From: Dokdonia sinensis
GTDB lineage: Bacteria > Bacteroidota > Bacteroidia > Flavobacteriales > Flavobacteriaceae
Assembly (NCBI RefSeq): GCF_003688895.1
Contig: NZ_REFV01000014.1
Location: 1-64,000 of the forward strand
Length of the DNA: 64,000 nt
Direction: 5' to 3'
The translations under genes were made by a program, and so were the position numbers. Position 1 is the stretch's first letter, and each line of letters begins with the position of its first letter. This document shows, piece after piece, positions 1 to 64,000 of this stretch. A model generated the notes under the pieces. It was not told where the DNA came from. It saw only the letters and a list, made by a program, of their open reading frames with translations, and made no database searches.

Positions 1-136
1 CAAGACAAAAACTAAAGAAAATATGTGAAATTTTTAAAACCAAATAAACAACAACATAAAAGACTCTACCACAGAAAGATACAAAAACATAAACTTCACA
101 AAACCTAAAAGGGCTTACGTGAAAGCGCAGTAACTA

Positions 137-2104
137 TTACAGAAAGAAATTCCAAACAAGGCCAAATCGCACATTAAAGTCACGATAGGGATACCCAGGG
201 GCACTAAAAAAGTCATTGCCAGTAAAGCTACTATTAAAATGTTCGGCTTTTAAGAATATGCGAGTTTGACGCACTTTTACATTAATAAAAAAATCAAGCA
301 GCGGGAACGAACCAAGCTCTTGATCATTCTGGACGTAGAATTCTGCTAGGATAGGATCGTAGGCGTTCATATTATACTCGGTAAAGTATTTTACATTAAA
401 ACCTGTTTGTAACAAGAGCGCATTCTTAAAGATACGATCTGTAAAGTAGAGTGACCCTCGCGTAAGTATTTCTGGCACATTAAGTACATTTTCTGCTCCT
501 GTTACCTGTTGAAACGTCACGGTTGCATTGAGACCGAATTTGCCATATCGTATATCTCTTTGTGCTGTGACCTTAAGATGGTTTACAGGACTACTACTCT
601 GGAAGGAACTTACTAAAGTGTCTGCTGTAGAAAGTGCAAAATATGCATAATCATCAATTGTGGTAGCAGACACAGATGCATTTACCCACCTATCTGATTT
701 CAAATCAAAAGACAATGTATTAGTTTTTACATTATTGTAGCCAGGGGCATTATGCCAATTATAATTTAAGTAATTGCTTTGAAAAAGCAGATGATTGTAA
801 TTTGCTGCTCTTGAATTACTATTAATAGTCGCCGTCACCTCACCTATCTTAGGGATGTCGTAGCCAGCACTTCCTGTAACATTATATCCATCGAAATCTC
901 CAGCAATATTTACTTGCGCATCTCCTTGTATATTAAAATCTCCAATTTTATTCTTATACCTACCCCCTACTGCTACAATATCTCCTATAAGCTTATTCGG
1001 AATACGTTGTGCTTCTCCACCTTCTTCGGACTCCAGCAACAATACTGAATTATATCCATAATCGTAGTTTGTAATATTGCTCTGAAAAGTAAGCTGCCCT
1101 AAATTTTTATCAGAATAAACTAGATTTACCTCATTATACGTTTCCTCGTGATCTGTTCTATCTGAAAAGCTTCCCGACTCAAAAGCTTCTCCAAAAATAT
1201 CCTGAGCAGCTCCTTGCCTGTATTCATAAAATTTGTTTTCACTATTAAATATATGACCGACCCGCAAAGAATAGTCAGAGATGGAATCATTTTTCTGAAT
1301 AATATTATAGTAATGATTGAGATAAACTCGAGTACCGTCAAGGATATTCTCGGCATCTTGAAACTGCACTAATAATCGAGACCTATCGTCAAACTGGTCA
1401 TCTCCACTAGTAAATTGCTCTAGAGCGACATCCTGCAAACCTCCGTTTTCTTGATTAAGCAAGTCTTGAGCCACCCAATGTGCTCTCACGTGATATCTAT
1501 TATTTTTTGTATGATAACTAAAAGCCGACCTAAAATTACCCGTGCTCGTTAGCGCATTCTGATATTTCCCTAAACTACGTACTCCTTTATAAGCGATAGA
1601 AAAATTAAATCTAGGACTCGTATTCATCGTAAAAAAAGCATCAAGCTGTTGCCCCTGCTCGTAAGCACTTCTAAAATAAAGATCTGTAAGTGGCGTGGGA
1701 ACGTGATAATAGGATATATCTCCTACCTCCATATAGTTAAAATGCCTGGCTTGCGCCATACTTTGAGGCATTGTGGCCGTTTTTTCAAAATCGTAAACTA
1801 AGGTATTATACGTTTGTCCTGTATTCCCAAAGGGCAATAGCTCATAGGTATCCTTGCGCAAGTAGTTAAATCGATATTCCTTATACATAGACAGCGTAGT
1901 ATCTACGTAAGTAGTGTCATTTTTTATGGAAATAATTTTATAATCCTCAACAGGAGGTCTGTCAAAATCAGCAATTTTGTTATTGCTCGTTTTTCCTGTC
2001 TGGTTGCTGCCTCGATTACCTCCAGTTTGAGTGGGAAACTTAGTAATTTGCGCTGTGGCAATGAGTGGCAAGAATATAGTAAGGAGTAAAAGAAGATTGC
2101 GCAT
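137..2104 (-). CDS. Putative outer-membrane porin (Porin_10-like)
   Basis: A 655-residue protein with a clear Sec signal peptide (MRNLLLLLTIFLPLIATAQ) followed by alternating polar/aromatic stretches typical of outer-membrane beta strands. It ends in an aromatic terminal strand (FGLVWNFFL), as expected for insertion by the BAM machinery. Length and style match the Bacteroidota 'putative porin' family (Porin_10); this is recognition of style, not an alignment. No substrate can be inferred. It is divergent from rnhB with only 67 bp between the two starts, and a TAACTTTG box lies just upstream on its strand. Nothing gene-like is seen in the 136 bp downstream of it. Confidence 0.75.
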   Translation of the reverse strand: MRNLLLLLTIFLPLIATAQITKFPTQTGGNRGSNQTGKTSNNKIADFDRPPVEDYKIISIKNDTTYVDTTLSMYKEYRFNYLRKDTYELLPFGNTGQTYNTLVYDFEKTATMPQSMAQARHFNYMEVGDISYYHVPTPLTDLYFRSAYEQGQQLDAFFTMNTSPRFNFSIAYKGVRSLGKYQNALTSTGNFRSAFSYHTKNNRYHVRAHWVAQDLLNQENGGLQDVALEQFTSGDDQFDDRSRLLVQFQDAENILDGTRVYLNHYYNIIQKNDSISDYSLRVGHIFNSENKFYEYRQGAAQDIFGEAFESGSFSDRTDHEETYNEVNLVYSDKNLGQLTFQSNITNYDYGYNSVLLLESEEGGEAQRIPNKLIGDIVAVGGRYKNKIGDFNIQGDAQVNIAGDFDGYNVTGSAGYDIPKIGEVTATINSNSRAANYNHLLFQSNYLNYNWHNAPGYNNVKTNTLSFDLKSDRWVNASVSATTIDDYAYFALSTADTLVSSFQSSSPVNHLKVTAQRDIRYGKFGLNATVTFQQVTGAENVLNVPEILTRGSLYFTDRIFKNALLLQTGFNVKYFTEYNMNAYDPILAEFYVQNDQELGSFPLLDFFINVKVRQTRIFLKAEHFNSSFTGNDFFSAPGYPYRDFNVRFGLVWNFFL

Positions 2105-2122
2105 TTACGTATTTTAATCGGT

Positions 2123-2130
2123 CAAAGTTA
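2123..2130 (-). promoter_or_regulatory. Candidate -7 box (TAACTTTG) of the porin gene
   Basis: Read on the minus strand this is TAACTTTG, a full match to the flavobacterial -7 consensus TAnnTTTG, 19 bp upstream of the porin ATG. No convincing -33 TTG is seen at the usual distance, so this is a partial promoter match. Confidence 0.4.
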
Positions 2131-2171
2131 ATTTTTTTGTCGGGATAACCTTATTTTCCGCTTTTAAAAGG

Positions 2172-2804
2172 ATGTTAAAGCTCAAATATCATACCGACCT
2201 CATCGAGTGCGGGACAGACGAAGCTGGTCGAGGATGCCTTGCTGGACCCGTTACTGCGGCCGCTGTTATGCTTCCTGACAACTTCTTAAACGATATCCTC
2301 ACAGACTCCAAACAACTCTCAGAAAAGAAACGGGAATTGCTCAAACCTATTATAGAGCAGGAAGCCATAGCTTTTGGTATTTGCCACGTGATGATGGAGG
2401 AAATAGATGAAATCAACATTCTCAACGCCTCAATATTAGGAATGCATCGCAGTATTGAGGGGATGATAGGTACGCTTTCGCGAAAGCAAAAAAAACCCCA
2501 ACACATCCTCGTAGATGGCAATCGCTTTAAACCCTTTCCTGACATAGACCATACTACCGTCATCAAAGGTGATGGAAAATACCTGCCTATCGCCGCAGCA
2601 TCCATCCTGGCTAAAACAGCACGAGATCATTTTATGGAGCGCATACACGAGGAATACCCGATGTACAACTGGAAAAAAAACAAGGGCTATCCCACAAAAG
2701 AGCATAGACAAGCTATAAGAGACTATGGTATTACAAAATATCACCGCAGAAGTTTTAGGTTGTTGCCAGAACAATATTCTTTTGATTTTGATATCTTTAA
2801 ATAG
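2172..2804 (+). CDS. rnhB: Ribonuclease HII
   Basis: A 210-residue protein that removes RNA from RNA/DNA hybrids and misincorporated ribonucleotides. The family motif DEAGRG is at residues 16-21. The four acidic metal-binding residues can be placed as D16, E17, D115 (in HILVDGN) and D152 (in KTARDHF). Length is normal to slightly long for the family. The loop before HILVDGN holds a near-perfect copy of the dispersed palindrome, read as TLSRKQ at residues 101-106, and this loop looks several residues longer than is usual, so it may be an insertion. ATG start, divergent from the porin gene. Confidence 0.95.
2473..2488. repeat. Near-perfect copy of the dispersed palindrome inside rnhB
   Basis: CGCTTTCGCGAAAGCA, 15 of 16 matches to CGCTTTCGCGAAAGCG, in the frame that reads TLSRKQ. 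The inner 14-bp palindrome (2474-2487) is intact. Confidence 0.8.
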
Positions 2805-2872
2805 ACCACTCATTGTTAAGAACCTCGTAGATAACTAGATGAAATAAGCGAAGCGTAATGCGTTCTTCTCTC

Positions 2873-2880
2873 TATTTTTG
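2873..2880 (+). promoter_or_regulatory. Candidate -7 box (TATTTTTG)
   Basis: TATTTTTG matches the flavobacterial TAnnTTTG box 21 bp before the preferred ATG (2902) of the following lipoprotein gene. It implies a short leader and supports the 2902 start over the TTG at 2878, which overlaps the box. No clear -33 TTG is seen. Confidence 0.4.
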
Positions 2881-2901
2881 AAATGGAAAGTTGACTACGC
2901 T

Positions 2902-5358
2902 ATGAAACAATTTCTATTTTTTACAATGCTGTTATTGTGTCTCGCCAGTTGCGAGACCCCAGAGACAACAGACTCATCATTAACACGATATATTCCTCGC
3001 AAGGCAGCGGTCATCATAAAAACCGAAGACCCAAAAGCGCTCGCCACATCGTTAAAAAACAATAATTTCATCACCGCAATGGATGCCACTGCGCTTTCCA
3101 CATTTGTGGCAAAGCAACAGGCTTTTATAAATGAAACTACCATTGACGGGGAAACACTCTTTTGCTACACTCCTGTAGGAAGAAATGAATATGAAGTGAG
3201 TATCATTACTGAAGCGACCGCCTCACTTTTTAAAAATGACAGTCTTGCCCTCACGACCGATAAAGGCAAAATAAAAAAGACATCATCAGTTGAAAATCCT
3301 CTGTTTTATCTTATTGAAAATGAGGCAGCTATTTTCAGTAGTTCTCAATTGCTCCTGGAAAATGTAATACGAGAGCGCAAGGAGAAAGTTGTGCAAGATG
3401 AAGTGTTTCATCGAGCTTATGATGCAACAAGTAGTAATGCAATTGCGAGTATACTATTACGTGGAGAGGCCGGAGCAACGGTATGGCGCAATATTTTTCC
3501 AGAAGCAAGAAACGCACCGCTGGATAATGCTTTCAGTTGGCTCTCTGCAGATATTGACTTGAATGAAAACGACATCGTTTTAAGCGGTGTTGCCATTTCC
3601 CAAGACTCGATAGGCCTAAAACTCGAACTCCTCAAAAACACCCAACCCGTTCCCAACCGTATAGCGGAGATCACTCCACTTTCGGCATTGAGTGTTTCGG
3701 CGGTTACGCATCGGGACTGGGGAACATTTAAGGACAATCAGGCGCTTTTTCAGAAGCGGGATGCGGTGAAGTTCAATATAGACCAGGAAGAAGTCTTTAA
3801 CACATTTCAAGAAGTTGGGATGATACATTTGCCAGAGAGTATTGTCGTTATAGGTGTTTCGGGAGATGTGACATTAACAGAAGGAGCGCTGGCGGGCAAT
3901 GATATGATCACCACTTTTCGGGATATTGAGATACGTGAGATGGGTGCTAAGGCCGCTTTCGCGAAAGCGTACAAACCCCTACTCCCTTTACCAGAAGTTA
4001 CTGTGTTTTGTAACGTGGATGACTTTTTCATTTTTGGCGAAAACCAGACCGCACTCGAAACTATCATTGCAAACTACCAAAATAACGCGACCCTTGCCAA
4101 AAGTGAGACTTACCAAAATACTGCGCGCAGACTCAGTAGTGCAGCCAGTTATTTGCACGTGGAAATCTTAGGAAATGGACATTACAAATCGTGGGTCTCT
4201 GACGATGGAAGGAAAAAACTAAGCAGTGCAAAGCTGGATGCCTATCCGTATCTCGCTACCCAACTTGTGCAGGAGCGGGATTTTATGCATTTTAACTTTG
4301 TACTTAATCAAAATGAAGCTCCCGCAGCCGCAGGAGCCGTGAGTCAAATTGCAAATGTGAAACTCAATGCAGATATCACAATGTCACCGCAGTTAGTAAA
4401 AAATCATCGTACCAAAGGGATGGATATCGTCGTGCAGGATATTAATAATACGCTTTACCTCATCAGCAATGTAGGGAAAGTGTTGTGGCAAAAGGAACTT
4501 GACGGACAGGTTAAAGGAGATGTCCAGCAGGTAGATTTATATCGCAATGGCAGATTACAACTGGCCTTTGTGACGGATAAAACATTTTATATTTTAGATA
4601 GAAATGGAAATGAAATAAAACCTTTCCCGCTAAGTTTTAAAGACCCGATCACCCAACCTCTTGCAATTTTTGACTACGAGAATAATCGTAATTATCGTTT
4701 TGTGATTGTTCAAAATGATGAAGTATTGATGTACGACAAAAAAGCAGAACCTGTAACTGGATTTAAGTTCTCCAAAGCCGAAAGCGAAGTTATTTTCCCT
4801 CCCAAACATATCCGCCTTGCAAACAAAGATTACATCGTGATTGCCACAAATAGTGGAAACGTCAATATCCTGAGCCGCACCGGAAAATCTAGAATCGAGG
4901 TGGAACAGAAAATTAATTTGGGCGATACGCCTCTCTTTGATGACGGAAATAATTTCCTGACTTATACCGTAAATGGAGATAAAATTGCTATCTCACAATC
5001 TGGAAAGATTACAGAAAATGCAACTGATATCGGGTCTGACGCCACGATACTTATAGATGGTAGAACGACCGTTTCTATGAGAGAGAATGACTTGAGAATA
5101 AAAGGTAAAAAGGTAGAACTTCCCTTTGGCACCTACAGCAAACCTGTACTTGCTACCGTGGGTAAATCCGAATATGTCGGATTTACAAATGTCGAGGCCA
5201 AAGAAGTGTTTCTCTACAACTCTAAAGGAGAACCTCTGGAAAATCTTCCAGTTTACGGTATCTCAAAACCTAGTCTAGGTTATTTAGAGCGCGGGAAGAG
5301 TTTTGGCTTTGTGACGCAGGGTGATGCGAGTTCCATATTAATTTATAAGGTGAATTAG
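2902..5358 (+). CDS. Large lipoprotein, DUF3352-like N-terminus and propeller-like C-terminus
   Basis: I place the start at the ATG at 2902 (818 residues) because it begins directly with a lipoprotein signal, MKQFLFFTMLLLCLASC, with Cys17 as the lipidated residue. Reading from the TTG at 2878 would bury this signal. The N-terminal half (for example PRKAAVIIKTEDPKAL) resembles DUF3352-type proteins. From about residue 490 on there are repeated short beta motifs (such as NNTLYLISNVGKVLWQKEL and KTFYILDRNGNEIKPF) suggesting a PQQ/WD40-like propeller. A perfect copy of the dispersed palindrome is read as AFAKA at about residues 352-356. Same strand as rnhB, 97 bp downstream. Function unknown; envelope location inferred. 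Confidence 0.75.
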   Translation: MKQFLFFTMLLLCLASCETPETTDSSLTRYIPRKAAVIIKTEDPKALATSLKNNNFITAMDATALSTFVAKQQAFINETTIDGETLFCYTPVGRNEYEVSIITEATASLFKNDSLALTTDKGKIKKTSSVENPLFYLIENEAAIFSSSQLLLENVIRERKEKVVQDEVFHRAYDATSSNAIASILLRGEAGATVWRNIFPEARNAPLDNAFSWLSADIDLNENDIVLSGVAISQDSIGLKLELLKNTQPVPNRIAEITPLSALSVSAVTHRDWGTFKDNQALFQKRDAVKFNIDQEEVFNTFQEVGMIHLPESIVVIGVSGDVTLTEGALAGNDMITTFRDIEIREMGAKAAFAKAYKPLLPLPEVTVFCNVDDFFIFGENQTALETIIANYQNNATLAKSETYQNTARRLSSAASYLHVEILGNGHYKSWVSDDGRKKLSSAKLDAYPYLATQLVQERDFMHFNFVLNQNEAPAAAGAVSQIANVKLNADITMSPQLVKNHRTKGMDIVVQDINNTLYLISNVGKVLWQKELDGQVKGDVQQVDLYRNGRLQLAFVTDKTFYILDRNGNEIKPFPLSFKDPITQPLAIFDYENNRNYRFVIVQNDEVLMYDKKAEPVTGFKFSKAESEVIFPPKHIRLANKDYIVIATNSGNVNILSRTGKSRIEVEQKINLGDTPLFDDGNNFLTYTVNGDKIAISQSGKITENATDIGSDATILIDGRTTVSMRENDLRIKGKKVELPFGTYSKPVLATVGKSEYVGFTNVEAKEVFLYNSKGEPLENLPVYGISKPSLGYLERGKSFGFVTQGDASSILIYKVN
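3954..3969. repeat. Dispersed 16-bp palindrome, in-gene copy (AFAKA frame)
   Basis: Perfect CGCTTTCGCGAAAGCG inside the large lipoprotein gene, read as A-F-A-K-A without disturbing the frame. Confidence 0.95.
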
Positions 5359-5454
5359 CAATATTGTAACACACATCTGTTACGATAGGCACAGCGTTAA
5401 GTCATTGGTATTGTAATAATTACTACATTTAACTGGCATTTATATTAACACCCT

Positions 5455-8259
5455 ATGCGTTCAAATGTTGTTTTCATATTTATACTATTTCTAAGTTCCA
5501 TTTTTTATGGACAAACTCAAAAAAAAGTAGACTCGCTCAATCAGTTAATTTCTACAACTGCTTCCAAAGAGTATAAAGCAGAAGCCTATATTCAACTCGC
5601 CGATATATTTATAGATTCGCAAAGAGATAAAAGTGACGACTATCTTCGGGAAGCGTTGAAGCTTAATAAAAACATTAACAACGACACTTTACTGGGAAAA
5701 ATCTATTATAAGTTGGGGGTCCTCAATTATAAAGACCAAAAGGATGACGTAGCTATGTCGTTTTTTCTAAAAATGGATTCGCTTTTTGATGAACGCAATA
5801 TTGTAAATGAAGATTTAGTCCAGACAAAGTTCTATCAATCCCAAATTCTCAAATTCACTTTTACAAAAGAAGGATTATTACAGTCCAAACAGCATTTGGA
5901 TAAAATGCTCAAATACGCAACCAAAATTGATGATAGTTTGTTATTGAACTGGGGATATCAAAAAATGGGCGGTTATTATGGAGTTCTGTCTGAGATAGAA
6001 AATGCAGAAAAAAATCTTGATACCGCGCTATTATTTTACAGAAAAGCAGAACGGTATTTCAGCGAAAACAGAGATTATGCACAATTAATAACCACTTTTT
6101 GGAGTATCGCTTCTTTGGAAGAACGTAAAGGTAATATCAAGGAAGCAGAGAAATACCAAGAACTTAGAATAGCTACCTCTGAGTATCTAGACGACAGCGC
6201 AGATAAAGGCATAATTTTTAAATCTGTAGGTGATTTTTACATAAAAAATAATAAACCCAGAGAAGGGCTTAAGCTATTAGAAAGGGCGAATCAATTGTTC
6301 GAGAACTATGGATATCCAAATGCTCACGACGAAGTCGAAATGTTGCATTATCAAGCTGAGGCACATTACAAACTAGGTGCTATAGAAGAGGCGTTCCGAT
6401 TCAAAAATTTAGAATTAAAACTCAGTGATTCACTCAATAAAGCCTCTAACAAACAAAAAGCTCTAGAATTAGAAACAAAATATCAAACAGATAAAAAACA
6501 ACAAGAAATCACCCTACTTAAAACAGAAAATGCCCTCGCCGAACAACAAAAGAAAAACCAACGTAATCTTTTATTGGGTGGGCTTGGACTAACTACCGTA
6601 GCGGGTATATTCCTTTTTCTAGGGTATAGAAATCGTAAAAAAACAAATGATATACTGCGTGAATTGGACGCCACAAAATCCAATTTCTTTGCCAATATCT
6701 CCCACGAGTTCCGAACGCCTCTATCGCTTATTGCAGGCCCCATCCAGGAACAGTTACAAAAACCTGACTTACCTGCCCGCGAGAAACAAAACTTACAAAC
6801 TGCCCAGCGCAACTCACAACGCCTTGTTACTCTGGTAGACCAATTGCTGGATTTGTCTAAGCTGGAGTCGGGACATTTTAAGCTTAAAGTAAAACAAGGA
6901 AGACTCGCTACGTTCTTAAAATCATTAGGTTCTTCTTTTGAATTTCTAGCGCAGGAAAAAGGGCAAGATTACGATACTCAGGTTGACATTCCAGAAGACA
7001 CGTATTGTTTTGACGCAGACGCGCTGGAGAAAATTACGACCAACTTACTTTCTAACGCCATAAAATACAGTCCTGAAAATGCAACCGTACACTTTAATGC
7101 AATACTCGTAAATGGAATATTGAATCTTACCGTAAAAAATTCTGGAACGACCTTATCTAAAGACGTTCTCGCAACGCTCTTTAACCGTTTTCAACGAGCA
7201 GATGAAGGGTCGGTTGGATCAGGAATTGGGCTGGCGCTTACTAAGGAATTGGTTGAGCTTCACAAAGGAACAATTGCCGTAAAAAATGAAAATAATGAGA
7301 TGGTTTTTGAGGTGCAATTACCCGTTACTCGAGAAGCATTTACGGAGGAAGAGTGTTACGAAGGGATGATTGCAACGCCTATAGAAGACGAAAATGCCGG
7401 CACGTATGATGCTGCTACTTCGACTACGCTCAGCACAAGTTTCGCAAAAACGGAAACCTCAACCATACCCGAAACAGAAGAAAAAGACATTTTCTCAAAA
7501 AACACAAACCCTATCCTGCTTATTGTAGATGACAATGAAGACCTGCGCAATTATGTGCGCTCCATCTTTCAAGACAGCTACACCATTCATACCGCCGAAA
7601 ACGGAAAAATAGGTTTTGAAATTGCCAAAGAAACCGTTCCAGACCTCATCATCACAGACTTAATGATGCCAGAAGAAGATGGCCTTGTATTTACTAAAAA
7701 CTGTAAATCTACCGAGGCTACTTCCCACATCCCTGTCCTGATGCTCACCGCAAAAGCTGGAGATGAAAACCAGCTCAAGGGTTTAGAAACTGGGGCAGAC
7801 GCGTATATCACAAAACCATTTAATACAGAAATCCTAAAAACAACCGCAAATAATCTGCTGGAGAGTCGCAAGCGACTTCAAGAACGCTTTAGCCAGGAAG
7901 TTGTTTTACTTCCTAAAGATATTGCTACAAATTCTATCGAGGAGAAGTTTCTCGAGAACCTACAAGCAGTTATGGACGAGAAACTTATTGAGTCGGACTT
8001 TAATACAGAAGATTTTGCACAGGCGCTTGGAATGTCCAGAATGCAATTACACAGAAAGCTCAAAGCGCTCACAGGACTTTCGGCTACAGAGTTCGTAAGG
8101 TCGCAAAGGCTCAAGCTCGCCGCACAACTTCTTAAAAAATCTGACATTAATGTATCTCAAGTAGGGTACTCCGTCGGGTTTAACAATCACTCCTACTTTA
8201 CAAAATGCTTTAAGGAACAGTACGGCATTGCCCCGTCTGACTACGCAAAAAAGTCATAA
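5455..8259 (+). CDS. Hybrid two-component regulator: TPR sensor, histidine kinase, receiver, AraC domain
   Basis: A 934-residue one-piece signalling protein. In order: signal peptide (about 1-21), a helical TPR-like periplasmic region to about 340, a coiled stretch, one membrane span (about 371-390), a histidine kinase with H-box ISHEFRTP (His417), N-box LLSNAIKYSPEN and G-box GSGIGLALTKEL, a receiver with phospho-acceptor Asp735 (ITDLMMPEEDG) and KPF, and a C-terminal AraC-type HTH (about 830-932). Most Bacteroidota hybrids of this type carry a two-beta-propeller sensor; here TPRs replace it. It sits upstream of the kelch operon, whose leader holds paired direct repeats suited to AraC-domain binding, so it probably controls that operon (inference). 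Confidence 0.9.
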   Translation: MRSNVVFIFILFLSSIFYGQTQKKVDSLNQLISTTASKEYKAEAYIQLADIFIDSQRDKSDDYLREALKLNKNINNDTLLGKIYYKLGVLNYKDQKDDVAMSFFLKMDSLFDERNIVNEDLVQTKFYQSQILKFTFTKEGLLQSKQHLDKMLKYATKIDDSLLLNWGYQKMGGYYGVLSEIENAEKNLDTALLFYRKAERYFSENRDYAQLITTFWSIASLEERKGNIKEAEKYQELRIATSEYLDDSADKGIIFKSVGDFYIKNNKPREGLKLLERANQLFENYGYPNAHDEVEMLHYQAEAHYKLGAIEEAFRFKNLELKLSDSLNKASNKQKALELETKYQTDKKQQEITLLKTENALAEQQKKNQRNLLLGGLGLTTVAGIFLFLGYRNRKKTNDILRELDATKSNFFANISHEFRTPLSLIAGPIQEQLQKPDLPAREKQNLQTAQRNSQRLVTLVDQLLDLSKLESGHFKLKVKQGRLATFLKSLGSSFEFLAQEKGQDYDTQVDIPEDTYCFDADALEKITTNLLSNAIKYSPENATVHFNAILVNGILNLTVKNSGTTLSKDVLATLFNRFQRADEGSVGSGIGLALTKELVELHKGTIAVKNENNEMVFEVQLPVTREAFTEEECYEGMIATPIEDENAGTYDAATSTTLSTSFAKTETSTIPETEEKDIFSKNTNPILLIVDDNEDLRNYVRSIFQDSYTIHTAENGKIGFEIAKETVPDLIITDLMMPEEDGLVFTKNCKSTEATSHIPVLMLTAKAGDENQLKGLETGADAYITKPFNTEILKTTANNLLESRKRLQERFSQEVVLLPKDIATNSIEEKFLENLQAVMDEKLIESDFNTEDFAQALGMSRMQLHRKLKALTGLSATEFVRSQRLKLAAQLLKKSDINVSQVGYSVGFNNHSYFTKCFKEQYGIAPSDYAKKS

Positions 8260-8260
8260 T

Positions 8261-8281
8261 CACCCCTAACTCTTAAGGGTG
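8261..8281 (+). terminator. Stem-loop after the hybrid regulator
   Basis: Right after the stop codon, CACCCCTAA and TTAAGGGTG pair with one mismatch around a 3-nt loop (CTC). The following bases are only moderately T-rich. Confidence 0.5.
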
Positions 8282-8301
8282 TTTACCCCTTTATAATCAG
8301 C

Positions 8302-8331
8302 TTGTTACATCTATTATAGGCTTTGTTACAT
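8302..8331 (+). promoter_or_regulatory. TTGTTACAT direct-repeat pair 1 (21-bp phasing)
   Basis: TTGTTACAT occurs at 8302-8310 and 8323-8331, start to start exactly 21 bp, i.e. on the same helical face. This spacing suits two AraC-type DNA-binding domains side by side. Confidence 0.5.
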
Positions 8332-8471
8332 CTGTTGCAAGGCACACAGCATCAGTTAGATAGCTTTGTCCCATCGATGTAGCAATAGCGTTTGCGTGCC
8401 CCTACTTCCTCCTGCGCAACCTTTTCTTTACCGGCTATTTCTTATCGATATAAAAGGTGTTATGAAGGTTA

Positions 8472-8487
8472 CGCTTTCGCGAAAGCG
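8472..8487. repeat. Dispersed 16-bp palindrome, intergenic copy
   Basis: Perfect CGCTTTCGCGAAAGCG between the two TTGTTACAT pairs in the leader of the kelch operon. Confidence 0.95.
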
Positions 8488-8504
8488 AGAAAACAAATAG
8501 CCCT

Positions 8505-8534
8505 TTGTTACATATAAAACAGCTCTTGTTACAT
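8505..8534 (+). promoter_or_regulatory. TTGTTACAT direct-repeat pair 2 (21-bp phasing)
   Basis: TTGTTACAT at 8505-8513 and 8526-8534, again exactly 21 bp start to start. The pair lies about 75-104 bp upstream of the small ORF at 8609, a reasonable place for an activator site. Confidence 0.5.
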
Positions 8535-8608
8535 ACAAGACAAGGAACTGAAAGTGGTGGAAATACATTTGGACAAGCGTTGATTCTCCCCCAAATAATA
8601 CGAACCAA

Positions 8609-8761
8609 ATGACCAAGCCAAAGAAATATGAAGGTAAACTTCCCGCGCTCCCCAGCGCCGAAATTTATCTCAATGTGGATCATTTGGAAAAAGGCGAGTA
8701 TACGCTCAAAATCATACAGAAAAACAAACTCATTACTAAAACCATATTTAAAAAAGACTGA
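8609..8761 (+). CDS. Small 50-residue protein, first gene of the kelch operon
   Basis: An ATG-started frame of 50 codons plus stop, overlooked by a 60-residue cutoff. The protein starts MTKPKKYEGKLPALPSAEIY and continues with alternating hydrophobic/polar residues ending KTIFKKD. The pattern (conserved-looking KLPALPSAEIYL, then a basic beta-rich tail) resembles short conserved proteins I associate with flavobacteria, but I cannot name a family. It ends 2 bp before the ATG of the kelch gene, so the two are probably translationally coupled. No signal peptide or membrane span. Function unknown. Confidence 0.6.
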   Translation: MTKPKKYEGKLPALPSAEIYLNVDHLEKGEYTLKIIQKNKLITKTIFKKD

Positions 8762-8763
8762 TT

Positions 8764-9795
8764 ATGAAAACAACAAAATTTCTTTTTGCACTCCTACTCA
8801 CCTTTGGCACTATCACAATTTCTTGCGACACAGATGATTCTGACCGAGGACCAGGAATGAGCGACGACGACGGTGGTACCGATGATATGGGCGGTGGAGA
8901 AGAAGACCCGCTTTCCTTATTATTTACAACGCAAACGGAGGAAGACCAGATAGGTCAGTTTGCAAGCAATGCAATGGTCGAGTATGATGGTAGTGTATGG
9001 GTTGTGGGAGGTCACGTGGGTTTTGGTCCACCCTATTTTACAACAACGAGCCAAGTATGGCGTAGTGAGAATGGAGCAAACTGGCTGTCTGTTTCTACAA
9101 ACCAATTTCCAGCACGGACGGGACATACGCTTAATGTGATAGACGGCAAGATGATTATGATAGGCGGCATAAATCTAGATGCTGGAGAAGATTATGGCGA
9201 CATCTGGAGCTCTACAGATGGGTTGACCTGGACGCTTGAAAGTGCTTCTGCAATTTTTGGGAACGTTTATCACCACACGGTTACAGCGTTTAATGGTCGC
9301 TGGTATCTCACCTTTGGGAGCAATGTGTATTCCTCTAATAACGGAATCGACTGGGTTTTTGAGGCTACCACAGGCTTTGCTGCTGCAAATTATCAAAAGA
9401 CGGTGATTCTCAATGACACTCTCTATGTTTTAGGAGGTCATACCTCTAGTACTATTCCCGTAAACGAAGTCTGGAAAACTACGGACGGAACTACTTGGGA
9501 AGAAGTGACGCTCGCGGGAGACATTTTCAACCCCAGAATCAATCATACGCTTACGGCCTACGAGGACAAAGCTTTTTTAATAGGAGGTCGAGCGGGCACC
9601 ACCATTTTTAGAGATATCTACTACAGCGAGGATATGGAAAATTGGACTCAGGTTGAGCTTGAGGAAGATGAAGATGGCACGAGTGATGGGCTTTACGCTC
9701 ACAATGTCCTCAATTACCGAGGGGCGCTCTGGATCTTTGGCGGTTACAACTCCACACAAGCGTCCAGCGAGATTCTCAGTATTACCATAGAATAA
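8764..9795 (+). CDS. Kelch/galactose-oxidase-like beta-propeller lipoprotein
   Basis: A 343-residue protein with a lipoprotein signal (MKTTKFLFALLLTFGTITISC, Cys21) followed by an Asp/Gly-rich spacer (DTDDSDRGPGMSDDDGG). The rest is made of about six repeats of the type 'VWVVGGHVGFG...VWRSENGANW', 'MIMIGGINLD...IWSSTDGLTW', 'LYVLGGHTSS...VWKTTDGTTW', which is the kelch pattern of paired glycines followed by a spaced Trp. It is therefore a surface or periplasmic beta-propeller. No catalytic residues are evident, so binding is more likely than catalysis. It is in a tight operon with the small ORF upstream and is followed 21 bp later by a small secreted protein. Confidence 0.8.
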   Translation: MKTTKFLFALLLTFGTITISCDTDDSDRGPGMSDDDGGTDDMGGGEEDPLSLLFTTQTEEDQIGQFASNAMVEYDGSVWVVGGHVGFGPPYFTTTSQVWRSENGANWLSVSTNQFPARTGHTLNVIDGKMIMIGGINLDAGEDYGDIWSSTDGLTWTLESASAIFGNVYHHTVTAFNGRWYLTFGSNVYSSNNGIDWVFEATTGFAAANYQKTVILNDTLYVLGGHTSSTIPVNEVWKTTDGTTWEEVTLAGDIFNPRINHTLTAYEDKAFLIGGRAGTTIFRDIYYSEDMENWTQVELEEDEDGTSDGLYAHNVLNYRGALWIFGGYNSTQASSEILSITIE

Positions 9796-9816
9796 ATCAT
9801 TAAAACAACTATCAAT

Positions 9817-10212
9817 ATGAAAACGACACACATTATGATTGCGGGTATGATTTTTATTTCCGCTTTCCTGCCGGCCGGACAGGCGGGCGCGAAAGCGCAA
9901 ACCCCCACCACAAATGAGAAAATACAGAAGCAGATAGACTCCACGGGCAACTTTAATATGCTAGATGCCCAGGCCGGAATCTTTGGGAACCTGTTTGGAG
10001 CAAGCGATCTAAATTTTGCTGGGGTGACAGACTACCGTTCGTTGCTCGCTAGGCTAGAAATAGACCCAGAGCAACGGGAAGAAATGCTCACGCAATACCA
10101 CATTCACAGGTTGAGTCAAGATCCTGCAAAGCAAGATTCACTCAAGATTATGGTAACCAAAATGCTAGAAAAAGCGAAGCAAAAAAATCTGGATGATCCC
10201 AACCGAAACTGA
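9817..10212 (+). CDS. Small secreted protein of unknown function
   Basis: A 131-residue protein with an N-terminal signal peptide (MKTTHIMIAGMIFISAFL) and a helical, charged C-terminal part (for example RLEIDPEQREEMLTQYHI). I recognise no domain. The odd point is the end of the signal peptide: AF-LPAGQAG-AKAQ. The DNA there is a dispersed palindrome (which alone would read AFAKA) split by a GC-rich imperfect palindrome that reads LPAGQAG in frame. It lies between the kelch lipoprotein and the OmpA-domain protein and may be co-transcribed with the former. Confidence 0.65.
   Translation: MKTTHIMIAGMIFISAFLPAGQAGAKAQTPTTNEKIQKQIDSTGNFNMLDAQAGIFGNLFGASDLNFAGVTDYRSLLARLEIDPEQREEMLTQYHIHRLSQDPAKQDSLKIMVTKMLEKAKQKNLDDPNRN
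9861..9897. repeat. Dispersed palindrome split by a second GC-rich imperfect palindrome
   Basis: CGCTTTC is followed by about 20 bp of GC-rich, nearly self-complementary DNA (core CCTGCCGGCCGGACAGG) and then CGCGAAAGCG. Removing the middle restores the 16-bp palindrome. The insert length keeps the reading frame of the signal peptide open. Confidence 0.7.
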
Positions 10213-10236
10213 AATTAAAATCGAAAACTGAAAAAG

Positions 10237-10285
10237 ACGTAAGACAGGATGGCTGGCACCATCTGACGTAGGACGTAGGATAAAA
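10237..10285. repeat. GACGTAGGAC element, partial copy
   Basis: Left half only of the element seen complete at 13589 and 14378: GACGTAAGAC, then GGATGGCTGGCACCATC and TGACGTAGGAC. The matching right arm is missing. Confidence 0.6.
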
Positions 10286-10301
10286 AAATAGCACAATCTA
10301 A

Positions 10302-10360
10302 GGTGGTTGAGTGATTTTAAACGAAGCGACAGCGCAGTTTAAAATTGTATCGAAACTACC
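10302..10360. repeat. 59-bp imperfect inverted repeat (long hairpin)
   Basis: GGTGGTT at 10302-10308 pairs with AACTACC at 10354-10360 (one wobble), and ATTTTAAAC (10314-10322) pairs perfectly with GTTTAAAAT (10337-10345). The loop reads GAAGCGACAGCGCA. It lies 33 bp before the ATG of the OmpA-family gene. Confidence 0.65.
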
Positions 10361-10392
10361 GAAACCAAAAACACACATTAAATAAACTCATT

Positions 10393-11682
10393 ATGAAAAC
10401 ACAAAAATTAATCTTGTTGCTATTGCTCATCTTCAGCTTTTCGGGAGTGCAGGCACAATTACTTAAAAAACTAGGGAAAGCAGCCGAAAAGGCAGCCAAA
10501 CGAACAGTGGAACGTCGCGTCGAAAAGGAAACCGAAAAGAAAACAGATGCCGGTCTGGACAGCATTTTTGACCGAAAGAAAGACCGTAAAAAGAAGAAAA
10601 GAGATAAAAGAAAAAAGAGCAATGACAAGGATAACGGTAGTCCCATTATAGGCAATGCACCACAACCCGACACTCCAACATATGAAGTAGCACGTGCATC
10701 AGACTTTACACCTGGAAATGTTGTGATTTTCGAAAACTCCTTCGTCACCGAAAATCAAGGAGATTTTCCAGCCCGATGGGATACGAATGGGAGTGGTGAA
10801 ATCGCACTGGTTAACGGAGAAAAATGGCTTCGTCTAGGCGGAAATTCTAAATATCTCCCGATGCTAGATCAGCGTCTTCCAGAAAATTACACCATCGAGT
10901 TTGACTTACTAACACAAGGACTAGATGGGAAGACGAGTTCTCAGGCAATGTTCACGTTACTGCTAGAAGACAACACTGGTTTTCAAAAATCTAAAGACTG
11001 GTGTATGGTTGAACTTTCACCCTGTCAGTTCATAGAATCTCAAGGTGTTGTAGAGAAGGTAGAAAATGGAAAGCGCATCATACGCAATAAGATTGGAAAG
11101 GACTATAGAGAGGCCATTAACGGCAAATCTCACATCGCAATTGCTGTGAACAAAACACGTATTCGGGTGTGGATGAATGAAAATAAATTGGTCGATGTCC
11201 CCAGACTTGTCCCATCGGCGGCAAATGTATTTAAAATGCATACCCGCAGTCTACGCGATGCCGCTGGGATGGACGAACTCTATATCGCAAACTTTAAAAT
11301 GGCAAAAACAGGAGAAGACAACCGTAGTAAGCTTATTACCGAAGGCCGTTTATCCACAAACGCAATCCTTTTTGAATCTGGAAGTGATGTTTTAAAGGAC
11401 AGCTCTTTTGGCGTGATACGGGATCTGGTCAAGGTGCTGGAGGAAAATCCTGATGTCAACATCAAGATTATAGGTCACACTGATGCAGATGGGCCTGAGG
11501 ATGGAAATGTTACGCTTTCGCGAAAGCGGGCAAACGCAGTAAAAAAGTCGATGACCCTTCAATATGGTATAGCCACCACCCGCATCACTACCGACGGGAT
11601 GGGCGAAAGCCAGCCAGTAGCCCCAAATGATACTGAGTCTGGAAAAGCCCAAAACCGTCGCGTAGAATTTGTGAAGCTGTGA
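10393..11682 (+). CDS. OmpA-family outer-membrane protein
   Basis: I start at the ATG at 10393 (429 residues), where a signal peptide begins (MKTQKLILLLLLIFSFSGVQAQ); 16 extra upstream codons give no signal. After cleavage comes a very basic Lys/Arg-rich segment (about 30-80; DRKKDRKKKKRDKRKK), a beta-rich middle domain of unknown type, and a C-terminal OmpA domain (about 320-429) with NAILFESGSDVL, IIGHTDADG and QNRRVEFVKL, which binds peptidoglycan. The conserved LSxxRA of OmpA domains is here encoded by a perfect dispersed palindrome (TLSRKRA) with no length change. Confidence 0.85.
   Translation: MKTQKLILLLLLIFSFSGVQAQLLKKLGKAAEKAAKRTVERRVEKETEKKTDAGLDSIFDRKKDRKKKKRDKRKKSNDKDNGSPIIGNAPQPDTPTYEVARASDFTPGNVVIFENSFVTENQGDFPARWDTNGSGEIALVNGEKWLRLGGNSKYLPMLDQRLPENYTIEFDLLTQGLDGKTSSQAMFTLLLEDNTGFQKSKDWCMVELSPCQFIESQGVVEKVENGKRIIRNKIGKDYREAINGKSHIAIAVNKTRIRVWMNENKLVDVPRLVPSAANVFKMHTRSLRDAAGMDELYIANFKMAKTGEDNRSKLITEGRLSTNAILFESGSDVLKDSSFGVIRDLVKVLEENPDVNIKIIGHTDADGPEDGNVTLSRKRANAVKKSMTLQYGIATTRITTDGMGESQPVAPNDTESGKAQNRRVEFVKL
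11513..11528. repeat. Dispersed 16-bp palindrome, in-gene copy (TLSRKR frame)
   Basis: Perfect CGCTTTCGCGAAAGCG within the OmpA domain, exactly at its conserved LSxxRA helix. Confidence 0.95.
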
Positions 11683-11686
11683 TGAA

Positions 11687-11735
11687 GATGGAAGATGGAA
11701 GATGGAAGATGGAAGATGGAAGATGGAAGATGGAA
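11687..11735 (+). repeat. 7-bp minisatellite, GATGGAA x 7
   Basis: Seven perfect consecutive GATGGAA units starting 5 bp after the OmpA-family stop codon, plus a partial unit at each edge. Length variation here would not touch coding sequence. Confidence 0.9.
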
Positions 11736-11821
11736 GATGTGTAAGAATTAAAAATAAACTGAGGTGGATGAGAATTCCGCCTTTGCAGAAATGACAATTG
11801 AATATTTAAAACTCAAAAATT

Positions 11822-12886
11822 ATGAAAACACTATTTAAAATTACAGGAATGTTCATCGTATTACTCACACTGGGTTGCGGGGGCAATGATGATGATGGTG
11901 GTACTACTCCGATGATGGAGGACGCATCTATAGTAGGTGACTGGCAACGAAATTCTGGAACAATCTTAGGTCTAGAACTCGATTATCTTTTAGTTAATGA
12001 AGACAATACGATTAATATTCTTAATGAAGATGCTTTAGGTTTCAGGGATAATACTTCTGGAAATTATACGGCTACGGATGAGCAGGTAACTGTTGATTTT
12101 AGCTTTTTCGGGACTAATCTAGTTAACTACTCGGTAACAGAAACTACCCTTGAGCTCAGAGAAAGTAACGGTAACCTGAGCACTTATACGAGAGTAAGTG
12201 ATGCGCCTAATGTTGACTCGTGGATAACAAGAATCACAGTACTATCTCAAGGAGATGCTCCTTGGGATGAAGATGCAGATATTGCGTTTAATGGCAGTCA
12301 CATCTTACTGGGCAACGGCTATGAGGCAGAAAGCATAGGCCTAGTAAATACGGAAACATTTGCTCTTGATGGAACTATCACTACAACGGAGTCTGCATTT
12401 GCCGTAGAGGTCGAAAAATTTGACGTGCCGGATAAGTATATTTTTCAATCTAATAACGGTTTTAGTGGATTCACAGCTTTTACAGAAGACACGAATACAG
12501 AGATATTTACATCTCTAGAAATGGGTGCCTGGATAAAAGGGCTTGCTTCAATAAATAGCACACATATTTGGGCTTCTAGCGGGAATGAAGACACGCTCTA
12601 CCTACTAAGTTATAACAGCTCCGGGACAACACAGGTGATTGAGCAAACTATCGAACTGGACCGTGATGTGCAGGGATTGGATTATCAAAGCGGTTTTCTA
12701 TATGTATGCTCAAATGGAAATATCTATAAATGTGATGCGAGCGACTCTTTTCAAGTCGTCGAGACTATCACGCTAGAAGGTTACAGCGTTAACGGAATCG
12801 CGTTTGACGGTACAAATTTCTGGGTTAATGCACGGTCGAGAACGGGCGGTCCTAGACAAATCATACAAACAAGTCTCACTTTATAA
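11822..12886 (+). CDS. Lipoprotein, lipocalin-like N-terminal domain plus propeller-like repeats
   Basis: A 354-residue lipoprotein: MKTLFKITGMFIVLLTLGC, Cys19, then an acidic/Gly tail (GGNDDDGGTTP). Residues about 35-125 (IVGDWQRNSG ... YTRV) look like the lipocalin-like domain common in Bacteroidota lipoproteins, with the opening GxW. The C-terminal two thirds has repeating beta motifs with 'INSTHIWASSGNEDTLYLLSYN' (quoted in part) and 'GIAFDGTNFWVNA', suggesting a beta-propeller. No enzyme motif is seen. It is 10 bp upstream of the TapB-like gene on the same strand, so probably co-transcribed. Function unknown. Confidence 0.7.
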   Translation: MKTLFKITGMFIVLLTLGCGGNDDDGGTTPMMEDASIVGDWQRNSGTILGLELDYLLVNEDNTINILNEDALGFRDNTSGNYTATDEQVTVDFSFFGTNLVNYSVTETTLELRESNGNLSTYTRVSDAPNVDSWITRITVLSQGDAPWDEDADIAFNGSHILLGNGYEAESIGLVNTETFALDGTITTTESAFAVEVEKFDVPDKYIFQSNNGFSGFTAFTEDTNTEIFTSLEMGAWIKGLASINSTHIWASSGNEDTLYLLSYNSSGTTQVIEQTIELDRDVQGLDYQSGFLYVCSNGNIYKCDASDSFQVVETITLEGYSVNGIAFDGTNFWVNARSRTGGPRQIIQTSLTL

Positions 12887-12896
12887 TCTAAAACCA

Positions 12897-13562
12897 ATGA
12901 AAACATTTTTAATCGCAATTGCGATATCGGCTATGATGCCGGTAGTCGCCCAGAACTCCTGTTCCCAGTTTTATCCTACTGAAGAAGGAAAAACTCACAT
13001 CATCCACCAGCTAGACAAGCGAGAACGGCTATCTACCATTGTGGAATATACCGTGACAGAAGCTAATAACAATGAGCTCACCATCGCAATGAAACTCAAG
13101 GACAAAAGAGAAAAGCTGATAACCGAGTCTTCATTCAAGGCACTATGCGACGGCGGAACGACACGTCTAGATCCAGAATCTATTATGAGTGCACAGATAC
13201 AGCAATATGACGGAATGGAATACAGCATTACTGGAGATGATATATTCTTTCCCAATACGATGAGCGTGGGGGAAACACTTCCAGATGCTTCTGTTACTAT
13301 GAAGGTAGATGCAGGAATGATGAACATTACCTCAACGGTAGCAATGACAGATAGGAAGGTAGCGCGCAAAGAAAGTGTTACCACTCCCGCTGGCACCTTT
13401 GACTGTTATGTCATTACATACACAAACACCCTCAGAATGGGAATGTCCAGAACTATGCACACCACGCAGTGGATTGCTCAAGGCGTAGGAATGGTAAAGG
13501 AGGAAACCCGAAAAAGCAATGGAAACCTCATAACAAAAAGTGTTTTACAAGCCATTAATTGA
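12897..13562 (+). CDS. TapB/DUF3108-like secreted protein, copy 1
   Basis: I start at the ATG at 12897 (221 residues), which gives a signal peptide (MKTFLIAIAISAMMPVVAQ); upstream in-frame codons overlap the previous gene and give no signal. The mature part has CSQFYPTEEGKT near the N-terminus and the signature TTPAGTFDCYVITYT followed by QWIAQGVGMVKEE. This resembles the TapB/DUF3108-type fold of secreted Bacteroidota proteins (family name from memory). A paralog with the same signature lies at 15776. Role unknown. Confidence 0.75.
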   Translation: MKTFLIAIAISAMMPVVAQNSCSQFYPTEEGKTHIIHQLDKRERLSTIVEYTVTEANNNELTIAMKLKDKREKLITESSFKALCDGGTTRLDPESIMSAQIQQYDGMEYSITGDDIFFPNTMSVGETLPDASVTMKVDAGMMNITSTVAMTDRKVARKESVTTPAGTFDCYVITYTNTLRMGMSRTMHTTQWIAQGVGMVKEETRKSNGNLITKSVLQAIN

Positions 13563-13588
13563 GGTTGAAATCGAAATCAAATAAGGAC

Positions 13589-13695
13589 GTAGGACTTGAT
13601 GGCTGGCGCCATCTGACGTAGGACAAAATCTTGAACCATATTTTTTTAGTCCTATGTCATACGTCAGGCAAGCGAAGCGCGCCCAGTCCTACGTC
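13589..13695. repeat. GACGTAGGAC REP/MITE-like element, complete copy 1
   Basis: Begins GACGTAGGACTTGATGGC and ends with CCCAGTCCTACGTC, so the ends are inverted repeats (GACGTAGGACT). Inside is a small hairpin GATGGC-TGGC-GCCATC, then TGACGTAGGAC, a T-rich centre and the segment CAGGCAAGCGAAGCGCGCCC. It lies between TapB-like copy 1 and the beta-barrel gene. No coding capacity. Confidence 0.75.
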
Positions 13696-13739
13696 AAAAA
13701 AAAATAAAAACAATGAATCAAAAACAAAAACTAAAAATT

Positions 13740-14339
13740 ATGAAAACACTACTCATTACAACAATCGCAATCTGTTTAGGATGGAGCGCATTTGCACAAG
13801 AGGATTTTAACGCTACGGCACAAGGAAATTATTTAGTTAACGGCTCGCTGTTCATAAACAGCACCACCAGCAAGACAAAACTCGACGGTGAGGCTCGGGA
13901 TGACTCAAAGACATTTGAGGTTCGCGCTTCTCCCAGAGCGGGATATTTTGTTATCGATAATCTAGCGGTGGGGTTAGATTTATTTGTGCAAAGTAGTAAG
14001 ACCACTTTTGAAGGAGCAGACACTGAAGTTAAGAAAAATGGCTTCTCTGTTGGGCCCTTTGGTCGCTACTATTTTGGCAATGGTTTCTTTGCCGAGGGAA
14101 CAGTAGGTATAGGAAGCTCAACAACATCCAGCGCATTTCTTCCTGAAGATATCAAGTCCTCCATTTTTGGATGGAGAGTTGGAGGTGGATATGCGCTTTT
14201 CCTAGGAGAACACATCGCTTTGGAACCTACCATTTTCTATTCCCGAGAATCTCAAAAAGCAAAAGACGCACCAGACAATGCTCCAAAGAATATTGTGAGC
14301 TCCATCTTCTTAGGTGTTGGGTTTACGGCCTATTTGTAA
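13740..14339 (+). CDS. Outer-membrane beta-barrel protein (OmpX/OmpW-like)
   Basis: 199 residues from the ATG at 13740, chosen because it begins the signal peptide MKTLLITTIAICLGWSAFAQ. The mature protein has alternating aromatic/polar strands, Gly-rich turns (SVGPFGRYYFGNGFFAEG, VGGGYALFLG) and ends with FLGVGFTAYL, all typical of a small 8-strand barrel of the OMP_b-brl type. It is flanked on both sides by GACGTAGGAC elements, and a perfect dispersed palindrome starts 3 bp after its stop codon. Function unknown. Confidence 0.75.
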   Translation: MKTLLITTIAICLGWSAFAQEDFNATAQGNYLVNGSLFINSTTSKTKLDGEARDDSKTFEVRASPRAGYFVIDNLAVGLDLFVQSSKTTFEGADTEVKKNGFSVGPFGRYYFGNGFFAEGTVGIGSSTTSSAFLPEDIKSSIFGWRVGGGYALFLGEHIALEPTIFYSRESQKAKDAPDNAPKNIVSSIFLGVGFTAYL

Positions 14340-14342
14340 GTA

Positions 14343-14358
14343 CGCTTTCGCGAAAGCG
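14343..14358. repeat. Dispersed 16-bp palindrome, intergenic copy
   Basis: Perfect copy starting 3 bp after the beta-barrel gene's stop codon and just before the third GACGTAGGAC element. Could double as a weak terminator. Confidence 0.95.
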
Positions 14359-14377
14359 GAAATCGAAACCGAAAAAG

Positions 14378-14485
14378 ACGTACAACTTGATGGCTGGCGC
14401 CATCTGACGTAGGACAGCGCTTGAACCGCAATTTTTAGTGCTACGCCTTACGTCAGGCAAGCGAAGCGCGCCCAGTCCTAGATCA
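14378..14485. repeat. GACGTAGGAC REP/MITE-like element, complete copy 2
   Basis: Same layout as the copy at 13589: GACGTACAACTTGATGGC, the GATGGC/GCCATC hairpin, TGACGTAGGAC, TTGAACC, a T-rich centre, ACGTCAGGCAAGCGAAGCGC and a closing CCCAGTCCTAGATC. It lies between the beta-barrel gene and the next lipoprotein gene. Confidence 0.75.
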
Positions 14486-14512
14486 AAAAATAAAATACTA
14501 AAACTCAATATT

Positions 14513-15022
14513 ATGAAAACAATTAAAATTTTATCCGCATTGCTTTTTGCAATTACTTTAATATCCTGCGACACAGATGATGATGGCGGTGGATCACCAC
14601 CAGAAATTGACCTTGAGGCAACTGAAATTACTTTTTCCATTGCAAACCGTGACAATTTTGTGGCAGATGCTACGATTACCGGCACCGTGACAAATATAAA
14701 AGATGATTTTAAGTCTGGAGAAAACCAGCAAAGTGTGCTTTTATATGAACGCTCGCTAGGAACTCCATCTGGAAACCCCGGAAATCTTGTGGCTCAACAA
14801 AATTTTAGAAACCTAGATGCCGGAGCGACCATTACCGTAAGCTACACCCGTCGCTGGAATGCTTCCTCACCCGCCGAAGGTGAATTTCCACCAGATTATA
14901 TTCTCGTCCTAAGTTATGATCCAGATTTATTCATAGATGGAAATGAAGATAATGATGATACAAATACTGATAACAATCGCGTAGAGCGGAGCGGACAAGG
15001 CATTAATATGCTCTTTAATTAG
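14513..15022 (+). CDS. Lipoprotein with CARDB-like fold
   Basis: 169 residues from the ATG at 14513, where the lipoprotein signal begins (MKTIKILSALLFAITLISC, Cys19); the upstream in-frame extension runs through the GACGTAGGAC element and is not expected to be translated. After the acidic spacer DTDDDGGG there is one beta-sandwich-like domain (ATEITFSIANRDNFVADATI ... LDAGATITVSYTRRW) with the look of a CARDB/adhesion-type module. It ends with an Asp/Asn-rich segment that may bind calcium. 42 bp upstream of the next lipoprotein gene. Confidence 0.65.
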   Translation: MKTIKILSALLFAITLISCDTDDDGGGSPPEIDLEATEITFSIANRDNFVADATITGTVTNIKDDFKSGENQQSVLLYERSLGTPSGNPGNLVAQQNFRNLDAGATITVSYTRRWNASSPAEGEFPPDYILVLSYDPDLFIDGNEDNDDTNTDNNRVERSGQGINMLFN

Positions 15023-15064
15023 ATAAATAAAATTCAAACAGAAACACTTAAAATCAAAACTATT

Positions 15065-15646
15065 ATGAAAACAATAAAAATAATGAAGTACATAGCACTT
15101 ATGATGATTGCAGTTTTAGCTCTCTCTTGTAGTGCAGAAGATGGAATGGATGGTGCAGATGGAGTGGACGGTATAAATGGTACCCAAGGAGTTCCAGGTG
15201 AGGACGGAAATGCAAATGTTATAGGACGCACCATTGACCCTTTTCCCGGTTGGGTAGCTGGAAGCTATTTAGGACAGGACGCAAATACGGTGCAAATAGA
15301 CGAGCCTTTACTAGATGTAGCCACCACGGAGAATGCACTCGTTTTGGTTTATTTTCAACTCTTTGGCGAAAATATATGGTACCCTATGACCTATTCTTAT
15401 GTTTATAGTGCTGGAGGTGGAGAGGTGATCACATTTACTTATGAACCCAATCTCATAAGTATATTCGCCTTTAACGACAGTGGGATGCTAAACGCGGTTA
15501 TCTCAAAAGCAAGATATTTTATTATCCCCGCAAATGATTCTGGAAGAAGTGCGCAGGGAGAAGATGGGATTAGATTGCTTTTAGAGCAAGATGGTGTGGA
15601 TATTTCAAGTTATGAAGAAGTAGCCACCTATTTAGATATGCAATAA
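15065..15646 (+). CDS. Lipoprotein with a short collagen-like Gly-X-Y stretch
   Basis: 193 residues; MKYIALMMIAVLALSC (from the second Met at residue 7) is a typical lipoprotein signal, so the true start may be 15065 or 15083. Right after the cysteine there are about seven Gly-X-Y triplets (GMDGADGVDGINGTQGVPG), a common spacer in flavobacterial surface lipoproteins, followed by a beta-rich globular domain of about 140 residues without recognised motifs. A strong terminator hairpin follows at 15674. Confidence 0.7.
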   Translation: MKTIKIMKYIALMMIAVLALSCSAEDGMDGADGVDGINGTQGVPGEDGNANVIGRTIDPFPGWVAGSYLGQDANTVQIDEPLLDVATTENALVLVYFQLFGENIWYPMTYSYVYSAGGGEVITFTYEPNLISIFAFNDSGMLNAVISKARYFIIPANDSGRSAQGEDGIRLLLEQDGVDISSYEEVATYLDMQ

Positions 15647-15673
15647 CTGAAAATAAATACTTTAAAGAGAATT

Positions 15674-15700
15674 AAGACGGCTATCCATCATAGCCGTCTT
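15674..15700 (+). terminator. Strong stem-loop terminator
   Basis: AAGACGGCTA (15674-15683) and TAGCCGTCTT (15691-15700) form a perfect 10-bp stem with a 7-nt loop, 28 bp after the lipoprotein stop codon. It closes the preceding transcription unit. Confidence 0.85.
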
Positions 15701-15775
15701 TACCAGTTTAGGGCAAACACCCCTTGACATTCTGATAGTTAGATTGGATTTTTGTATTTTCAAAATCAAACCATT

Positions 15776-16468
15776 ATGAAAACTGTCAAAATACTTTATC
15801 TCACAATCATCGCAATAGCGTTTACAATAAGTGCAAACGCTCAAGACTGTAGCACCTTCTATCCATTTTCTGAAGGCGTTAGCTGGGAAATAACAAGTTA
15901 CGGCAAGAAAGGAAAAATCGAAGCCGTTACAAACTATAATGTTTCTCAAGTAAGGTCAGAAGGCTCAGAAGAAATAGCAACGTTTCAAACAAAAGTTTCT
16001 GACAAAAAAGGAGAGGTCATCGTAGAGGGTGGTTACGACGTAAAATGCTTTGGAGACACCGTTTCCATAGACTTTAAGTCGCTTATGAATGCTATGATGG
16101 CACAGCAATATGGAGAAATGGATGTGACTTTTACAGGAACTGACATCAACCTTCCTAACAATCTTACTGTGGGTCAAGAACTAGATGATGCCGATATGAA
16201 AATGAATATGAATATGGGAGGCATCGGTATGAACATAAACGTGGCAATGACTGATCGCAAGGTAATTGCTCAAGAAAGTGTGACCACTCCCGCAGGCACC
16301 TTTGACTGTTATGTTCTTACGTATACAACAAATGTAAAAACGGTGATGTCTCGTTCCTTTTCAGGAAAACAATGGATTGCCCCTGGAGTAGGGATGGTTA
16401 AACAGGAAGATTATAACAAGAAGGGAAAAGTGACGAGTAGTAGTGAATTGACAGCTTTTTCAAAATAG
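15776..16468 (+). CDS. TapB/DUF3108-like secreted protein, copy 2
   Basis: 230 residues from the ATG at 15776, which gives the signal peptide MKTVKILYLTIIAIAFTISANAQ. The mature part begins DCSTFYPFSEG and carries TTPAGTFDCYVLTYT and QWIAPGVGMVKQED, matching copy 1 at 12897 almost motif for motif (also DRKVxAxESV just before). A Met/Asn-rich stretch (MKMNMNMGGIGMNINV) is specific to this copy. It follows its own terminator-bounded upstream region, so it is probably a separate transcription unit. Confidence 0.75.
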   Translation: MKTVKILYLTIIAIAFTISANAQDCSTFYPFSEGVSWEITSYGKKGKIEAVTNYNVSQVRSEGSEEIATFQTKVSDKKGEVIVEGGYDVKCFGDTVSIDFKSLMNAMMAQQYGEMDVTFTGTDINLPNNLTVGQELDDADMKMNMNMGGIGMNINVAMTDRKVIAQESVTTPAGTFDCYVLTYTTNVKTVMSRSFSGKQWIAPGVGMVKQEDYNKKGKVTSSSELTAFSK

Positions 16469-16504
16469 TCGGTAATCGAAGATTAATATAAATCGCTATA
16501 AATC

Positions 16505-16538
16505 ATCACAGGTGCGGAATTAATTCCGCACCTGTGAT
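16505..16538. terminator. Perfect 34-bp palindrome, bidirectional terminator
   Basis: A 17-bp perfect inverted repeat with no loop bases (left arm ATCACAGGTGCGGAATT, centre at 16521/16522), between the convergent TapB-like and lipB genes; it is flanked by AT-rich DNA on both sides. Confidence 0.8.
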
Positions 16539-16539
16539 T

Positions 16540-17253
16540 TTAGGATGCTACGTTCTCCAAAAACTCTGCCTCAAAAAGGGCTTTAAAATGTTTAAGAAGC
16601 TTAGCTTTCACTTCCGTTTCATCTGCTTTGGCAGTTCCTAGCTCTACATTTAGGGAAGTCACCGCTTTGTCTTTAATGCCACAGGGAATCATAAGGTCAA
16701 AATAGCCCAAGTCCGCATTTACATTAAACGCAAATCCGTGCATCGTCACCCAGCGACTGGCACGAACGCCCAGGGCACAAATTTTTCTAGCAAAAGGTGT
16801 TCCTACGTCAAACCACACTCCAGTTTCCCCAGGCGATCGTTCGGCTTTTAGTCCATATTCGGCAAGGGTGAGGATAACCATTTCTTCCAGAAGTCTCAGG
16901 TACTTATGGATATCTGTAAAGAAGTTTGCAAGGTCTAATATGGGGTAGCCTACAATTTGGCCAGGACCGTGGTAAGTAATATCACCACCACGATTAATTT
17001 TATAAAAGCTTGCATTTTTTTCGGCCAGTTCTTTTTCGCTGACAAGCAAATTAGACAAGTCTCCACTTTTACCCAGCGTAAACACATGTGGATGTTCTAC
17101 AAGCAATAAATAATTAGGAGTTTCCAAGCCAGCATCCTCTCTTCTATTCTTGATTTTAGTGTCTAGAATTTCCTTAAAAAGTTTTTCCTGGTAGTCCCAA
17201 GTTTCTTTGTAATCCTTGTTTCCAAGGTCTAGTAAAATGATGTTTTTATTCAC
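16540..17253 (-). CDS. lipB: Octanoyl-[acyl-carrier-protein]:protein N-octanoyltransferase
   Basis: 237 residues. Moves octanoyl groups from ACP to lipoyl domains (GcvH, E2 subunits), the first step of lipoate synthesis. Seen: the family signature RGGDITYHGPGQIVGYPILD (about 88-107), the catalytic lysine (K157 in ARKICALG) and the catalytic cysteine (C191 in MIPCGIKDKAVTSL). The start is a GTG at 17253; the N-terminus MNKNIILLDLGNKDYKETW fits the family, so GTG is well supported. A TATCTTTG -7 box ends only 4 bp upstream, so the message may be leaderless. A target, GcvH, is encoded at 27666. Confidence 0.95.
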   Translation of the reverse strand: MNKNIILLDLGNKDYKETWDYQEKLFKEILDTKIKNRREDAGLETPNYLLLVEHPHVFTLGKSGDLSNLLVSEKELAEKNASFYKINRGGDITYHGPGQIVGYPILDLANFFTDIHKYLRLLEEMVILTLAEYGLKAERSPGETGVWFDVGTPFARKICALGVRASRWVTMHGFAFNVNADLGYFDLMIPCGIKDKAVTSLNVELGTAKADETEVKAKLLKHFKALFEAEFLENVAS

Positions 17254-17257
17254 AGTA

Positions 17258-17265
17258 CAAAGATA
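17258..17265 (-). promoter_or_regulatory. Candidate -7 box (TATCTTTG) of lipB
   Basis: Minus-strand TATCTTTG, a full match to TAnnTTTG, only 4 bp upstream of the GTG start of lipB. A start site a few bases further would leave almost no 5' leader. Confidence 0.45.
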
Positions 17266-17308
17266 AGGAATTCAGTTTGCAGTAGCAGGTTTAAGTAGTA
17301 CTCCAGAA

Positions 17309-17335
17309 AAAACCCTCCTTATTAAGGAGGGTTTT
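17309..17335 (-). terminator. Stem-loop terminator of the lipoprotein gene
   Basis: AAAACCCTCCTT and AAGGAGGGTTTT form a perfect 12-bp stem with a 3-nt loop, 20 bp downstream of the lipoprotein stop; U-rich 3' side on the minus strand. Confidence 0.85.
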
Positions 17336-17354
17336 GTTATATAGTTCAGAAAAA

Positions 17355-18197
17355 TCACTCCTTTTCTAATACGATATCAATATCATTGAGCAAACCTTCC
17401 TTATCATCCATAAGGGTTTTCCAGTCTACTTTAAAGATAACTGTTTTTCCATCCTCAGAGACTGTAGCTCCCTCTTGTGATACCGAAACCACCTTACGAG
17501 GAAAAACATATTCTAAGGTCATATAAGACTGTTCCAGCTGGGAAGTAAATTCACCCATCATTTGATCCATCATCATTTCCATTCCTAACGGTTCTTCTCC
17601 TTGACTTTGCTCTTCCGTTTCCTCATCCATTAACTCTTCCATACCTTCTTGCACTTGTTCCTTTGCTCTAGCAGGGTCTCTACGACTAAATGTAGTTCCA
17701 TCATAAGCGTACAACACCTTATCCAGTGACATCAAATCATCTGCTGGATTTGGAGCTTCATCGGGGTTTTTAGATTCAGTTTTAGCCTTATTCAACACAT
17801 CAGAAACTTCGTAAGCTACACGTTCTATATCGCTAAATTCAGAAAAACGTTTTTCTACGTTGATATAAAATTCACTAGTGGTCTCATCCATTTTCATGTT
17901 AAGTGTAAAATCTTTAAGACGTTCAATTTTTAACCGCTCTTCTGTAGGTAGCGCCGCAATACTATCTTTATACAACTCCAGAATTTCTGAAAAGACAATA
18001 GTTGTATCCTTTTTCTTTAATTCCTTATTAGTGTCTACCGGGCGACCTTCACTGGCAATTTGTAAAATAGAAGACATATCTATTGCTGTGGTATATGTGC
18101 CTCCCATTTGCTCATTAAAGACAATACGTTCATTTACACTACAACTCGCCACACACATAAGAACGACTACAGCTAGGCCTAGGAATAAATTCTTCAT
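17355..18197 (-). CDS. Lipoprotein of unknown function
   Basis: 280 residues with a lipoprotein signal (MKNLFLGLAVVVLMCVASC, Cys19). The mature part is rich in charged residues and has no recognised domain. A Glu/Met-rich low-complexity segment (about 190-215; MDEETEEQSQGEEPLGMEMM) sits before a conserved-looking C-terminal part (LEYVFPRKVVSVS ... VIFKVDWKTLMD). It begins 13 bp after the stop of the Pmp3-type gene on the same strand, so the two are likely an operon ending at the 17309 hairpin. Confidence 0.7.
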   Translation of the reverse strand: MKNLFLGLAVVVLMCVASCSVNERIVFNEQMGGTYTTAIDMSSILQIASEGRPVDTNKELKKKDTTIVFSEILELYKDSIAALPTEERLKIERLKDFTLNMKMDETTSEFYINVEKRFSEFSDIERVAYEVSDVLNKAKTESKNPDEAPNPADDLMSLDKVLYAYDGTTFSRRDPARAKEQVQEGMEELMDEETEEQSQGEEPLGMEMMMDQMMGEFTSQLEQSYMTLEYVFPRKVVSVSQEGATVSEDGKTVIFKVDWKTLMDDKEGLLNDIDIVLEKE

Positions 18198-18210
18198 TAT
18201 TTATGTTTTG

Positions 18211-18369
18211 TTATTTATTTGGATTGTTAAGTATTACAAGTGCGGCAATAATACCAGGCACCCATCCACAGAGCCAAAGTAAGAAAACAATAAGAATAGA
18301 CCCACATCCTTTCCCGATTACTGCAAGCGGAGGGAAAAATATGGCAAGAAGCACACGCCAGAAACTCAT
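18211..18369 (-). CDS. Pmp3/YqaE family small membrane protein
   Basis: A 52-residue frame beginning MSFWRVLLAIFFPPLAVIG. It shows the family layout: a first hydrophobic helix with FFPPLAV, a short loop GKGCGS, and a second helix with the diagnostic WLCGWVPGIIAAL, ending NNPNK. Members are two-span inner-membrane proteolipids linked to salt and cold stress in yeast, plants and bacteria. It was found by reading the minus strand; it is shorter than 60 residues. It is followed 13 bp later by the lipoprotein gene. Confidence 0.9.
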   Translation of the reverse strand: MSFWRVLLAIFFPPLAVIGKGCGSILIVFLLWLCGWVPGIIAALVILNNPNK

Positions 18370-18482
18370 TTTTGATTGATTTAATATTCGCCCTTGTAAA
18401 GAACGAGTTGATTGATTTATTTTTATAGGTCGTCGCCTTATGAGAATTGTTACAAGTATTTCATTTCTCGAGAGGCAGTCAC

Positions 18483-18490
18483 TATCTTTG
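18483..18490 (+). promoter_or_regulatory. Candidate -7 box (TATCTTTG) of lysS
   Basis: TATCTTTG, 19 bp before the preferred ATG of lysS. It lies inside the longer in-frame extension that would begin at 18447, which argues for the 18510 start. Confidence 0.5.
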
Positions 18491-18509
18491 CCGCTTCAAA
18501 ACTTACTGT

Positions 18510-20204
18510 ATGCAACTGTCAGAACAAGAACAAGTACGCCGTCAAAAATTATCCCGCTTGCGCGAAATAGGAATCAACCCCTATCCAGCAGCGCTATATC
18601 CTGTTACTCACGCTTCCGCGAAAGCGAAAAAAGACTACTCCGAAGGTGAAAAGGTAGTAATGGCAGGACGTTTAATGTCGCGACGCATACAGGGAAATGC
18701 CTCCTTTGCCGAAATACAGGACGGAGAGGGACGCATACAGGTATATTTTAATCGCGACGAAATCTGCCCTGGAGAAGATAAGTCTAAATACAATGAGGTT
18801 TATAAAAAACTCCTAGACATAGGAGATTTTATAGGCATCGAAGGTGAAATGTTCACTACAAAAGTGGGCGAAAAGACCGTAATGGTAAAAAACTTCACCC
18901 TCCTGAGCAAATCCTTAAAACCACTACCATTACCTAAAACTGATGCCGAGGGAAATACCCACGACGGCTTTGTAGATGCAGAGATGCGCTATCGCCAGCG
19001 TTATGCAGACCTTGTGGTCAATCCGCACGTGAAGGAAGTTTTTGTAAAGCGCACAAAGCTTTTTAATGCGATGCGTAGCTTCTTTAACGAAGCTGGTTAT
19101 TTTGAGGTTGAAACGCCTATTCTCCAGCCTATCGCTGGAGGTGCTGCCGCGCGTCCTTTTGTGACTCACCACAACTCGCTGGATATGCCATTATATATGC
19201 GTATTGCGAATGAACTTTACCTCAAACGACTCATCGTGGGAGGTTTTGAAGGAGTTTATGAGTTCTCAAAAAACTTTAGAAATGAAGGGATGGATCGTAC
19301 GCACAATCCAGAGTTCACAGCGATGGAAATCTATGTAGCTTACAAGGACTACAACTGGATGATGGAGTTTTGTGAGCAATTGCTCGAGCATTGCGCGCTT
19401 GCCGTAAATGGCAAAACTAAGGCGACTTTTGGGAAGTACGAAGTAGATTTTAAAGCACCTTATGCCCGTGTTACGATGGCAGACAGCATAAAGCATTTTA
19501 CAGGTTTTGATATCCTAGAAAAAACCGAAGATGAGATACGCACCGCCGCACAAGAGATGGGTATCGAAGTTGACCAGACTATGGGCAAAGGGAAACTTAT
19601 AGATGAGATTTTTGGCGAGAAGTGTGAGGGAAATTATATCCAGCCTACGTTCATTACGGACTATCCTAAAGAAATGTCCCCGCTATGTAAAGAACACCGC
19701 GATAATCCAGAACTTACAGAACGTTTTGAGCTTATGGTATGTGGTAAAGAGATTGCAAATGCCTATTCAGAACTTAACGACCCGATAGACCAGCGCGAGC
19801 GTTTTGAAGCACAGCTTGAACTGGCAAAACGTGGTGATGACGAGGCTACCGCCTCTATAGATTATGATTTCTTGCGTTCCCTAGAATACGGAATGCCTCC
19901 TACTTCTGGAATGGGTATCGGGATGGATCGTCTTATTATGTTCCTTACCAATAACCAGTCTATACAAGAAGTGCTATTCTTCCCACAGATGAAACCTGAA
20001 AAGAAAGCGCTAGACCTTAACGAAAACGAAAAAGTCATTTATGACCTCCTTAAAAAGGAAAGCCCACAAGAACTTGGCGCACTTAAAACAGCTACTGGAT
20101 TAAGTAATAAGGGCTGGGATAAAGGAATAAAAGGACTAACGAAGTTAGGAGCTGCAAAGGTTTCTAAAACGGATGACGGATTGTTTGTGGCAAAGGCAGA
20201 GTAA
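18510..20204 (+). CDS. lysS: Lysyl-tRNA synthetase (class II)
   Basis: 564 residues from the ATG at 18510 (MQLSEQEQVRRQKL), preferred because the -7 box lies upstream of it and the N-terminus fits the family. Contains the OB-fold anticodon-binding domain (RIQGNASFAEIQDGEGRIQV), class II motif 2 (FRNEGMDRTHNPEFTAMEIY) and motif 3 (GMGIGMDRLIMFL). About 65 residues follow motif 3's end (NENEKVIYDLLKKESPQELG to the C-terminus), giving an enzyme longer than the roughly 505 residues of E. coli LysS; the tail looks like a small helical, winged-helix-like module. A one-mismatch dispersed palindrome is read as ASAKAKK near residue 37. Confidence 0.95.
   Translation: MQLSEQEQVRRQKLSRLREIGINPYPAALYPVTHASAKAKKDYSEGEKVVMAGRLMSRRIQGNASFAEIQDGEGRIQVYFNRDEICPGEDKSKYNEVYKKLLDIGDFIGIEGEMFTTKVGEKTVMVKNFTLLSKSLKPLPLPKTDAEGNTHDGFVDAEMRYRQRYADLVVNPHVKEVFVKRTKLFNAMRSFFNEAGYFEVETPILQPIAGGAAARPFVTHHNSLDMPLYMRIANELYLKRLIVGGFEGVYEFSKNFRNEGMDRTHNPEFTAMEIYVAYKDYNWMMEFCEQLLEHCALAVNGKTKATFGKYEVDFKAPYARVTMADSIKHFTGFDILEKTEDEIRTAAQEMGIEVDQTMGKGKLIDEIFGEKCEGNYIQPTFITDYPKEMSPLCKEHRDNPELTERFELMVCGKEIANAYSELNDPIDQRERFEAQLELAKRGDDEATASIDYDFLRSLEYGMPPTSGMGIGMDRLIMFLTNNQSIQEVLFFPQMKPEKKALDLNENEKVIYDLLKKESPQELGALKTATGLSNKGWDKGIKGLTKLGAAKVSKTDDGLFVAKAE
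18611..18626. repeat. Degenerate copy of the dispersed palindrome in lysS
   Basis: CGCTTCCGCGAAAGCG, one mismatch to the consensus, in the AFAKA frame (reads ASAKA). Confidence 0.7.
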
Positions 20205-20352
20205 GTACTTGGTTAGTCCGCTTGCGCGAAAACGCAATCACGGTCTGAGTGCACTCACTTTTAACAAAAGCTGTTTAGTCAAATCAAAATTATGATTGTA
20301 AATATTGGGACTGGATGTGATTTACTGAGCTTCACTAAAATAAGATGGATTT

Positions 20353-22611
20353 ATGATTCTTAAAATGAATAGGATATACGCTCAACTTTTAACTATTATA
20401 GTTATCATCACTTTATTCTCTTGTAAGCAGGAGGATAAGGTTGTTGTTGTAGATGACAAAGCACCAATAGGAAGCACAAAAAAGATGGTGGACGAATTAA
20501 AATCCATCGCACTCGATGAGAGTAATATTAATATATGGCACTTGAATAAATTGAGGGCTAATGCTATTGATAACAGCCTCAAAACAACCCAAGATCCAGG
20601 ACAATTTATAAGCCTCACTTTCAAATCTGGAACAGAATGGCTCAATTCTGGTAATTATGACCTAGCTATAGAAAGATTCAGTTCTATCCTAGCCTATGTA
20701 GAGAACAGAAAGATGAAACTTCCAGAAGATGCTTCTTACACGATAAAAGAGATGTTAGGAATGGCATATTTACGCAAAGCTGAGATTGAAAACTGTTTAC
20801 AGAATCACAATGCCTTCTCGTGCATTGTTCCTATAGAAAAAGAGGGGCAGCATGTTAAAAGAGATGGCGCCGAAAATGCACTCAAAATTTTTAGAGATCT
20901 GCTCAGTCTTAAAGATGCAAAATGGCAAACAAAATGGTTGTATAATATCACCCACATGACTTTGGGAAGTTATCCCTCTGGAGTAGAGAAAGAATATTTA
21001 ATAAGTGAATCTATATTCAAATCTGATGTAAACATCCCTAGATTTAACGACGTTGCAATGTCTCTAGGAGTAGCCGTAAATGATATTTCTGGAAGTGTTG
21101 TAATGGATGATTTTAATAATGATGGTTATCTAGATCTCATGGTGAGCTCCTATGGCCTTAATGACCAACTACGCTACTTTCAGAATGACACAAAAGGTGG
21201 ATTTACTGACCGCACGGAAACCTCTGGACTCAATGGACTTTGGAGTGGATTAAATATGGTCCAAGCAGATTATGATAATGACGGATGGATAGACGTTTTG
21301 GTCCTGCGTGGAGCTTGGCTCGGTAAGGATGGTAATCATCCTAATTCTTTACTTAGAAATAATGGTGATGGTACTTTTAAGGATGTGACAAGGGAGAGTG
21401 ATCTCTACACCAAGTATCCAAGTCAAACGGCTAGTTGGGCAGATTTTAACAATGATGGATGGATTGACCTATTTATAGGTAATGAACATACTCAAAACAA
21501 TAAGGCTCCTAGTCAACTGTTTCAAAACAATGGAGACGGCACCTTCACAAATGTCGCTCTAGAAAAAGGCATCGCTCTAGAGCATTTTATTAAAGGCTGT
21601 GTATGGGGAGATTATAATAACGATGGCCTTCCAGACCTCTATGTTTCTTTAATAAATGAAGAAAACAAGCTTTTTAAAAATGGTGGTCCCGATAAGGATT
21701 TTAAATTTACAGACGAGGCTCTAACTTCCAAGACTAGCGGACCCGAACGCAGTTTTCCTTGTCTCTTTTTTGATTTTAATCAGGACGGATGGGAAGATAT
21801 ATTTGTAAGTGGTTTTGACTTTGGACAGTTTGAATCTGCTGCAGGCGAAGTTGCTAAAGATTATCTGGGACTACCTCACAAAGCAGAACTTCCAAAACTA
21901 TATGAAAACAATAGGGACGGAACATTTAAAGATATAACTACTAGTGCTAATATTGATAAGGTGCTATTTACTATGGGTTGTAATTTTGGCGATCTTAATA
22001 ATGACGGCTTTCCTGATTTATATGCCGCTACCGGAACACCTGATTTTAGAGCAATAATCCCAAATAGGATGTTCTTAAACAGCGCAGGTAAGGAATTTTT
22101 AGATGTAACATCTGCAGGAGGATTTGGTCATTTACAAAAAGGTCACGGTGTTGCCTTTGGAGACCTAGATAGTGATGGTGACCAAGATGTGTATAATGTT
22201 CTCGGAGGATCCTACGATGGAGATAACTTTATGAATACATTATACCTTAACCCAGGAAATGAGAATAACTGGCTCAAACTAAAACTTATAGGTACTACTT
22301 CCAATAAAGCAGCAATAGGAGCTAGAGTAAAAGTAACCGCAGTCAACAAACAGGGTCTTGAGCGAGATTTTTACAGAACAGTTAATTCAGGAGGGAGTTT
22401 TGGAGCAAATCCTCTATTGATTGAATTAGGTCTTGAGAAATATGATAAAATTGTCAGTATCGAGATAAAATGGCCAGGGGACACAGCTTCACAAATCTTA
22501 GAGGATGTCGAAATCAACAGCTATATAAAAGTAATACAAGGAAATGAACAAACTGAGGTTATGAAGATAGCTCCCCTTGACTTTAATAAAAGTGAACATA
22601 AGCACAGTTAA
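20353..22611 (+). CDS. FG-GAP/VCBS-repeat lipoprotein with C-terminal ASPIC/UnbV domain
   Basis: 752 residues (or 748 if started at the in-frame ATG 20365). Lipoprotein signal MNRIYAQLLTIIVIITLFSC, then a helical, TPR-like region to about residue 230. Seven or more FG-GAP type calcium-binding repeats follow: DFNNDGYLDLMVSS, DYDNDGWIDVLVLRG, DFNNDGWIDLFIG, DYNNDGLPDLYVSL, DFNQDGWEDIFVSG, DLNNDGFPDLYAATG, DLDSDGDQDVYNVLGG. The last ~100 residues (NWLKLKLIGTTSNKAAIGAR ... SIEIKWPG) are the ASPIC/UnbV module seen in CRTAC1-like proteins. Probably a cell-surface beta-propeller. Preceded by 148 bp with a decayed palindrome copy just after lysS. Confidence 0.85.
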   Translation: MILKMNRIYAQLLTIIVIITLFSCKQEDKVVVVDDKAPIGSTKKMVDELKSIALDESNINIWHLNKLRANAIDNSLKTTQDPGQFISLTFKSGTEWLNSGNYDLAIERFSSILAYVENRKMKLPEDASYTIKEMLGMAYLRKAEIENCLQNHNAFSCIVPIEKEGQHVKRDGAENALKIFRDLLSLKDAKWQTKWLYNITHMTLGSYPSGVEKEYLISESIFKSDVNIPRFNDVAMSLGVAVNDISGSVVMDDFNNDGYLDLMVSSYGLNDQLRYFQNDTKGGFTDRTETSGLNGLWSGLNMVQADYDNDGWIDVLVLRGAWLGKDGNHPNSLLRNNGDGTFKDVTRESDLYTKYPSQTASWADFNNDGWIDLFIGNEHTQNNKAPSQLFQNNGDGTFTNVALEKGIALEHFIKGCVWGDYNNDGLPDLYVSLINEENKLFKNGGPDKDFKFTDEALTSKTSGPERSFPCLFFDFNQDGWEDIFVSGFDFGQFESAAGEVAKDYLGLPHKAELPKLYENNRDGTFKDITTSANIDKVLFTMGCNFGDLNNDGFPDLYAATGTPDFRAIIPNRMFLNSAGKEFLDVTSAGGFGHLQKGHGVAFGDLDSDGDQDVYNVLGGSYDGDNFMNTLYLNPGNENNWLKLKLIGTTSNKAAIGARVKVTAVNKQGLERDFYRTVNSGGSFGANPLLIELGLEKYDKIVSIEIKWPGDTASQILEDVEINSYIKVIQGNEQTEVMKIAPLDFNKSEHKHS

Positions 22612-22894
22612 TGTTTTTCCCAATGTCATTTTTTACTAAAAAATAATCGAGGAACGATCAGGTATTCCTTCAATTAAAAAAGTAGCTCATAATACAGAAA
22701 CATTTTTAAAGAGGTAGGGCGAGTGTAGAACAATTTATTTCAATAATTAATTACTTATTATCATTTATCCACACAAATTTTCAGAATTATAAAATAATTT
22801 TGTCTAATTCGATCCTACACAAATTAAAAGCATTATAAATTCTGTTTTAAGCATCTACAAGTAAGGTTCCTACATAATTGCGGACTGAGCGTGT

Positions 22895-23278
22895 ATGAAA
22901 ACTAAAAATCAAATCATCTTTGACGGAGAATGCAATCTTTGTAATGGTGTAGTAGGATGGCTGCTTAAGTTTGCTCCTAAGCAATATTTTGAGTTTATAC
23001 CCTTTCAATCTCCTAAAGGACAACAAATTCTTTTAAAAATCGGAAAATCTACCGAGCAATTGGATACTGTTATACTCATAGACCCCGATGGATATCACAC
23101 CCATAGCGATGGTTTTCTCAGAATTGTTTCAAAAATCCCTAGGTGGCAACGAGTCGCCGCATTACTTGCATTTATTCCGAGAATGTTTAGGGACTACGTT
23201 TATCGCACGGCTTCACGCAATCGAGTTAGATGGTTTGGAAAGTCTAAAACCTGTACTATAAATTTACAACGCCCCTAG
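22895..23278 (+). CDS. DCC family (DUF393) thiol-disulfide oxidoreductase
   Basis: 127 residues. Opens with IIFDGECNLCNGVVGWLL, which carries the family's DGxCxxC motif; the CxxC is the putative redox pair. Later blocks (EFIPFQSPKGQQIL, YRTASRNRVRWFGK) fit the family too. No signal peptide, so probably cytoplasmic. Its TAG stop and the TAG stop of the convergent remB gene share the same CTAG tetranucleotide (overlap 23275-23278). The 283 bp upstream are AT-rich and show no gene. Confidence 0.85.
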   Translation: MKTKNQIIFDGECNLCNGVVGWLLKFAPKQYFEFIPFQSPKGQQILLKIGKSTEQLDTVILIDPDGYHTHSDGFLRIVSKIPRWQRVAALLAFIPRMFRDYVYRTASRNRVRWFGKSKTCTINLQRP

Positions 23279-25431
23279 TAATCATAATACCAATTGAACA
23301 AATCTGTTCTAAAACCAAAATTCACCCAAACTGTATTTGTATCAAAGGTCATAGCTGTTTGCGTCTCCGCCTTAAAATCTCTAAAGATAGGATTAACATA
23401 CACTTTTAGATTTGTAGCTGGATTAAGCAAGTAACCTAATTCTAAATCTGCATAAAAGGAGTCTACTCTGTTTCCTTGAAAGAATTCAATACCCTCATCA
23501 CTTGGTCTATTTTCATCGTTTCCATAAATGCTTCCGCCAAAGTAGGTCTCATCTATATCCCCTATTTCAAAACCTCTGGTTCCTAAGATAATTTTTGCGC
23601 TTCCGTACCACCTCTCATTTTCGTAACGCGCAATCGCAATGGCCTCTTTAAAATTTGCGCCCCATTGGTGTGCTAGTGATTGATTATTGTGTCCGTAATT
23701 GAGTTGTATCTCATTATTAGAATATACGTACGGCCGGACCTGATTGTACTCTGCTTGTAAGGTCAAATTTGGAACACCAAAGGCGTCGTAGTATTTAACT
23801 CCTACTTGGAATCCTTGTTTGTTTTTATAGCTCTGGTTACCGCTAAAAACATCTGCTCCAGAAAACTCATCTATGACGATTTGACCATAAGCATTAACAC
23901 TATTACTGAACTTGTATTTTCCAGTAAGTCCTATTAAGGCATTACCACCTCTAGAACCTGTGGAGAACTCAATCGCACGATAAAAAATAACTGGGTTTAG
24001 ATAATTAAAATCAAACCCACGACCATTATCATTCTCCCAAATTACAGACTCAAAAAGACCAATGTTAAGTCGTTTTGAAACGTTGTAACTCAAATAATGG
24101 TTAGCCATATACTTTGCACGAAAGGAACCATCTTCTACCACTTCTGGTCTCACGTCTCTTAACGACGTCCAAGTATTTGTGTATTTTATTTTCCAGAAAG
24201 AGGTATTTAACTTTATAAAAGGGAAATAACTTGAATTATCGCTTAAAAGTAGCGATCGGTATCCGTCTCCCACAAATTGCTTACCATGCCCTAGCTGAAT
24301 ATTAAAAAATGAGCTTGGTGTATATGATACGTAACCTTCTGCAGCAGGGTAGTCAAAATCTCCATTTCGCCCCTCTTTTGCGATTCCACGTCCCGGGATG
24401 ATGGCCGGATTTCCGCCGTCAGGTCTCAAGGATATTGCGAAGTCATTGTAGTATTGCGCAAAGCGTCCTTGACTTTCATAAACCGCAGCAAAAAAATTAA
24501 GTTTTTTCCCGAGTCCTCCTTGCACAAAGACTGCTCTTGTGTTATTATAAGTGTAATCGTTTACTTTATTCTCATCAGTTTCATACCCTAACTGTAGGTC
24601 TGCAGCGGGGTCTAACGTAAACCAATAGCCGTCACCCTGCACGCGTAGCATATGCTCGTCAAAGAATTTTCGACCCAACCACGATTTTCGATTTTTGGAA
24701 AGCGCATTTGCCTTTTCTTCGAAGTTATAATATGGATTTACGGTTTCGTATAAAAATGGCTTACTTCCCGTGTGACTGTTTGTACCTACTCGATTTAATT
24801 GCGCATCAAAACGGCTATAGACTTGATGCGAGAAAGGAATGTTCAACTGGCTCGCATATTTATTTTGCCTATTAAATTCTTGATTTTTAATAGCATCATA
24901 TTCTTCGTCTAGCGCATTGAGTTTAGTTGCTGCTGGTAATGTTGTGTCGGTTTTTAGTATTGGGGGTTCCGCTTTCGCGAAAGCGGACTCATCCTCATTT
25001 TTATACGTACCAATTACATTCCTATCTAACGGTATCTTAACAGGCATCGTAAATTGCATATATGCCGGCTCCGAATTATAGGTCGCGTGCTCAATTTTAG
25101 GAAGAGCATCAAAAACGGTTTGCATAGCATCCTTAAGCTCTTGATATACTGCCTCGGTGTGGAGTAGTTTAAATGCTCCTTTTTTAGTCACTTCAAAAAG
25201 TACAACCATCTGACCATCGTATTGCTCCTCAGTCACCTTTTCTGGCACTTCCAGATTGTTTACTACAAAAGAAATAAGTGTCTGGTTAAAACATTCTGGC
25301 AACTGTGCAATTGGGGTAGTTTTACACTCTGGGAAAACGGGATACTTTTCATAGTCGCTCAACGTGACCTGACTCATTAGTGTAGGTGCTATAAAATAAG
25401 CAAATAGAAGGAATAGGGATGTGCGCATCAT
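23275..25431 (-). CDS. remB: RemB-like gliding-motility protein with N-terminal TonB-CTD-like domain
   Basis: 718 residues with a signal peptide (to about residue 20). Residues about 30-135 (YPVFPECKTTPIAQLPECF ... PVKIPLD) closely echo the C-terminal domain of the two TonB proteins encoded just upstream: FPxC, a second Cys, a GxxxVxFxVxKxG strand pair and a final P-I-x-P/F strand. From about residue 200 the protein is an outer-membrane beta-barrel (YWFTLDPAADLQLGYE ... VWVNFGFRTDLFNWYYDY). This size and layout match proteins annotated as RemB in flavobacteria; the name is from memory and moderately certain. A perfect dispersed palindrome reads AFAKA at about residues 150-154. Confidence 0.65.
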   Translation of the reverse strand: MMRTSLFLLFAYFIAPTLMSQVTLSDYEKYPVFPECKTTPIAQLPECFNQTLISFVVNNLEVPEKVTEEQYDGQMVVLFEVTKKGAFKLLHTEAVYQELKDAMQTVFDALPKIEHATYNSEPAYMQFTMPVKIPLDRNVIGTYKNEDESAFAKAEPPILKTDTTLPAATKLNALDEEYDAIKNQEFNRQNKYASQLNIPFSHQVYSRFDAQLNRVGTNSHTGSKPFLYETVNPYYNFEEKANALSKNRKSWLGRKFFDEHMLRVQGDGYWFTLDPAADLQLGYETDENKVNDYTYNNTRAVFVQGGLGKKLNFFAAVYESQGRFAQYYNDFAISLRPDGGNPAIIPGRGIAKEGRNGDFDYPAAEGYVSYTPSSFFNIQLGHGKQFVGDGYRSLLLSDNSSYFPFIKLNTSFWKIKYTNTWTSLRDVRPEVVEDGSFRAKYMANHYLSYNVSKRLNIGLFESVIWENDNGRGFDFNYLNPVIFYRAIEFSTGSRGGNALIGLTGKYKFSNSVNAYGQIVIDEFSGADVFSGNQSYKNKQGFQVGVKYYDAFGVPNLTLQAEYNQVRPYVYSNNEIQLNYGHNNQSLAHQWGANFKEAIAIARYENERWYGSAKIILGTRGFEIGDIDETYFGGSIYGNDENRPSDEGIEFFQGNRVDSFYADLELGYLLNPATNLKVYVNPIFRDFKAETQTAMTFDTNTVWVNFGFRTDLFNWYYDY
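24970..24985. repeat. Dispersed 16-bp palindrome, in-gene copy (AFAKA frame)
   Basis: Perfect copy in the linker between the TonB-like domain and the barrel of the RemB-like protein (ESAFAKAEPP). Confidence 0.95.
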
Positions 25432-25514
25432 AGTAGGTGTAGTGCATTTCTGGGTGAAAGATAGGCAATTTTAACGCAAAATTTATAGGATAGCGATCTG
25501 CCAGAAATGAAAAA

Positions 25515-25552
25515 GACCAAAAGAAAAAGACACGCTTGCTCTTTCTTTTGGC
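25515..25552 (-). terminator. Stem-loop terminator of tonB copy 1
   Basis: GACCAAAAGAAAAAGA and TCTTTCTTTTGGCC can pair over about 13 bp with a G-U and one bulge; it lies about 25 bp downstream of the tonB stop codon on the minus strand. Confidence 0.65.
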
Positions 25553-25577
25553 CCTGTTTTATGTTAAAGAAAACAAT

Positions 25578-26369
25578 CTAATTGTCTACTCTAAAGGATA
25601 TCGGTAAAGAATAAATAACATTTACTGGAACACCTCTTTGCTTTCCTGGCTGCATTACCGGAAGGAGATTTATAACTCTACTAGCCTCCTTATCTAGGGC
25701 AGGATGCGGAGCTCTTGTTCTAACATCTGTCACCCGTCCCGTTTTGTCTACCTTGAACTGTACAAAGACTTTATTTACACCGGTAAGACCAGCATCATCA
25801 CCTACAGAGGTGTTAAATTTCCTACTAACGAGTTTAGATATTTTCTCACTCATACAGTCCTTACGCTCTGTATTAGTTTTTAGACCTTCACATCCAGGAT
25901 ATACAGGAACAAACTCTACAGCGACAAAGGGAACATCATCGACGGGAGTTGTGATTTCCGTGATTTCTATTACCTCAACCTCTGATGGCCTAATTGGCTC
26001 ATCTGTAGGCTCTGTATCTGGAAACAAATCATTTTCTAGATCTTTAGTATGATTATCGTCTATGATAAATGTTTCTGGTTCTTGTAGTGCTGGAGGCTGC
26101 TCTACAAACTCTTTAATCTCCTGTTTTGGCTCTTCGACCACTACAACTTCTGCCCACTCAGGATTTTCTAGATTGTACTCAATTGTGGGAGCTGCTTGTG
26201 CCTTTACAGGCATACGCATCTCAATAAAGACAATGCACACAAGGAGCGTTAAGATTAACCCAATCTGAAAGTGTAGCGTGGGATTTCTCTTTAAATTTGC
26301 ATCGGTTTTGCGTGTTGTTGTGTAAGCACTGTTTTGACGAACGGTCTTACTTTCTTTTGATTTTTTCAT
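25578..26369 (-). CDS. tonB: Energy transducer TonB, copy 1
   Basis: 263 residues from the ATG at 26369 (MKKSKESKTVRQN); a longer frame to 26426 runs into the terminator of the upstream gene and is not needed. N-terminal membrane anchor (about 35-52), then a Pro/Glu-rich spacer (VVVEEPKQEIKEFVEQPPAL), then the TonB C-terminal domain (about 155-263; VYPGCEGLKTNTERKDC ... VNVIYSLPISFRVDN). TonB with ExbB/ExbD transmits proton-motive force to outer-membrane receptors. Paralogous to the next gene (about the same C-terminal domain), from which it is separated by a terminator. Confidence 0.9.
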   Translation of the reverse strand: MKKSKESKTVRQNSAYTTTRKTDANLKRNPTLHFQIGLILTLLVCIVFIEMRMPVKAQAAPTIEYNLENPEWAEVVVVEEPKQEIKEFVEQPPALQEPETFIIDDNHTKDLENDLFPDTEPTDEPIRPSEVEVIEITEITTPVDDVPFVAVEFVPVYPGCEGLKTNTERKDCMSEKISKLVSRKFNTSVGDDAGLTGVNKVFVQFKVDKTGRVTDVRTRAPHPALDKEASRVINLLPVMQPGKQRGVPVNVIYSLPISFRVDN

Positions 26370-26432
26370 AAGAAAAGGTTTTAAAAATGTTGAACAATTT
26401 TTATAACACTTCAACAAGCATACCAAAACAAG

Positions 26433-26461
26433 AAAACCCGATCGCTATGCGACCGGGTTTT
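26433..26461 (-). terminator. Stem-loop terminator of tonB copy 2
   Basis: AAAACCCG-A-TCGC (26433-26445), loop TAT, GCGA-C-CGGGTTTT (26449-26461): a 12-bp stem with one internal mismatch, ending in Ts on the minus strand, 22 bp after the stop of the upstream tonB gene. Confidence 0.8.
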
Positions 26462-26482
26462 CCATTTTATATTAAATAAGAC

Positions 26483-27211
26483 TTAGTCTTCTACTTTAAA
26501 AGTAATAGGTAAAGAGTAAAGCACTCCTACTGGCTTTCCTCGCTGTTTCCCAGGAGTCATTTTAGGTAATAATCTGATCACACGCTCAGCTTCTTTCTGA
26601 AGACGTGGGTGTGGCGCTCTAGATTGAATATTTGTGATATTACCACTCTTATCAATCTTAAACTGAACAAAGATTTTATTAATCCCGCTAAGCCCAAGCT
26701 CTCCACCTAATTCAGTATTAAACTTTCTATTTACGAGCTTACTTACTTTCTCACTCATACAGGCCTTACGATCATTGTTATTCTTCATAGACTCACATCC
26801 AGGAAAAATAGGCACATTCTCGATTACGGCAAACGGCACATCTGCAATTTCTTCTTCTTCTTCTGCAACCTCTACTTCTTCTACCTCAACGATTTCTTCG
26901 TCTTGGGAGGTTTCGGTAGACTCAATTACGGTTTCTTCTATTTCTTCCTCATCCTCAACTACCTCAATAATTTCCGGCGCTGGTGGTGGTGGTGGTGGTG
27001 GCGGTGGAGGTGGTGGTGTATTTAACTCAACGATTGGGATATCTTCATCGTCTAAATCTAGTGAGATTTGCGTTGTGTTAATTCCAGAATCATCATAGTT
27101 CTTATACTCGATAACTTGCCAAGCGACAAATAACATCACGATAAGACCTAGTTGAAAGAACAACAAGCTTCTCCTAGATAGGTCTGCTTTTGGATTTTTC
27201 TTCGGTTCCAT
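26483..27211 (-). CDS. tonB: Energy transducer TonB, copy 2
   Basis: 242 residues: membrane helix (about 14-33, SLLFFQLGLIVMLFVAWQVI), a run of about 12 prolines (about 67-78), an acidic Glu/Val stretch (VEVEEVEVAEEEEE) and the C-terminal domain (about 135-242, IFPGCESMKNNNDRKAC ... GVLYSLPITFKVED). The proline run is coded by a near-perfect GGT/ACC microsatellite. Same domain plan as copy 1, but spacer differs in composition. Upstream is the VanZ/gcvH pair on the same strand. Confidence 0.92.
   Translation of the reverse strand: MEPKKNPKADLSRRSLLFFQLGLIVMLFVAWQVIEYKNYDDSGINTTQISLDLDDEDIPIVELNTPPPPPPPPPPPPAPEIIEVVEDEEEIEETVIESTETSQDEEIVEVEEVEVAEEEEEIADVPFAVIENVPIFPGCESMKNNNDRKACMSEKVSKLVNRKFNTELGGELGLSGINKIFVQFKIDKSGNITNIQSRAPHPRLQKEAERVIRLLPKMTPGKQRGKPVGVLYSLPITFKVED
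26982..27018 (-). repeat. Proline-codon microsatellite in tonB copy 2
   Basis: About 12 consecutive CCA/CCG/CCT proline codons, seen on the plus strand as GGTGGTGGTGGT with a few third-base changes. A slippage-prone tract in the periplasm-spanning part of TonB. Confidence 0.7.
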
Positions 27212-27265
27212 AATTTTGTTTAATTGAGAGCCCTAAAAATAGGTAATTATTTATCTAAAATAAAA

Positions 27266-27703
27266 CTAAAACTTAGATTTGAGTGACTCAATATTGTTAA
27301 TAAATAGGTGAAGTACTAGTACACCCAGTAAAACACCTGTCGTGTTTGCGAGAATATCCCATCCATCTGGAGTTCGATAATCTGTTAGCAGTCCTTGACA
27401 TACTTCAATTATAATGCCATAAGCAACAGCTACGACGGCGGTTATGGTCATAATTTTTCTTAAGGACATCATCTTTTTCTTTCCTACTAGATCGCGTCTC
27501 ACAAAAAGTTGCCATACTGACCATAACAAAAAAAGACCAAAGTAAGCAACGAGATGCATTACCTTATCCATAGATTGAAACGGTCTATCTACAATGGTAA
27601 CAGGTTTTATAAGCGAACCCATTGTAAGCGCTACGGTATATAGAAGCGCAAGAAACAAAATAAAATTACGCCCCAATGAGCTCGCCATAAGCAGCTGCAT
27701 CAA
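27266..27703 (-). CDS. VanZ-family membrane protein
   Basis: 145 residues with four hydrophobic segments ([74 protein letters not shown]) and the family motif [13 protein letters not shown] ... [24 protein letters not shown] (quoted in pieces), where the conserved 'DxxHxxxYxxL' and 'E.xQ...R..dxxDxxAN' residues can be seen. The true start may be 27703 or one of the next Met codons (27700, 27688); in all cases it overlaps the end of gcvH by about 20-40 bp, indicating translational coupling. Confidence 0.8.
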
Positions 27704-28046
27704 GTAGTTCTTCTATCTCGCTTGGAGTACTTATTTTAACTTTTACCATCCAGCCATCACCATAAGGATCACTATTTACAGTCTCTGGAGCATCTTCTAG
27801 TGCTTCGTTAAAAGCGATAATCTCTCCTGATAAAGGAAGAAACAAATCAGATACTGTTTTTACAGCTTCTACTGTCCCAAAAACTTCATCTTTTTCGAGA
27901 GTCTCATCTAGTGTTTCTACCTCTACATAGACAATATCGCCTAGTTCTCCTTGTGCAAAAGCAGTAATTCCTACGGTTGCTACATCCCCTTCCAGACGCA
28001 CCCACTCGTGGTCTTTTGTATATTTAAGTTCTGCAGGTATGCTCAT
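27666..28046 (-). CDS. gcvH: Glycine cleavage system H protein
   Basis: 126 residues, full length. A single lipoyl domain; the lipoylated lysine is K63 in [13 protein letters not shown]. It shuttles the aminomethyl group between the P and T proteins in glycine cleavage. The octanoyltransferase LipB that would modify it is encoded at 16540. Lies directly downstream of sprA's terminus? No: sprA (28115-35626) is transcribed toward it, with 68 bp between the sprA stop and the gcvH start, and a perfect dispersed palindrome in that gap. Confidence 0.95.
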
Positions 28047-28083
28047 TATAATGTATTATTAAGATTAGTTATTAGGTTGAGTA

Positions 28084-28099
28084 CGCTTTCGCGAAAGCG
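28084..28099. repeat. Dispersed 16-bp palindrome, sprA-gcvH gap
   Basis: Perfect copy 15 bp after the sprA stop codon and 37 bp before the gcvH start. Confidence 0.95.
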
Positions 28100-28114
28100 T
28101 AAATTTAAACATTA

Positions 28115-31100
28115 TTAATTCCCAAAGTTGTATCGTAATGTAATTCCAGAGCGAATTGTCGTTTGAGGAAATGCTGTCGATATTTTATATGTGGAAAACG
28201 TATGATCGTAAAAGAATAGGGCTGTGAGATTTTTACTTAGAGCATAATCTGCCGTAAATCGTAATCCATAAATATCTTGCCCAGCAGTTGTCTGGCTGTT
28301 ATCAATATCAAGATAGCGTATAATGGTCTCGTTGCGTCTCAATGAAAAATCTGCTTTAAAGTTCAGATCGCTCTTTAGTATTGTACGTTTTCCTCCAAAA
28401 TTAGTTGCAAATGTGAGATCCTTTACACGGTATCCTAGTCCAAGAATATACTCATCACCTTTAATCTCTGTCATCAGGTTATTGTCAAAACTTAAACCTA
28501 ATGCTCTATCTCTCTTTACTTCGGCTAAGATTTTTACAGAATTTTTCATTTCAAAATCCAATCTCACTAGCGGTGTAAATTGTTCGGTTAGTGTAACATT
28601 ACTAAATAGATTTCTATTTAGGAAATTACCCGCTTGATCCGTTTGAGCTGTTTCTGGTTGAAAATCGGTACTACGGTCAAATGCTAAGTTGGTTTGAAAT
28701 TGATTTATGGTATAACCAGCAGTGTAGCCGTGTTGTACTGAAAAACGCTTAAATCTCTTTTTAAACCATTTTAACTTCATTAATCCGGTATACTTGACAT
28801 TCCAGTTAGGAAGCGGAATATCACGTAGCGGTCCGAGTTTTACATCTCCAGCGTCTTTTCCAGTATAAGCAGATACAAATGCCGGTAATAGTACCGCTTG
28901 ATTTGTTCTGCCAAAACCGACTGGATAACCATCTGCGTCACGCTCAAAGGTTGTATTACCGTAAAAATTTTCGGCAAGTCTGTTTGCAACTGTCAATCTA
29001 TTTTCTCTAAACTGATCAAACGCTTGAGAAACCTCTCCTGTACTCTGACTAAAGGCGGTTCCTATTAAAAGAGTTGAAATATTAAAGTTACCAAAAACAT
29101 TTCCAGTAAGTGACTCATATTCTAAAGTCTCAGGATCGACACGGAAATTCTCTTGATAGCTTTCTTGATAAACTCTATTGAAATTAAGGTCAATATCCAA
29201 GTCTGGAATCAATCCTATTCTAGCCTGCGCATCAAATCTTCTATTCTCAACTTCACGATACTGTTGGTTAAAGTCTTGGAAAAGTGTTAACCACCCATTA
29301 CGAGCCGCGAGCTCACGTACTTCTTGCTGACTTCCAAAGACAAAACCAGCTGTAGGGCGAAGAGTTCCTCCAAAACCGATGCTCTGCGTATACCCTGGAA
29401 GGTAAATACCGTTATCTTCTTGATAATTGAATTGTATACGTTTTAATGCAGTTGCGAGCCCTATTCCAGTATTTAATGCTCTATCGCCTCCACTTAATCC
29501 GTTTGTTGTTCCTTCTTCTTGTGAACCTTCACCTCTTGTACTTTGTACTCCTGATAAACCGTTGGATTTATCATTTCCTTTTTCTGCTCCATCATCTGCA
29601 GAAGGCACACCTTTACTTCTGTCTGTTTTAGACTGCGAAGTAGCTCTTTTTTTCTTCTTTTTAACCAGGCCTACATACTTGTAGAGGTTTTCCATATCCA
29701 AAGTACCATTAATGGCGTGGGTGTTTCCATTTTCTATAAAATTACCTAGATCTGGAACTTGCTCTATAGACCCATCAGGGTTCTGGATTTCGAGGTTTTC
29801 AAATTGTTGCGATCCACGTTGCCATCTAAAATTAGCTGTGTACGAATACTCTGCTGTAATCCAACTTAAGAATGGGATTTTTTCAAAGGGAAGGGTGTAG
29901 TTTGCTTGTAACGTCTGGAAGTGTGTATTAGGCTCTCCTATATCAAAGAACCCATCATAAATACCAAATCCCTCGAGAGCTACCTGCTCTCCATCTTCAC
30001 CTTGTCCTAAGAAAAGAGGCGTACCGTCTTCTCCAAGGTAATTTCTTACGATACGGTTGTGTGACATATCATAATTAAGTCTCAATGATTTTGTTACGGG
30101 AAAATTTACACTGTATGCCCAATCAAAAAGGTAATTACGTTGGAACAACTTAGGTATTCCTAAGAAGCCTTCTTCTGCATTAATATCTCTAAATTGCTGT
30201 TGATTAAATTGTCTTGTAATATTAGAACTTACAGCAATATTTGAGGGTAAATAATTAAAATTGAAATCCTTTAGGGCTTTCCAATATTTTCCAGTAAAGA
30301 GAGAGTCATTCTTCTTAAATGGCTCTACAGGCTTAGGCTGGAAGCTATGGTTATATACTGCACCCGCCCTGACATTTTGATCTCTTGATTGCTCAATCTC
30401 AAAGTCTTTATGATCTGTCTGATTGTATGAATACGAGAGCGTGATATTTTCAATATCATAAAATTTAGGCTTCTTATCACCTGTGCGATCTTTACGAACA
30501 CCTATAAAATTAATACTCTTCCGTCTTGTATAATCTATGGATTGTCCTTCAATCTGGTCTCTTTCTTCTTGTGTAGCTGCATTATCTAGACGCGTTTGAA
30601 GTTCAATATCTTTAAATTCAGGATCATACTGAGGTGTAATAATTTCTTCACCTATTGCATAATTAAATGGCAACTGGATTCCCCATTTATTGGGAAGTAA
30701 TTGTCCCAGATTTACGTTTGTCACAACATCATATTGTTGGACGTCTTCTAGACTTCGCTCACTTGGTCCTTGTTCAATACCTCCGAAGCCTGTAGTACTC
30801 ATTCTTCCTGTTGCTGAGACATCTGCAAAATCTGCAATATTACCATCCATATTGACGATTGCAGCCCAGCCACCTTCATTATTTAAATCTACTAGGCGTA
30901 ATTCATTAAACCAAACCTCACCTCCTATTTCTTGAGTTCTAACAGTATTACCATTTTTAACACCTAACATTATAGTTCTGATATCCCCAAAACTTGGAAG
31001 TCCTTTGATCCCAATACGCTGTTGACCAACTTCATAACTCACATTTTCCGAGTTCTGAATAAGCGCTCCATTACTGTCAAAGAAGGCAATTCCATTAGGA

Positions 31101-34100
31101 TCTAAATCTGGATTATCTGTATTTCCAGGTATCTCTTGCACTAAGTTTATTGTACCACCACGTGCAATAGACTTTATTGTTGCTAGTAGATCGAGATCTA
31201 ACTCGAGATTATTAACCTCTGGCCAAATTTGATTATCCGATGTCTCTCCAAAATCTGTAAATTGTAATGGCACTTCAATCTGATAAAAGTTTTCTGTTAT
31301 ATCAGTACCTATTCTAATAAATGCAACTAACTCACCATCATCTGCTATAGAACCTAAGGCAAAACGCTCTGCATGCAAGAACATCTCCAGTCTTTTATAC
31401 TGGCGCATATCTAAGTTGAAGTTTTTATATACTCCTCTAGAATCCCCTCCTTCTAGGTTATTTACTCTTAGGGATAGGGATTGCTCGTTCTGTCGTATGT
31501 TGTTATTGTTATTATTAAGTTGCTCTCGCTGTACACCAGGGGGAAGGACATAAGGTATCGGGGTGCGTGTTTCATTTGCCTGAATATTCACAGCTGCAGT
31601 TTCAAACAAAGTTCCATCATCCTCGGGATTATCGTTTACATCCGTGTCTAATGTCTGAACGTATCTTCGGTAATCACCGCGTACAAGATCCAGTGTTCCA
31701 AAACGTAATGTAGTCTGCTCTGTAAATTCGCTCATAAACATACGCATAAAACGTACATTCCTGAGGTTGGGGCTATTTATAAGATCTGTAGCCTGACTAA
31801 CAGGAACACGGAACTGAACCCAGCGCACAGGTATTTGAGTCTGATTTTGTGTGGTTACAGTTAACTCACGAACATCACTTACAAACTCGTTCTCAATGTT
31901 TAGATTATTTCTGTTTATTTCTAATTCATACTGAAAATAGGAATCTACGGTGTTCATAGTATTATCCCTATTTACATCTTCTACATCTGGTACAGTCGTT
32001 GAACCTCTATTAGTTTGACCAACGTCAACAGGGCTGTTTCCTTGTTGTCCATTATATTGCTTATAACGTTCTAAAATACCACCAGAAGCATTTAAGAAAA
32101 AATCAAAGTTGTCTCCCGCGGGATCTGGTAAACTTGAGAACTCTGGAAACATTACTGCCTCCTGTGCATCATCAAGCCCATCATAACCCACATCTTGATT
32201 TGTTCTAGCTTGACCCTCTGTATCAAAAGTATAAACTAAAGCTTGGTTAGTAGGAACTTTACCCCATATCGTAGGAGAAGTATCCTCTATTCCACCATCC
32301 TCGGGAAGACCATTTTCGTATTGCTTTCGCCCATCTTTTAAAATATCTTCAGAGATACTTCCTAAGTTAAATGTTAACTTTCCTCCTTGATTACCAGAGT
32401 TCTCATCGTATATAAATGGGTCCATTAACCAAAACTCTATAAACTCAACATTAGACTGCTCAAAATCTGTAGAGGTAAGCTGTCTCATTATCCCACCAAA
32501 ATTTTGACCTGGAGTTGTAATTATTCCATCTTGAGCATCTGTACTATAGTTGTATGCACCACGCTCCGTAGGATAATAGGCTAAATCCAGAGTAAACAAA
32601 GCTTGTGTCTGTCCAGCAACAATATCTTGTTGAGGAAAAATCTCATCTCTAAACACCCTACGAGTGGCAAAGCTGGATAAATCTGCATCCGAAATATCAT
32701 CAGGTCTCTGGCTATTATAAAAAATTGGGTCTATCGTATACCAAGCTAATTTTGATCTTCTAAAACCAGAAGCGATATCTGTGTTAGACAACTCTCCGCC
32801 AAATCCAATGGGCGCAGATGATAAAAACCATTGTAAAGGTGCGCTCACATCGATACTTGTTTGCGATCCTTCAAAGTCATCTACATAAGACGTTGCCTCC
32901 CCTTGAAAATCTGTTCCCTTAGGCTGTCCTGGCAATAAATATGCGATTTCTCCTCTCACAGAAAAATTTGATGGAGCATCGGTATCTATATTAGGAAGCT
33001 TATTTGCAAGACGGGTTAAGAATGGAACCTCGGTTGAATATTGTGCTTGTAGACCTACGATAGTATTATTTATAGGTTCAAAGCTATACGTCGCCTTTTG
33101 TGTAAGCGGTCTTTCGTTTAAGTTCAAGAAAGTACCTCCGACTATGAAATTCTCGTTAAAAGTATGCTCGATATTAATTCCTGTAAAACGTTTGTTCTGC
33201 TGCCCAAAGGTTGCATTGTTTTCAACTCTCGCTGTAATTGGAATTCCTGAAGCTTCAAGAGACTTATCAAGAAGAATCACTCTCCCCAACTGGTAATTAA
33301 CAGTATAATCCAGCCCTTCTACAAGTTGTCTTCCTCCGGCTGTTACAACAACAGAACCTTGAGGCACATTAAATGCCCCTAATGGTATTCCTTGCTCTGC
33401 CGTAGTTTTAAATCTACCCTTTAAGGCAAATTTATTTTTTTCGGCATTGTCTCTAGCGATCGTTTTTGTAGAGGTATATAACGTTTTGTAAACATATTCT
33501 CGCTGGTTGGAATTATAAGTAGCAAGCTCGCTATCCATCCCATCCATATTATCATCATAATCTTCGGTGGGACTCGTTCTGAGCTTGTCAAAAAGGTATT
33601 CCCCAAACGGTTCTACCGAAGTAAAGATGATACTTCCATTTTCAACCTTTACAGTAGTTCCTGGAACAAAATCAAAAAACCCGTCACCTCCAGTTTGTGG
33701 ATCTCCAAAAGTGGTTAATCTATCTAAGTTGAAAACCCTTAAGAGTGAGGTGCCAGAAACATCATCAGGCAACTCATCTGGTCCGACCTGTTGAATGTAA
33801 TTAAGCGGGGCAGGATCTGCGTAAACAATATTCATCCTAAAACCTTCTTGCTCTAGATTAAATGCACCAATAGGGTATATGTTTTTCATCATAAGGTCCC
33901 AAATAGGCTCATTTACATTAATAAGGTTAGACTTTAACATTTTAACAACTAAGTTCTGAGGACTTCCTATTTGTCCTGCCGGAATCACCGTATCTAGAAT
34001 TCCGTTGCCGTCTCTATCCTGTCCTTGAACAACTCCATTTATACTAGCATCTGCGCTGTCCGTAATATTATCATTATCTACATCCGCACCTCCCACAAAT

Positions 34101-35626
34101 TCAACATCTACCTCATCTGGCACTCCATTATTATTTACATCTGCACGAGCTCCTGTGGTTGCTTCGATACCATCATTTGCAAATTCTCCTACTTGAAAAA
34201 CTTTTCCATTAACGGTATACTGGAAGGCAACTCCGAGAATTTCATCATTATTTAATCTCTGATTGAGCGAGATATAACCTAAACGTGGATTTAAATCATA
34301 TTGATTAGGCTGTAGTTTCCTTGCGTTTTCCAAGAGTGCATAATCAACACCATCATTAACCTGTACTGAACCAAACCCTTGTTCTAAACTGGCGATATCC
34401 CTTATGTCATTTGTGAGAACTGACTGTATAGACCCATTATCAATACCGAAGGGGTTAAAATCATTATTTGCATTATCAGGAAAGGCATTAGGATCATTTA
34501 CATTAATAAATCCTGATGGAATTACATCTAGACCAATGTTTGAAGGATTAGATTCTCCTATGTCCTGAATCGCCACAATATTACGCGCATTGTCAGTTAA
34601 ATTCTGACGATTAGTTACCCAAACCTCAACCCTTGTAACCTGTACGTTTGAGTTTTCAAACGGATAATTTGCAAGTGTACGATCATAAGTATCTCTAAAG
34701 TAATGCGACAAGAAGAAGTGGCGGTCTTCGTCATAATCTAGGGCAAATACTTCGAAATCCTGAACTGTAGCACCACCTTCTGCAGTTACCGTTCTGGGTT
34801 GTGACCTGCTTTCTGAAAAAGCTGCAGTAACTCTTGTCTTACCGAACTGAAGTTCTGTCTTAACACCAAAGAGACTCTGCGAACCTTGAATGAGGGCACT
34901 ATTGAGAGGCATACTAATATTACCCACCTCAATTTTCTGAATGATATCATCTTCTGTAGGCGTGTATTCTAATTTTATTTGATTTTGGAAATCAAAAGTC
35001 GACTCCGTATCATAGTTTGCCGTTATCTGTAAACGCTCTCCTACCTTCCCAAGTAAACTTAGACTAATTCTTTGGTCAAAATCGAATGAAATTCTTTCCC
35101 TATTTCTAGGAGAAAAAGATGGGTTATCTTGTTTCGTATACAATAATCCAAGATCCATCTCAACAGATCCCTGTGGGATCAACTCGATCTTATCTCCTCC
35201 AAAAATGGATTGAAACAACTCGCTTTTTACATAAAAATTAGGAAGTAAATTTTTCTGCCCATCCTGTCCTTCGTCTGTTCTTCCATCTAAAGCAGCAATT
35301 TTATCTTTAAAATACTTCTTCATTTGTTCCTCACGTACACGACGTTCAAACTCAGCGGGAGTAAGAATAAGCGGATAATCTATATTGAAACTTCCCAGCT
35401 TTTGCGTGTAGATATAACGATCTAGCAAGGGGTCATAAGTATAAACAGATTGTATACTGCTGGGATCAGGGAGCTCCAGTCGCCCCATCGAAAATCCAGT
35501 TTTAGTACTGTCTTGTGCTGTATTGTTTTCTTCATCTTGTGCTATTGCGGCAGTACTGCTTAAAAAAAGAAGTATACCTGCACAATTTAAAATCCTACGT
35601 AAAGTCGAGTAATAATTTGTCCCCAA
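28115..35626 (-). CDS. sprA: SprA, type IX secretion system outer-membrane translocon
   Basis: 2503 residues, the right size for SprA, the giant single-chain barrel through which type IX cargo leaves the cell and which is needed for gliding. Signal peptide at residues 1-29 (ILLFLSSTAAIAQ). Early blocks such as LPDPSSIQSVYTYDPLLDRY and the repeated EF-hand-like 'DVNNNGVPDEVD', 'DVDNDNITDSAD' loops (about 480-530) are seen; the C-terminus (DYALSKNLTALFFYDHTFST ... GITLRYNFGN) is barrel-like. A low-complexity insert (about 1990-2060), Lys-rich then Gly/Ser/Asp-rich, interrupts the second half. Neighbours ruvA and gcvH are the usual ones in flavobacteria. Eight bp separate it from ruvA upstream. 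Confidence 0.95.
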   Translation of the reverse strand: MGTNYYSTLRRILNCAGILLFLSSTAAIAQDEENNTAQDSTKTGFSMGRLELPDPSSIQSVYTYDPLLDRYIYTQKLGSFNIDYPLILTPAEFERRVREEQMKKYFKDKIAALDGRTDEGQDGQKNLLPNFYVKSELFQSIFGGDKIELIPQGSVEMDLGLLYTKQDNPSFSPRNRERISFDFDQRISLSLLGKVGERLQITANYDTESTFDFQNQIKLEYTPTEDDIIQKIEVGNISMPLNSALIQGSQSLFGVKTELQFGKTRVTAAFSESRSQPRTVTAEGGATVQDFEVFALDYDEDRHFFLSHYFRDTYDRTLANYPFENSNVQVTRVEVWVTNRQNLTDNARNIVAIQDIGESNPSNIGLDVIPSGFINVNDPNAFPDNANNDFNPFGIDNGSIQSVLTNDIRDIASLEQGFGSVQVNDGVDYALLENARKLQPNQYDLNPRLGYISLNQRLNNDEILGVAFQYTVNGKVFQVGEFANDGIEATTGARADVNNNGVPDEVDVEFVGGADVDNDNITDSADASINGVVQGQDRDGNGILDTVIPAGQIGSPQNLVVKMLKSNLINVNEPIWDLMMKNIYPIGAFNLEQEGFRMNIVYADPAPLNYIQQVGPDELPDDVSGTSLLRVFNLDRLTTFGDPQTGGDGFFDFVPGTTVKVENGSIIFTSVEPFGEYLFDKLRTSPTEDYDDNMDGMDSELATYNSNQREYVYKTLYTSTKTIARDNAEKNKFALKGRFKTTAEQGIPLGAFNVPQGSVVVTAGGRQLVEGLDYTVNYQLGRVILLDKSLEASGIPITARVENNATFGQQNKRFTGINIEHTFNENFIVGGTFLNLNERPLTQKATYSFEPINNTIVGLQAQYSTEVPFLTRLANKLPNIDTDAPSNFSVRGEIAYLLPGQPKGTDFQGEATSYVDDFEGSQTSIDVSAPLQWFLSSAPIGFGGELSNTDIASGFRRSKLAWYTIDPIFYNSQRPDDISDADLSSFATRRVFRDEIFPQQDIVAGQTQALFTLDLAYYPTERGAYNYSTDAQDGIITTPGQNFGGIMRQLTSTDFEQSNVEFIEFWLMDPFIYDENSGNQGGKLTFNLGSISEDILKDGRKQYENGLPEDGGIEDTSPTIWGKVPTNQALVYTFDTEGQARTNQDVGYDGLDDAQEAVMFPEFSSLPDPAGDNFDFFLNASGGILERYKQYNGQQGNSPVDVGQTNRGSTTVPDVEDVNRDNTMNTVDSYFQYELEINRNNLNIENEFVSDVRELTVTTQNQTQIPVRWVQFRVPVSQATDLINSPNLRNVRFMRMFMSEFTEQTTLRFGTLDLVRGDYRRYVQTLDTDVNDNPEDDGTLFETAAVNIQANETRTPIPYVLPPGVQREQLNNNNNNIRQNEQSLSLRVNNLEGGDSRGVYKNFNLDMRQYKRLEMFLHAERFALGSIADDGELVAFIRIGTDITENFYQIEVPLQFTDFGETSDNQIWPEVNNLELDLDLLATIKSIARGGTINLVQEIPGNTDNPDLDPNGIAFFDSNGALIQNSENVSYEVGQQRIGIKGLPSFGDIRTIMLGVKNGNTVRTQEIGGEVWFNELRLVDLNNEGGWAAIVNMDGNIADFADVSATGRMSTTGFGGIEQGPSERSLEDVQQYDVVTNVNLGQLLPNKWGIQLPFNYAIGEEIITPQYDPEFKDIELQTRLDNAATQEERDQIEGQSIDYTRRKSINFIGVRKDRTGDKKPKFYDIENITLSYSYNQTDHKDFEIEQSRDQNVRAGAVYNHSFQPKPVEPFKKNDSLFTGKYWKALKDFNFNYLPSNIAVSSNITRQFNQQQFRDINAEEGFLGIPKLFQRNYLFDWAYSVNFPVTKSLRLNYDMSHNRIVRNYLGEDGTPLFLGQGEDGEQVALEGFGIYDGFFDIGEPNTHFQTLQANYTLPFEKIPFLSWITAEYSYTANFRWQRGSQQFENLEIQNPDGSIEQVPDLGNFIENGNTHAINGTLDMENLYKYVGLVKKKKKRATSQSKTDRSKGVPSADDGAEKGNDKSNGLSGVQSTRGEGSQEEGTTNGLSGGDRALNTGIGLATALKRIQFNYQEDNGIYLPGYTQSIGFGGTLRPTAGFVFGSQQEVRELAARNGWLTLFQDFNQQYREVENRRFDAQARIGLIPDLDIDLNFNRVYQESYQENFRVDPETLEYESLTGNVFGNFNISTLLIGTAFSQSTGEVSQAFDQFRENRLTVANRLAENFYGNTTFERDADGYPVGFGRTNQAVLLPAFVSAYTGKDAGDVKLGPLRDIPLPNWNVKYTGLMKLKWFKKRFKRFSVQHGYTAGYTINQFQTNLAFDRSTDFQPETAQTDQAGNFLNRNLFSNVTLTEQFTPLVRLDFEMKNSVKILAEVKRDRALGLSFDNNLMTEIKGDEYILGLGYRVKDLTFATNFGGKRTILKSDLNFKADFSLRRNETIIRYLDIDNSQTTAGQDIYGLRFTADYALSKNLTALFFYDHTFSTYKISTAFPQTTIRSGITLRYNFGN

Positions 35627-35633
35627 AATGTTA

Positions 35634-36215
35634 TTACAGTTTTTTCAATGCCTGTTTAATCAGCGTTTCCACCGTGGCATTAGGTTCATTTTTCAGTATG
35701 TCGCTACATACATTTTCGGCCTGCTTGCGGGCAAAGCCTAAAGTCTCTAAAGCAGATAACGCTTCTTCCTTGCTGGTATTGCTCGCAACAGCAGAATTGA
35801 CATCTACATCAAATACTTTTAAAATCTTATCTTTCAAATCTAGAATGACTCTTTGCGCAGTTTTTGCGCCTATTCCCTTAATACTTTGTATAGTCGCCAC
35901 ATCATTTGTCGCAATGGCTTGCTTGATTTGTTCTGGATGAAGACTAGAGAGCATCGTTCTTGCCGTACTAGCACCTATGCCTGAAACTGAAATCAGTAAA
36001 CGAAAAATCTCACGCTCCATTTTTTCTACAAAACCAAAAAGCGTATGGCTGTCCTCCTTTACCTGTAAGTGCGTGTAAAGCGTGAGTGCCTCATCAGCTG
36101 GTAAAAGAGAAAATGTATGCAAGGAAATATGAATAAGATACCCTACACCGCTGCAATCTATAACGACGCTCGTAGGGTTTTTTTCAATAAGTCTTCCGCT
36201 TATGTGGGTAATCAT
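35634..36215 (-). CDS. ruvA: Holliday junction DNA helicase subunit RuvA
   Basis: 193 residues, normal length. Domain I is an OB fold (MITHISGRLIEKNPTSVVID). Domain II contains the two helix-hairpin-helix DNA contacts, LLISVSGIGASTARTML (about 70-86) and IQSKGIGAKTAQRVIL-type IKGIGAKTAQRVILDLKDK (about 110-128). Domain III (about 145-193; EEALSALETLGFARKQAENV) regulates RuvB. Its stop is 7 bp from the sprA start, so ruvA and sprA are likely co-transcribed. Confidence 0.95.
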   Translation of the reverse strand: MITHISGRLIEKNPTSVVIDCSGVGYLIHISLHTFSLLPADEALTLYTHLQVKEDSHTLFGFVEKMEREIFRLLISVSGIGASTARTMLSSLHPEQIKQAIATNDVATIQSIKGIGAKTAQRVILDLKDKILKVFDVDVNSAVASNTSKEEALSALETLGFARKQAENVCSDILKNEPNATVETLIKQALKKL

Positions 36216-36337
36216 TTGCTAAGAAAAAGTTAAGGCGGTAAATGTAAGAAAATTATCTGCATACGATAAGGAAAATAAGGGCATTTCCAGCCATCATTAC
36301 AATGCATTATTTTATGCGATTTAAGTGTTGATTTTTT

Positions 36338-36353
36338 CGCTTTCGCGAAAGCG
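36338..36353. repeat. Dispersed 16-bp palindrome, ruvA-maeB gap
   Basis: Perfect copy in the 231-bp gap between the maeB stop and the ruvA start; both genes run on the minus strand, and the maeB terminator lies 32 bp away. Confidence 0.95.
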
Positions 36354-36384
36354 AAACCCCTGTTAAAACAATTCTTAAAAGAAA

Positions 36385-36410
36385 AAGACGCCTTAATCCA
36401 AAAGCGTCTT
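36385..36410 (-). terminator. Stem-loop terminator of maeB
   Basis: AAGACGCCTT and AAAAGCGTCTT form a stem of about 9-10 bp with one mismatch, 37 bp downstream of the maeB stop codon; T-rich on the minus-strand 3' side. Confidence 0.75.
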
Positions 36411-36446
36411 CTATCTATTTTCTAAGTAAGTAACGGATGTTAAAGT

Positions 36447-38726
36447 TTACATGCCGTGCTTTTCCTTTTTCTGAGCATCTATTACTGCAATCGCTGCCAT
36501 ACTTACCATCTCATCTACACTCGCACCTAGCTGCAAAACGTGAACAGGCTTGCGCATACCCAACATAATAGGCCCAATGTTGTCTGCCTTTTCCAGCTCC
36601 TTTATCATTTTATATGTGATATTTGCGCTATCTATATTTGAGAATACAAGTGTATTTACTTTCTTTCCAGCAAGTTTTGAAAACGGAAATTTGCTCTGTA
36701 GCATATCTCTATTTAGGGCAAAATCTGCCTGAACTTCTCCATCTACAATAAGGTCTGGGTAATAACGATGAAGATAAGCTACCGCTTCTCCTACCTTTGT
36801 TGCCTTCTCATTTGTAGAAGAACCAAAGTTTGCATAACTCGTCATTGCCACAACAGGCTCCATCCCAAACATTTTCACTGCAGCTGCAGTCATTTGCGCA
36901 ATTTTTGCAAGCTCCTTTGCCGTTGGATCTATATTAATAGATGTATCTGCTAGAAAGAGAGGACCTCGAGAGGTTATCATCAGGTTACAAGCAGCTACTT
37001 TTTGCACCCCTTTTGCGCGTCCTATTACTTCTAAAACTGGCTTTACGACTGACGGATAACTCCTGCTGTGACCAGAAAGCATACCATCTGCATCACCTTC
37101 ACTTACCATCATTGCAGCAAAGTAATCACGCTGGCGCATTGTTTTTTGAGCTTCAAAAAGTGTTATCCCTTTGCGCTTGCGCATTTTCCAGTAAATTTCT
37201 GCATAGCGGTTTACGTGGTTTTTTTGCTCTTCCGATTTGGGATCAATAATCTCCACATCTGCATCAAACTCTATAGACTCTTTAAGCTCTAAAATTACCT
37301 CACGATTTCCTAATAATACTGGAATTGCGACACCCTCTTCATATACGATCTGTGCTGCTTTTAAAACATCAAGCTGGTCTGACTCTGCAAAAACAATGCG
37401 CTTAGGATTAGACTTTGCACGATCTAGGAGGAGTCTTACTATCTTATTATCGTCCCCTAATCTGTCTAGGAGTTCATCTTCATATTGTTGCCAATTTAAT
37501 ATGGGCTGAAGCGCGACACCACTATCCATAGCAGCTTTTGCAACAGCTGGTGGAATCGTCGTTATCAATCTAGGGTCAAATGGTTTTGGGATGATATAAT
37601 CCCTACCAAAGGTAAAGCGTGTCTCACCGTAAGCAATATTTACCTGCTCCGGTACCGGCTCTTTAGCTAGTCCTGCAAGCGCTTGGACAGCAGCCATTTT
37701 CATCTCCTCATTTATCGCAGTCGATCTTACGTCTAGCGCACCACGAAAGATAAATGGAAATCCTAAAACATTATTTACCTGATTAGGGTGGTCAGAACGT
37801 CCTGTTGCCATGATAATATCAGGCCTCGATGCAATAGCGACGTTATAATCGATCTCTGGTGTAGGGTTTGCCATGGCAAATACAATAGGGTCATTTGCCA
37901 TAGATTTTATCATCTCCCCCGTCACTATATTCCCTACAGATAGTCCTAAAAACACGTCTGCACCCTTCATGGCAGCGGCTAAATTTGGATATTCCTTTGC
38001 CGTTCTAAACTCTTGTTGTTCTGGAGAAAGGTCGTTGCGATGTGCTCCTAAAAGCCCTTCACTGTCGAACATTACCACATTATTCAAATCTACACCGAGT
38101 CTATTGTACAAACGCATACAAGAGATTGCCGCACTTCCCGCACCGGAGCATACAATACGTACATGCTCTATTTGTTTTTCTGCGAGTTCTAATGCATTGA
38201 GCAATGCGGCAGCACTTATGATTGCTGTACCATGTTGGTCATCATGCATAACTGGAATATCCAGCTCTTCTTTTAATCTCCTTTCGATTTCAAAAGCTTC
38301 AGGGGCAGCTATGTCTTCTAGATTTATACCGCCAAAGGTAGGGGCGATATTCTTTACTGTTTTTACAAATTCATCTACGTTTTTTGTATCTACCTCGATA
38401 TCAAAAACATCAATACCAGCAAAAATTTTAAATAGAAGTCCCTTTCCTTCCATTACGGGTTTTGAAGCATCTGGCCCAATGTCTCCTAGCCCCAAAACTG
38501 CCGTTCCGTTAGAGATCACGGCAACTAGATTACCTTTTGCAGTATATTTATAAACGTTATTTACGTCTTTAGCAATTTCTAAGCAAGGCTCTGCAACACC
38601 CGGAGAATAGGCCAGGGCAAGATCACGCTGGCTACTATACTTTTTAGTAGGGACAACTTCAATCTTTCCTGGTCTTGGTTTTGCGTGATAAACAAGTGCT
38701 TCTCTGCGTTTACTATTTCTGTTCAT
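36447..38726 (-). CDS. maeB: NADP-dependent malic enzyme (MaeB type, fused to phosphotransacetylase-like domain)
   Basis: 759 residues, the length of the hybrid MaeB family. The N-terminal ~410 residues are the malic enzyme: KYSSQRDLALAYSPGVAEPC, the metal-binding VMHDDQHGTAI and the Rossmann motif VCSGAGSAAISC. The C-terminal ~330 residues (from about 430; KRIVFAESDQLDVLKAAQIV) are a phosphate-acetyltransferase-like domain that is regulatory, not catalytic, in this family. Converts malate to pyruvate plus CO2 with NADPH formation. A minus-strand TATTTTTG box lies 32 bp upstream of the ATG. Confidence 0.95.
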   Translation of the reverse strand: MNRNSKRREALVYHAKPRPGKIEVVPTKKYSSQRDLALAYSPGVAEPCLEIAKDVNNVYKYTAKGNLVAVISNGTAVLGLGDIGPDASKPVMEGKGLLFKIFAGIDVFDIEVDTKNVDEFVKTVKNIAPTFGGINLEDIAAPEAFEIERRLKEELDIPVMHDDQHGTAIISAAALLNALELAEKQIEHVRIVCSGAGSAAISCMRLYNRLGVDLNNVVMFDSEGLLGAHRNDLSPEQQEFRTAKEYPNLAAAMKGADVFLGLSVGNIVTGEMIKSMANDPIVFAMANPTPEIDYNVAIASRPDIIMATGRSDHPNQVNNVLGFPFIFRGALDVRSTAINEEMKMAAVQALAGLAKEPVPEQVNIAYGETRFTFGRDYIIPKPFDPRLITTIPPAVAKAAMDSGVALQPILNWQQYEDELLDRLGDDNKIVRLLLDRAKSNPKRIVFAESDQLDVLKAAQIVYEEGVAIPVLLGNREVILELKESIEFDADVEIIDPKSEEQKNHVNRYAEIYWKMRKRKGITLFEAQKTMRQRDYFAAMMVSEGDADGMLSGHSRSYPSVVKPVLEVIGRAKGVQKVAACNLMITSRGPLFLADTSINIDPTAKELAKIAQMTAAAVKMFGMEPVVAMTSYANFGSSTNEKATKVGEAVAYLHRYYPDLIVDGEVQADFALNRDMLQSKFPFSKLAGKKVNTLVFSNIDSANITYKMIKELEKADNIGPIMLGMRKPVHVLQLGASVDEMVSMAAIAVIDAQKKEKHGM

Positions 38727-38757
38727 AGTGGTTATTGGATTGTAAAAAACGAGTGGA

Positions 38758-38765
38758 CAAAAATA
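38758..38765 (-). promoter_or_regulatory. Candidate -7 box (TATTTTTG) of maeB
   Basis: Minus-strand TATTTTTG, full match to TAnnTTTG, 31 bp upstream of the maeB ATG; no clear -33 TTG at standard spacing. Confidence 0.4.
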
Positions 38766-38798
38766 CGGTTTTCAAGATGCCTTACCATCTTTTAAAGT

Positions 38799-39743
38799 TT
38801 AATTAATATCCAATAATTGAGTGAGTAGATCTACATTTTGAGGCAATCTGCCCACGTTTTGAAGCTTTATTGCCGCTAGGGATAATGCAATTTTCAGACA
38901 TCGTTCCAGCTCAAAATCTTTAGAATATGCAAATAAGAATCCGCTCCAGAAGGCATCTCCTGCTCCCGTTGCGTCTAAGATTTTATCAACTCTTGCGGCG
39001 GGTAGCGAAATGTTTTCTTCACGCTTTCGCGAAAGCGTAACCCCATCCTTCCCTAACGTTAAACAGACTATATCCACATTCATCTCATTATGGAAAAAGT
39101 CAAAAATTTCCTGATGGCTCTTCCTCTTGCCAAACAAGCGCTCCATATCATCCTCACTTACTTTTACAAGGGGATTGTAAGAGCAATATTCTTTAAAAGA
39201 CTGAAGCGCCTGATCTCGGTCAGGCCAAATACGGGGGGAATAATTAAGGTCAATACTTAGGGTACATCCTGCTTTTGAGGCTTCCTTAGCTTTTGCCAGT
39301 ATCGTTGCGCGTGCTGGATTCTTGCTCATTGCAAAAGCAGTCGTATGAAATAGTTTTGTACGCTCTAAAATTTCTTTTGGGATTTGAGACGGCACAATAT
39401 GAACGTCTGCCTCTCGATAAGGAATAAAGTCTGGGGTACCCGTTGTTTTAGAAACCATAATGATACTTGTAGGCCTCTGGTCAAAACGGACTAGTGATAT
39501 ATCGACGTTGTTTTCTTTAAGTTTTTCCTTTACATAATCACCAAAACCATCTTTTCCCACAGTACTTGCTAATCTCACATTCATTCCCAATCGTGCCATA
39601 TTCATCGCAACGTTAGTAGGGCTTCCACCCAAATATCGGTGGTAATCCCGCGTTTGATCGATGCGCGCGTCTACCTCGTGACCTATAAAGTCTATTAAGG
39701 TTTCTCCTATACAAAGGATGTCTATTTGTCTTTCTTTGCTCAC
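38799..39743 (-). CDS. PfkB-family sugar kinase (fructokinase-like)
   Basis: 314 residues. Carries the two PfkB signatures: GGSPTNVAMNMARLG (about 39-53) and DATGAGDAFWSGF (about 262-274; D of GAGD is the catalytic base). Phosphorylates a hexose or similar polyol/nucleoside; substrate is not fixed by sequence, but the neighbouring trehalase and transporter point to a sugar. A perfect dispersed palindrome is read as VTLSRKREE just before the ATP-binding region; the length of this segment is normal for the family, so it replaced rather than added residues. Its start is 14 bp downstream of the trehalase stop: same operon. Confidence 0.85.
   Translation of the reverse strand: MSKERQIDILCIGETLIDFIGHEVDARIDQTRDYHRYLGGSPTNVAMNMARLGMNVRLASTVGKDGFGDYVKEKLKENNVDISLVRFDQRPTSIIMVSKTTGTPDFIPYREADVHIVPSQIPKEILERTKLFHTTAFAMSKNPARATILAKAKEASKAGCTLSIDLNYSPRIWPDRDQALQSFKEYCSYNPLVKVSEDDMERLFGKRKSHQEIFDFFHNEMNVDIVCLTLGKDGVTLSRKREENISLPAARVDKILDATGAGDAFWSGFLFAYSKDFELERCLKIALSLAAIKLQNVGRLPQNVDLLTQLLDIN
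39022..39037. repeat. Dispersed 16-bp palindrome, in-gene copy (TLSRKR frame)
   Basis: Perfect copy in the PfkB-kinase gene. Confidence 0.95.
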
Positions 39744-39757
39744 TTTCTTTTTATTTT

Positions 39758-41638
39758 TTAAAACAATTCATCGGGAGATAACAGCGCCTCCAGCTTCTTT
39801 CTCAAGTCTGGAGATAGCAACGTAAGCCCGTACTGATAACTAGCGTTCATCCAGCCAAAACCGCTGGTGGTAATGTAGTCAAACTCGGTTCCTACGTTTC
39901 CATACTCTGCAAACACCTTGTGGGTGGTGGCTACCACATCGTATTTCTCTGGGATGACTCCGTTATAATCTACAGCATTTCTGGTAATCATCCAGAGCCA
40001 GCGATAGACGAGTTCCTGTGTTTCTTTTTCAAATCCAAATTGTAGCAAACCGCGCCAGACCATCATTTGATGCGGTGCCCAGCCGTTAGGATAATCCCAT
40101 TGTCGTTGGGGTCCTTTGTACGCAAACTCGTCATTCATTTTTCTGGACGTTCCTGCGATGCCCCCTTTTTCTTTGAGCTGTGCCATCAAAGTATCTTTCA
40201 TTGCCGAGGCCTGATCTTGAGTGCACAGTCCAGCCCAGAGCGGGAAATAATTGGAAGCACTTTCAAAATGAGTCTGCTCCTGCTTCTTAAAATTATAGTC
40301 AAAGTATTGTCCCTGCTCCTCATTCCACATCAGCGTATTCATCCTTTTTTTGCGCTCAGAAGCCTTGCTCATAAAAAAATCGCTTGACCTCCCCTGAAAT
40401 GCCCCGTTAAAATAGGTGTCCACGAGATACGCAAAATCCACTTCATATTTATAGAGCAGGCTGTTCAAATCTACTACATTAAGGTCTGCACATACATCAT
40501 CCAGTCGCCACGAGGTGTCGTGACCACTCTCACGTAAACTTCGGTCGTGGGTAAAATAGGCGTCCAGTTCGGGAACGGAGATGGTTCCGTTTTGATAAGC
40601 TTCGGCAAAGGTCCGTATTGTGAAGGGTTGGTGAATGTTTTGTTTTTTTGAGTACGCTTTCGCGAAAGCGGCCAACACCTCATCAAAATGACCTTCCTCT
40701 GTCTCTGGAGGGATACCGATGCCTTGGGCATAATACCGATTGAGTCCATTTTGCGTAAGCCGAACTCCCCGCTCCATCCAGACTGTCTCGTATTCTTTTA
40801 TCGCAATGGCCAAAACTTGGGAGAGCCATACTTTACCTATCTCTGGGTGCGTACTATAGACTTCTCTTATAAATGAAGTCAAGAACGGTGGCTGGGTGCG
40901 CGTGAGGTAATAGCTTCGGTTTGCATTTAGGATTTTACCGTAATGTTGAATTTGATAACAAAAATTATCTATCATTGCTTTGGCGAGGTCCACGCGACCG
41001 TCCAGTAACAGTCCCACACCTTCAAAGTAGCTGTCCCAGCCGTACATCTCGTTAAACCTCCCGCCGGGTACGACAAAGGGCACTCCACTCTCATTTTCAA
41101 GGGCAAGCGCGAGGATTCCGGGCTTGTCGTTTATGGATTTTACGTATTCTGGGGTGATATTTTCGGGAAGCACCACGACTTCGAGATTGGGAAATGTGGT
41201 TGTGAGACTCTTGTAATAAGAAATTCCCTGCTCATCTGTAGCGGGTACGTAAAGTCGTTGTACGGTATCCTGCGCCTTTGAATCCGTCAGTATTTTTTCT
41301 ATTCCTTTTTTATCTATGGTGCGGGTGAGGTCGTCCCAAAAATAATCCTTAATCATCCGAGATATCCGATTAGTAGGGCTTTCCTCTATTTTTGACAGGG
41401 GAATGACTGCTTCTGTTTTACCCAGTGCTTTTTCCAGCGCGAGTTCCTGTAAGAAATTGGATAAATGGTGGGTGCCTTTTATGATGTGTTTTTCTGCTTT
41501 GGTTAAAGCGTTATCATAAACCGTAATCTCAAAAGCTTTGGGACCCGTATCGTCTATCGTGATTTTCTTGTCTCCATCTGTATCCTCCTGCGCCAGTAGT
41601 TGCTGGAGTGTGGTTTCTATGTTACCCTTGAACTGCAT
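39758..41638 (-). CDS. treF: Cytoplasmic trehalase (GH37 family)
   Basis: 626 residues. Both GH37 signatures are present: PGGRFNEMYGWDSYFEG (about 190-206) and QWDYPNGWAPHQ (about 513-524), plus an RxxRESGHDTSWRL block (about 365-380) that carries the catalytic acid. Hydrolyses trehalose to two glucose. No signal peptide, so probably cytoplasmic (symbol treF by analogy, not certain). The N-terminal ~120 residues are an extension not typical of E. coli TreF. A perfect dispersed palindrome reads AAFAKAYS at about residues 323-328. It overlaps the upstream MFS gene by 17 bp and is followed by the PfkB kinase: an import-hydrolysis-phosphorylation operon. Confidence 0.9.
   Translation of the reverse strand: MQFKGNIETTLQQLLAQEDTDGDKKITIDDTGPKAFEITVYDNALTKAEKHIIKGTHHLSNFLQELALEKALGKTEAVIPLSKIEESPTNRISRMIKDYFWDDLTRTIDKKGIEKILTDSKAQDTVQRLYVPATDEQGISYYKSLTTTFPNLEVVVLPENITPEYVKSINDKPGILALALENESGVPFVVPGGRFNEMYGWDSYFEGVGLLLDGRVDLAKAMIDNFCYQIQHYGKILNANRSYYLTRTQPPFLTSFIREVYSTHPEIGKVWLSQVLAIAIKEYETVWMERGVRLTQNGLNRYYAQGIGIPPETEEGHFDEVLAAFAKAYSKKQNIHQPFTIRTFAEAYQNGTISVPELDAYFTHDRSLRESGHDTSWRLDDVCADLNVVDLNSLLYKYEVDFAYLVDTYFNGAFQGRSSDFFMSKASERKKRMNTLMWNEEQGQYFDYNFKKQEQTHFESASNYFPLWAGLCTQDQASAMKDTLMAQLKEKGGIAGTSRKMNDEFAYKGPQRQWDYPNGWAPHQMMVWRGLLQFGFEKETQELVYRWLWMITRNAVDYNGVIPEKYDVVATTHKVFAEYGNVGTEFDYITTSGFGWMNASYQYGLTLLSPDLRKKLEALLSPDELF
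40655..40670. repeat. Dispersed 16-bp palindrome, in-gene copy (AFAKA frame)
   Basis: Perfect copy in the trehalase gene, preceded by a T-run on the plus strand. Confidence 0.95.
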
Positions 41639-42857
41639 TTTTCTTTTTTAATCTATTAAATAATATTACTGCACCTAATAATAGAGTCATAGGCACAAGT
41701 GATGCGTAAAATGCGGTCGAACCGTCAAAAAACTCAAAGACGTTGCCCGTGATAACTGAGCCTAGTGTACCACCTAGAGCCGAGAAAACAACAATGAGAC
41801 CGGACATACTGCTGTGTGAGTGCTTAGGCAAAGAGCTTAGGACAACTGAGTTAATAGTCGGATAAATGGGCGCAAGAAAAACTCCCATAAGCGGAAATAT
41901 ATATGCTACTATTGGGGCATTGAGCCACGTTACGTTTTCTCCTAAATTAACCCCTTGAGCCAAGGGCAACGAAATTAAAACCAAAGAAGCCGAACCGAGT
42001 ATACAAATAACCACAAGCGTAAACCAATGGACATATTTCAAAGCCGCCCCTGCAGCAAATCGACCTATAGCAAATGCGCCTGCAAGAACCGCTCCCGCTT
42101 GAACGCTCATACGAGCAGGTGCAGCAATTAAATCCTTATAGAACGTAGGTGTCCAAGTTTGGAAACTCTGCTCTATGAGAACAAACAAAAAGACACTTAC
42201 AATAAAGACAATCACAAGAGGTAGTGCTATCAATTTAAGCATTGCAATAAAATCCTGTCTCGGAGAACGAGACTCAATTTTAGAAGGGCTTTCATCCAAA
42301 CTTGTAAAGGTCAAAATCAAAAAAGCAATTAATGATAATGCAGACAAAACATAATAAAAGCTTAACCAAAATGTAGACTTAGGATCTGCATCGTCAATAA
42401 AGAGACTAAATACCACATTTCCCAGAAGTACTCCTATCATAAATACACCCTCTAAAGAGGACATAAAACTAGAATGTTCTTGAGTATCATCAGTAATCAG
42501 TCCGATGGTCGCAAAAACTGTGACCTTTATCAAAGCAAAGGAAACTCCAACGGTAAGAAATAACAACTTGAAGTACCAGAAATCATTTGTAAAAGGCATA
42601 ACCAAACACATCGTACCAACTAAAAGTAAACCCAATTGCATTGACCTCTTCAATCCGAATTTAGGGAGTTGAGAAGCAAGAAAAAATGATACGATTGCTA
42701 TGGGAATATCTTTAAATCCCTCTAATATACTTGCGACATCTTTTGTTATGTCATAGTTGCGCTGTACTTGAAGAATAACAGTTCCCACACTATTCAAAAG
42801 AATGGCAAAAACAAAATAATTGAGATAAAGGGAGAGTTTTACACCTAAATGTTTCAT
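41622..42857 (-). CDS. MFS transporter of the trehalose operon
   Basis: 411 residues with about 12 hydrophobic segments in two bundles (for example SLYLNYFVFAILLNSVGTVIL, VIVFIVSVFLFVLIEQSF, FNRLKKK at the end). No signature fixes the substrate. First gene of a three-gene run (MFS-trehalase-PfkB) with a 17-bp overlap into the trehalase, so trehalose or a related sugar is the likely cargo (inference from context). A perfect 18-bp palindrome of LacI-operator type directly abuts the ATG. Confidence 0.8.
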   Translation of the reverse strand: MKHLGVKLSLYLNYFVFAILLNSVGTVILQVQRNYDITKDVASILEGFKDIPIAIVSFFLASQLPKFGLKRSMQLGLLLVGTMCLVMPFTNDFWYFKLLFLTVGVSFALIKVTVFATIGLITDDTQEHSSFMSSLEGVFMIGVLLGNVVFSLFIDDADPKSTFWLSFYYVLSALSLIAFLILTFTSLDESPSKIESRSPRQDFIAMLKLIALPLVIVFIVSVFLFVLIEQSFQTWTPTFYKDLIAAPARMSVQAGAVLAGAFAIGRFAAGAALKYVHWFTLVVICILGSASLVLISLPLAQGVNLGENVTWLNAPIVAYIFPLMGVFLAPIYPTINSVVLSSLPKHSHSSMSGLIVVFSALGGTLGSVITGNVFEFFDGSTAFYASLVPMTLLLGAVILFNRLKKKNAVQG

Positions 42858-42875
42858 TTTTAAAACGTTTTAAAA
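42858..42875. promoter_or_regulatory. Perfect 18-bp AT-rich palindrome with central CG (LacI-type operator candidate)
   Basis: TTTTAAAACGTTTTAAAA is self-complementary with a central CG, the hallmark of LacI/GalR-family operators. It ends 1 bp before the MFS ATG, where a bound repressor would block translation initiation and/or transcription. Confidence 0.45.
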
Positions 42876-42880
42876 TTAAA

Positions 42881-42906
42881 AAAGCACCAACGTATGTCGG
42901 TGCTCT
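42881..42906 (-). terminator. Stem-loop terminator
   Basis: AGCACC and GGTGCT (with a possible further AC/GT pairing) around a short loop, followed by T-rich DNA on the minus strand. It separates the sugar operon from the region upstream. Confidence 0.7.
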
Positions 42907-42917
42907 TTCGTTGGGTA

Positions 42918-43106
42918 TTAACCACTTATCAGAACTCGGCGAGTGTTGCGACTGTTTAAGGAAGAGTCACTACATTCAAAGTTCTGTAAATCTTGGACTA
43001 AAGTGTTGCAATTAACATTTCCGGTCGTACAAGCAATACCTTTATAAATGATTAGCTGGTGGTCATCACTAAATCTAATTACAAAACTAGTTCTAAAATT
43101 AGTCAT
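42918..43106 (-). CDS. Possible small protein with three cysteines, weakly supported
   Basis: A 62-residue ATG frame that ends 12 bp before a terminator on the same strand, which is the main reason to list it. The sequence (start MTNFRTSFVIRFSDDHQLII, later GIACTTGNVNCNTL and NFECSDSS) has three cysteines, no signal peptide, and no family I recognise. It may equally be a spurious frame in AT-rich DNA. Confidence 0.25.
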   Translation of the reverse strand: MTNFRTSFVIRFSDDHQLIIYKGIACTTGNVNCNTLVQDLQNFECSDSSLNSRNTRRVLISG

Positions 43107-43254
43107 TGTTATTGCTACAATTTAAATTTCTGCCAACATATTTTCCTACACAATAGACCCTTTGAACAAATAATTTTATCGAGAGACTCTGATTTTTCTT
43201 ACAAAAAAAAAGAAAACTCCCATTTATTCCCTTTTCAAAATACAGTCAAACAAA

Positions 43255-44730
43255 TTACTTCATCTGTACTGCTGCCGACACACTTCTCTTAAGACGTAGC
43301 GCTAGTAAAGCTGCAATGATGAAGAATACTCCACCAAATAAAATAGCATTTACGGCATCATTGCCCAATAAATTTTTAATAATTGGTCCAAAGGTTACTG
43401 TTTGTATTAACATTGGGATTACGATCATCATATTTACTATTCCCATGTATACACCTCGTTTCTCCTCAGGAATTACTTTAGAAACCATTGCATAGGGGAT
43501 TCCCATCATTGCAGCCCAACCTATCCCAAAGAGTACCATCGGGATAAGCAATGCATATTCATTTTGAATATATGGCATACTAAGCATTGCTATTCCTGAA
43601 AACACTAAGGACGCAACATATACATTACGAGATCCATACTTTTTTGCAAACGGCACAAGCATTAAGGCAACAATCATCGTGACAAAGTTGTAGGTTCCAT
43701 TCATAAGACCGGTTTGAGCGAGCGCTTGCTCAGAAACTAATTGTATGTTTTGAGCAAAAGCAGTATCACCTGTTCCTACTATACCTCCAGAACGGCAGGC
43801 CTCCATTATCCCTTCAAATCTTGTATTGTCGTCATTTGAAATACCGAACATAGTCGCTCTGAGCATAGGGGTTACAAATTGCCAATACACAAATAATGCA
43901 TACCATTGGAAGAAATAAACAGCTGCAAGTTTCCACATCATACGCGGCATACTACCTATGGCACCTGTAATTTCAGCAAAAGGCTCTTTTATTCTTTGGA
44001 TAAAGGAACTTTCTCTGTGCTCTTTTTGCAATTGTGCTAGTTCTTCGTCGCTAGGCGGTATTTCTGGTGTTTTCCATACTGACCAAGCAATTGTTCCTAC
44101 GGAAGCTATCGCGCCTAGGAAAAAAGAATAATACACCCACTTAGGAATAGCAGAAATGGTCTCAGTAGCAGTAGAACATAATGCAGCTCCTTCTTCTGCC
44201 GGAACTCCAAACCAATCTTGAAAGAGAAATAACGAGAAGTTTGCAATTGTAATCCCCGCACCCACAAAGAGTGCTTGCATCTGATACCCAAAAGTCAGCT
44301 GATCATCATTTAACTTGTCCCCTACAAAAGCTCTATAAGGCTCCATTGCTGTATTGTTTGCCGCATCAAGGATCCAAAGTAGTCCTACTGCAAACCATAA
44401 ACTAGGACTGAAGGGAAATGCAAAGAGACACAAACTTCCTAATATAGCTCCTATGAGGAAAAATGGCTTACGCCTTCCACCCCATTTGGGCAACCACGTT
44501 TTATCACTTATAGCTCCTATGATAGGTTGTATCAAAAGTCCTGTAACAGGACCTGCCAGATTGAGCAGGGGTAACTCTGCGTGATCTGCGCCTAGAAATG
44601 AGAATATTGGGTTTATTGCCGTCTGCTGTAATCCAAAACTGAACTGAATCCCAAAGAATCCCACGTTCATATTCCAGATTTGCCAGAAGGAGAGGTTTGG
44701 TTTTTTTATAAATTCTCTTATGCTACTCAT
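43255..44730 (-). CDS. MFS sugar transporter, SLC45/GPH-like
   Basis: 491 residues with 12 hydrophobic segments. The N-terminus (FWQIWNMNVGFFGIQFSFGL) and the conserved blocks GPVTGLLIQPIIGAISD, WGGRRKPFF and MMGIPYAMVSKVIPEEKRGV match SLC45/MalT-like sugar permeases (family assignment from memory). Expected to import a disaccharide. It lies upstream of, and on the same strand as, the trehalose operon but is separated by a terminator; a candidate LacI-type operator lies about 185 bp upstream of its start. Confidence 0.85.
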   Translation of the reverse strand: MSSIREFIKKPNLSFWQIWNMNVGFFGIQFSFGLQQTAINPIFSFLGADHAELPLLNLAGPVTGLLIQPIIGAISDKTWLPKWGGRRKPFFLIGAILGSLCLFAFPFSPSLWFAVGLLWILDAANNTAMEPYRAFVGDKLNDDQLTFGYQMQALFVGAGITIANFSLFLFQDWFGVPAEEGAALCSTATETISAIPKWVYYSFFLGAIASVGTIAWSVWKTPEIPPSDEELAQLQKEHRESSFIQRIKEPFAEITGAIGSMPRMMWKLAAVYFFQWYALFVYWQFVTPMLRATMFGISNDDNTRFEGIMEACRSGGIVGTGDTAFAQNIQLVSEQALAQTGLMNGTYNFVTMIVALMLVPFAKKYGSRNVYVASLVFSGIAMLSMPYIQNEYALLIPMVLFGIGWAAMMGIPYAMVSKVIPEEKRGVYMGIVNMMIVIPMLIQTVTFGPIIKNLLGNDAVNAILFGGVFFIIAALLALRLKRSVSAAVQMK

Positions 44731-44914
44731 TTTCTCAAGCTTTAGAAAAACAATTACACTTTACAAACATTGTCAAGCACTTACCATTATCTTATTCACA
44801 AAAAGACCTGCATTTTCTTATTGAAATATATCAAAATACAGGATTGTGTGTTGTGAATATACAATAATGCCATCTATATTTTAGGAAAATGTTAGGGAGA
44901 GGAAGCTTTTAAAA

Positions 44915-44934
44915 TTACGCAAACGATTTCGTAA
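44915..44934. promoter_or_regulatory. Candidate LacI-type operator upstream of the SLC45-like gene
   Basis: TTACGCAAACGATTTCGTAA: perfect 5-bp outer arms (TTACG/CGTAA) and a central AAACGATTT core, resembling LacI/CcpA-type sites. It is 185 bp upstream of the transporter start, in a region without genes. Confidence 0.4.
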
Positions 44935-45005
44935 AAAATCGGTTTTAAGGAATGGTTAGTAGCTTTCTTGTGGCTATTCCTATATTTAAAAAAGATTTCT
45001 GAGTT

Positions 45006-45021
45006 CGCTTTCGCGAAAGCG
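45006..45021. repeat. Dispersed 16-bp palindrome, downstream of rodA
   Basis: Perfect copy 9 bp past the rodA stop codon, next to a run of As/Ts; on the minus strand it is preceded by a T-run and could act as a terminator. Confidence 0.95.
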
Positions 45022-45030
45022 AAAAAAAAT

Positions 45031-46290
45031 TTACCACTCATTTATTCTGTTCCCATCAAGCTTTACAAAAATAAACAGCAATATGGTAAAGCCCCAAAGC
45101 CCAGAACCTCCGTAACTAAAAAATGGTAGTGGGATTCCTACGGTGGGCAATAGACCGAGTACCATCCCAACATTTACTACAAAATGTACAAATAAAATTC
45201 CTGCAACGCCGTAGCCATAGATCCGGCTGAAGTCATTTTTTTGTTTTTCAGATAATTGAATAATTCTCAAGATAAGTCCAATAAAAAGAAGGACAACAAA
45301 TGTGCTTCCTAAGAATCCCCACTCTTCTCCCACAGTACTGAAGATGTAATCGGTATGCTGTTCAGGAACAAACTTCCCTTTAGTCTGAGTCCCTTGTAAA
45401 AATCCTCGCCCTAGCCAACCTCCGTTTCCTATGGCAATTTCGCTTTGGGCAGTATTGTATCCTATACTTTTTGCATCTACCTCTTTACCTAATACTATAT
45501 TAAAGCGGTCACGGTGACGTTGCTCAAATACGTTTTCAAAAATATAATTTACCGAAAAAGCAAATAGAGCACAGGCTGCGACAATCCCTAGATACAATCT
45601 CTTAGAAGGCCTTCGTTTTCTATTTTTGACAAATAAAAATATACCTATTACTAAAGCTCCAGCTCCTACATAAATAGGCCCAAATAACAGCGTAAGCACA
45701 AATAAGAGTACAACAGAAAATCCTAGAATGAGATAGGCTGCAGCGAGTCCTTCCCTATACAACGGAAAGAAGAATGCCGCATAAACAAGCGCACTACCAG
45801 GATCAGGTTGTGGTATGATAATGAGTGCAGGAAGTGCAATTATCACAAAAGCCTTTATTTGATCCTTGATAGATTTTATATTGGTCTGAATATCACTCAG
45901 ATACTTAGCTAGAGCGAGGGCAGTGGCGGCCTTAGCAAACTCACTAGGCTGCAAACCTAATGATCCAAATTTATACCAACTCGTAGCTCCAGAAATAGTA
46001 TTTCCAAAAACAAAAAGACCGAGTAGAGAAAGAAGCGATACTATATAAATAATACTTGAAAAACGCTCAAAGAACTTTGCATCCAGAAAAAGAACAAAGA
46101 TGATAAGTCCTATTCCGAATATAATAAACAGGAGTTGCTTTATAAATAAGTTGTCCGTACTAAAGAAAGCAAGTGCGTCCGTATCGTAAGATGCAGAGTA
46201 TATGTTAATCCACCCGCTGCCCACGAGCAAAAGGTATAATAGTATAATAACCCAATCAAAACTTCTAACATTACGGGAACTACCTATCAT
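45031..46290 (-). CDS. rodA: Rod-shape determining peptidoglycan glycosyltransferase RodA
   Basis: 419 residues, SEDS family. About ten hydrophobic helices and the signatures LGLQPSEFAKAATALALAKY, GKFVPEQHTDYIFSTVGEEW and VGIPLPFFSYGGSGLWGF are seen. Polymerises glycan strands for side-wall growth with PBP2. Its start and the mrdA stop overlap by 1 bp: last gene of the shape operon. Confidence 0.95.
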   Translation of the reverse strand: MIGSSRNVRSFDWVIILLYLLLVGSGWINIYSASYDTDALAFFSTDNLFIKQLLFIIFGIGLIIFVLFLDAKFFERFSSIIYIVSLLSLLGLFVFGNTISGATSWYKFGSLGLQPSEFAKAATALALAKYLSDIQTNIKSIKDQIKAFVIIALPALIIIPQPDPGSALVYAAFFFPLYREGLAAAYLILGFSVVLLFVLTLLFGPIYVGAGALVIGIFLFVKNRKRRPSKRLYLGIVAACALFAFSVNYIFENVFEQRHRDRFNIVLGKEVDAKSIGYNTAQSEIAIGNGGWLGRGFLQGTQTKGKFVPEQHTDYIFSTVGEEWGFLGSTFVVLLFIGLILRIIQLSEKQKNDFSRIYGYGVAGILFVHFVVNVGMVLGLLPTVGIPLPFFSYGGSGLWGFTILLFIFVKLDGNRINEW

Positions 46291-48218
46291 TATTTTTTAT
46301 GTACTTTATCCTCTTCTTTTTCTAAAAGAAATTTAGCCACTACCTTTTTACCATCATTTATCGAAAAAGGTTTACCGCTTTGCGGCTTTGCATATTCATC
46401 TTCAAGACTATGCGTCATTACCCATTGCTCCAAATCCTTTCGAGTAACATTTCCTTTAAGATATTTTTCTATCATTACAGATGCTATTCTGCCCCCAAAA
46501 CGTGAACCCCAATAACCGTTCTCTACAAAAACGGCAATAGCTATTTTGGGATTATCTTTTGGAGCAAAGGCAACAAAGGTGGAGTGATCTGTAAGTTGTA
46601 CGCGCTTCCCGTCGATACGCGTATAGTTTTCTGCAGTACCTGTTTTTCCACAAATTTCTATTCCTGGGATTTTTAGTGTGGATGCTGTTCCGTAATTATA
46701 AACGCCGTGCATACCTTCTACTACCGGTTCAAAATATTTGGGATCAATAGTGGTTTGTTGTTTTTGTTGATATGCTGTGGGGATGGTATCTACTCCTTTA
46801 ATTTTTTTTATGATGTGAGGTTTATAGTAGTGACCTCTGTTTGCTATGGCTGCTGTGAAGTTTGCCATTTGGATAGGCGTCATAGACACTTCACCTTGTC
46901 CAATGGCATTAGAAATTGTGGCAGTAGCGTACCAGCGATATTTAGGATATTGATAGCTCCTATTGTAAAATTCTGAATTGGGAATAAAACCTGGTCTTCC
47001 AATAGGAAGGTCATATCCCAAAAAATCTCCTAGACCAAAACTCTTTAAATGTGCTTTCCAATTGTCTATTCCTTCCTGTGGCGTTTTAAATTTCTCTATA
47101 GACCTTCTGTACACCGTTGCAAAATAAGCGTTACAAGAATTTGCGATTCCACCCTCCATCGCAAGTGGCGAAGCGTGGTGGTGACATCCTAGTGGTTTAG
47201 AACCTCCATAGTTATAACCACCGTGACATGATATACGTTCTGAGGTATCGATAACATTCTCTTGCAGTCCTATGAGCGCAGTTAGTGCTTTAAAAGGAGA
47301 TCCAGGAGGATATTGACCTAAAAGTACTCGGTCTACTAAGGGCTCGGAAATAGAGTCGTAGTACATCTTTGTAAAATTCTTTGACCGTTCTCTACCTACA
47401 AGTAATGCGGGATCATAGTTAGGCGCAGAAACAAGTGCTAAAATTTCTCCGGTACTGGGATCTAAAGCAATGATACCACCACGCTTATTTGTCATTAATT
47501 CTTCTCCATACTTTTGCAGTTCTGCATCTATAGTGAGTTGGAGGTCATTACCTGCTACAGGCATTGTATCAAGAATTCCATTTTTATATGAACCTATGAT
47601 ACGGTTAAATCTATCTTTTTGAAAACGCTTAACACCTTTAACCCCTCTAAGAATATCTTCATATTGTTGCTCCACGCCCTGGCGACCTATTAAGTCACCA
47701 GATTGGTAATAAGGGTTAGCATCTATAATGCTCTGGTTTACTTCTTGGATATAGCCTAAGAAGTTTGCGCCAAAATCTATCTGATAGTCTCTTAATGAAC
47801 GTTTCTGGATATAGAATCCCTCATATTTACGCATTTGCTCTCCTAGATATGCATATTCCTTCTTGGACATCGTAGGAACAATTACAGATGGTAACCTTGG
47901 TGAGTACACGCGAGCTCGATTAAGCTCTTTTACGAGCTTCTCCTTGTCAATATTTAATAGTTTACAAAATTCCAGCGTATCAAAGGGCTTTATTTCTCGA
48001 GGAATTGCCATAAGGTCATAAGATGGCTGATTAGAAACAATAAGCTTATTGTTACGGTCATAAATATGACCACGCTGCGGATAATCATACACCACCTTTA
48101 TCGCATTATTCTCAGACTGTACAGCAGCAGACGTATCATATACTTGCAAGTAAAATAATCTCCCCACGAAGACTACACCTGTAAACAATACAATAGAAAG
48201 AAGTAATAATTTTCTCAT
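46290..48218 (-). CDS. mrdA: Penicillin-binding protein 2, cell-wall transpeptidase
   Basis: 642 residues, one N-terminal membrane span (about 5-21), a dimerisation region and the transpeptidase domain. Active-site motifs seen: SxxK in PPGSPFKALTAL, SxN in IANSCNAYF, and KTG in CGKTGTAEN. Partner of RodA in elongation. Overlaps mreD by 4 bp and rodA by 1 bp, so it is tightly coupled in the operon. Confidence 0.95.
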   Translation of the reverse strand: MRKLLLLSIVLFTGVVFVGRLFYLQVYDTSAAVQSENNAIKVVYDYPQRGHIYDRNNKLIVSNQPSYDLMAIPREIKPFDTLEFCKLLNIDKEKLVKELNRARVYSPRLPSVIVPTMSKKEYAYLGEQMRKYEGFYIQKRSLRDYQIDFGANFLGYIQEVNQSIIDANPYYQSGDLIGRQGVEQQYEDILRGVKGVKRFQKDRFNRIIGSYKNGILDTMPVAGNDLQLTIDAELQKYGEELMTNKRGGIIALDPSTGEILALVSAPNYDPALLVGRERSKNFTKMYYDSISEPLVDRVLLGQYPPGSPFKALTALIGLQENVIDTSERISCHGGYNYGGSKPLGCHHHASPLAMEGGIANSCNAYFATVYRRSIEKFKTPQEGIDNWKAHLKSFGLGDFLGYDLPIGRPGFIPNSEFYNRSYQYPKYRWYATATISNAIGQGEVSMTPIQMANFTAAIANRGHYYKPHIIKKIKGVDTIPTAYQQKQQTTIDPKYFEPVVEGMHGVYNYGTASTLKIPGIEICGKTGTAENYTRIDGKRVQLTDHSTFVAFAPKDNPKIAIAVFVENGYWGSRFGGRIASVMIEKYLKGNVTRKDLEQWVMTHSLEDEYAKPQSGKPFSINDGKKVVAKFLLEKEEDKVHKK

Positions 48219-48721
48219 TCTGAACGACCACTAAATAGAATACTGAAAAGGACGCAAAACAATGCAGTACCTACACTAGTAATCAACGCCTTTTTTAAGA
48301 TATAAAGTATACTCGCAATGTTAAAAACCTCAAGACTGAAGAATACCAAATGATGTATAACAACAAGGATCAGAATAAATAAGACCCTTTCATAAAATGT
48401 ACCTTTAGATAATTTTACAGCATTATATTCATAGCTCACACCATAAACAAAACGAGTAACTACTGGTCTAGAAAAAGCTACAAACAAACAAGCCGCTGCG
48501 TGTATGCCTCCACTATTGCCAAACATATCGAGTGTAAGCCCCGTTAAGAACGCCAAAAATAAATACAAAGATCTATTTGCCGAAAACGGGAATACGATTA
48601 CAAACAGCACATAAGGCAAAGGATTTATGTATCCAAAAATATTCATATTATTGAATACATAGAGCTGGACAATAATAAGTCCTAGAAAGCGGAGAATATT
48701 CAGAACTATATTATTGCTCAT
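48215..48721 (-). CDS. mreD: Rod-shape determining protein MreD
   Basis: 168 residues, five or six hydrophobic helices, few other features, as is normal for MreD. Recognised mainly by position: directly after mreC (overlap 11 bp) and before mrdA (overlap 4 bp). Blocks such as NPLPYVLFVIVFPFSANRSL and GLTLDMFGNSGGIHAAAC fit the family. Confidence 0.85.
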   Translation of the reverse strand: MSNNIVLNILRFLGLIIVQLYVFNNMNIFGYINPLPYVLFVIVFPFSANRSLYLFLAFLTGLTLDMFGNSGGIHAAACLFVAFSRPVVTRFVYGVSYEYNAVKLSKGTFYERVLFILILVVIHHLVFFSLEVFNIASILYILKKALITSVGTALFCVLFSILFSGRSE

Positions 48722-49559
48722 TGATACTTGCTGCTTCTATGGCTTTGATTTCTTCTAGATCGTTATTTTCTATAACATATACGTGACCAAGATTAGTCAT
48801 ATCGTTAATTAACTTTACAGTAATCAAAAAGAAATTCTTACTCTGATCTAATTTAAAATCTTGTACCGTTCCTATAGGTATACCTTTAGGAAATATTGCA
48901 GATCTACCGCTAGTCTCGATAGTATCCCCTACCGCTACTGGTGCTTGCTGCTGCATATCGATAAGTTGTGCTAGATTAGGATTTCTTCCATCCCATTGTA
49001 GTTGTCCATAATGGTCTGTGTCTTGAAGCTGAGCATTTGTTGTAAAATTTGTATTGAGCACAGAAAGCACAGTGCTGTATTTACCTGAAACCTTATCTAT
49101 CACACCCACAATTCCCTTACTGGTAATCACGCCCATATCTTTTTGAATACCTTCTCTACGACCTCCTTTGATGGTTAAAAAGTTATCTACTTTTGCGTAC
49201 GAGTTATTAATGACTTTTGCGGGGATAAATTCAAATTGCGATATACTGTCTTTGTAAATATTAGAAAGCATAGACAAAGAATCTTCACTTGATGGAACTG
49301 TTGTTTTTGCTCGTTGTATTCTTTCGCGTAAGCGGGCATTTTCTTCTAACAACTGCTCATTATATGTTTTGAGCTTAAAATAATCTTGAACACCACCCAC
49401 AGATTCGTACACTCCTCCAGACAGAAAATTAGCTGAATTTATAAACTTACTACGATGGTAAGAATGAGATTGTACTGTAAAAACGAGCGAAATCAATAAT
49501 AAGAACAAAAACAGCAGAGCATTCTTGTAACGAATCAGGAAATTGATAATCTGCTGCAT
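48711..49559 (-). CDS. mreC: Rod-shape determining protein MreC
   Basis: 282 residues: a short membrane anchor (about 12-29), a coiled-coil (about 60-90; NEQLLEENARLRERIQRA) and a beta-rich periplasmic domain (VINNSYAKVDNFLTIKGGRR ... GKYSTVLSVLNTNFTTNAQL). Scaffold linking MreB to the wall enzymes. A decayed dispersed palindrome sits in the coiled coil and reads RLRER. Overlaps mreD by 11 bp. Confidence 0.92.
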   Translation of the reverse strand: MQQIINFLIRYKNALLFLFLLLISLVFTVQSHSYHRSKFINSANFLSGGVYESVGGVQDYFKLKTYNEQLLEENARLRERIQRAKTTVPSSEDSLSMLSNIYKDSISQFEFIPAKVINNSYAKVDNFLTIKGGRREGIQKDMGVITSKGIVGVIDKVSGKYSTVLSVLNTNFTTNAQLQDTDHYGQLQWDGRNPNLAQLIDMQQQAPVAVGDTIETSGRSAIFPKGIPIGTVQDFKLDQSKNFFLITVKLINDMTNLGHVYVIENNDLEEIKAIEAASINEQ

Positions 49560-49580
49560 TACTGCTTAGAGTTAGGAGTG

Positions 49581-50609
49581 TTATTTTATAAGAACGCTCT
49601 TATATTTAGCAAGATTTTTAAGTGTGATTCCTGTACCGCGTACTACAGCTCTAAGGGGATCTTCTGCTATATATACAGGAAGATCTGTTTTTTGGGAGAG
49701 ACGCTTATCCAAGCCTCTCAACATAGATCCTCCGCCTGCAAGGTAGATTCCTGTATTATAAATATCGGCAGCGAGTTCTGGTGGGGTTTGAGAAAGTGTT
49801 TCCATAACTGCATCTTCAATACGAAGGATTGATTTGTCCAGCGCTTTTGCAATCTCACGATAGGATATCTGAACCTGCTTAGGCTTTCCGGTAAGAAGAT
49901 CACGTCCCTGGACGCTCATTTCTTCTGGTGGGACTTCAAGGTCTTCTGTTGCGGCACCGATTTGGATTTTAATTTTTTCGGCACTACGCTCCCCTACGTA
50001 TAGGTTATGCTGTGTGCGCATGTAGTAGATAATATCATTTGTAAATACATCTCCTGCAATTTTGACAGATTTATCACAGACTATTCCTCCAAGTGCAATT
50101 ACCGCGATTTCAGTTGTCCCTCCACCTATGTCTACTATCATATTTCCCTTAGGCTGCATAATATCTACACCGATTCCGATGGCGGCAGCCATAGGCTCGT
50201 GTATCAGGTACACTTCTTTACCATTTACCTTCTCCGCACTTTCTTTTACCGCACGCATTTCTACCTCCGTAATTCCCGAAGGAATACAAATTACCATACG
50301 CAATGCGGGTTGAAACAAACGTTTTTTAAGTGCTGGAATCTCTTTAATAAACATAGAGATCATTTGTTCACTTGCCTGGAAATCTGCAATTACACCATCC
50401 TTGAGCGGGCGTATGGTCTTTATGTTCTCGTGGGTTTTCCCTTGCATTAGGGCCGCCTCCTTTCCTACGTGGGTAATCTTACCAGTCACGCGGTCACGCG
50501 CCACGATGGATGGGCTATCCACAACTACTTTTCCATTGTGGATAATCAGCGTGTTTGCTGTTCCTAAGTCTATTGCAATCTCTTCGGTTAGGAAGTCAAA
50601 AAATCCCAT
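49581..50609 (-). CDS. mreB: Actin-like rod-shape protein MreB
   Basis: 342 residues. Actin-fold nucleotide-binding blocks: EIAIDLGTANTLI at the N-terminus, MIVDIGGGTTEIAVI (phosphate 2) and GIYLAGGGSMLRGLD (adenosine). Forms the filaments that guide the elongation complex. First gene of the shape operon, 21 bp before mreC. purH lies upstream on the same strand with a palindrome copy in between. Confidence 0.97.
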   Translation of the reverse strand: MGFFDFLTEEIAIDLGTANTLIIHNGKVVVDSPSIVARDRVTGKITHVGKEAALMQGKTHENIKTIRPLKDGVIADFQASEQMISMFIKEIPALKKRLFQPALRMVICIPSGITEVEMRAVKESAEKVNGKEVYLIHEPMAAAIGIGVDIMQPKGNMIVDIGGGTTEIAVIALGGIVCDKSVKIAGDVFTNDIIYYMRTQHNLYVGERSAEKIKIQIGAATEDLEVPPEEMSVQGRDLLTGKPKQVQISYREIAKALDKSILRIEDAVMETLSQTPPELAADIYNTGIYLAGGGSMLRGLDKRLSQKTDLPVYIAEDPLRAVVRGTGITLKNLAKYKSVLIK

Positions 50610-50709
50610 AATCTACTAGGGGTATTAAAATTATTTTCGGAAGTAATATATCTCTTAAATGTACTACTAATATTTTGTTAGTTAAGGCTTTATTGAAGGT
50701 ATGTTTTTA

Positions 50710-50725
50710 CGCTTTCGCGAAAGCG
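50710..50725. repeat. Dispersed 16-bp palindrome, purH-mreB gap
   Basis: Perfect copy 34 bp after the purH stop and 100 bp before the mreB start (minus-strand sense), preceded on the plus strand by GTTTTTA. Confidence 0.95.
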
Positions 50726-50759
50726 TACTAAAATCCAAAATACTTCTAATCTAAAACTC

Positions 50760-52292
50760 TTAATGCTTAAAATGACGCGTCCCTGTCATTACCATCGCTA
50801 CCTCATTATCATTACAATAATCTATAGTCAGTTGGTCCTTAATGGATCCTCCTGGCTGGATTACTGCTGTGATTCCTGCATTATCTGCAATCTCAACACA
50901 ATCTGGAAAAGGAAAAAAGGCATCACTAGCCATTACAGACCCTTCTAGGTCAAACTTGAACGATTGTGCTTTGTCTATTGCTTGCCTGAGCGCATCCACA
51001 CGTGAGGTTTGTCCAGTACCACTAGCACATAACTGCTTGTTCTTTACAAGAACAATGGTATTAGACTTCGTATGCTTACAAATTTTTGAAGCAAACATTA
51101 GATCTTCTAACTCACGGTCTGATGGTTTATTGTGAGTCGCGTGTGTTAAATCTGCAATTGTATCTGTCTTTGCATTACGGTCTTGCACAAGGACTCCGTT
51201 AAGGCAGGTACGAACGTTTGTGGCTGGAAATTCAAAATCTTTTTGAGCAAGAATTACTCGGTTTTTCTTTCCTTTTAAGGTTTCCAATGCTTCTTTGGTG
51301 TAGGACGGAGCAATCACCACTTCACAAAATAGTTTATGAATTTCTGTTGCGGTCTCTTGGTCTATCTCTCCATTTGCGATTAAAACCCCGCCAAAAGCCG
51401 ATACAGGATCTCCCGCCAGCGCATCTACATAAGCCTGGTGCATTGTATCGCGTTGTGCAAGACCACAAGCATTGTTATGCTTTAATACGGCAAACGTGGG
51501 TGACTCGCCTTTAAACTCACTCATTAAGTTTACAGCAGCATCCACATCCAGTAAGTTATTATATGAAAGCTCTTTACCGTGTAGTTTATCAAAAATCGCG
51601 TCAAAATCTCCAAAGAAAAATCCTTTCTGGTGTGGATTTTCTCCGTAGCGCAATACTTTTCCTTTATTCTCGCTAATCTTTAAAGCAGCAATCGAGTGGT
51701 CTGCGTTAAAATAATTAAAAATTGCGCTGTCGTAATGAGAAGAAACGGCAAATGATTTGGCCGCAAAACGCTTGCGATCTTCAAGCGTTGTGCTTCCGTT
51801 TCCTTTAGTAATTATATCTAGCACCTCAGCATAATCATCCATAGAGGATACGCATAAGGTATCTTTAAAATTTTTGGCTGCCGCCCTGATCAAAGAAATA
51901 CCACCAATATCTATTTTCTCGATGATGTCTTGCTCAGATGCTCCAGAGGCGACCGTTTTTTCAAACGGATACAAATCCACAATGACAATATCCAGTTGCG
52001 GGATTTCATATTCGGCCATTTCCTTAATATCTCCGTCGTGATCCTGACGGTTTAGAATTCCTCCAAAAACCTTAGGGTGCAATGTTTTTACACGACCGCC
52101 CAGAATAGATGGATATGAGGTCACATCCTCCACAGGAACAACAGGAATACCTAGATCTTTAATAAATTTCTCAGTCCCGCCGGTAGAATAAATTGTAATT
52201 CCGAGTTCGTTAAACTTCTGAACTAATGGTGCGAGACCATCTTTATGAAATACTGAAATTAAAGCGGATCCTGCTTTTTTAATGTTGCTCAT
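50760..52292 (-). CDS. purH: Bifunctional AICAR formyltransferase/IMP cyclohydrolase
   Basis: 510 residues, full length. The N-terminal ~200 residues are the methylglyoxal-synthase-like IMP cyclohydrolase domain (KAGSALISVFHKDGL, YSTGGTEKFI). The rest is the AICAR transformylase, with KHNNACGLA holding the catalytic Lys-His pair, and C-terminal GSIKDQLTIDYCNDNEVAMV. Last two steps of purine synthesis. A TATTTTTG box lies about 45 bp upstream of the ATG. Confidence 0.97.
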   Translation of the reverse strand: MSNIKKAGSALISVFHKDGLAPLVQKFNELGITIYSTGGTEKFIKDLGIPVVPVEDVTSYPSILGGRVKTLHPKVFGGILNRQDHDGDIKEMAEYEIPQLDIVIVDLYPFEKTVASGASEQDIIEKIDIGGISLIRAAAKNFKDTLCVSSMDDYAEVLDIITKGNGSTTLEDRKRFAAKSFAVSSHYDSAIFNYFNADHSIAALKISENKGKVLRYGENPHQKGFFFGDFDAIFDKLHGKELSYNNLLDVDAAVNLMSEFKGESPTFAVLKHNNACGLAQRDTMHQAYVDALAGDPVSAFGGVLIANGEIDQETATEIHKLFCEVVIAPSYTKEALETLKGKKNRVILAQKDFEFPATNVRTCLNGVLVQDRNAKTDTIADLTHATHNKPSDRELEDLMFASKICKHTKSNTIVLVKNKQLCASGTGQTSRVDALRQAIDKAQSFKFDLEGSVMASDAFFPFPDCVEIADNAGITAVIQPGGSIKDQLTIDYCNDNEVAMVMTGTRHFKH

Positions 52293-52337
52293 TGTTGCGA
52301 TTTATAAAGGTTTTCAAAGCCTTTCTTTGAATTCTCG

Positions 52338-52345
52338 CAAAAATA
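52338..52345 (-). promoter_or_regulatory. Candidate -7 box (TATTTTTG) of purH
   Basis: Minus-strand TATTTTTG, full match to TAnnTTTG, 45 bp upstream of the purH ATG; no -33 TTG at standard spacing. Confidence 0.4.
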
Positions 52346-52451
52346 GGAATTTAACACTATAATATATGGCGTACAGAAGACAAATTATACTGGATTTGTA
52401 ACATTAAACAGATGCAAGCGTCTTATCTTTAAATTTTCATAAAACCAACCT

Positions 52452-53708
52452 ATGTTCAAAGGACTGAGCGCATTACAAGAGAGCTTTAGATTTGCAGTAA
52501 ATGCGATGAAAAACAACATCCTACGCACCTTTCTTTCCTTGCTAGGAGTGACGGTTGGTATTTTTTCTATCATAGGTGTGTTAGCAGCGGTAGATTCGTT
52601 GGACAAAGAGATACGAGGAAGTCTTTCTTCATTAGATCAGAGCACGATGTTACTTACGCACGTCTCCTTTGGCCCCACTGAAGTTCCCAGATGGAAAAGA
52701 GAGCAATTTCCTGTGGTGACATACGAAGAATATCAATATTTACAACGTTCCCTACCTGATTTAAAAGCTATCTCTTATGGATTAAATGTTGCTCCACAAA
52801 CTATTAAGTACAATGACGAGACACTAGAGAATGTACAAATAGGTTCTACGACAGAAGGTTACTATGACATTGAATCTATAGAATTTCAAGAAGGTCGATT
52901 TTTTAGTGAGCAAGAGTCTGTAAATGGAAATCCTGTTGTTGTAATAGGTGATGAAATCCGAAATAAACTTTTTGGACAAAATGGAAGCGCAGTAGGAAAA
53001 AAAATACGCCTTTACAGTCGCAAGTTTACCGTTATAGGTGTCATGAAAAAAGAAGGTGCTGGAGTATTCGGGCCTAGCAAGGATGAGATAGCGATTATTC
53101 CGGCGACTATTGTAATGCGTATTTATGGAGGCAACAATAGGTCAGTTTTCCCCATTATAACAATGCTTCCCGAAGAAGATGCAGATTATGATGGTTTCCT
53201 AGCCCAAGCCGAACAAAAACTACGTCAGAAACGAGGTCTTAAACCAGATGAAGTGAGTACCTTTTTTATCAATCAGCTAAAAGGGTTTGCAGCAGCCATA
53301 GGAGAAGTAATAGGCGTTCTCAAACTAATAGGTTGGGGAATAGGCGGTTTCTCGCTCTTAGTGGGAGGCTTCGGGATTGCAAATATTATGTTTGTCTCTG
53401 TTAAAGAACGTACTAACTTAATTGGAATTCAAAAAGCACTAGGCGCAAAACGTAGGTTTATTCTCTTTCAATTCTTATTTGAGTCTATTTTACTATCCGT
53501 TTTTGGAGGTATCATTGGGCTCGTTCTAGTATGGCTAATAACCTTAGTGTTGACCAATGCAATGGATGATTTTGAATTTGTACTGTCTTTCTTCAATATA
53601 ATGCTAGGACTTTCAGTAACCTTCATTATAGGAATCATTGCAGGTATTATACCAGCAATTGGAGCTTCAAGACTAGATCCTGTGGAGGCGATTCGTACGG
53701 GAATGTAA
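52452..53708 (+). CDS. MacB/FtsX-type ABC transporter permease
   Basis: 418 residues with the layout of MacB-like permeases: an N-terminal helix (about 25-45; NNILRTFLSLLGVTVGIFSI), a periplasmic MacB_PCD domain (to about 285), then three C-terminal helices (IGGFSLLVGGFGIANIMFVS, ILFQFLFESILLSVFGG, ITFI-type SVTFIIGIIAGIIPAIGASR) and the closing family motif ASRLDPVEAIR. No ATP-binding partner is encoded next to it, so the ATPase must lie elsewhere. Divergent from purH. Confidence 0.85.
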   Translation: MFKGLSALQESFRFAVNAMKNNILRTFLSLLGVTVGIFSIIGVLAAVDSLDKEIRGSLSSLDQSTMLLTHVSFGPTEVPRWKREQFPVVTYEEYQYLQRSLPDLKAISYGLNVAPQTIKYNDETLENVQIGSTTEGYYDIESIEFQEGRFFSEQESVNGNPVVVIGDEIRNKLFGQNGSAVGKKIRLYSRKFTVIGVMKKEGAGVFGPSKDEIAIIPATIVMRIYGGNNRSVFPIITMLPEEDADYDGFLAQAEQKLRQKRGLKPDEVSTFFINQLKGFAAAIGEVIGVLKLIGWGIGGFSLLVGGFGIANIMFVSVKERTNLIGIQKALGAKRRFILFQFLFESILLSVFGGIIGLVLVWLITLVLTNAMDDFEFVLSFFNIMLGLSVTFIIGIIAGIIPAIGASRLDPVEAIRTGM

Positions 53709-53721
53709 TACGAAGTTAGAG

Positions 53722-53743
53722 GTTAGCCGTTAGCCGTTAGCCG
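53722..53743 (+). repeat. 7-bp tandem repeat, GTTAGCC x 3
   Basis: Three perfect GTTAGCC units plus one base, 14 bp after the permease stop codon. The unit length equals that of the GATGGAA minisatellite at 11687. Confidence 0.8.
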
Positions 53744-53792
53744 AATTTGAAAAAGTATGTTTTTGCTTTCGCAAAATTGAAACCAGACTTGT

Positions 53793-53810
53793 TTCAGGTT
53801 TCACCCTGAA
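53793..53810. terminator. Weak stem-loop between convergent genes
   Basis: TTCAGG and CCTGAA pair around a 6-nt loop between the permease and the convergent nuclease gene; only a short stem and a weak T-tract. Confidence 0.35.
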
Positions 53811-53830
53811 TTAATTTCAAGTTCATAGCC

Positions 53831-54640
53831 TTATCTAAAACTCCACTCCTTATAATCCATAGAAGCCTCAAGTTTATCTTCAAGACCGTCCTCTAACTGC
53901 GGAAAGAAATCAATACCCGTAAGTTTTTCTATTTGATCTACAGAAGTAACAAAGCTGTAAAGTGGTTTCTTAGACTCTACGTGATTCATTAAGAATGCCA
54001 ACATTTTTATATTGTCTCCAGAACGGTCGTATACTATCTTGTAGAAGGACTCTGGAACTGTGACTTTCTCATCTCCTATCGTCCCTATTTTATCTTTAAG
54101 GATCCCGCCAGTTACAACAAAAACTCCATCATACTGTGATGCCCAGTAACGCACTTTTTGCTCGAGCCTATTCCAGACACCAGCATTAAAATCGTGACGT
54201 TGCGGAGTAATATTGCTGGTAAGAAATGTTTCTTCATAAGCCTGCTTGCTAAACTCACGATCACCAGCGGGACATAAATGACCACGGTCGTATCCAGACT
54301 TTTTATAATTGCGCCAGTGCGCACTTTTAGTTTTTACAGCAGGGTCTACTTCAAAATATGGGCGTTCAAAATCGCTGTTTTTGAGTTGGCTTTTCTTGAG
54401 TTCATAGGCCACCCATTCTGCTTGCTCGTCGGGTTCGCTGTAACTTAATGAGTAGTAATTATGATGCACTATTTGACCTGTAGTTGAAGTAGGTAAGAAA
54501 TAGTCATTTGTATGCTCTTTTACTTCCATTCCAGCCTCAACAATGGGCTGATCTAGTTTTTCATTAGCATATTTCTCGAAGAAGAGATAACCTAGCGTGA
54601 GTAAGATCACGAGAAGTGGGTAGAGGTATTTTCTTTGCAT
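53831..54640 (-). CDS. DNA/RNA non-specific endonuclease (NUC1 family)
   Basis: 269 residues with one N-terminal membrane anchor/signal (about 5-21; LYPLLVILLTLGYLFFEKY), so probably exported or membrane-tethered. The active-site motif YDRGHLCPAGDR (His121) and the metal-binding Asn in ITPQRHDFNAGVWNRLE are both present. Degrades DNA and RNA without sequence preference; likely for nutrient scavenging. Shares its strand with the downstream-facing OppC gene upstream (9-bp gap). Confidence 0.92.
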   Translation of the reverse strand: MQRKYLYPLLVILLTLGYLFFEKYANEKLDQPIVEAGMEVKEHTNDYFLPTSTTGQIVHHNYYSLSYSEPDEQAEWVAYELKKSQLKNSDFERPYFEVDPAVKTKSAHWRNYKKSGYDRGHLCPAGDREFSKQAYEETFLTSNITPQRHDFNAGVWNRLEQKVRYWASQYDGVFVVTGGILKDKIGTIGDEKVTVPESFYKIVYDRSGDNIKMLAFLMNHVESKKPLYSFVTSVDQIEKLTGIDFFPQLEDGLEDKLEASMDYKEWSFR

Positions 54641-54649
54641 ATTGTAAAT

Positions 54650-55750
54650 TTAAGCTTTTACATCCAGCGCATCCCTAAGCGCATTCCCTACAAGCATAAA
54701 TGCCATTACCAGCAACATAATCGCCAGCCCTGGAATCACGGCGAGATACGGCTTACCTAAAATAATATAACTGTAGTGATCCTTAATCATTGCACCCCAG
54801 CTGGGCATAGGCGGTTGTGCCCCAATCCCGAGAAAGCTTAGCCCACTCTCAATTAGGATTGCACCAGCAAAGTTTGCGGCTGAGATTACAATGAGCGGTG
54901 CCATTACATTAGGCAAAATATGTCTTCTTATAATTCTAAAATCTGTGTAACCTAAAGCCCTTGCAGCAGTTACATATTGCATCTGTTTTACCCCCAGCAC
55001 CTGCCCTCTTACCACGCGAGCGACCTCCACCCACATTGTAAGTCCTACGGCTATAAATACTTGCCAAAAGCCTTTCCCTAAAGCAAGCGTAATCGCAATG
55101 ACCAGTAATAAAGTAGGAATAGACCAAGTGACATTAATAAGCCACATAATCGCAGCATCTACCTTACCGCCAAAATAACCTGCAAATGCACCTAACAAAA
55201 CTCCTATAAGTAGTGATATAAAAACGGCCACAAATCCTATAACGAAGGATATTCGAGCTCCTACAAGCATTCTGCTCAATAGGTCACGACCATATTTATC
55301 TGTTCCTAGATGGAACTTTTTTGTTTTTAAATACGCTTTCGCGAAAGCGTTATAATCATCCACACCATCTAACTCCAGACGTTTAGGCATTCCTAAAGCG
55401 TCTGCTCCAGTGTACGGAACATACTCTAAGAAAATATCATCAAACCTATAGCTGGCGATGGGAATTTCTGTATCCCCGTTTTTCTTCCCAAAAAATAGTG
55501 CCGAAAAGGCTGACTGATCTACAACATCAGGTGCGGGAATGGTAAGCATCTGCACTTGAAAGCCTGGTGGTTGAGAATGGATAGATAGATGCATCTGATT
55601 AGCATTCTGACTATCATCAGGGGCAATTGCATAGGCAAATAGTGCCACTAACCCACAAATTACAATAAAGCTCAAACTCAAAACGCCCCAAAAATTCTTT
55701 TTAAACTTTTGGAGCGCTAGTTGAGTTAATGAATTGGGCGTTTGCGCCAT
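54650..55750 (-). CDS. ABC transporter permease, DppC/OppC family
   Basis: 366 residues with about six hydrophobic helices. The inner-membrane loop signature for ATPase contact, AARALGYTDFRIIRRHILPN, and FLGIGAQPPMPSWGAMI identify the peptide/nickel permease family. An unusually long segment (about 60-130) separates helix 1 from the rest and holds a perfect dispersed palindrome, read AFAKAYLK at about residues 137-141. No DppB, ATPase or binding-protein gene is adjacent, so partners are elsewhere. Confidence 0.88.
   Translation of the reverse strand: MAQTPNSLTQLALQKFKKNFWGVLSLSFIVICGLVALFAYAIAPDDSQNANQMHLSIHSQPPGFQVQMLTIPAPDVVDQSAFSALFFGKKNGDTEIPIASYRFDDIFLEYVPYTGADALGMPKRLELDGVDDYNAFAKAYLKTKKFHLGTDKYGRDLLSRMLVGARISFVIGFVAVFISLLIGVLLGAFAGYFGGKVDAAIMWLINVTWSIPTLLLVIAITLALGKGFWQVFIAVGLTMWVEVARVVRGQVLGVKQMQYVTAARALGYTDFRIIRRHILPNVMAPLIVISAANFAGAILIESGLSFLGIGAQPPMPSWGAMIKDHYSYIILGKPYLAVIPGLAIMLLVMAFMLVGNALRDALDVKA
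55334..55349. repeat. Dispersed 16-bp palindrome, in-gene copy (AFAKA frame)
   Basis: Perfect copy in the DppC-like gene, in its long N-terminal loop. Confidence 0.95.
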
Positions 55751-55753
55751 AAA

Positions 55754-57952
55754 TTAATCTTTTATGGATGCCACTTTACTTCTTCTAATATTATTGAGCT
55801 TTAAGTCATTGAGAACATTAATTGCCTCTTCTACATACACATCTTTTGCAAGACTCTTATGCCAGCGCTCGCGCTTTTCCTTTAGAATTGTATCTGAATC
55901 AAACAATGTTTCTTCATAAGGAAGAGACTTGTAAGACAATTTACTATCGTAATCATCTAGTGCGTCAAAACGCTTTGTTTTCTCCTCATTATCCTTAACC
56001 CGAGCTTTATAGTTTTCATAAGAAAGTGACCAGTCATTATCATTACGACGTTCACTAATCCATTTTGCATAATCGTCTATAAGTTTAAGTTGCTCGTTTT
56101 TAGACATACGTTCTTTACTCTCTCCTATGGTCTCGTCAAAGTTTGTAAAACCATCCCACACTTTATAATCTGCCGGGCGTATTGCATCCCAAGGAAGCGG
56201 ATTTTTCTGATCTTTTTCTCCTATGTCAATGTAGCTGAAGCGATCTGGAACAACAACATCACTCTTTACCCCTTCTAATTGTGTAGAACCACCATTAACA
56301 CGATAAAACTTCTGGGTAGTTACTTTAAGTGCTCCCATATCACCGTAATCGTTTTTACGCAACCATCTGTTAAGGTCTACCACATTCTGCACGGTACCTT
56401 TACCATAGGTTTGTTTACTTCCTATAATAATCGCACGTTTGTAATCTTGCATCGCAGCAGCAAGAATCTCACTTGCTGAAGCAGAAATTTCATTAACAAG
56501 AATAACAAGCGGTCCGTCCCAAACAACACCTGGATCTTTATCTTCTAAAATTTCTGGTTCATCATCACTTGACTTTACTTGAACTATGGGACCTTCTTTT
56601 ATAAACAGACCCGCAATATCGACTACAGTTTTAAGTGATCCTCCACCATTACCTCGTAAATCTATCACTAGGCCTTCTACACCTTTTTCTTTAAGGCGCT
56701 CTATCTCGTCACGCACGTCTGTAGCAGCATTACGTTCTTTATAGTTCTCCATATCAAAGTAGAACTTAGGTAAATTTATAATTCCATAACGCCTGTCTTC
56801 CTTATCTACAAAGGCTGACCGCGCATATACTTCTTCGAGCTCCACAATGTCTCGCTCTATGATAATATTCTTAGTACTACCATCAATTTTCTTTTTTACA
56901 TTAAGGGTTACCTTTGTTCCTTTTGGTCCCTTAATTAATTTTATGGCATCCTCAAGGCGCATACCTACAATACTAGTTGCTTCCTTTTCACCTTCTTGCT
57001 TTACCTTTAAAATGATATCCCCTTCTTGTAGTTCTTCTTGTCTCCAAGCTGGACCTCCAGAAATAATTTCTGTAACTCTAACTTCGCTGCTCTTCTTTTG
57101 GAGACGGGCACCTATTCCCTGAAATTGACCACTCATTTGTTGGTCAAAACGCTCCTTATCTACCGGTGCAAAATAATAGGTATGCGGATCATATTCCTCT
57201 ACGACCGCATTTAAAAATGTAGCAAAGTAGTCTTCTCGCTCTTGCTCATAAGAGAATTCAAAAAAATCTGCCATGGTTTCCTGAATTTCTATGCGCACCT
57301 TCTCTTCAATCTCATTATCCGATAGGACTTCTAAGGGTTCTGAATCTTCACTATCTGTTTCGTCGTCATCCTCACTTGGCTTAGGAGGATTCTCTTGAGA
57401 ATCTTTCCGGTCAAAATAGCTTCCTAGGGCATTTAATTTTAATTGCTTTCTCCAACGATCTTTAAGCTCTCTTTTATTTTTTACAAACTCCATTTTTTCG
57501 TAGTCTGTATTCATAGACTCCTCGACGGTAAAATCAAATGGCTTTTTTAAGACTTCATCTTTAATAGCCTCTGCCTCTTTGAGGCGTTCTGAGTAACGCT
57601 CAAAAGTTAGATTAAAAAAAGTAAGATCCTTTTCCCTAATCATATCATCTAACTCTGTGCGGTAAGCCGCAAAATCTTCGATGTCCTTCTGTAATAGTAC
57701 GCGTTTAAAAGGATCTAACGCATCCATGTATGAATCAAAAACAGCCTCCGAAAATGCATCATCCATATCCTTTGCATCATAATGCCCTCTATCAAGGACA
57801 TATGTGATTAAGTCTATAAGTAATTTATCTTTATCTGGGTCGTCAAAACTCTTTGTTGTAAAACTGCAACTCGCTGCCGAAAATAGGAGCGCAATGGCAA
57901 TTAATTTTAAGTTCCTTTTCATAAATCTTAGTGTTTGCTTCATTAACAGCAA
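55754..57952 (-). CDS. Carboxy-terminal processing (tail-specific) protease, Prc family
   Basis: 732 residues as drawn; a start at the later Met (57922, MKRNLKLIAIALLFSAASC) gives a clean lipoprotein signal, so I favour that one (722 residues). Order: helical N-terminal region, PDZ domain (about 280-360; ISGGPAWRQEELQEGDIILK), peptidase S41 core (VIDLRGNGGGSL, then SASASEILAAAMQDYKRAII with catalytic Ser and SKQTYGKGTVQ with catalytic Lys), and a C-terminal DUF3340-like tail. Periplasmic protease acting on protein C-termini. 3 bp separate it from the DppC-like gene. Confidence 0.92.
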   Translation of the reverse strand: MLLMKQTLRFMKRNLKLIAIALLFSAASCSFTTKSFDDPDKDKLLIDLITYVLDRGHYDAKDMDDAFSEAVFDSYMDALDPFKRVLLQKDIEDFAAYRTELDDMIREKDLTFFNLTFERYSERLKEAEAIKDEVLKKPFDFTVEESMNTDYEKMEFVKNKRELKDRWRKQLKLNALGSYFDRKDSQENPPKPSEDDDETDSEDSEPLEVLSDNEIEEKVRIEIQETMADFFEFSYEQEREDYFATFLNAVVEEYDPHTYYFAPVDKERFDQQMSGQFQGIGARLQKKSSEVRVTEIISGGPAWRQEELQEGDIILKVKQEGEKEATSIVGMRLEDAIKLIKGPKGTKVTLNVKKKIDGSTKNIIIERDIVELEEVYARSAFVDKEDRRYGIINLPKFYFDMENYKERNAATDVRDEIERLKEKGVEGLVIDLRGNGGGSLKTVVDIAGLFIKEGPIVQVKSSDDEPEILEDKDPGVVWDGPLVILVNEISASASEILAAAMQDYKRAIIIGSKQTYGKGTVQNVVDLNRWLRKNDYGDMGALKVTTQKFYRVNGGSTQLEGVKSDVVVPDRFSYIDIGEKDQKNPLPWDAIRPADYKVWDGFTNFDETIGESKERMSKNEQLKLIDDYAKWISERRNDNDWSLSYENYKARVKDNEEKTKRFDALDDYDSKLSYKSLPYEETLFDSDTILKEKRERWHKSLAKDVYVEEAINVLNDLKLNNIRRSKVASIKD

Positions 57953-58039
57953 TGTACATTAAAAATTGTGCCAATAAAATCTGAGCATTCGTAATGTTTT
58001 GTTAAACCTCTGCTTCCATTTTAGGACAGACAATTTACG

Positions 58040-58047
58040 TATTTTCG
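58040..58047 (+). promoter_or_regulatory. Near-consensus -7 box (TATTTTCG) of surE
   Basis: TATTTTCG, seven of eight matches to TAnnTTTG, 23 bp before the preferred ATG at 58071. Confidence 0.3.
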
Positions 58048-58070
58048 TGCATAGATACACGCCAGATATT

Positions 58071-58844
58071 ATGAAAAAGAAGCCGCTTATTTTAATAACA
58101 AATGATGACGGAATCACAGCCCCTGGAATACGAGCCTTGATAGAGGTGATGTTAGAACTAGGAGAAGTGATTGTTGTCGCTCCAGACAGCCCGCAAAGTG
58201 GTATGGGTCACGCAATTACCATAAATGACACACTTTTTTGTGATCCTATAAAAATTGACAGCAAAGCCTCTCATAAAGAATATAGCTGTTCCGGCACCCC
58301 AGCCGATTGTGTAAAGCTCGCCACCCAGCAAATTTTAGATAGAAAACCAGATATTTGTGTGAGTGGGATTAATCACGGCAGCAACTCTTCTATAAATGTG
58401 ATTTATAGCGGCACAATGAGCGCTGCTGTCGAAGCCGGTGTAGAAGGAATTCCTGCTATAGGTTTTTCCCTTCTGGACTACAGCCTCGATGCCGATTTTG
58501 AACCTGCAAAAAAATATGTGCGCGCCGTGACTGAAAATGTTCTCAAAAACGGTTTGCCTAAGGGTGTTGTACTCAATGTGAACATCCCTAAACTTGCACC
58601 ATCAAAAATTAAAGGGATAAAAGTTTGTCGTCAGGCTAAGGCGATGTGGGTAGAAGATTTTGACAAACGCACAAATCCGCAGGGAAGGGATTATTACTGG
58701 CTCACTGGCGAGTTTGTAAATCAGGACAAGGGAACAGATACAGATGAGTGGGCGCTAGAGGAAGGTTATGTTTCAATAGTTCCTGTTCAATTTGACCTGA
58801 CGGCACATCATTTTATTCAAGATTTGAATGAGTGGGAGCTTTGA
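58071..58844 (+). CDS. surE: 5'-nucleotidase/acid phosphatase SurE
   Basis: 258 codons from the ATG at 58071 (MKKKPLILITNDDGI), which places the metal-binding NDD (N11-D12-D13) at the expected distance from the N-terminus; the extra upstream codons are not conserved-looking. Further family blocks: VVAPDSPQSGMGHAI, GTPADCVKLA, VSGINHGSNSSINVIYSGTM, MSAAVEAGVEGIPAIGFS. Dephosphorylates nucleoside monophosphates. Divergent from the protease gene. Confidence 0.95.
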   Translation: MKKKPLILITNDDGITAPGIRALIEVMLELGEVIVVAPDSPQSGMGHAITINDTLFCDPIKIDSKASHKEYSCSGTPADCVKLATQQILDRKPDICVSGINHGSNSSINVIYSGTMSAAVEAGVEGIPAIGFSLLDYSLDADFEPAKKYVRAVTENVLKNGLPKGVVLNVNIPKLAPSKIKGIKVCRQAKAMWVEDFDKRTNPQGRDYYWLTGEFVNQDKGTDTDEWALEEGYVSIVPVQFDLTAHHFIQDLNEWEL

Positions 58845-58917
58845 GAAAAATGAAAACCGAAGGTTTAATTAGATAAAATTTGATTTGGCAATGACCCATT
58901 AGGTGTTTTAGTTTTTA

Positions 58918-58983
58918 CGCTTTCGCGAAAATTTTAAATCCATTTCACCTAATGCTATGCTAACTAACATTTTCGCGCAAGCG
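58918..58983. repeat. Inverted pair of decayed palindromes around a 36-bp spacer
   Basis: CGCTTTCGCGAAAAT (58918-58932) and ATTTTCGCGCAAGCG (58969-58983) are inverted repeats matching at 14 of 15 positions. Each arm alone resembles the left half plus centre of the dispersed palindrome. The unit ends 15 bp before the next start codon. Confidence 0.6.
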
Positions 58984-58998
58984 GCACATTAATAACTC

Positions 58999-59277
58999 AT
59001 GAAAAAAGAAATTACCATAGGATTTATTACAGGACTATGTGCAAATGCACTAGGGGTCCTAATTTACATACTGATGTTCTCAGAAAAAGGAATCGACGCC
59101 ACGATAAAGCAAGCCATAGCCGAAGGTTTCCTAGGGAAGATTGTGACGTTAGGAGCCGTTTTAAATCTTGTTGCTTTCTTCATTTACATCAAAAAGAAGG
59201 AAGATTATCGCGCTAGAGGTGTGCTTCTAGCTACAGTTCTCATCGCTATCGCCACGATGATTCTTATCTTTATCTAA
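58999..59277 (+). CDS. Small membrane protein of unknown function
   Basis: 92 residues with three hydrophobic segments (about 5-25, IGFITGLCANALGVLIYILM; 46-66, ILGAVLNLVAFFIYI-type; 73-90, GVLLATVLIAIATMILIFI). No recognised motif. Its TAA stop and the ATG of lpxB overlap by one base (TAATG), so the two are translationally coupled and this protein may act with lipid A synthesis, though this is inference from position only. Confidence 0.7.
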   Translation: MKKEITIGFITGLCANALGVLIYILMFSEKGIDATIKQAIAEGFLGKIVTLGAVLNLVAFFIYIKKKEDYRARGVLLATVLIAIATMILIFI

Positions 59278-60389
59278 TGAAATACTACATTCTTGCGGGA
59301 GAGGCGAGTGGCGATCTGCACGGGTCCAACCTGATGAAAGCGCTATTTAAGGAAGACCCAGAGGCAGACATACGTTTTTGGGGCGGCGATCTTATGCAAG
59401 CTGTGGGCGGGACGCTCGTAACCCATTATAAAGAGCGCGCATTTATGGGATTTGCAGAGGTGGTGATGAACTTACGGAAAATCACAAAACTCATCAAATC
59501 TTGTAAGCGAGATATCGCAAGATTTGAACCTGACGCACTAATTTTTATAGATAATTCTGGTTTTAACCTTAGGGTCGCAAAGTGGGCAAAGCCACTGGGT
59601 GTAAATACTCATTATTATATCAGTCCGCAAGTTTGGGCATCACGAGCGGGTCGCGTAAAAACGATTAAGGCTACGATAGATTACATGTATGTCATCTTAC
59701 CTTTTGTTAAGGATTTTTATGATACTTACGATTACAAGGTGGACTTTGTGGGTCATCCCCTACTTGATGCGATCGCAGGGAGAAAACAAGCTAGTGCAAC
59801 CGCATTTGCCAGAGAACACGATCTGGATGATCGTCCTATGATTGTACTCCTTCCTGGGAGTAGGAAGCAGGAAATCACAGCAATGTTAACGGTAATGCTT
59901 AGCGTTATTCCAGATCATCCAGACTACCAGTTTGTCATTGCCGGGGCTCCCAGTCAGGACCCGGAGTTTTATATGCCCTTTCTAAAAGAGCACGATGTAA
60001 AACTCATTATGAATAAAACATATGACTTACTAAGCTTTGCAAATGCTGCGCTAGTAACTTCTGGAACAGCAACGCTTGAAACCGCATTGTTTAAAGTGCC
60101 CCAAGTAGTTTGTTATAAAGGCAGTTCCATTTCTTATCAAATTGCAAAACGTATTATAAAACTGGATTATATCTCGCTGGTGAATCTTATAATGAACCGA
60201 GAGGTCGTCACTGAACTCATACAGGGCAATCTCAACAAAGAGTCACTAGAAGTCGCCCTTACTAAAATTCTAGACGACAACCACCGAGCGCAACTTTTTA
60301 TGGACTACTACGAACTGGAAAAAAAGCTTGGAGGAAAAGGGGCTAGTGAAAAAGCTGCCAAACTAATCGTGGAACGGGTAAGAAGGTAG
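59277..60389 (+). CDS. lpxB: Lipid-A-disaccharide synthase
   Basis: 370 residues, normal length. GT19 family: N-terminal YILAGEASGDLHGSNLM, middle YISPQVWASRAGRVKTI, nucleotide-sugar region LLPGSRKQEI and VTSGTATLETALFKVPQVV. Joins UDP-2,3-diacylglucosamine and lipid X to form the lipid A disaccharide at the inner membrane. Coupled by a 1-bp overlap to the small membrane protein gene. Confidence 0.96.
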   Translation: MKYYILAGEASGDLHGSNLMKALFKEDPEADIRFWGGDLMQAVGGTLVTHYKERAFMGFAEVVMNLRKITKLIKSCKRDIARFEPDALIFIDNSGFNLRVAKWAKPLGVNTHYYISPQVWASRAGRVKTIKATIDYMYVILPFVKDFYDTYDYKVDFVGHPLLDAIAGRKQASATAFAREHDLDDRPMIVLLPGSRKQEITAMLTVMLSVIPDHPDYQFVIAGAPSQDPEFYMPFLKEHDVKLIMNKTYDLLSFANAALVTSGTATLETALFKVPQVVCYKGSSISYQIAKRIIKLDYISLVNLIMNREVVTELIQGNLNKESLEVALTKILDDNHRAQLFMDYYELEKKLGGKGASEKAAKLIVERVRR

Positions 60390-60540
60390 CTTTAGCCATT
60401 CAAACCAGGATGTTCTCTAAGAATTTATTGAACAAACCTTGAACTACTGCTTACGTTTTAATCGTACCAACAAAATAATCAAACATCTTTTATAGTTATC
60501 CCTAAAGCGCCATATTTGCATCACGCCTTTACTTACGTTT

Positions 60541-61011
60541 ATGAGAACTCTATTCCTTGCCATTATTTCCATATTTCTTCTCACCTCGTGTGGGAGCTCT
60601 AAAACTGCCTATAAAAAACCTGCTTCAAACAAGACAGATCGCATAATCCAACAGGCACAAGCATTTGCCGGAACGCGGTATAAATTTGGAGGAACCACAA
60701 GTCGCGGGATGGATTGTTCTGGACTAATTTATGTAGCATTTCAAAAGGAGCAGATCGTATTGCCTCGCGTTTCTAGGGATATGGCGACTAAGGGAAAGCG
60801 CGTAAAACAAAGTAAAGTGGAAAAAGGAGATCTCGTATTTTTCCGCACAAATAAAAGTAGTAGACGCATCAACCACGTGGGGCTGGTAACAGCAGTTAAC
60901 GATGGTCAAATATACTTTATACACGCCACTACTTCTAAGGGTGTTCTCACCTCATCACTGGATGAGCGTTATTGGCGCAATGCCTTTGTACAGGCACGAC
61001 GCGTAATCTAG
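60541..61011 (+). CDS. NlpC/P60 family lipoprotein (peptidoglycan endopeptidase)
   Basis: 156 residues. Lipoprotein signal MRTLFLAIISIFLLTSC (Cys17). The NlpC/P60 domain carries the catalytic Cys in GMDCSGLIYVAF and His in RINHVGLV, with a third polar residue (His) in YFIHATTS; also the typical RYKFGGTTSRG just before the Cys. Cleaves peptide cross-bridges of peptidoglycan from the periplasmic side. Stand-alone, 151 bp after lpxB with no gene between. Confidence 0.9.
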   Translation: MRTLFLAIISIFLLTSCGSSKTAYKKPASNKTDRIIQQAQAFAGTRYKFGGTTSRGMDCSGLIYVAFQKEQIVLPRVSRDMATKGKRVKQSKVEKGDLVFFRTNKSSRRINHVGLVTAVNDGQIYFIHATTSKGVLTSSLDERYWRNAFVQARRVI

Positions 61012-61088
61012 AATTAAACTAGTAAAAATTCACTATCTTCAACTTACCATAAATAAACTGCCCCCTCCAGTCGAAAATAGCGTTTCAA

Positions 61089-63119
61089 GTGCATCGGTTA
61101 AATTTTGCAGTCTTATTGATTTTACTTGGCTTAATTGCTGGGATTGTTTGTAGTCCTTACTTTCAAGTGACTTCCCTAGTTGCTGGCGGCCTTTGTATTC
61201 TTTCGCTTTTAGCTCTAGTCGTGATTCACATATGGCATAAGCGCAGTGATATCGCTAGTATTCCATTTTTATTCTCGGCCATAGCCTTGAGCTTTTTTAT
61301 CGGGACGTTTGCCACCGCAATTCACAACCCGCTATTGCAGGAACACCATTATGTTCATAAAGCAGACTCCCTCGACCATACGGTTCATTTAAATATTGTC
61401 GAGAAACTCAAACCCTCTGCCTATCAGGATAAGTTTGTGGGCAGGGTATTACTTATGGATAGCAAAACCGTTACGGGCAAAGTTCTTTTAAATGTTTCTA
61501 AGGATTCACTCGCGCCGTCTCTTCGTGTGGGCGATAATGTTGTCCTGAGCAGTGCAATTGAGCCTGTCCCTAAACCTCGTAGTCCGTATCAGTTTGACTA
61601 CGGAAAATACTTAAAATCGCGCCATATTTATGGACAGATGCGCGTGAGTAACGATGATATTTATAAACTGGGCGCTTCCTCTGGAAATATGTTGCTATTG
61701 TGGGCATCCCGCTTTCGCGAAAGCGTACAACAAACCCTTCAATCCTATCCATTTTCCGACCGCCAACTAGCCATTATAAATGCCCTATTTCTAGGGCAGC
61801 GCCAGGATATAGATAAGGAAATGAGCAGTCAGTATGCAGCGGCGGGAATGATGCACATCCTTGCTGTTTCTGGACTGCACGTGGGGATTATATTTATGCT
61901 CTTGAAAGTTCTCACAAAACCATTAGACCGAAAGAAGTGGAGGTGGCTACGCTCTCTGATGATTATCACTGCCATCTGGGCATTTGCGACAATCACAGGA
62001 CTGTCGCCATCTGTAATGCGAGCGGCGACAATGTTTACATTTCTCGAGATTGGAACCATCTGGGGCGGAAAGAGAGCGAGCCCTAACGCACTTATTTATT
62101 CGGCATTATTGCTCTTACTTATTGATCCCAATTTGATTTACCACGTAGGGTTTCAATTGAGCTATCTTGCCGTGGCAGCTATCTTGTGGGTTCAACCATG
62201 GTTATTCGGGTTTTGGAATCCCCGCAATTATGTGCTTCGTATATTGTGGGGTACCGTTACCGTTACCACTGCCGCACAGCTGGGTGTCGTCCCAGTGAGT
62301 CTTTTTTATTTTCATCAGTTTCCGGGACTATTTTTACTTTCGAACATTGCGATATTACCATTGCTCACTTATCTCCTGAGTGTTGGAATAGTTGTGATTG
62401 TTTTGGCGATTTTAGGCTGGCTTCCTGATTCGTGGGCGCAGGGTTTTGGCAGCGCTATCGATGCTCTGAACAATTTTATAGCCTGGGTGGCGCGACAGGA
62501 ATCTTTTGTCATTCAGGATATCACGATAGGTATTTTTGTATTGCTTAGTTCCTACGTACTCATTGTCTGTGTTGTGACTGTACTGAAAAAATACAGTTAC
62601 GGTAAACTTATGTTATGCGGTATTTCAATAGTGCTTTTTGTGAGCGCCACACTATACGAGCGCTCCTTAATGCCTGAGGACCATTTTGTCATCTTTCAAC
62701 AATCGCGAGGGAGTCTTTTCGGAAAGCTACAGCACAATGAAATGACACTTTACAGCAACGACACTACGTATGACGCCTCAAAAGATTATAAAGTAAAGAG
62801 TTACAGACAAGCGTTAACTCTTCATTCGGCAAGAGTGGATACGCTTTTTAATGCTTTTCGCTTTAAGCGAAATAAAATATTGCGCATCGATAGTTTAGGA
62901 ATTTACGGTGTCCCTAACCTAGTTCCAGACTACATCGTACTTACGGAATCCCCTAAAATTAATCTAACTCGATTACTAAACTATTTTCCAAATGCTACAG
63001 TTATAGCTGACGGTAGCAACTATCGCTCTTATGTTGAACTATGGGAAGCCACCTGTCGTAAAAGAAAAATCCCTTTTCATAGCACGTATGAAAAGGGAGC
63101 TTTTGTAATTTATGAGTAG
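61089..63119 (+). CDS. comEC: ComEC/Rec2-type DNA-uptake channel protein
   Basis: 676 residues. The frame is open back to a TAA at 61050 and the only start-like codon in between is the GTG at 61089, so GTG is the start. Order: N-terminal helices and a DUF4131-like OB domain (to about 190), the polytopic Competence domain with its signature HILAVSGLHVGIIFMLL (about 257-273), and a C-terminal region (about 530-676) shaped like a degenerate metallo-beta-lactamase domain but without the HxHxDH motif. Moves single-stranded DNA across the inner membrane. A perfect dispersed palindrome reads RFRES at about residues 208-212. Confidence 0.9.
   Translation: MHRLNFAVLLILLGLIAGIVCSPYFQVTSLVAGGLCILSLLALVVIHIWHKRSDIASIPFLFSAIALSFFIGTFATAIHNPLLQEHHYVHKADSLDHTVHLNIVEKLKPSAYQDKFVGRVLLMDSKTVTGKVLLNVSKDSLAPSLRVGDNVVLSSAIEPVPKPRSPYQFDYGKYLKSRHIYGQMRVSNDDIYKLGASSGNMLLLWASRFRESVQQTLQSYPFSDRQLAIINALFLGQRQDIDKEMSSQYAAAGMMHILAVSGLHVGIIFMLLKVLTKPLDRKKWRWLRSLMIITAIWAFATITGLSPSVMRAATMFTFLEIGTIWGGKRASPNALIYSALLLLLIDPNLIYHVGFQLSYLAVAAILWVQPWLFGFWNPRNYVLRILWGTVTVTTAAQLGVVPVSLFYFHQFPGLFLLSNIAILPLLTYLLSVGIVVIVLAILGWLPDSWAQGFGSAIDALNNFIAWVARQESFVIQDITIGIFVLLSSYVLIVCVVTVLKKYSYGKLMLCGISIVLFVSATLYERSLMPEDHFVIFQQSRGSLFGKLQHNEMTLYSNDTTYDASKDYKVKSYRQALTLHSARVDTLFNAFRFKRNKILRIDSLGIYGVPNLVPDYIVLTESPKINLTRLLNYFPNATVIADGSNYRSYVELWEATCRKRKIPFHSTYEKGAFVIYE
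61710..61725. repeat. Dispersed 16-bp palindrome, in-gene copy (RFRES frame)
   Basis: Perfect copy in comEC, in the third reading frame of the palindrome. Confidence 0.95.
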
Positions 63120-63122
63120 CTA

Positions 63123-63662
63123 TTATTTGGATGGAAATGTGTATTCAAATCCGTCCTGATATGATTGCCATTTTTCTTGAGTTGTTAGCTCTTTATAATC
63201 GTCATTTGCAATCATCTTTAAGTAGATTTCGAGTTGACGCGGTGTTTTGTATCCTACTACTGGCTGAATATAATTTCCTTTTTCATCAAAAAATACAATA
63301 CTAGGATAACCTCTAAGCTTCATCGCTTGCGCAAATTCGTGCTGACTATTACGTCCTCTTCTGTTTGGGTCGTGTCTCGGGTTAGTATAGATATTATCTA
63401 GGTAATTTATTTCTTCAGTTCCTTCTGCATTGAACTTTACAGCGTAATAATTCTCATTAATGAAGGCTGCCACTTTCTTATTCTGAAAGGTATTTTTATC
63501 GAGTAGTTTGCACGGTCCACACCAATCAGTGTAGGCGTCTACAATTATTTTTCTAGGTTCTTTTTCTTGAGCCGCAAGTGCCCCATCCATCGTCATCCAC
63601 TTCACTTGAGCCGTAGCGCCCACCGCCATTAACAACACAAGGCTAAATATCAATTTCTTCAT
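63123..63662 (-). CDS. Thioredoxin-like periplasmic protein
   Basis: 179 residues with a signal peptide (MKKLIFSLVLLMAVGATAQ). Thioredoxin fold with the active-site motif YTDWCGPCKLLD (about 46-57) and the cis-Pro region LRGYPSIVFFDEKGNYIQP. Probably reduces or isomerises disulfides of envelope proteins. Convergent with comEC, 3 bp apart with no terminator visible between them. Confidence 0.88.
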   Translation of the reverse strand: MKKLIFSLVLLMAVGATAQVKWMTMDGALAAQEKEPRKIIVDAYTDWCGPCKLLDKNTFQNKKVAAFINENYYAVKFNAEGTEEINYLDNIYTNPRHDPNRRGRNSQHEFAQAMKLRGYPSIVFFDEKGNYIQPVVGYKTPRQLEIYLKMIANDDYKELTTQEKWQSYQDGFEYTFPSK

Positions 63663-63712
63663 CTTAATAAATTTAAGGTTTCTGTCCCGTTACTGATGCA
63701 TTTCTTACAAAC

Positions 63713-63745
63713 AAAAAACGTTCCACAAGATATGGAACGTTTTTT
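63713..63745 (-). terminator. Stem-loop terminator of the peptide transporter gene
   Basis: AAAAAACGTTCC (63713-63724) and GGAACGTTTTTT (63734-63745) form a perfect 12-bp stem with a 9-nt loop, 25 bp after the transporter stop codon; T-rich on the minus strand. Confidence 0.85.
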
Positions 63746-63769
63746 ATATGAGAATATTGAGCAAGAAAA

Positions 63770-64000
63770 TTAACGTATTCCGTGCATCATTCTTAGTAGC
63801 GTTCTATTTAGAATAAGCATTAATATTCCAGCACCTACAGGAACAACAGTAAATATCATAAAGAAAATACTCATCCCGTACTCCTCTACTATTGGATCAA
63901 TATAGCTACCTGTAACACCGGCCAAAGTATTTGCGATAAAGTTTGCAACAAACCATACTCCGAACATCAATCCTACTAATTTTACTGGAGCAAGCTTACT
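63770..64000 (-). CDS. POT-family peptide transporter, 3' end only
   Basis: The last 76 codons of a gene that continues past the window edge; the frame is open to base 64000. The visible part (SKLAPVKLVGLMFGVWFVAN ... GAGILMLILNRTLLRMMHGI) has the last two or three hydrophobic helices and the SPxKx(M/L)G(L/M)MxGxWF-type motif of proton-dependent oligopeptide transporters. Substrate cannot be told from this part. Confidence 0.75.
   Translation of the reverse strand, partial: SKLAPVKLVGLMFGVWFVANFIANTLAGVTGSYIDPIVEEYGMSIFFMIFTVVPVGAGILMLILNRTLLRMMHGIR

Follow-up and report, generated by a model that had tools for sequence, protein, structure and literature searches.

Words that are kept hundreds of times per genome usually betray a DNA-reading machine, and Chi, KOPS, matS and the uptake sequences are examples. 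Known Chi words are short, asymmetric and one-directional, and GT-rich islands surround Chi in E. coli. Noc and MatP sites are used for chromosome organisation. Known uptake words are, to our knowledge, non-palindromic. New DNA uptake sequences can abruptly replace unrelated sequence (PMC2397512, in excerpt). HIPs are present at 1000–2000 copies per Mb and most have at least 75% G+C, with one exception at 50% (Elhai, 2015, PMC4390886, in excerpt). RecA prefers TGG repeats (PMC3763553, in excerpt).

The 16-bp perfect palindrome of Dokdonia described here is symmetric and longer than the Chi, KOPS, matS and uptake words known to us. Its behaviour resembles that of a signal word under selection, intermediate between uptake sequences, Chi and HIP1, and for each of these three it lacks one or more of the features tested. 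Its even spacing and frequent long retention point to an undescribed genome-wide DNA signal. No published description of the palindrome or its 14-mer was found in PubMed Central, where subscription papers are mostly absent. The carrier genus Dokdonia has cultured strains and several single-contig genomes.

The palindrome and its copies

The window, i.e. the whole stretch of DNA analysed, is 64 kb in length. The first-pass annotation had reported 13 identical copies of the palindrome in it, far above chance, and all were recovered at exactly the positions reported; the expectation for the exact 16-mer is 3e-6 to 9e-6 per 64 kb (Markov orders 1–4, palindromes masked), i.e. below 1e-5. Near-copies comprise two sites with one mismatch (2473 and 18611) and one with two (20219). 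Matches at two or fewer mismatches average 0.01 per shuffle in 100 dinucleotide shuffles of the window. The sites are as follows; strand is entered as a dot throughout.

2473..2488, strand., outer-base variant CGCTTTCGCGAAAGCA with the 14-bp core intact
3954..3969, strand., exact palindrome within ORF 2878-5358 (+), read AAFAKA
8472..8487, strand., exact palindrome, intergenic, 212 bp past the stop of ORF 5455-8259 (+)
11513..11528, strand., exact palindrome within OmpA-family ORF 10345-11682 (+), read TLSRKR
14343..14358, strand., exact palindrome, intergenic, 3 bp past the stop of ORF 13713-14339 (+)
18611..18626, strand., one-mismatch copy CGCTTCCGCGAAAGCG, mismatch within the core
24970..24985, strand., exact palindrome within ORF 23275-25431 (-), read SAFAKA
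28084..28099, strand., exact palindrome, intergenic, 15 bp past the stop of SprA ORF 28115-35626 (-)
36338..36353, strand., exact palindrome, intergenic, 93 bp past the stop of malic-enzyme/phosphotransacetylase ORF 36447-38726 (-)
39022..39037, strand., exact palindrome within PfkB ORF 38799-39743 (-), read TLSRKR
40655..40670, strand., exact palindrome within trehalase ORF 39758-41638 (-), read AAFAKA
45006..45021, strand., exact palindrome, intergenic, 9 bp past the stop of RodA/FtsW-family ORF 45031-46290 (-); no spanning alignment
50710..50725, strand., exact palindrome in the purH-mreB spacer, 34 bp past the purH stop
55334..55349, strand., exact palindrome within OppC-type permease ORF 54650-55750 (-), read NAFAKA
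61710..61725, strand., exact palindrome within ComEC-family ORF 61089-63119 (+), read RFRESV

Six copies are thus intergenic and seven lie in open reading frames, as had been noted. The intergenic enrichment is also found in a larger collection of 329 site records, of which 148 fall between genes, compared with an intergenic share of about 8.5% of that DNA according to a mechanical ORF caller, and 181 are within genes, in all three frames. Intergenic sites between same-direction genes are often found shortly after a stop codon.

The unit of the palindrome is a 14-bp core, GCTTTCGCGAAAGC, with an outer base preference of C>T>A; the G+C content of the word is 62.5%. A 464-kb sample gives a peaked mismatch spectrum, with 112 exact sites, 34 with one mismatch, seven with two and 20 with three, and numbers at four to six mismatches are at background level. 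Single mismatches fall in the outermost base in 59 of 74 cases, and these single-mismatch sites, mostly outer variants, display the same flank signature as exact sites. On each strand, about 20 bp on the 5′ side of the site are C-poor and G/T-rich (GGG, GTG, GTT and GGT abundant, CCC and CAC scarce), and the 3′ side is A/C-rich rather than T-rich. The T-rich left flank of the first-pass annotation survives in part: the sites have a symmetric pattern of about 20 bp with G and T prevailing on the left and A and C on the right, but the literal GTTTTTA is found only before 50710. The signature is weaker in genome G230 (C 0.162 versus 0.04–0.09 elsewhere). The first two stretches of G230 are also higher in G+C. 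Flanks within genes give a hint of three-base periodicity, which is unconvincing between genes.

The palindrome is a genome-wide element, as had been proposed, and the counts contradict both of the refuting outcomes named in the first-pass annotation. The whole Dokdonia source genome has 630 exact copies and none of a reversed control, and each of the 17 other Dokdonia genomes searched has 138–711. Its density is about 173 exact copies per Mb, or 251 per Mb as the 12-mer core. Two further genera of the family sample carry 153–579 copies; elsewhere in the samples the palindrome is rare. In most sampled genomes there is one core per approximately 3–7 kb. In an unrooted tree of AddB and one neighbour, Dokdonia, g11 and G116 come together at 0.954; inner support is weak and the placement of G230 unsettled. 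No palindrome dispersed in like manner was found in 14 stretches (18.8–20 kb) from 14 other genera, a survey that left out six further stretches only 1.0–2.8 kb long. One of the sampled loci (L240) has a palindrome six times, but within a 273-bp tandem array, and another (L242, from G085) has a dispersed 12-mer, not a palindrome, in 12 copies on the same strand. The Dokdonia palindrome is useful as a lineage tag too: copies occur at fixed spacing on a metal-resistance-type island of other genera.

Spacing, conservation and gain of sites

Spacing is most regular in the single-contig genome G016, which has 704 sites. Across 20 stretches of 20 kb placed at even intervals along this chromosome, only one exact pair lies less than 1 kb apart compared with 19.4 expected, and 14-mer pairs at this distance number six compared with 31.8. 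The coefficient of variation (CV) of spacing is 0.52 versus 0.90 ± 0.07 for random placement, a value as low being reached in none of 4000 simulations. Each of these stretches has two to eight exact copies, and there is no gross regional exclusion. The regularity is weaker elsewhere (P 0.010 in G017, 0.026 in the window and 0.032 in G230) and is not significant in G013 (0.19). Deletion between close repeats might alone produce the spacing rule, but the depletion of close pairs extends towards 2 kb.

Positions of the palindrome are conserved beyond their flanks. Where flank identity is 0.6–0.7, 65% of 309 pairs, which are non-independent, are intact. Sites of G016 are intact in nine of 10 alignments with G003 (5.6 expected at the flank rate) and in five of nine with G008 (0.05 expected). 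The conservation among relatives that the first-pass annotation had singled out for checking is nevertheless far from complete, as G016 sites are intact in 2/7 cases in G011, 3/7 in G017 and 2/4 in G000. Of 17 other Dokdonia species aligned over the purH-mreB site of the window (50710), 12 have it intact at the corresponding position. The PfkB site at 39022 differs by one base in 12 of 15 aligned Dokdonia species and by at least five in the other three, and the trehalase site at 40655, in a length-variable stretch, is intact in three of 10. Three g11 genomes that were checked lack the purH-mreB site and two of them have their own site inside purH; a fixed address therefore seems not to be needed.

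The clearest gain is that of an in-gene site of G017: all 11 species compared have a site-less orthologue that aligns to it with no net length change, and in three of them the alignment is gap-free. Of in-gene pairs whose second species is site-less (at least five mismatches), 33 of 53 differ in local length. Where relatives have a single copy, G014 has a gene flanked by two degenerate ones.

A possible DNA-processing mark and its rivals

The explanation tentatively favoured is that of a lineage-specific word whose double-stranded form is read by a putative protein that is symmetric and probably dimeric, the word's likeliest role being perhaps that of a two-sided mark for DNA processing or recombination. 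About one core per 3–7 kb would be upheld by selection or biased recombination on the DNA itself. At the palindrome, an end-processing or DNA-import machine coming from either side would stop, be loaded or be recognised, and pairing on each side may use the G/T-rich strand that lies 5′ of the site. The mode would be like that of Chi or of an uptake sequence, yet symmetric, with a word longer than the Chi words known to us. In side and composition, the 5′ flank is of the kind expected to be favoured in RecA pairing that follows a Chi event. The dimeric protein, the DNA-processing role and the link to RecA are what we infer. A narrower version is unlikely: the palindrome would be a Chi-like or self-DNA mark working in both directions, at whose 14-bp core a dedicated dimeric protein halts or loads the end-processing machine both ways, with G/T-rich strands preadapted to RecA. 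If true, a few marine Flavobacteriaceae genera would have a means of recombination or self-recognition that follows a spacing rule of its own (one mark every few kb), and we know of no description of a system of this kind. As regards the favoured explanation, an AddB-sized PF12705 protein is encoded in 25 of 25 genomes, the word-free ones equally, and an AddA-sized gene adjoins addB in six of eight site-rich loci (both identified by size and neighbourhood), with no such neighbour at two g11 loci. Among 15 loci, no gene next to addB is common to all site-rich genomes yet absent in others.

The chief rival, which is possible though hardly probable, is an anchor of nucleoid architecture: a dimeric DNA-organising protein would sit on each palindrome and selection would keep one anchor every few kb, a use like that of Noc or MatP sites but spread over the whole genome. 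The symmetric site with its flanks of about 20 bp on both sides, the regular spacing and conserved positions, the absence of gross regional exclusion among 20 stretches of the G016 chromosome and the lack of a pilus-type ATPase in many site-rich genomes are consistent with this. An anchor does not predict the strand-specific G/T–A/C polarity of the flanks, however, and the 12-bp core nominally holds 24 bits where about 12 suffice to locate 917 sites in 3.65 Mb. In addition, 10 of 10 site-rich genomes tested have a single ParB_N match and no second ParB-family protein. That the word is a classical DNA uptake sequence, under molecular drive through natural transformation of the type-IV-pilus type, is quite unlikely. 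Its spacing fits an uptake tag, one of the roles that the first-pass annotation had listed; spacing, conservation and abrupt gain resemble those of Neisseria (PMC2397512, in excerpt), and the distribution is even, as for the Haemophilus USS (PMC7811141, in excerpt). The window holds a ComEC-family gene, and natural competence with a preference for self DNA is described in Riemerella columbina (PMC7965970, in excerpt). The pilus-type machinery does not fit. A T2SSE (PilB/PilT-type) ATPase scores over the cut-off in five of 13 site-rich genomes (G004, G013, G017, G011 and G281) but not in the other eight (G000, G016, G008, G006, G009, G027, G433 and G230), among them the single-contig G016 with its 704 sites, and a palindromic word is unlike known uptake words.

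A HIP1-type word, kept by an orphan methyltransferase or by mismatch-repair bias on the TCGCGA/CGCG centre, is very unlikely. The palindrome is iterated in both genes and spacers, and methyltransferases have been linked to HIPs (PMC4390886, in excerpt), but in 400 kb of G016 neither centre shows a clear rise outside palindromes: TCGCGA is near expectation (38 versus 30.6) and CGCG below it (356 versus 478.5). A short methylase site would also leave the 14-bp core, the 20-bp flanks and the scarcity of close pairs unexplained. A terminator or hairpin acting at the RNA level, or an operator bound by a transcription factor, is highly improbable. A stem of 6 bp is possible within the core, and many intergenic records lie just past a stop. 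Yet in the 329 records left and right flanks show no covariation or complementarity beyond the first base, and the palindrome is therefore not part of a longer RNA hairpin; the A/C-rich rather than T-rich 3′ side and the 181 records within genes, in all frames, also count against these readings, and near-identical copies are too numerous for an operator. No Rfam match was found in the window at the gathering threshold, and an extended hairpin or RNA element was rejected on this and on the lack of flank covariation. Least probable of all is the self-propagating mini-repeat, REP- or MITE-like, that the first-pass annotation had listed. The many identical copies, the G014 gene flanked by two degenerate copies, the frequent differences in local length and RAYT genes in three of three g11 genomes tested are in its favour. 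It is nevertheless judged unlikely because the clearest gain came without length change, there is no conserved unit besides core and flank preference, and RAYT (PF01797) is absent in G230 and in five of six Dokdonia genomes tested, the exception being G000 with a single match barely over the cut-off. For Dokdonia, a mobile repeat is largely refuted by the RAYT search and the alignments.

Comparison with known systems

The REP/RAYT systems likewise have short palindromes in many copies, but the present word has no larger repeat unit and RAYT is missing in most of the Dokdonia genomes tested. With parS, Noc and MatP-type sites it shares an inverted repeat of 14–16 bp that could bind a dimer; it differs in its hundreds of chromosome-wide copies, in the single ParB of each of the 10 site-rich genomes tested and in half-sites unlike the parS word. 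The HIP1 comparison made in the first-pass annotation holds in part. Both are lineage-specific, iterated perfect palindromes over-represented genome-wide, in genes and spacers. The present word, however, is longer (14–16 bp), several-fold rarer and lower in G+C, so that it falls outside HIPs in copy density and base composition, and it has extended flanks and regular spacing.

Similarities to the Chi of RecBCD/AddAB are the occurrence once per few kb, over-representation, presence in genes and spacers, the 5′ G/T-rich strand and genes that are AddB-like in size and neighbourhood, which word-free genomes have equally; in contrast to the short, asymmetric Chi, the present word is a longer, 16-bp perfect palindrome. 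Neisseria DUS and Haemophilus USS also have at least hundreds of copies, fairly even spacing and conserved orthologous sites. Even spacing with few close pairs is clear in G016, weaker in G017, the window and G230, and not significant in G013, and a pilus-type ATPase is over the cut-off in five of 13 site-rich genomes. Compared with DUS and USS, the Dokdonia word is palindromic, with a core of 14–16 bp and symmetric 20-bp flanks.

Abundance and distribution of the palindrome

All 13 exact copies of the perfect 16-bp palindrome in the Dokdonia sinensis window are real, and they stand far above chance: Markov models with the palindromes masked predict between 3e-6 and 9e-6 copies in 64 kb. The first-pass annotation proposed a genome-wide element and named a whole-genome count as its test. 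The genome (3,647,482 bases in 43 contigs) holds 630 exact copies, or one per 5.8 kb, and 0 copies of a reversed control word; thus the element is not restricted to the window. The window also displays a perfect 7-bp tandem repeat, GAAGATG x8 (11684-11739), directly 3′ of an OmpA-family open reading frame, which could be length-variable.

The word is abundant in relatives too: all 17 other Dokdonia genomes searched have 138-711 exact copies each. In a sample of 397 genomes of the family, 48 have at least one copy and six have more than 100. These six are two Dokdonia (including D. sinensis), three genomes (448-579 copies) of a genus that is probably Nonlabens, the second genus among the matches listed in a scan of named records, and G230, of another genus (153); the remaining 42 have 1-13 copies each. 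The shorter 12-mer core is found 917 times in D. sinensis and 586 times in one probable Nonlabens genome among 395 genomes of the order, where the next highest count is 19; among 148 genomes of the phylum, the next highest after D. sinensis is 10. Thus, within these samples, a few genera alone are rich in the word. An unrooted two-protein tree groups Dokdonia, the probable Nonlabens and G116, a genome with 12 copies (support 0.954); the placement of G230 is not settled by this tree.

Where other genera have few copies, the spacing between copies can be identical in different genomes, as observed in several genera:

Spacings shared between genomes
2446 bp: G118, G348 and G184
933 bp: G118, G127 and G141
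3460 bp: G141 and G324

In the G118 stretch (L110), the one read for gene content, an RND efflux pump and an outer-membrane efflux protein are encoded together with a multicopper oxidase and a P-type ATPase for heavy metals. The fixed-spacing stretches look like a transferred metal-resistance island that brought the word along. Stretches with the palindrome at conserved spacing are L110, L111, L112, L113, L114, L116 and L120, and their hosts are Flavobacteriaceae genera otherwise poor in copies.

A viral collection of 2.9 million contigs, by its own description, was also scanned; 41 stretches on 30 contigs matched the palindrome, and 11 contigs have at least two copies. Six exact palindromes occur in the 37.4-kb phage contig IMGVR_UViG_3300040781_000495 (stretches L203, L220 and L223), whose genes include those for the terminase large subunit, portal/minor-head protein, head protease and major head protein; the terminase and portal genes hold two of the six. 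The palindrome is therefore also present in genes of phages, about as densely as in the host.

Sequence signature, location and spacing

Of the 74 single-mismatch sites in Dokdonia stretches, 59 are altered only at the outermost base, and the flank signature is retained at single-mismatch sites, which defines the inner 14 bp, GCTTTCGCGAAAGC, as the core; with 4-6 mismatches, sites are no more frequent than background. Preference at the outermost base is C>T>A, and G is never found in the Dokdonia and probable Nonlabens samples. Flanks were analysed in a set of 134 sites and in one of 329 distinct site records, in which orthologues with differing flanks count separately. The commonest base directly 5′ of the 16-mer is A, and at the position beyond it T. 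On each strand, C falls to roughly half its background frequency, or lower, at most positions over the 18-20 bp 5′ of the site, at genic and intergenic sites alike. Over the 24-base stretch lying 5′ of the palindrome, GGG, GAG, GTG, GTT and GGT are enriched and CCC and CAC depleted. Left and right flanks of the 329 records show no covariation past the first base. This disfavours a longer hairpin and, at the sequence level, argues for recognition as double-stranded DNA via two independent half-sites.

The palindrome had been described as enriched between genes yet also present inside them, and this holds: by a mechanical open reading frame caller, 148 of 329 site records are intergenic and 181 genic, in DNA that is 91.5% coding. 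Genic sites are read as AFAKA (114), RFRES (45) or LSRK (22). Intergenic records with both neighbours (n=140) comprise 96 same-direction, 26 divergent and 18 convergent spacers; in same-direction spacers, as read from lists, the median distance is ~22 bp to the preceding stop vs ~80 bp to the next start.

Spacing is more regular than random. Over 20 evenly placed stretches of the Dokdonia genome G016, with 2-8 exact copies per 20 kb, there is no gross regional trend in copy number by position along the chromosome. Exact pairs less than 1 kb apart number 1 vs 19.4 expected, and core pairs 6 vs 31.8. The coefficient of variation of spacing is 0.52 vs 0.90 +- 0.07 simulated (0/4000 simulations that low), and copies per stretch are less variable than random (mean 6.45, variance 1.94). 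Regularity is weaker in smaller samples (G017, P = 0.010; the window, 0.026; G230, 0.032; G013, 0.19). Core density ranges from one per 3.1 kb (G016) to one per 8.4 kb (G010, 4 sites), with one per 10.1 kb in G001 and G005 together (6 sites). Among the G016 positions listed (the first 337 kb), the biggest gap between exact copies is 38 kb. It spans two giant genes and has two 12-mer cores, both outside these genes:

L288, 6026-19321: core-free open reading frame of 4431 codons, adjoined by a PorP/SprF-family T9SS gene
L289, 2725-17907: core-free open reading frame of 5060 codons, adjoined by a 318-aa open reading frame, the same size as the PorP/SprF-family gene beside the first

Conservation, gain and loss

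Sites outlast their flanks in aligned Dokdonia. At the flank substitution rate, 5.6, 0.05 and 0.04 intact G016 sites are expected in G003, G008 and G004; 9/10, 5/9 and 4/8 are found. In more distant genomes, 2/7 (G011), 3/7 (G017) and 2/4 (G000) are intact. Among 899 aligned pairs, non-independent, paired by blastn within fetched stretches and with synteny not confirmed pair by pair, the intact fraction is 65% for the 309 pairs with flank identity 0.6-0.7 and 47% for the 233 at 0.4-0.6; 148 further alignment rows, too long or not spanning the site, were left out. Individual window sites vary. At the purH-mreB site (50710), 12 of 17 other species keep the palindrome intact and the remainder show 1-12 mismatches; the pfkB site (39022) has a single-base difference in 12 of the 15 species aligned and a larger one in three; no alignment reached across site 45006.

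A genic site in G017 is one clear gain: relative to site-less orthologues there is no net length change in 11/11 species, and three alignments are gap-free. Where the second species is site-less, 20 of 53 genic pairs have the same length and 33 differ; where the site is kept, 149/279 are without length difference. G014 (L143) bears two degenerate copies at the locus aligned to site 10735 of L130, where G011, G007 and G015 each bear one; the two copies flank a gene, a small open reading frame with, by eye, a lipoprotein-like start. The trehalase stretch around window position 40655 has other short repeat-like inserts in G011, G014 and G017, with the exact palindrome absent there.

The purH-mreB spacer lacks the site in all three probable Nonlabens genomes checked, and two of them have a site inside purH. 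Density rather than a fixed address thus seems to matter.

Candidate functions

Several known identities were rejected. A self-propagating mini-repeat of the REP/RAYT type, one possibility raised initially, is discounted in Dokdonia by a RAYT gene search, which drew a blank in five of six genomes and gave one match just over the cut-off in the sixth; RAYT genes do occur in the probable Nonlabens. A terminator is rejected on flank composition and the lack of flank covariation past the first base, a known RNA family because an Rfam search of the window gave no match at the gathering threshold, and a site for an extra ParB because a ParB-family search gave a single match in each of 10 site-rich genomes. 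The likeness to HIP1 stands as to a genome-wide iterated palindrome, but copy density and base composition are unlike HIP. Separately, a non-palindromic 12-mer, AACAACGTGTAT, is dispersed in 12 copies on a single strand in 18.8 kb of L242 (G085 C1).

The suggestion of a DNA-uptake tag fits the spacing, conservation and abrupt gain, but a PilB/PilT-type ATPase above cut-off is missing in 8 of 13 site-rich genomes, including the single-contig G016. Classical pilus uptake therefore cannot maintain the word in every site-rich genome. The ATPase is patchy among related marine species, being present in G004, G013, G017, G011 and G281. Together with this frequent absence, AddB/AddA-sized proteins and the polarity of the G/T-rich strand lead us to favour, tentatively, a palindrome that would serve as a two-sided mark for DNA processing or recombination. 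An AddB-sized nuclease is found in 25/25 genomes and an AddA-sized neighbour in six of eight site-rich loci, the two without being probable Nonlabens loci; as support, AddAB presence is non-specific. GT-rich islands reportedly surround E. coli Chi. RecA prefers TGG repeats (PMC3763553), and the 5′ G/T-rich strand on both sides has the orientation predicted if RecA were loaded following a Chi-type event. A nucleoid anchor ranks just after, as the main rival, and the choice of a two-sided mark over it is one that we infer.

Neisseria uptake sequences are reported to show even spacing that matches conversion-tract length, conservation and abrupt gain (PMC2397512), and Haemophilus USS are likewise described as evenly distributed (PMC7811141). 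Like the former, the palindrome is evenly spaced, conserved and abruptly gained, and like the latter, it is evenly distributed.
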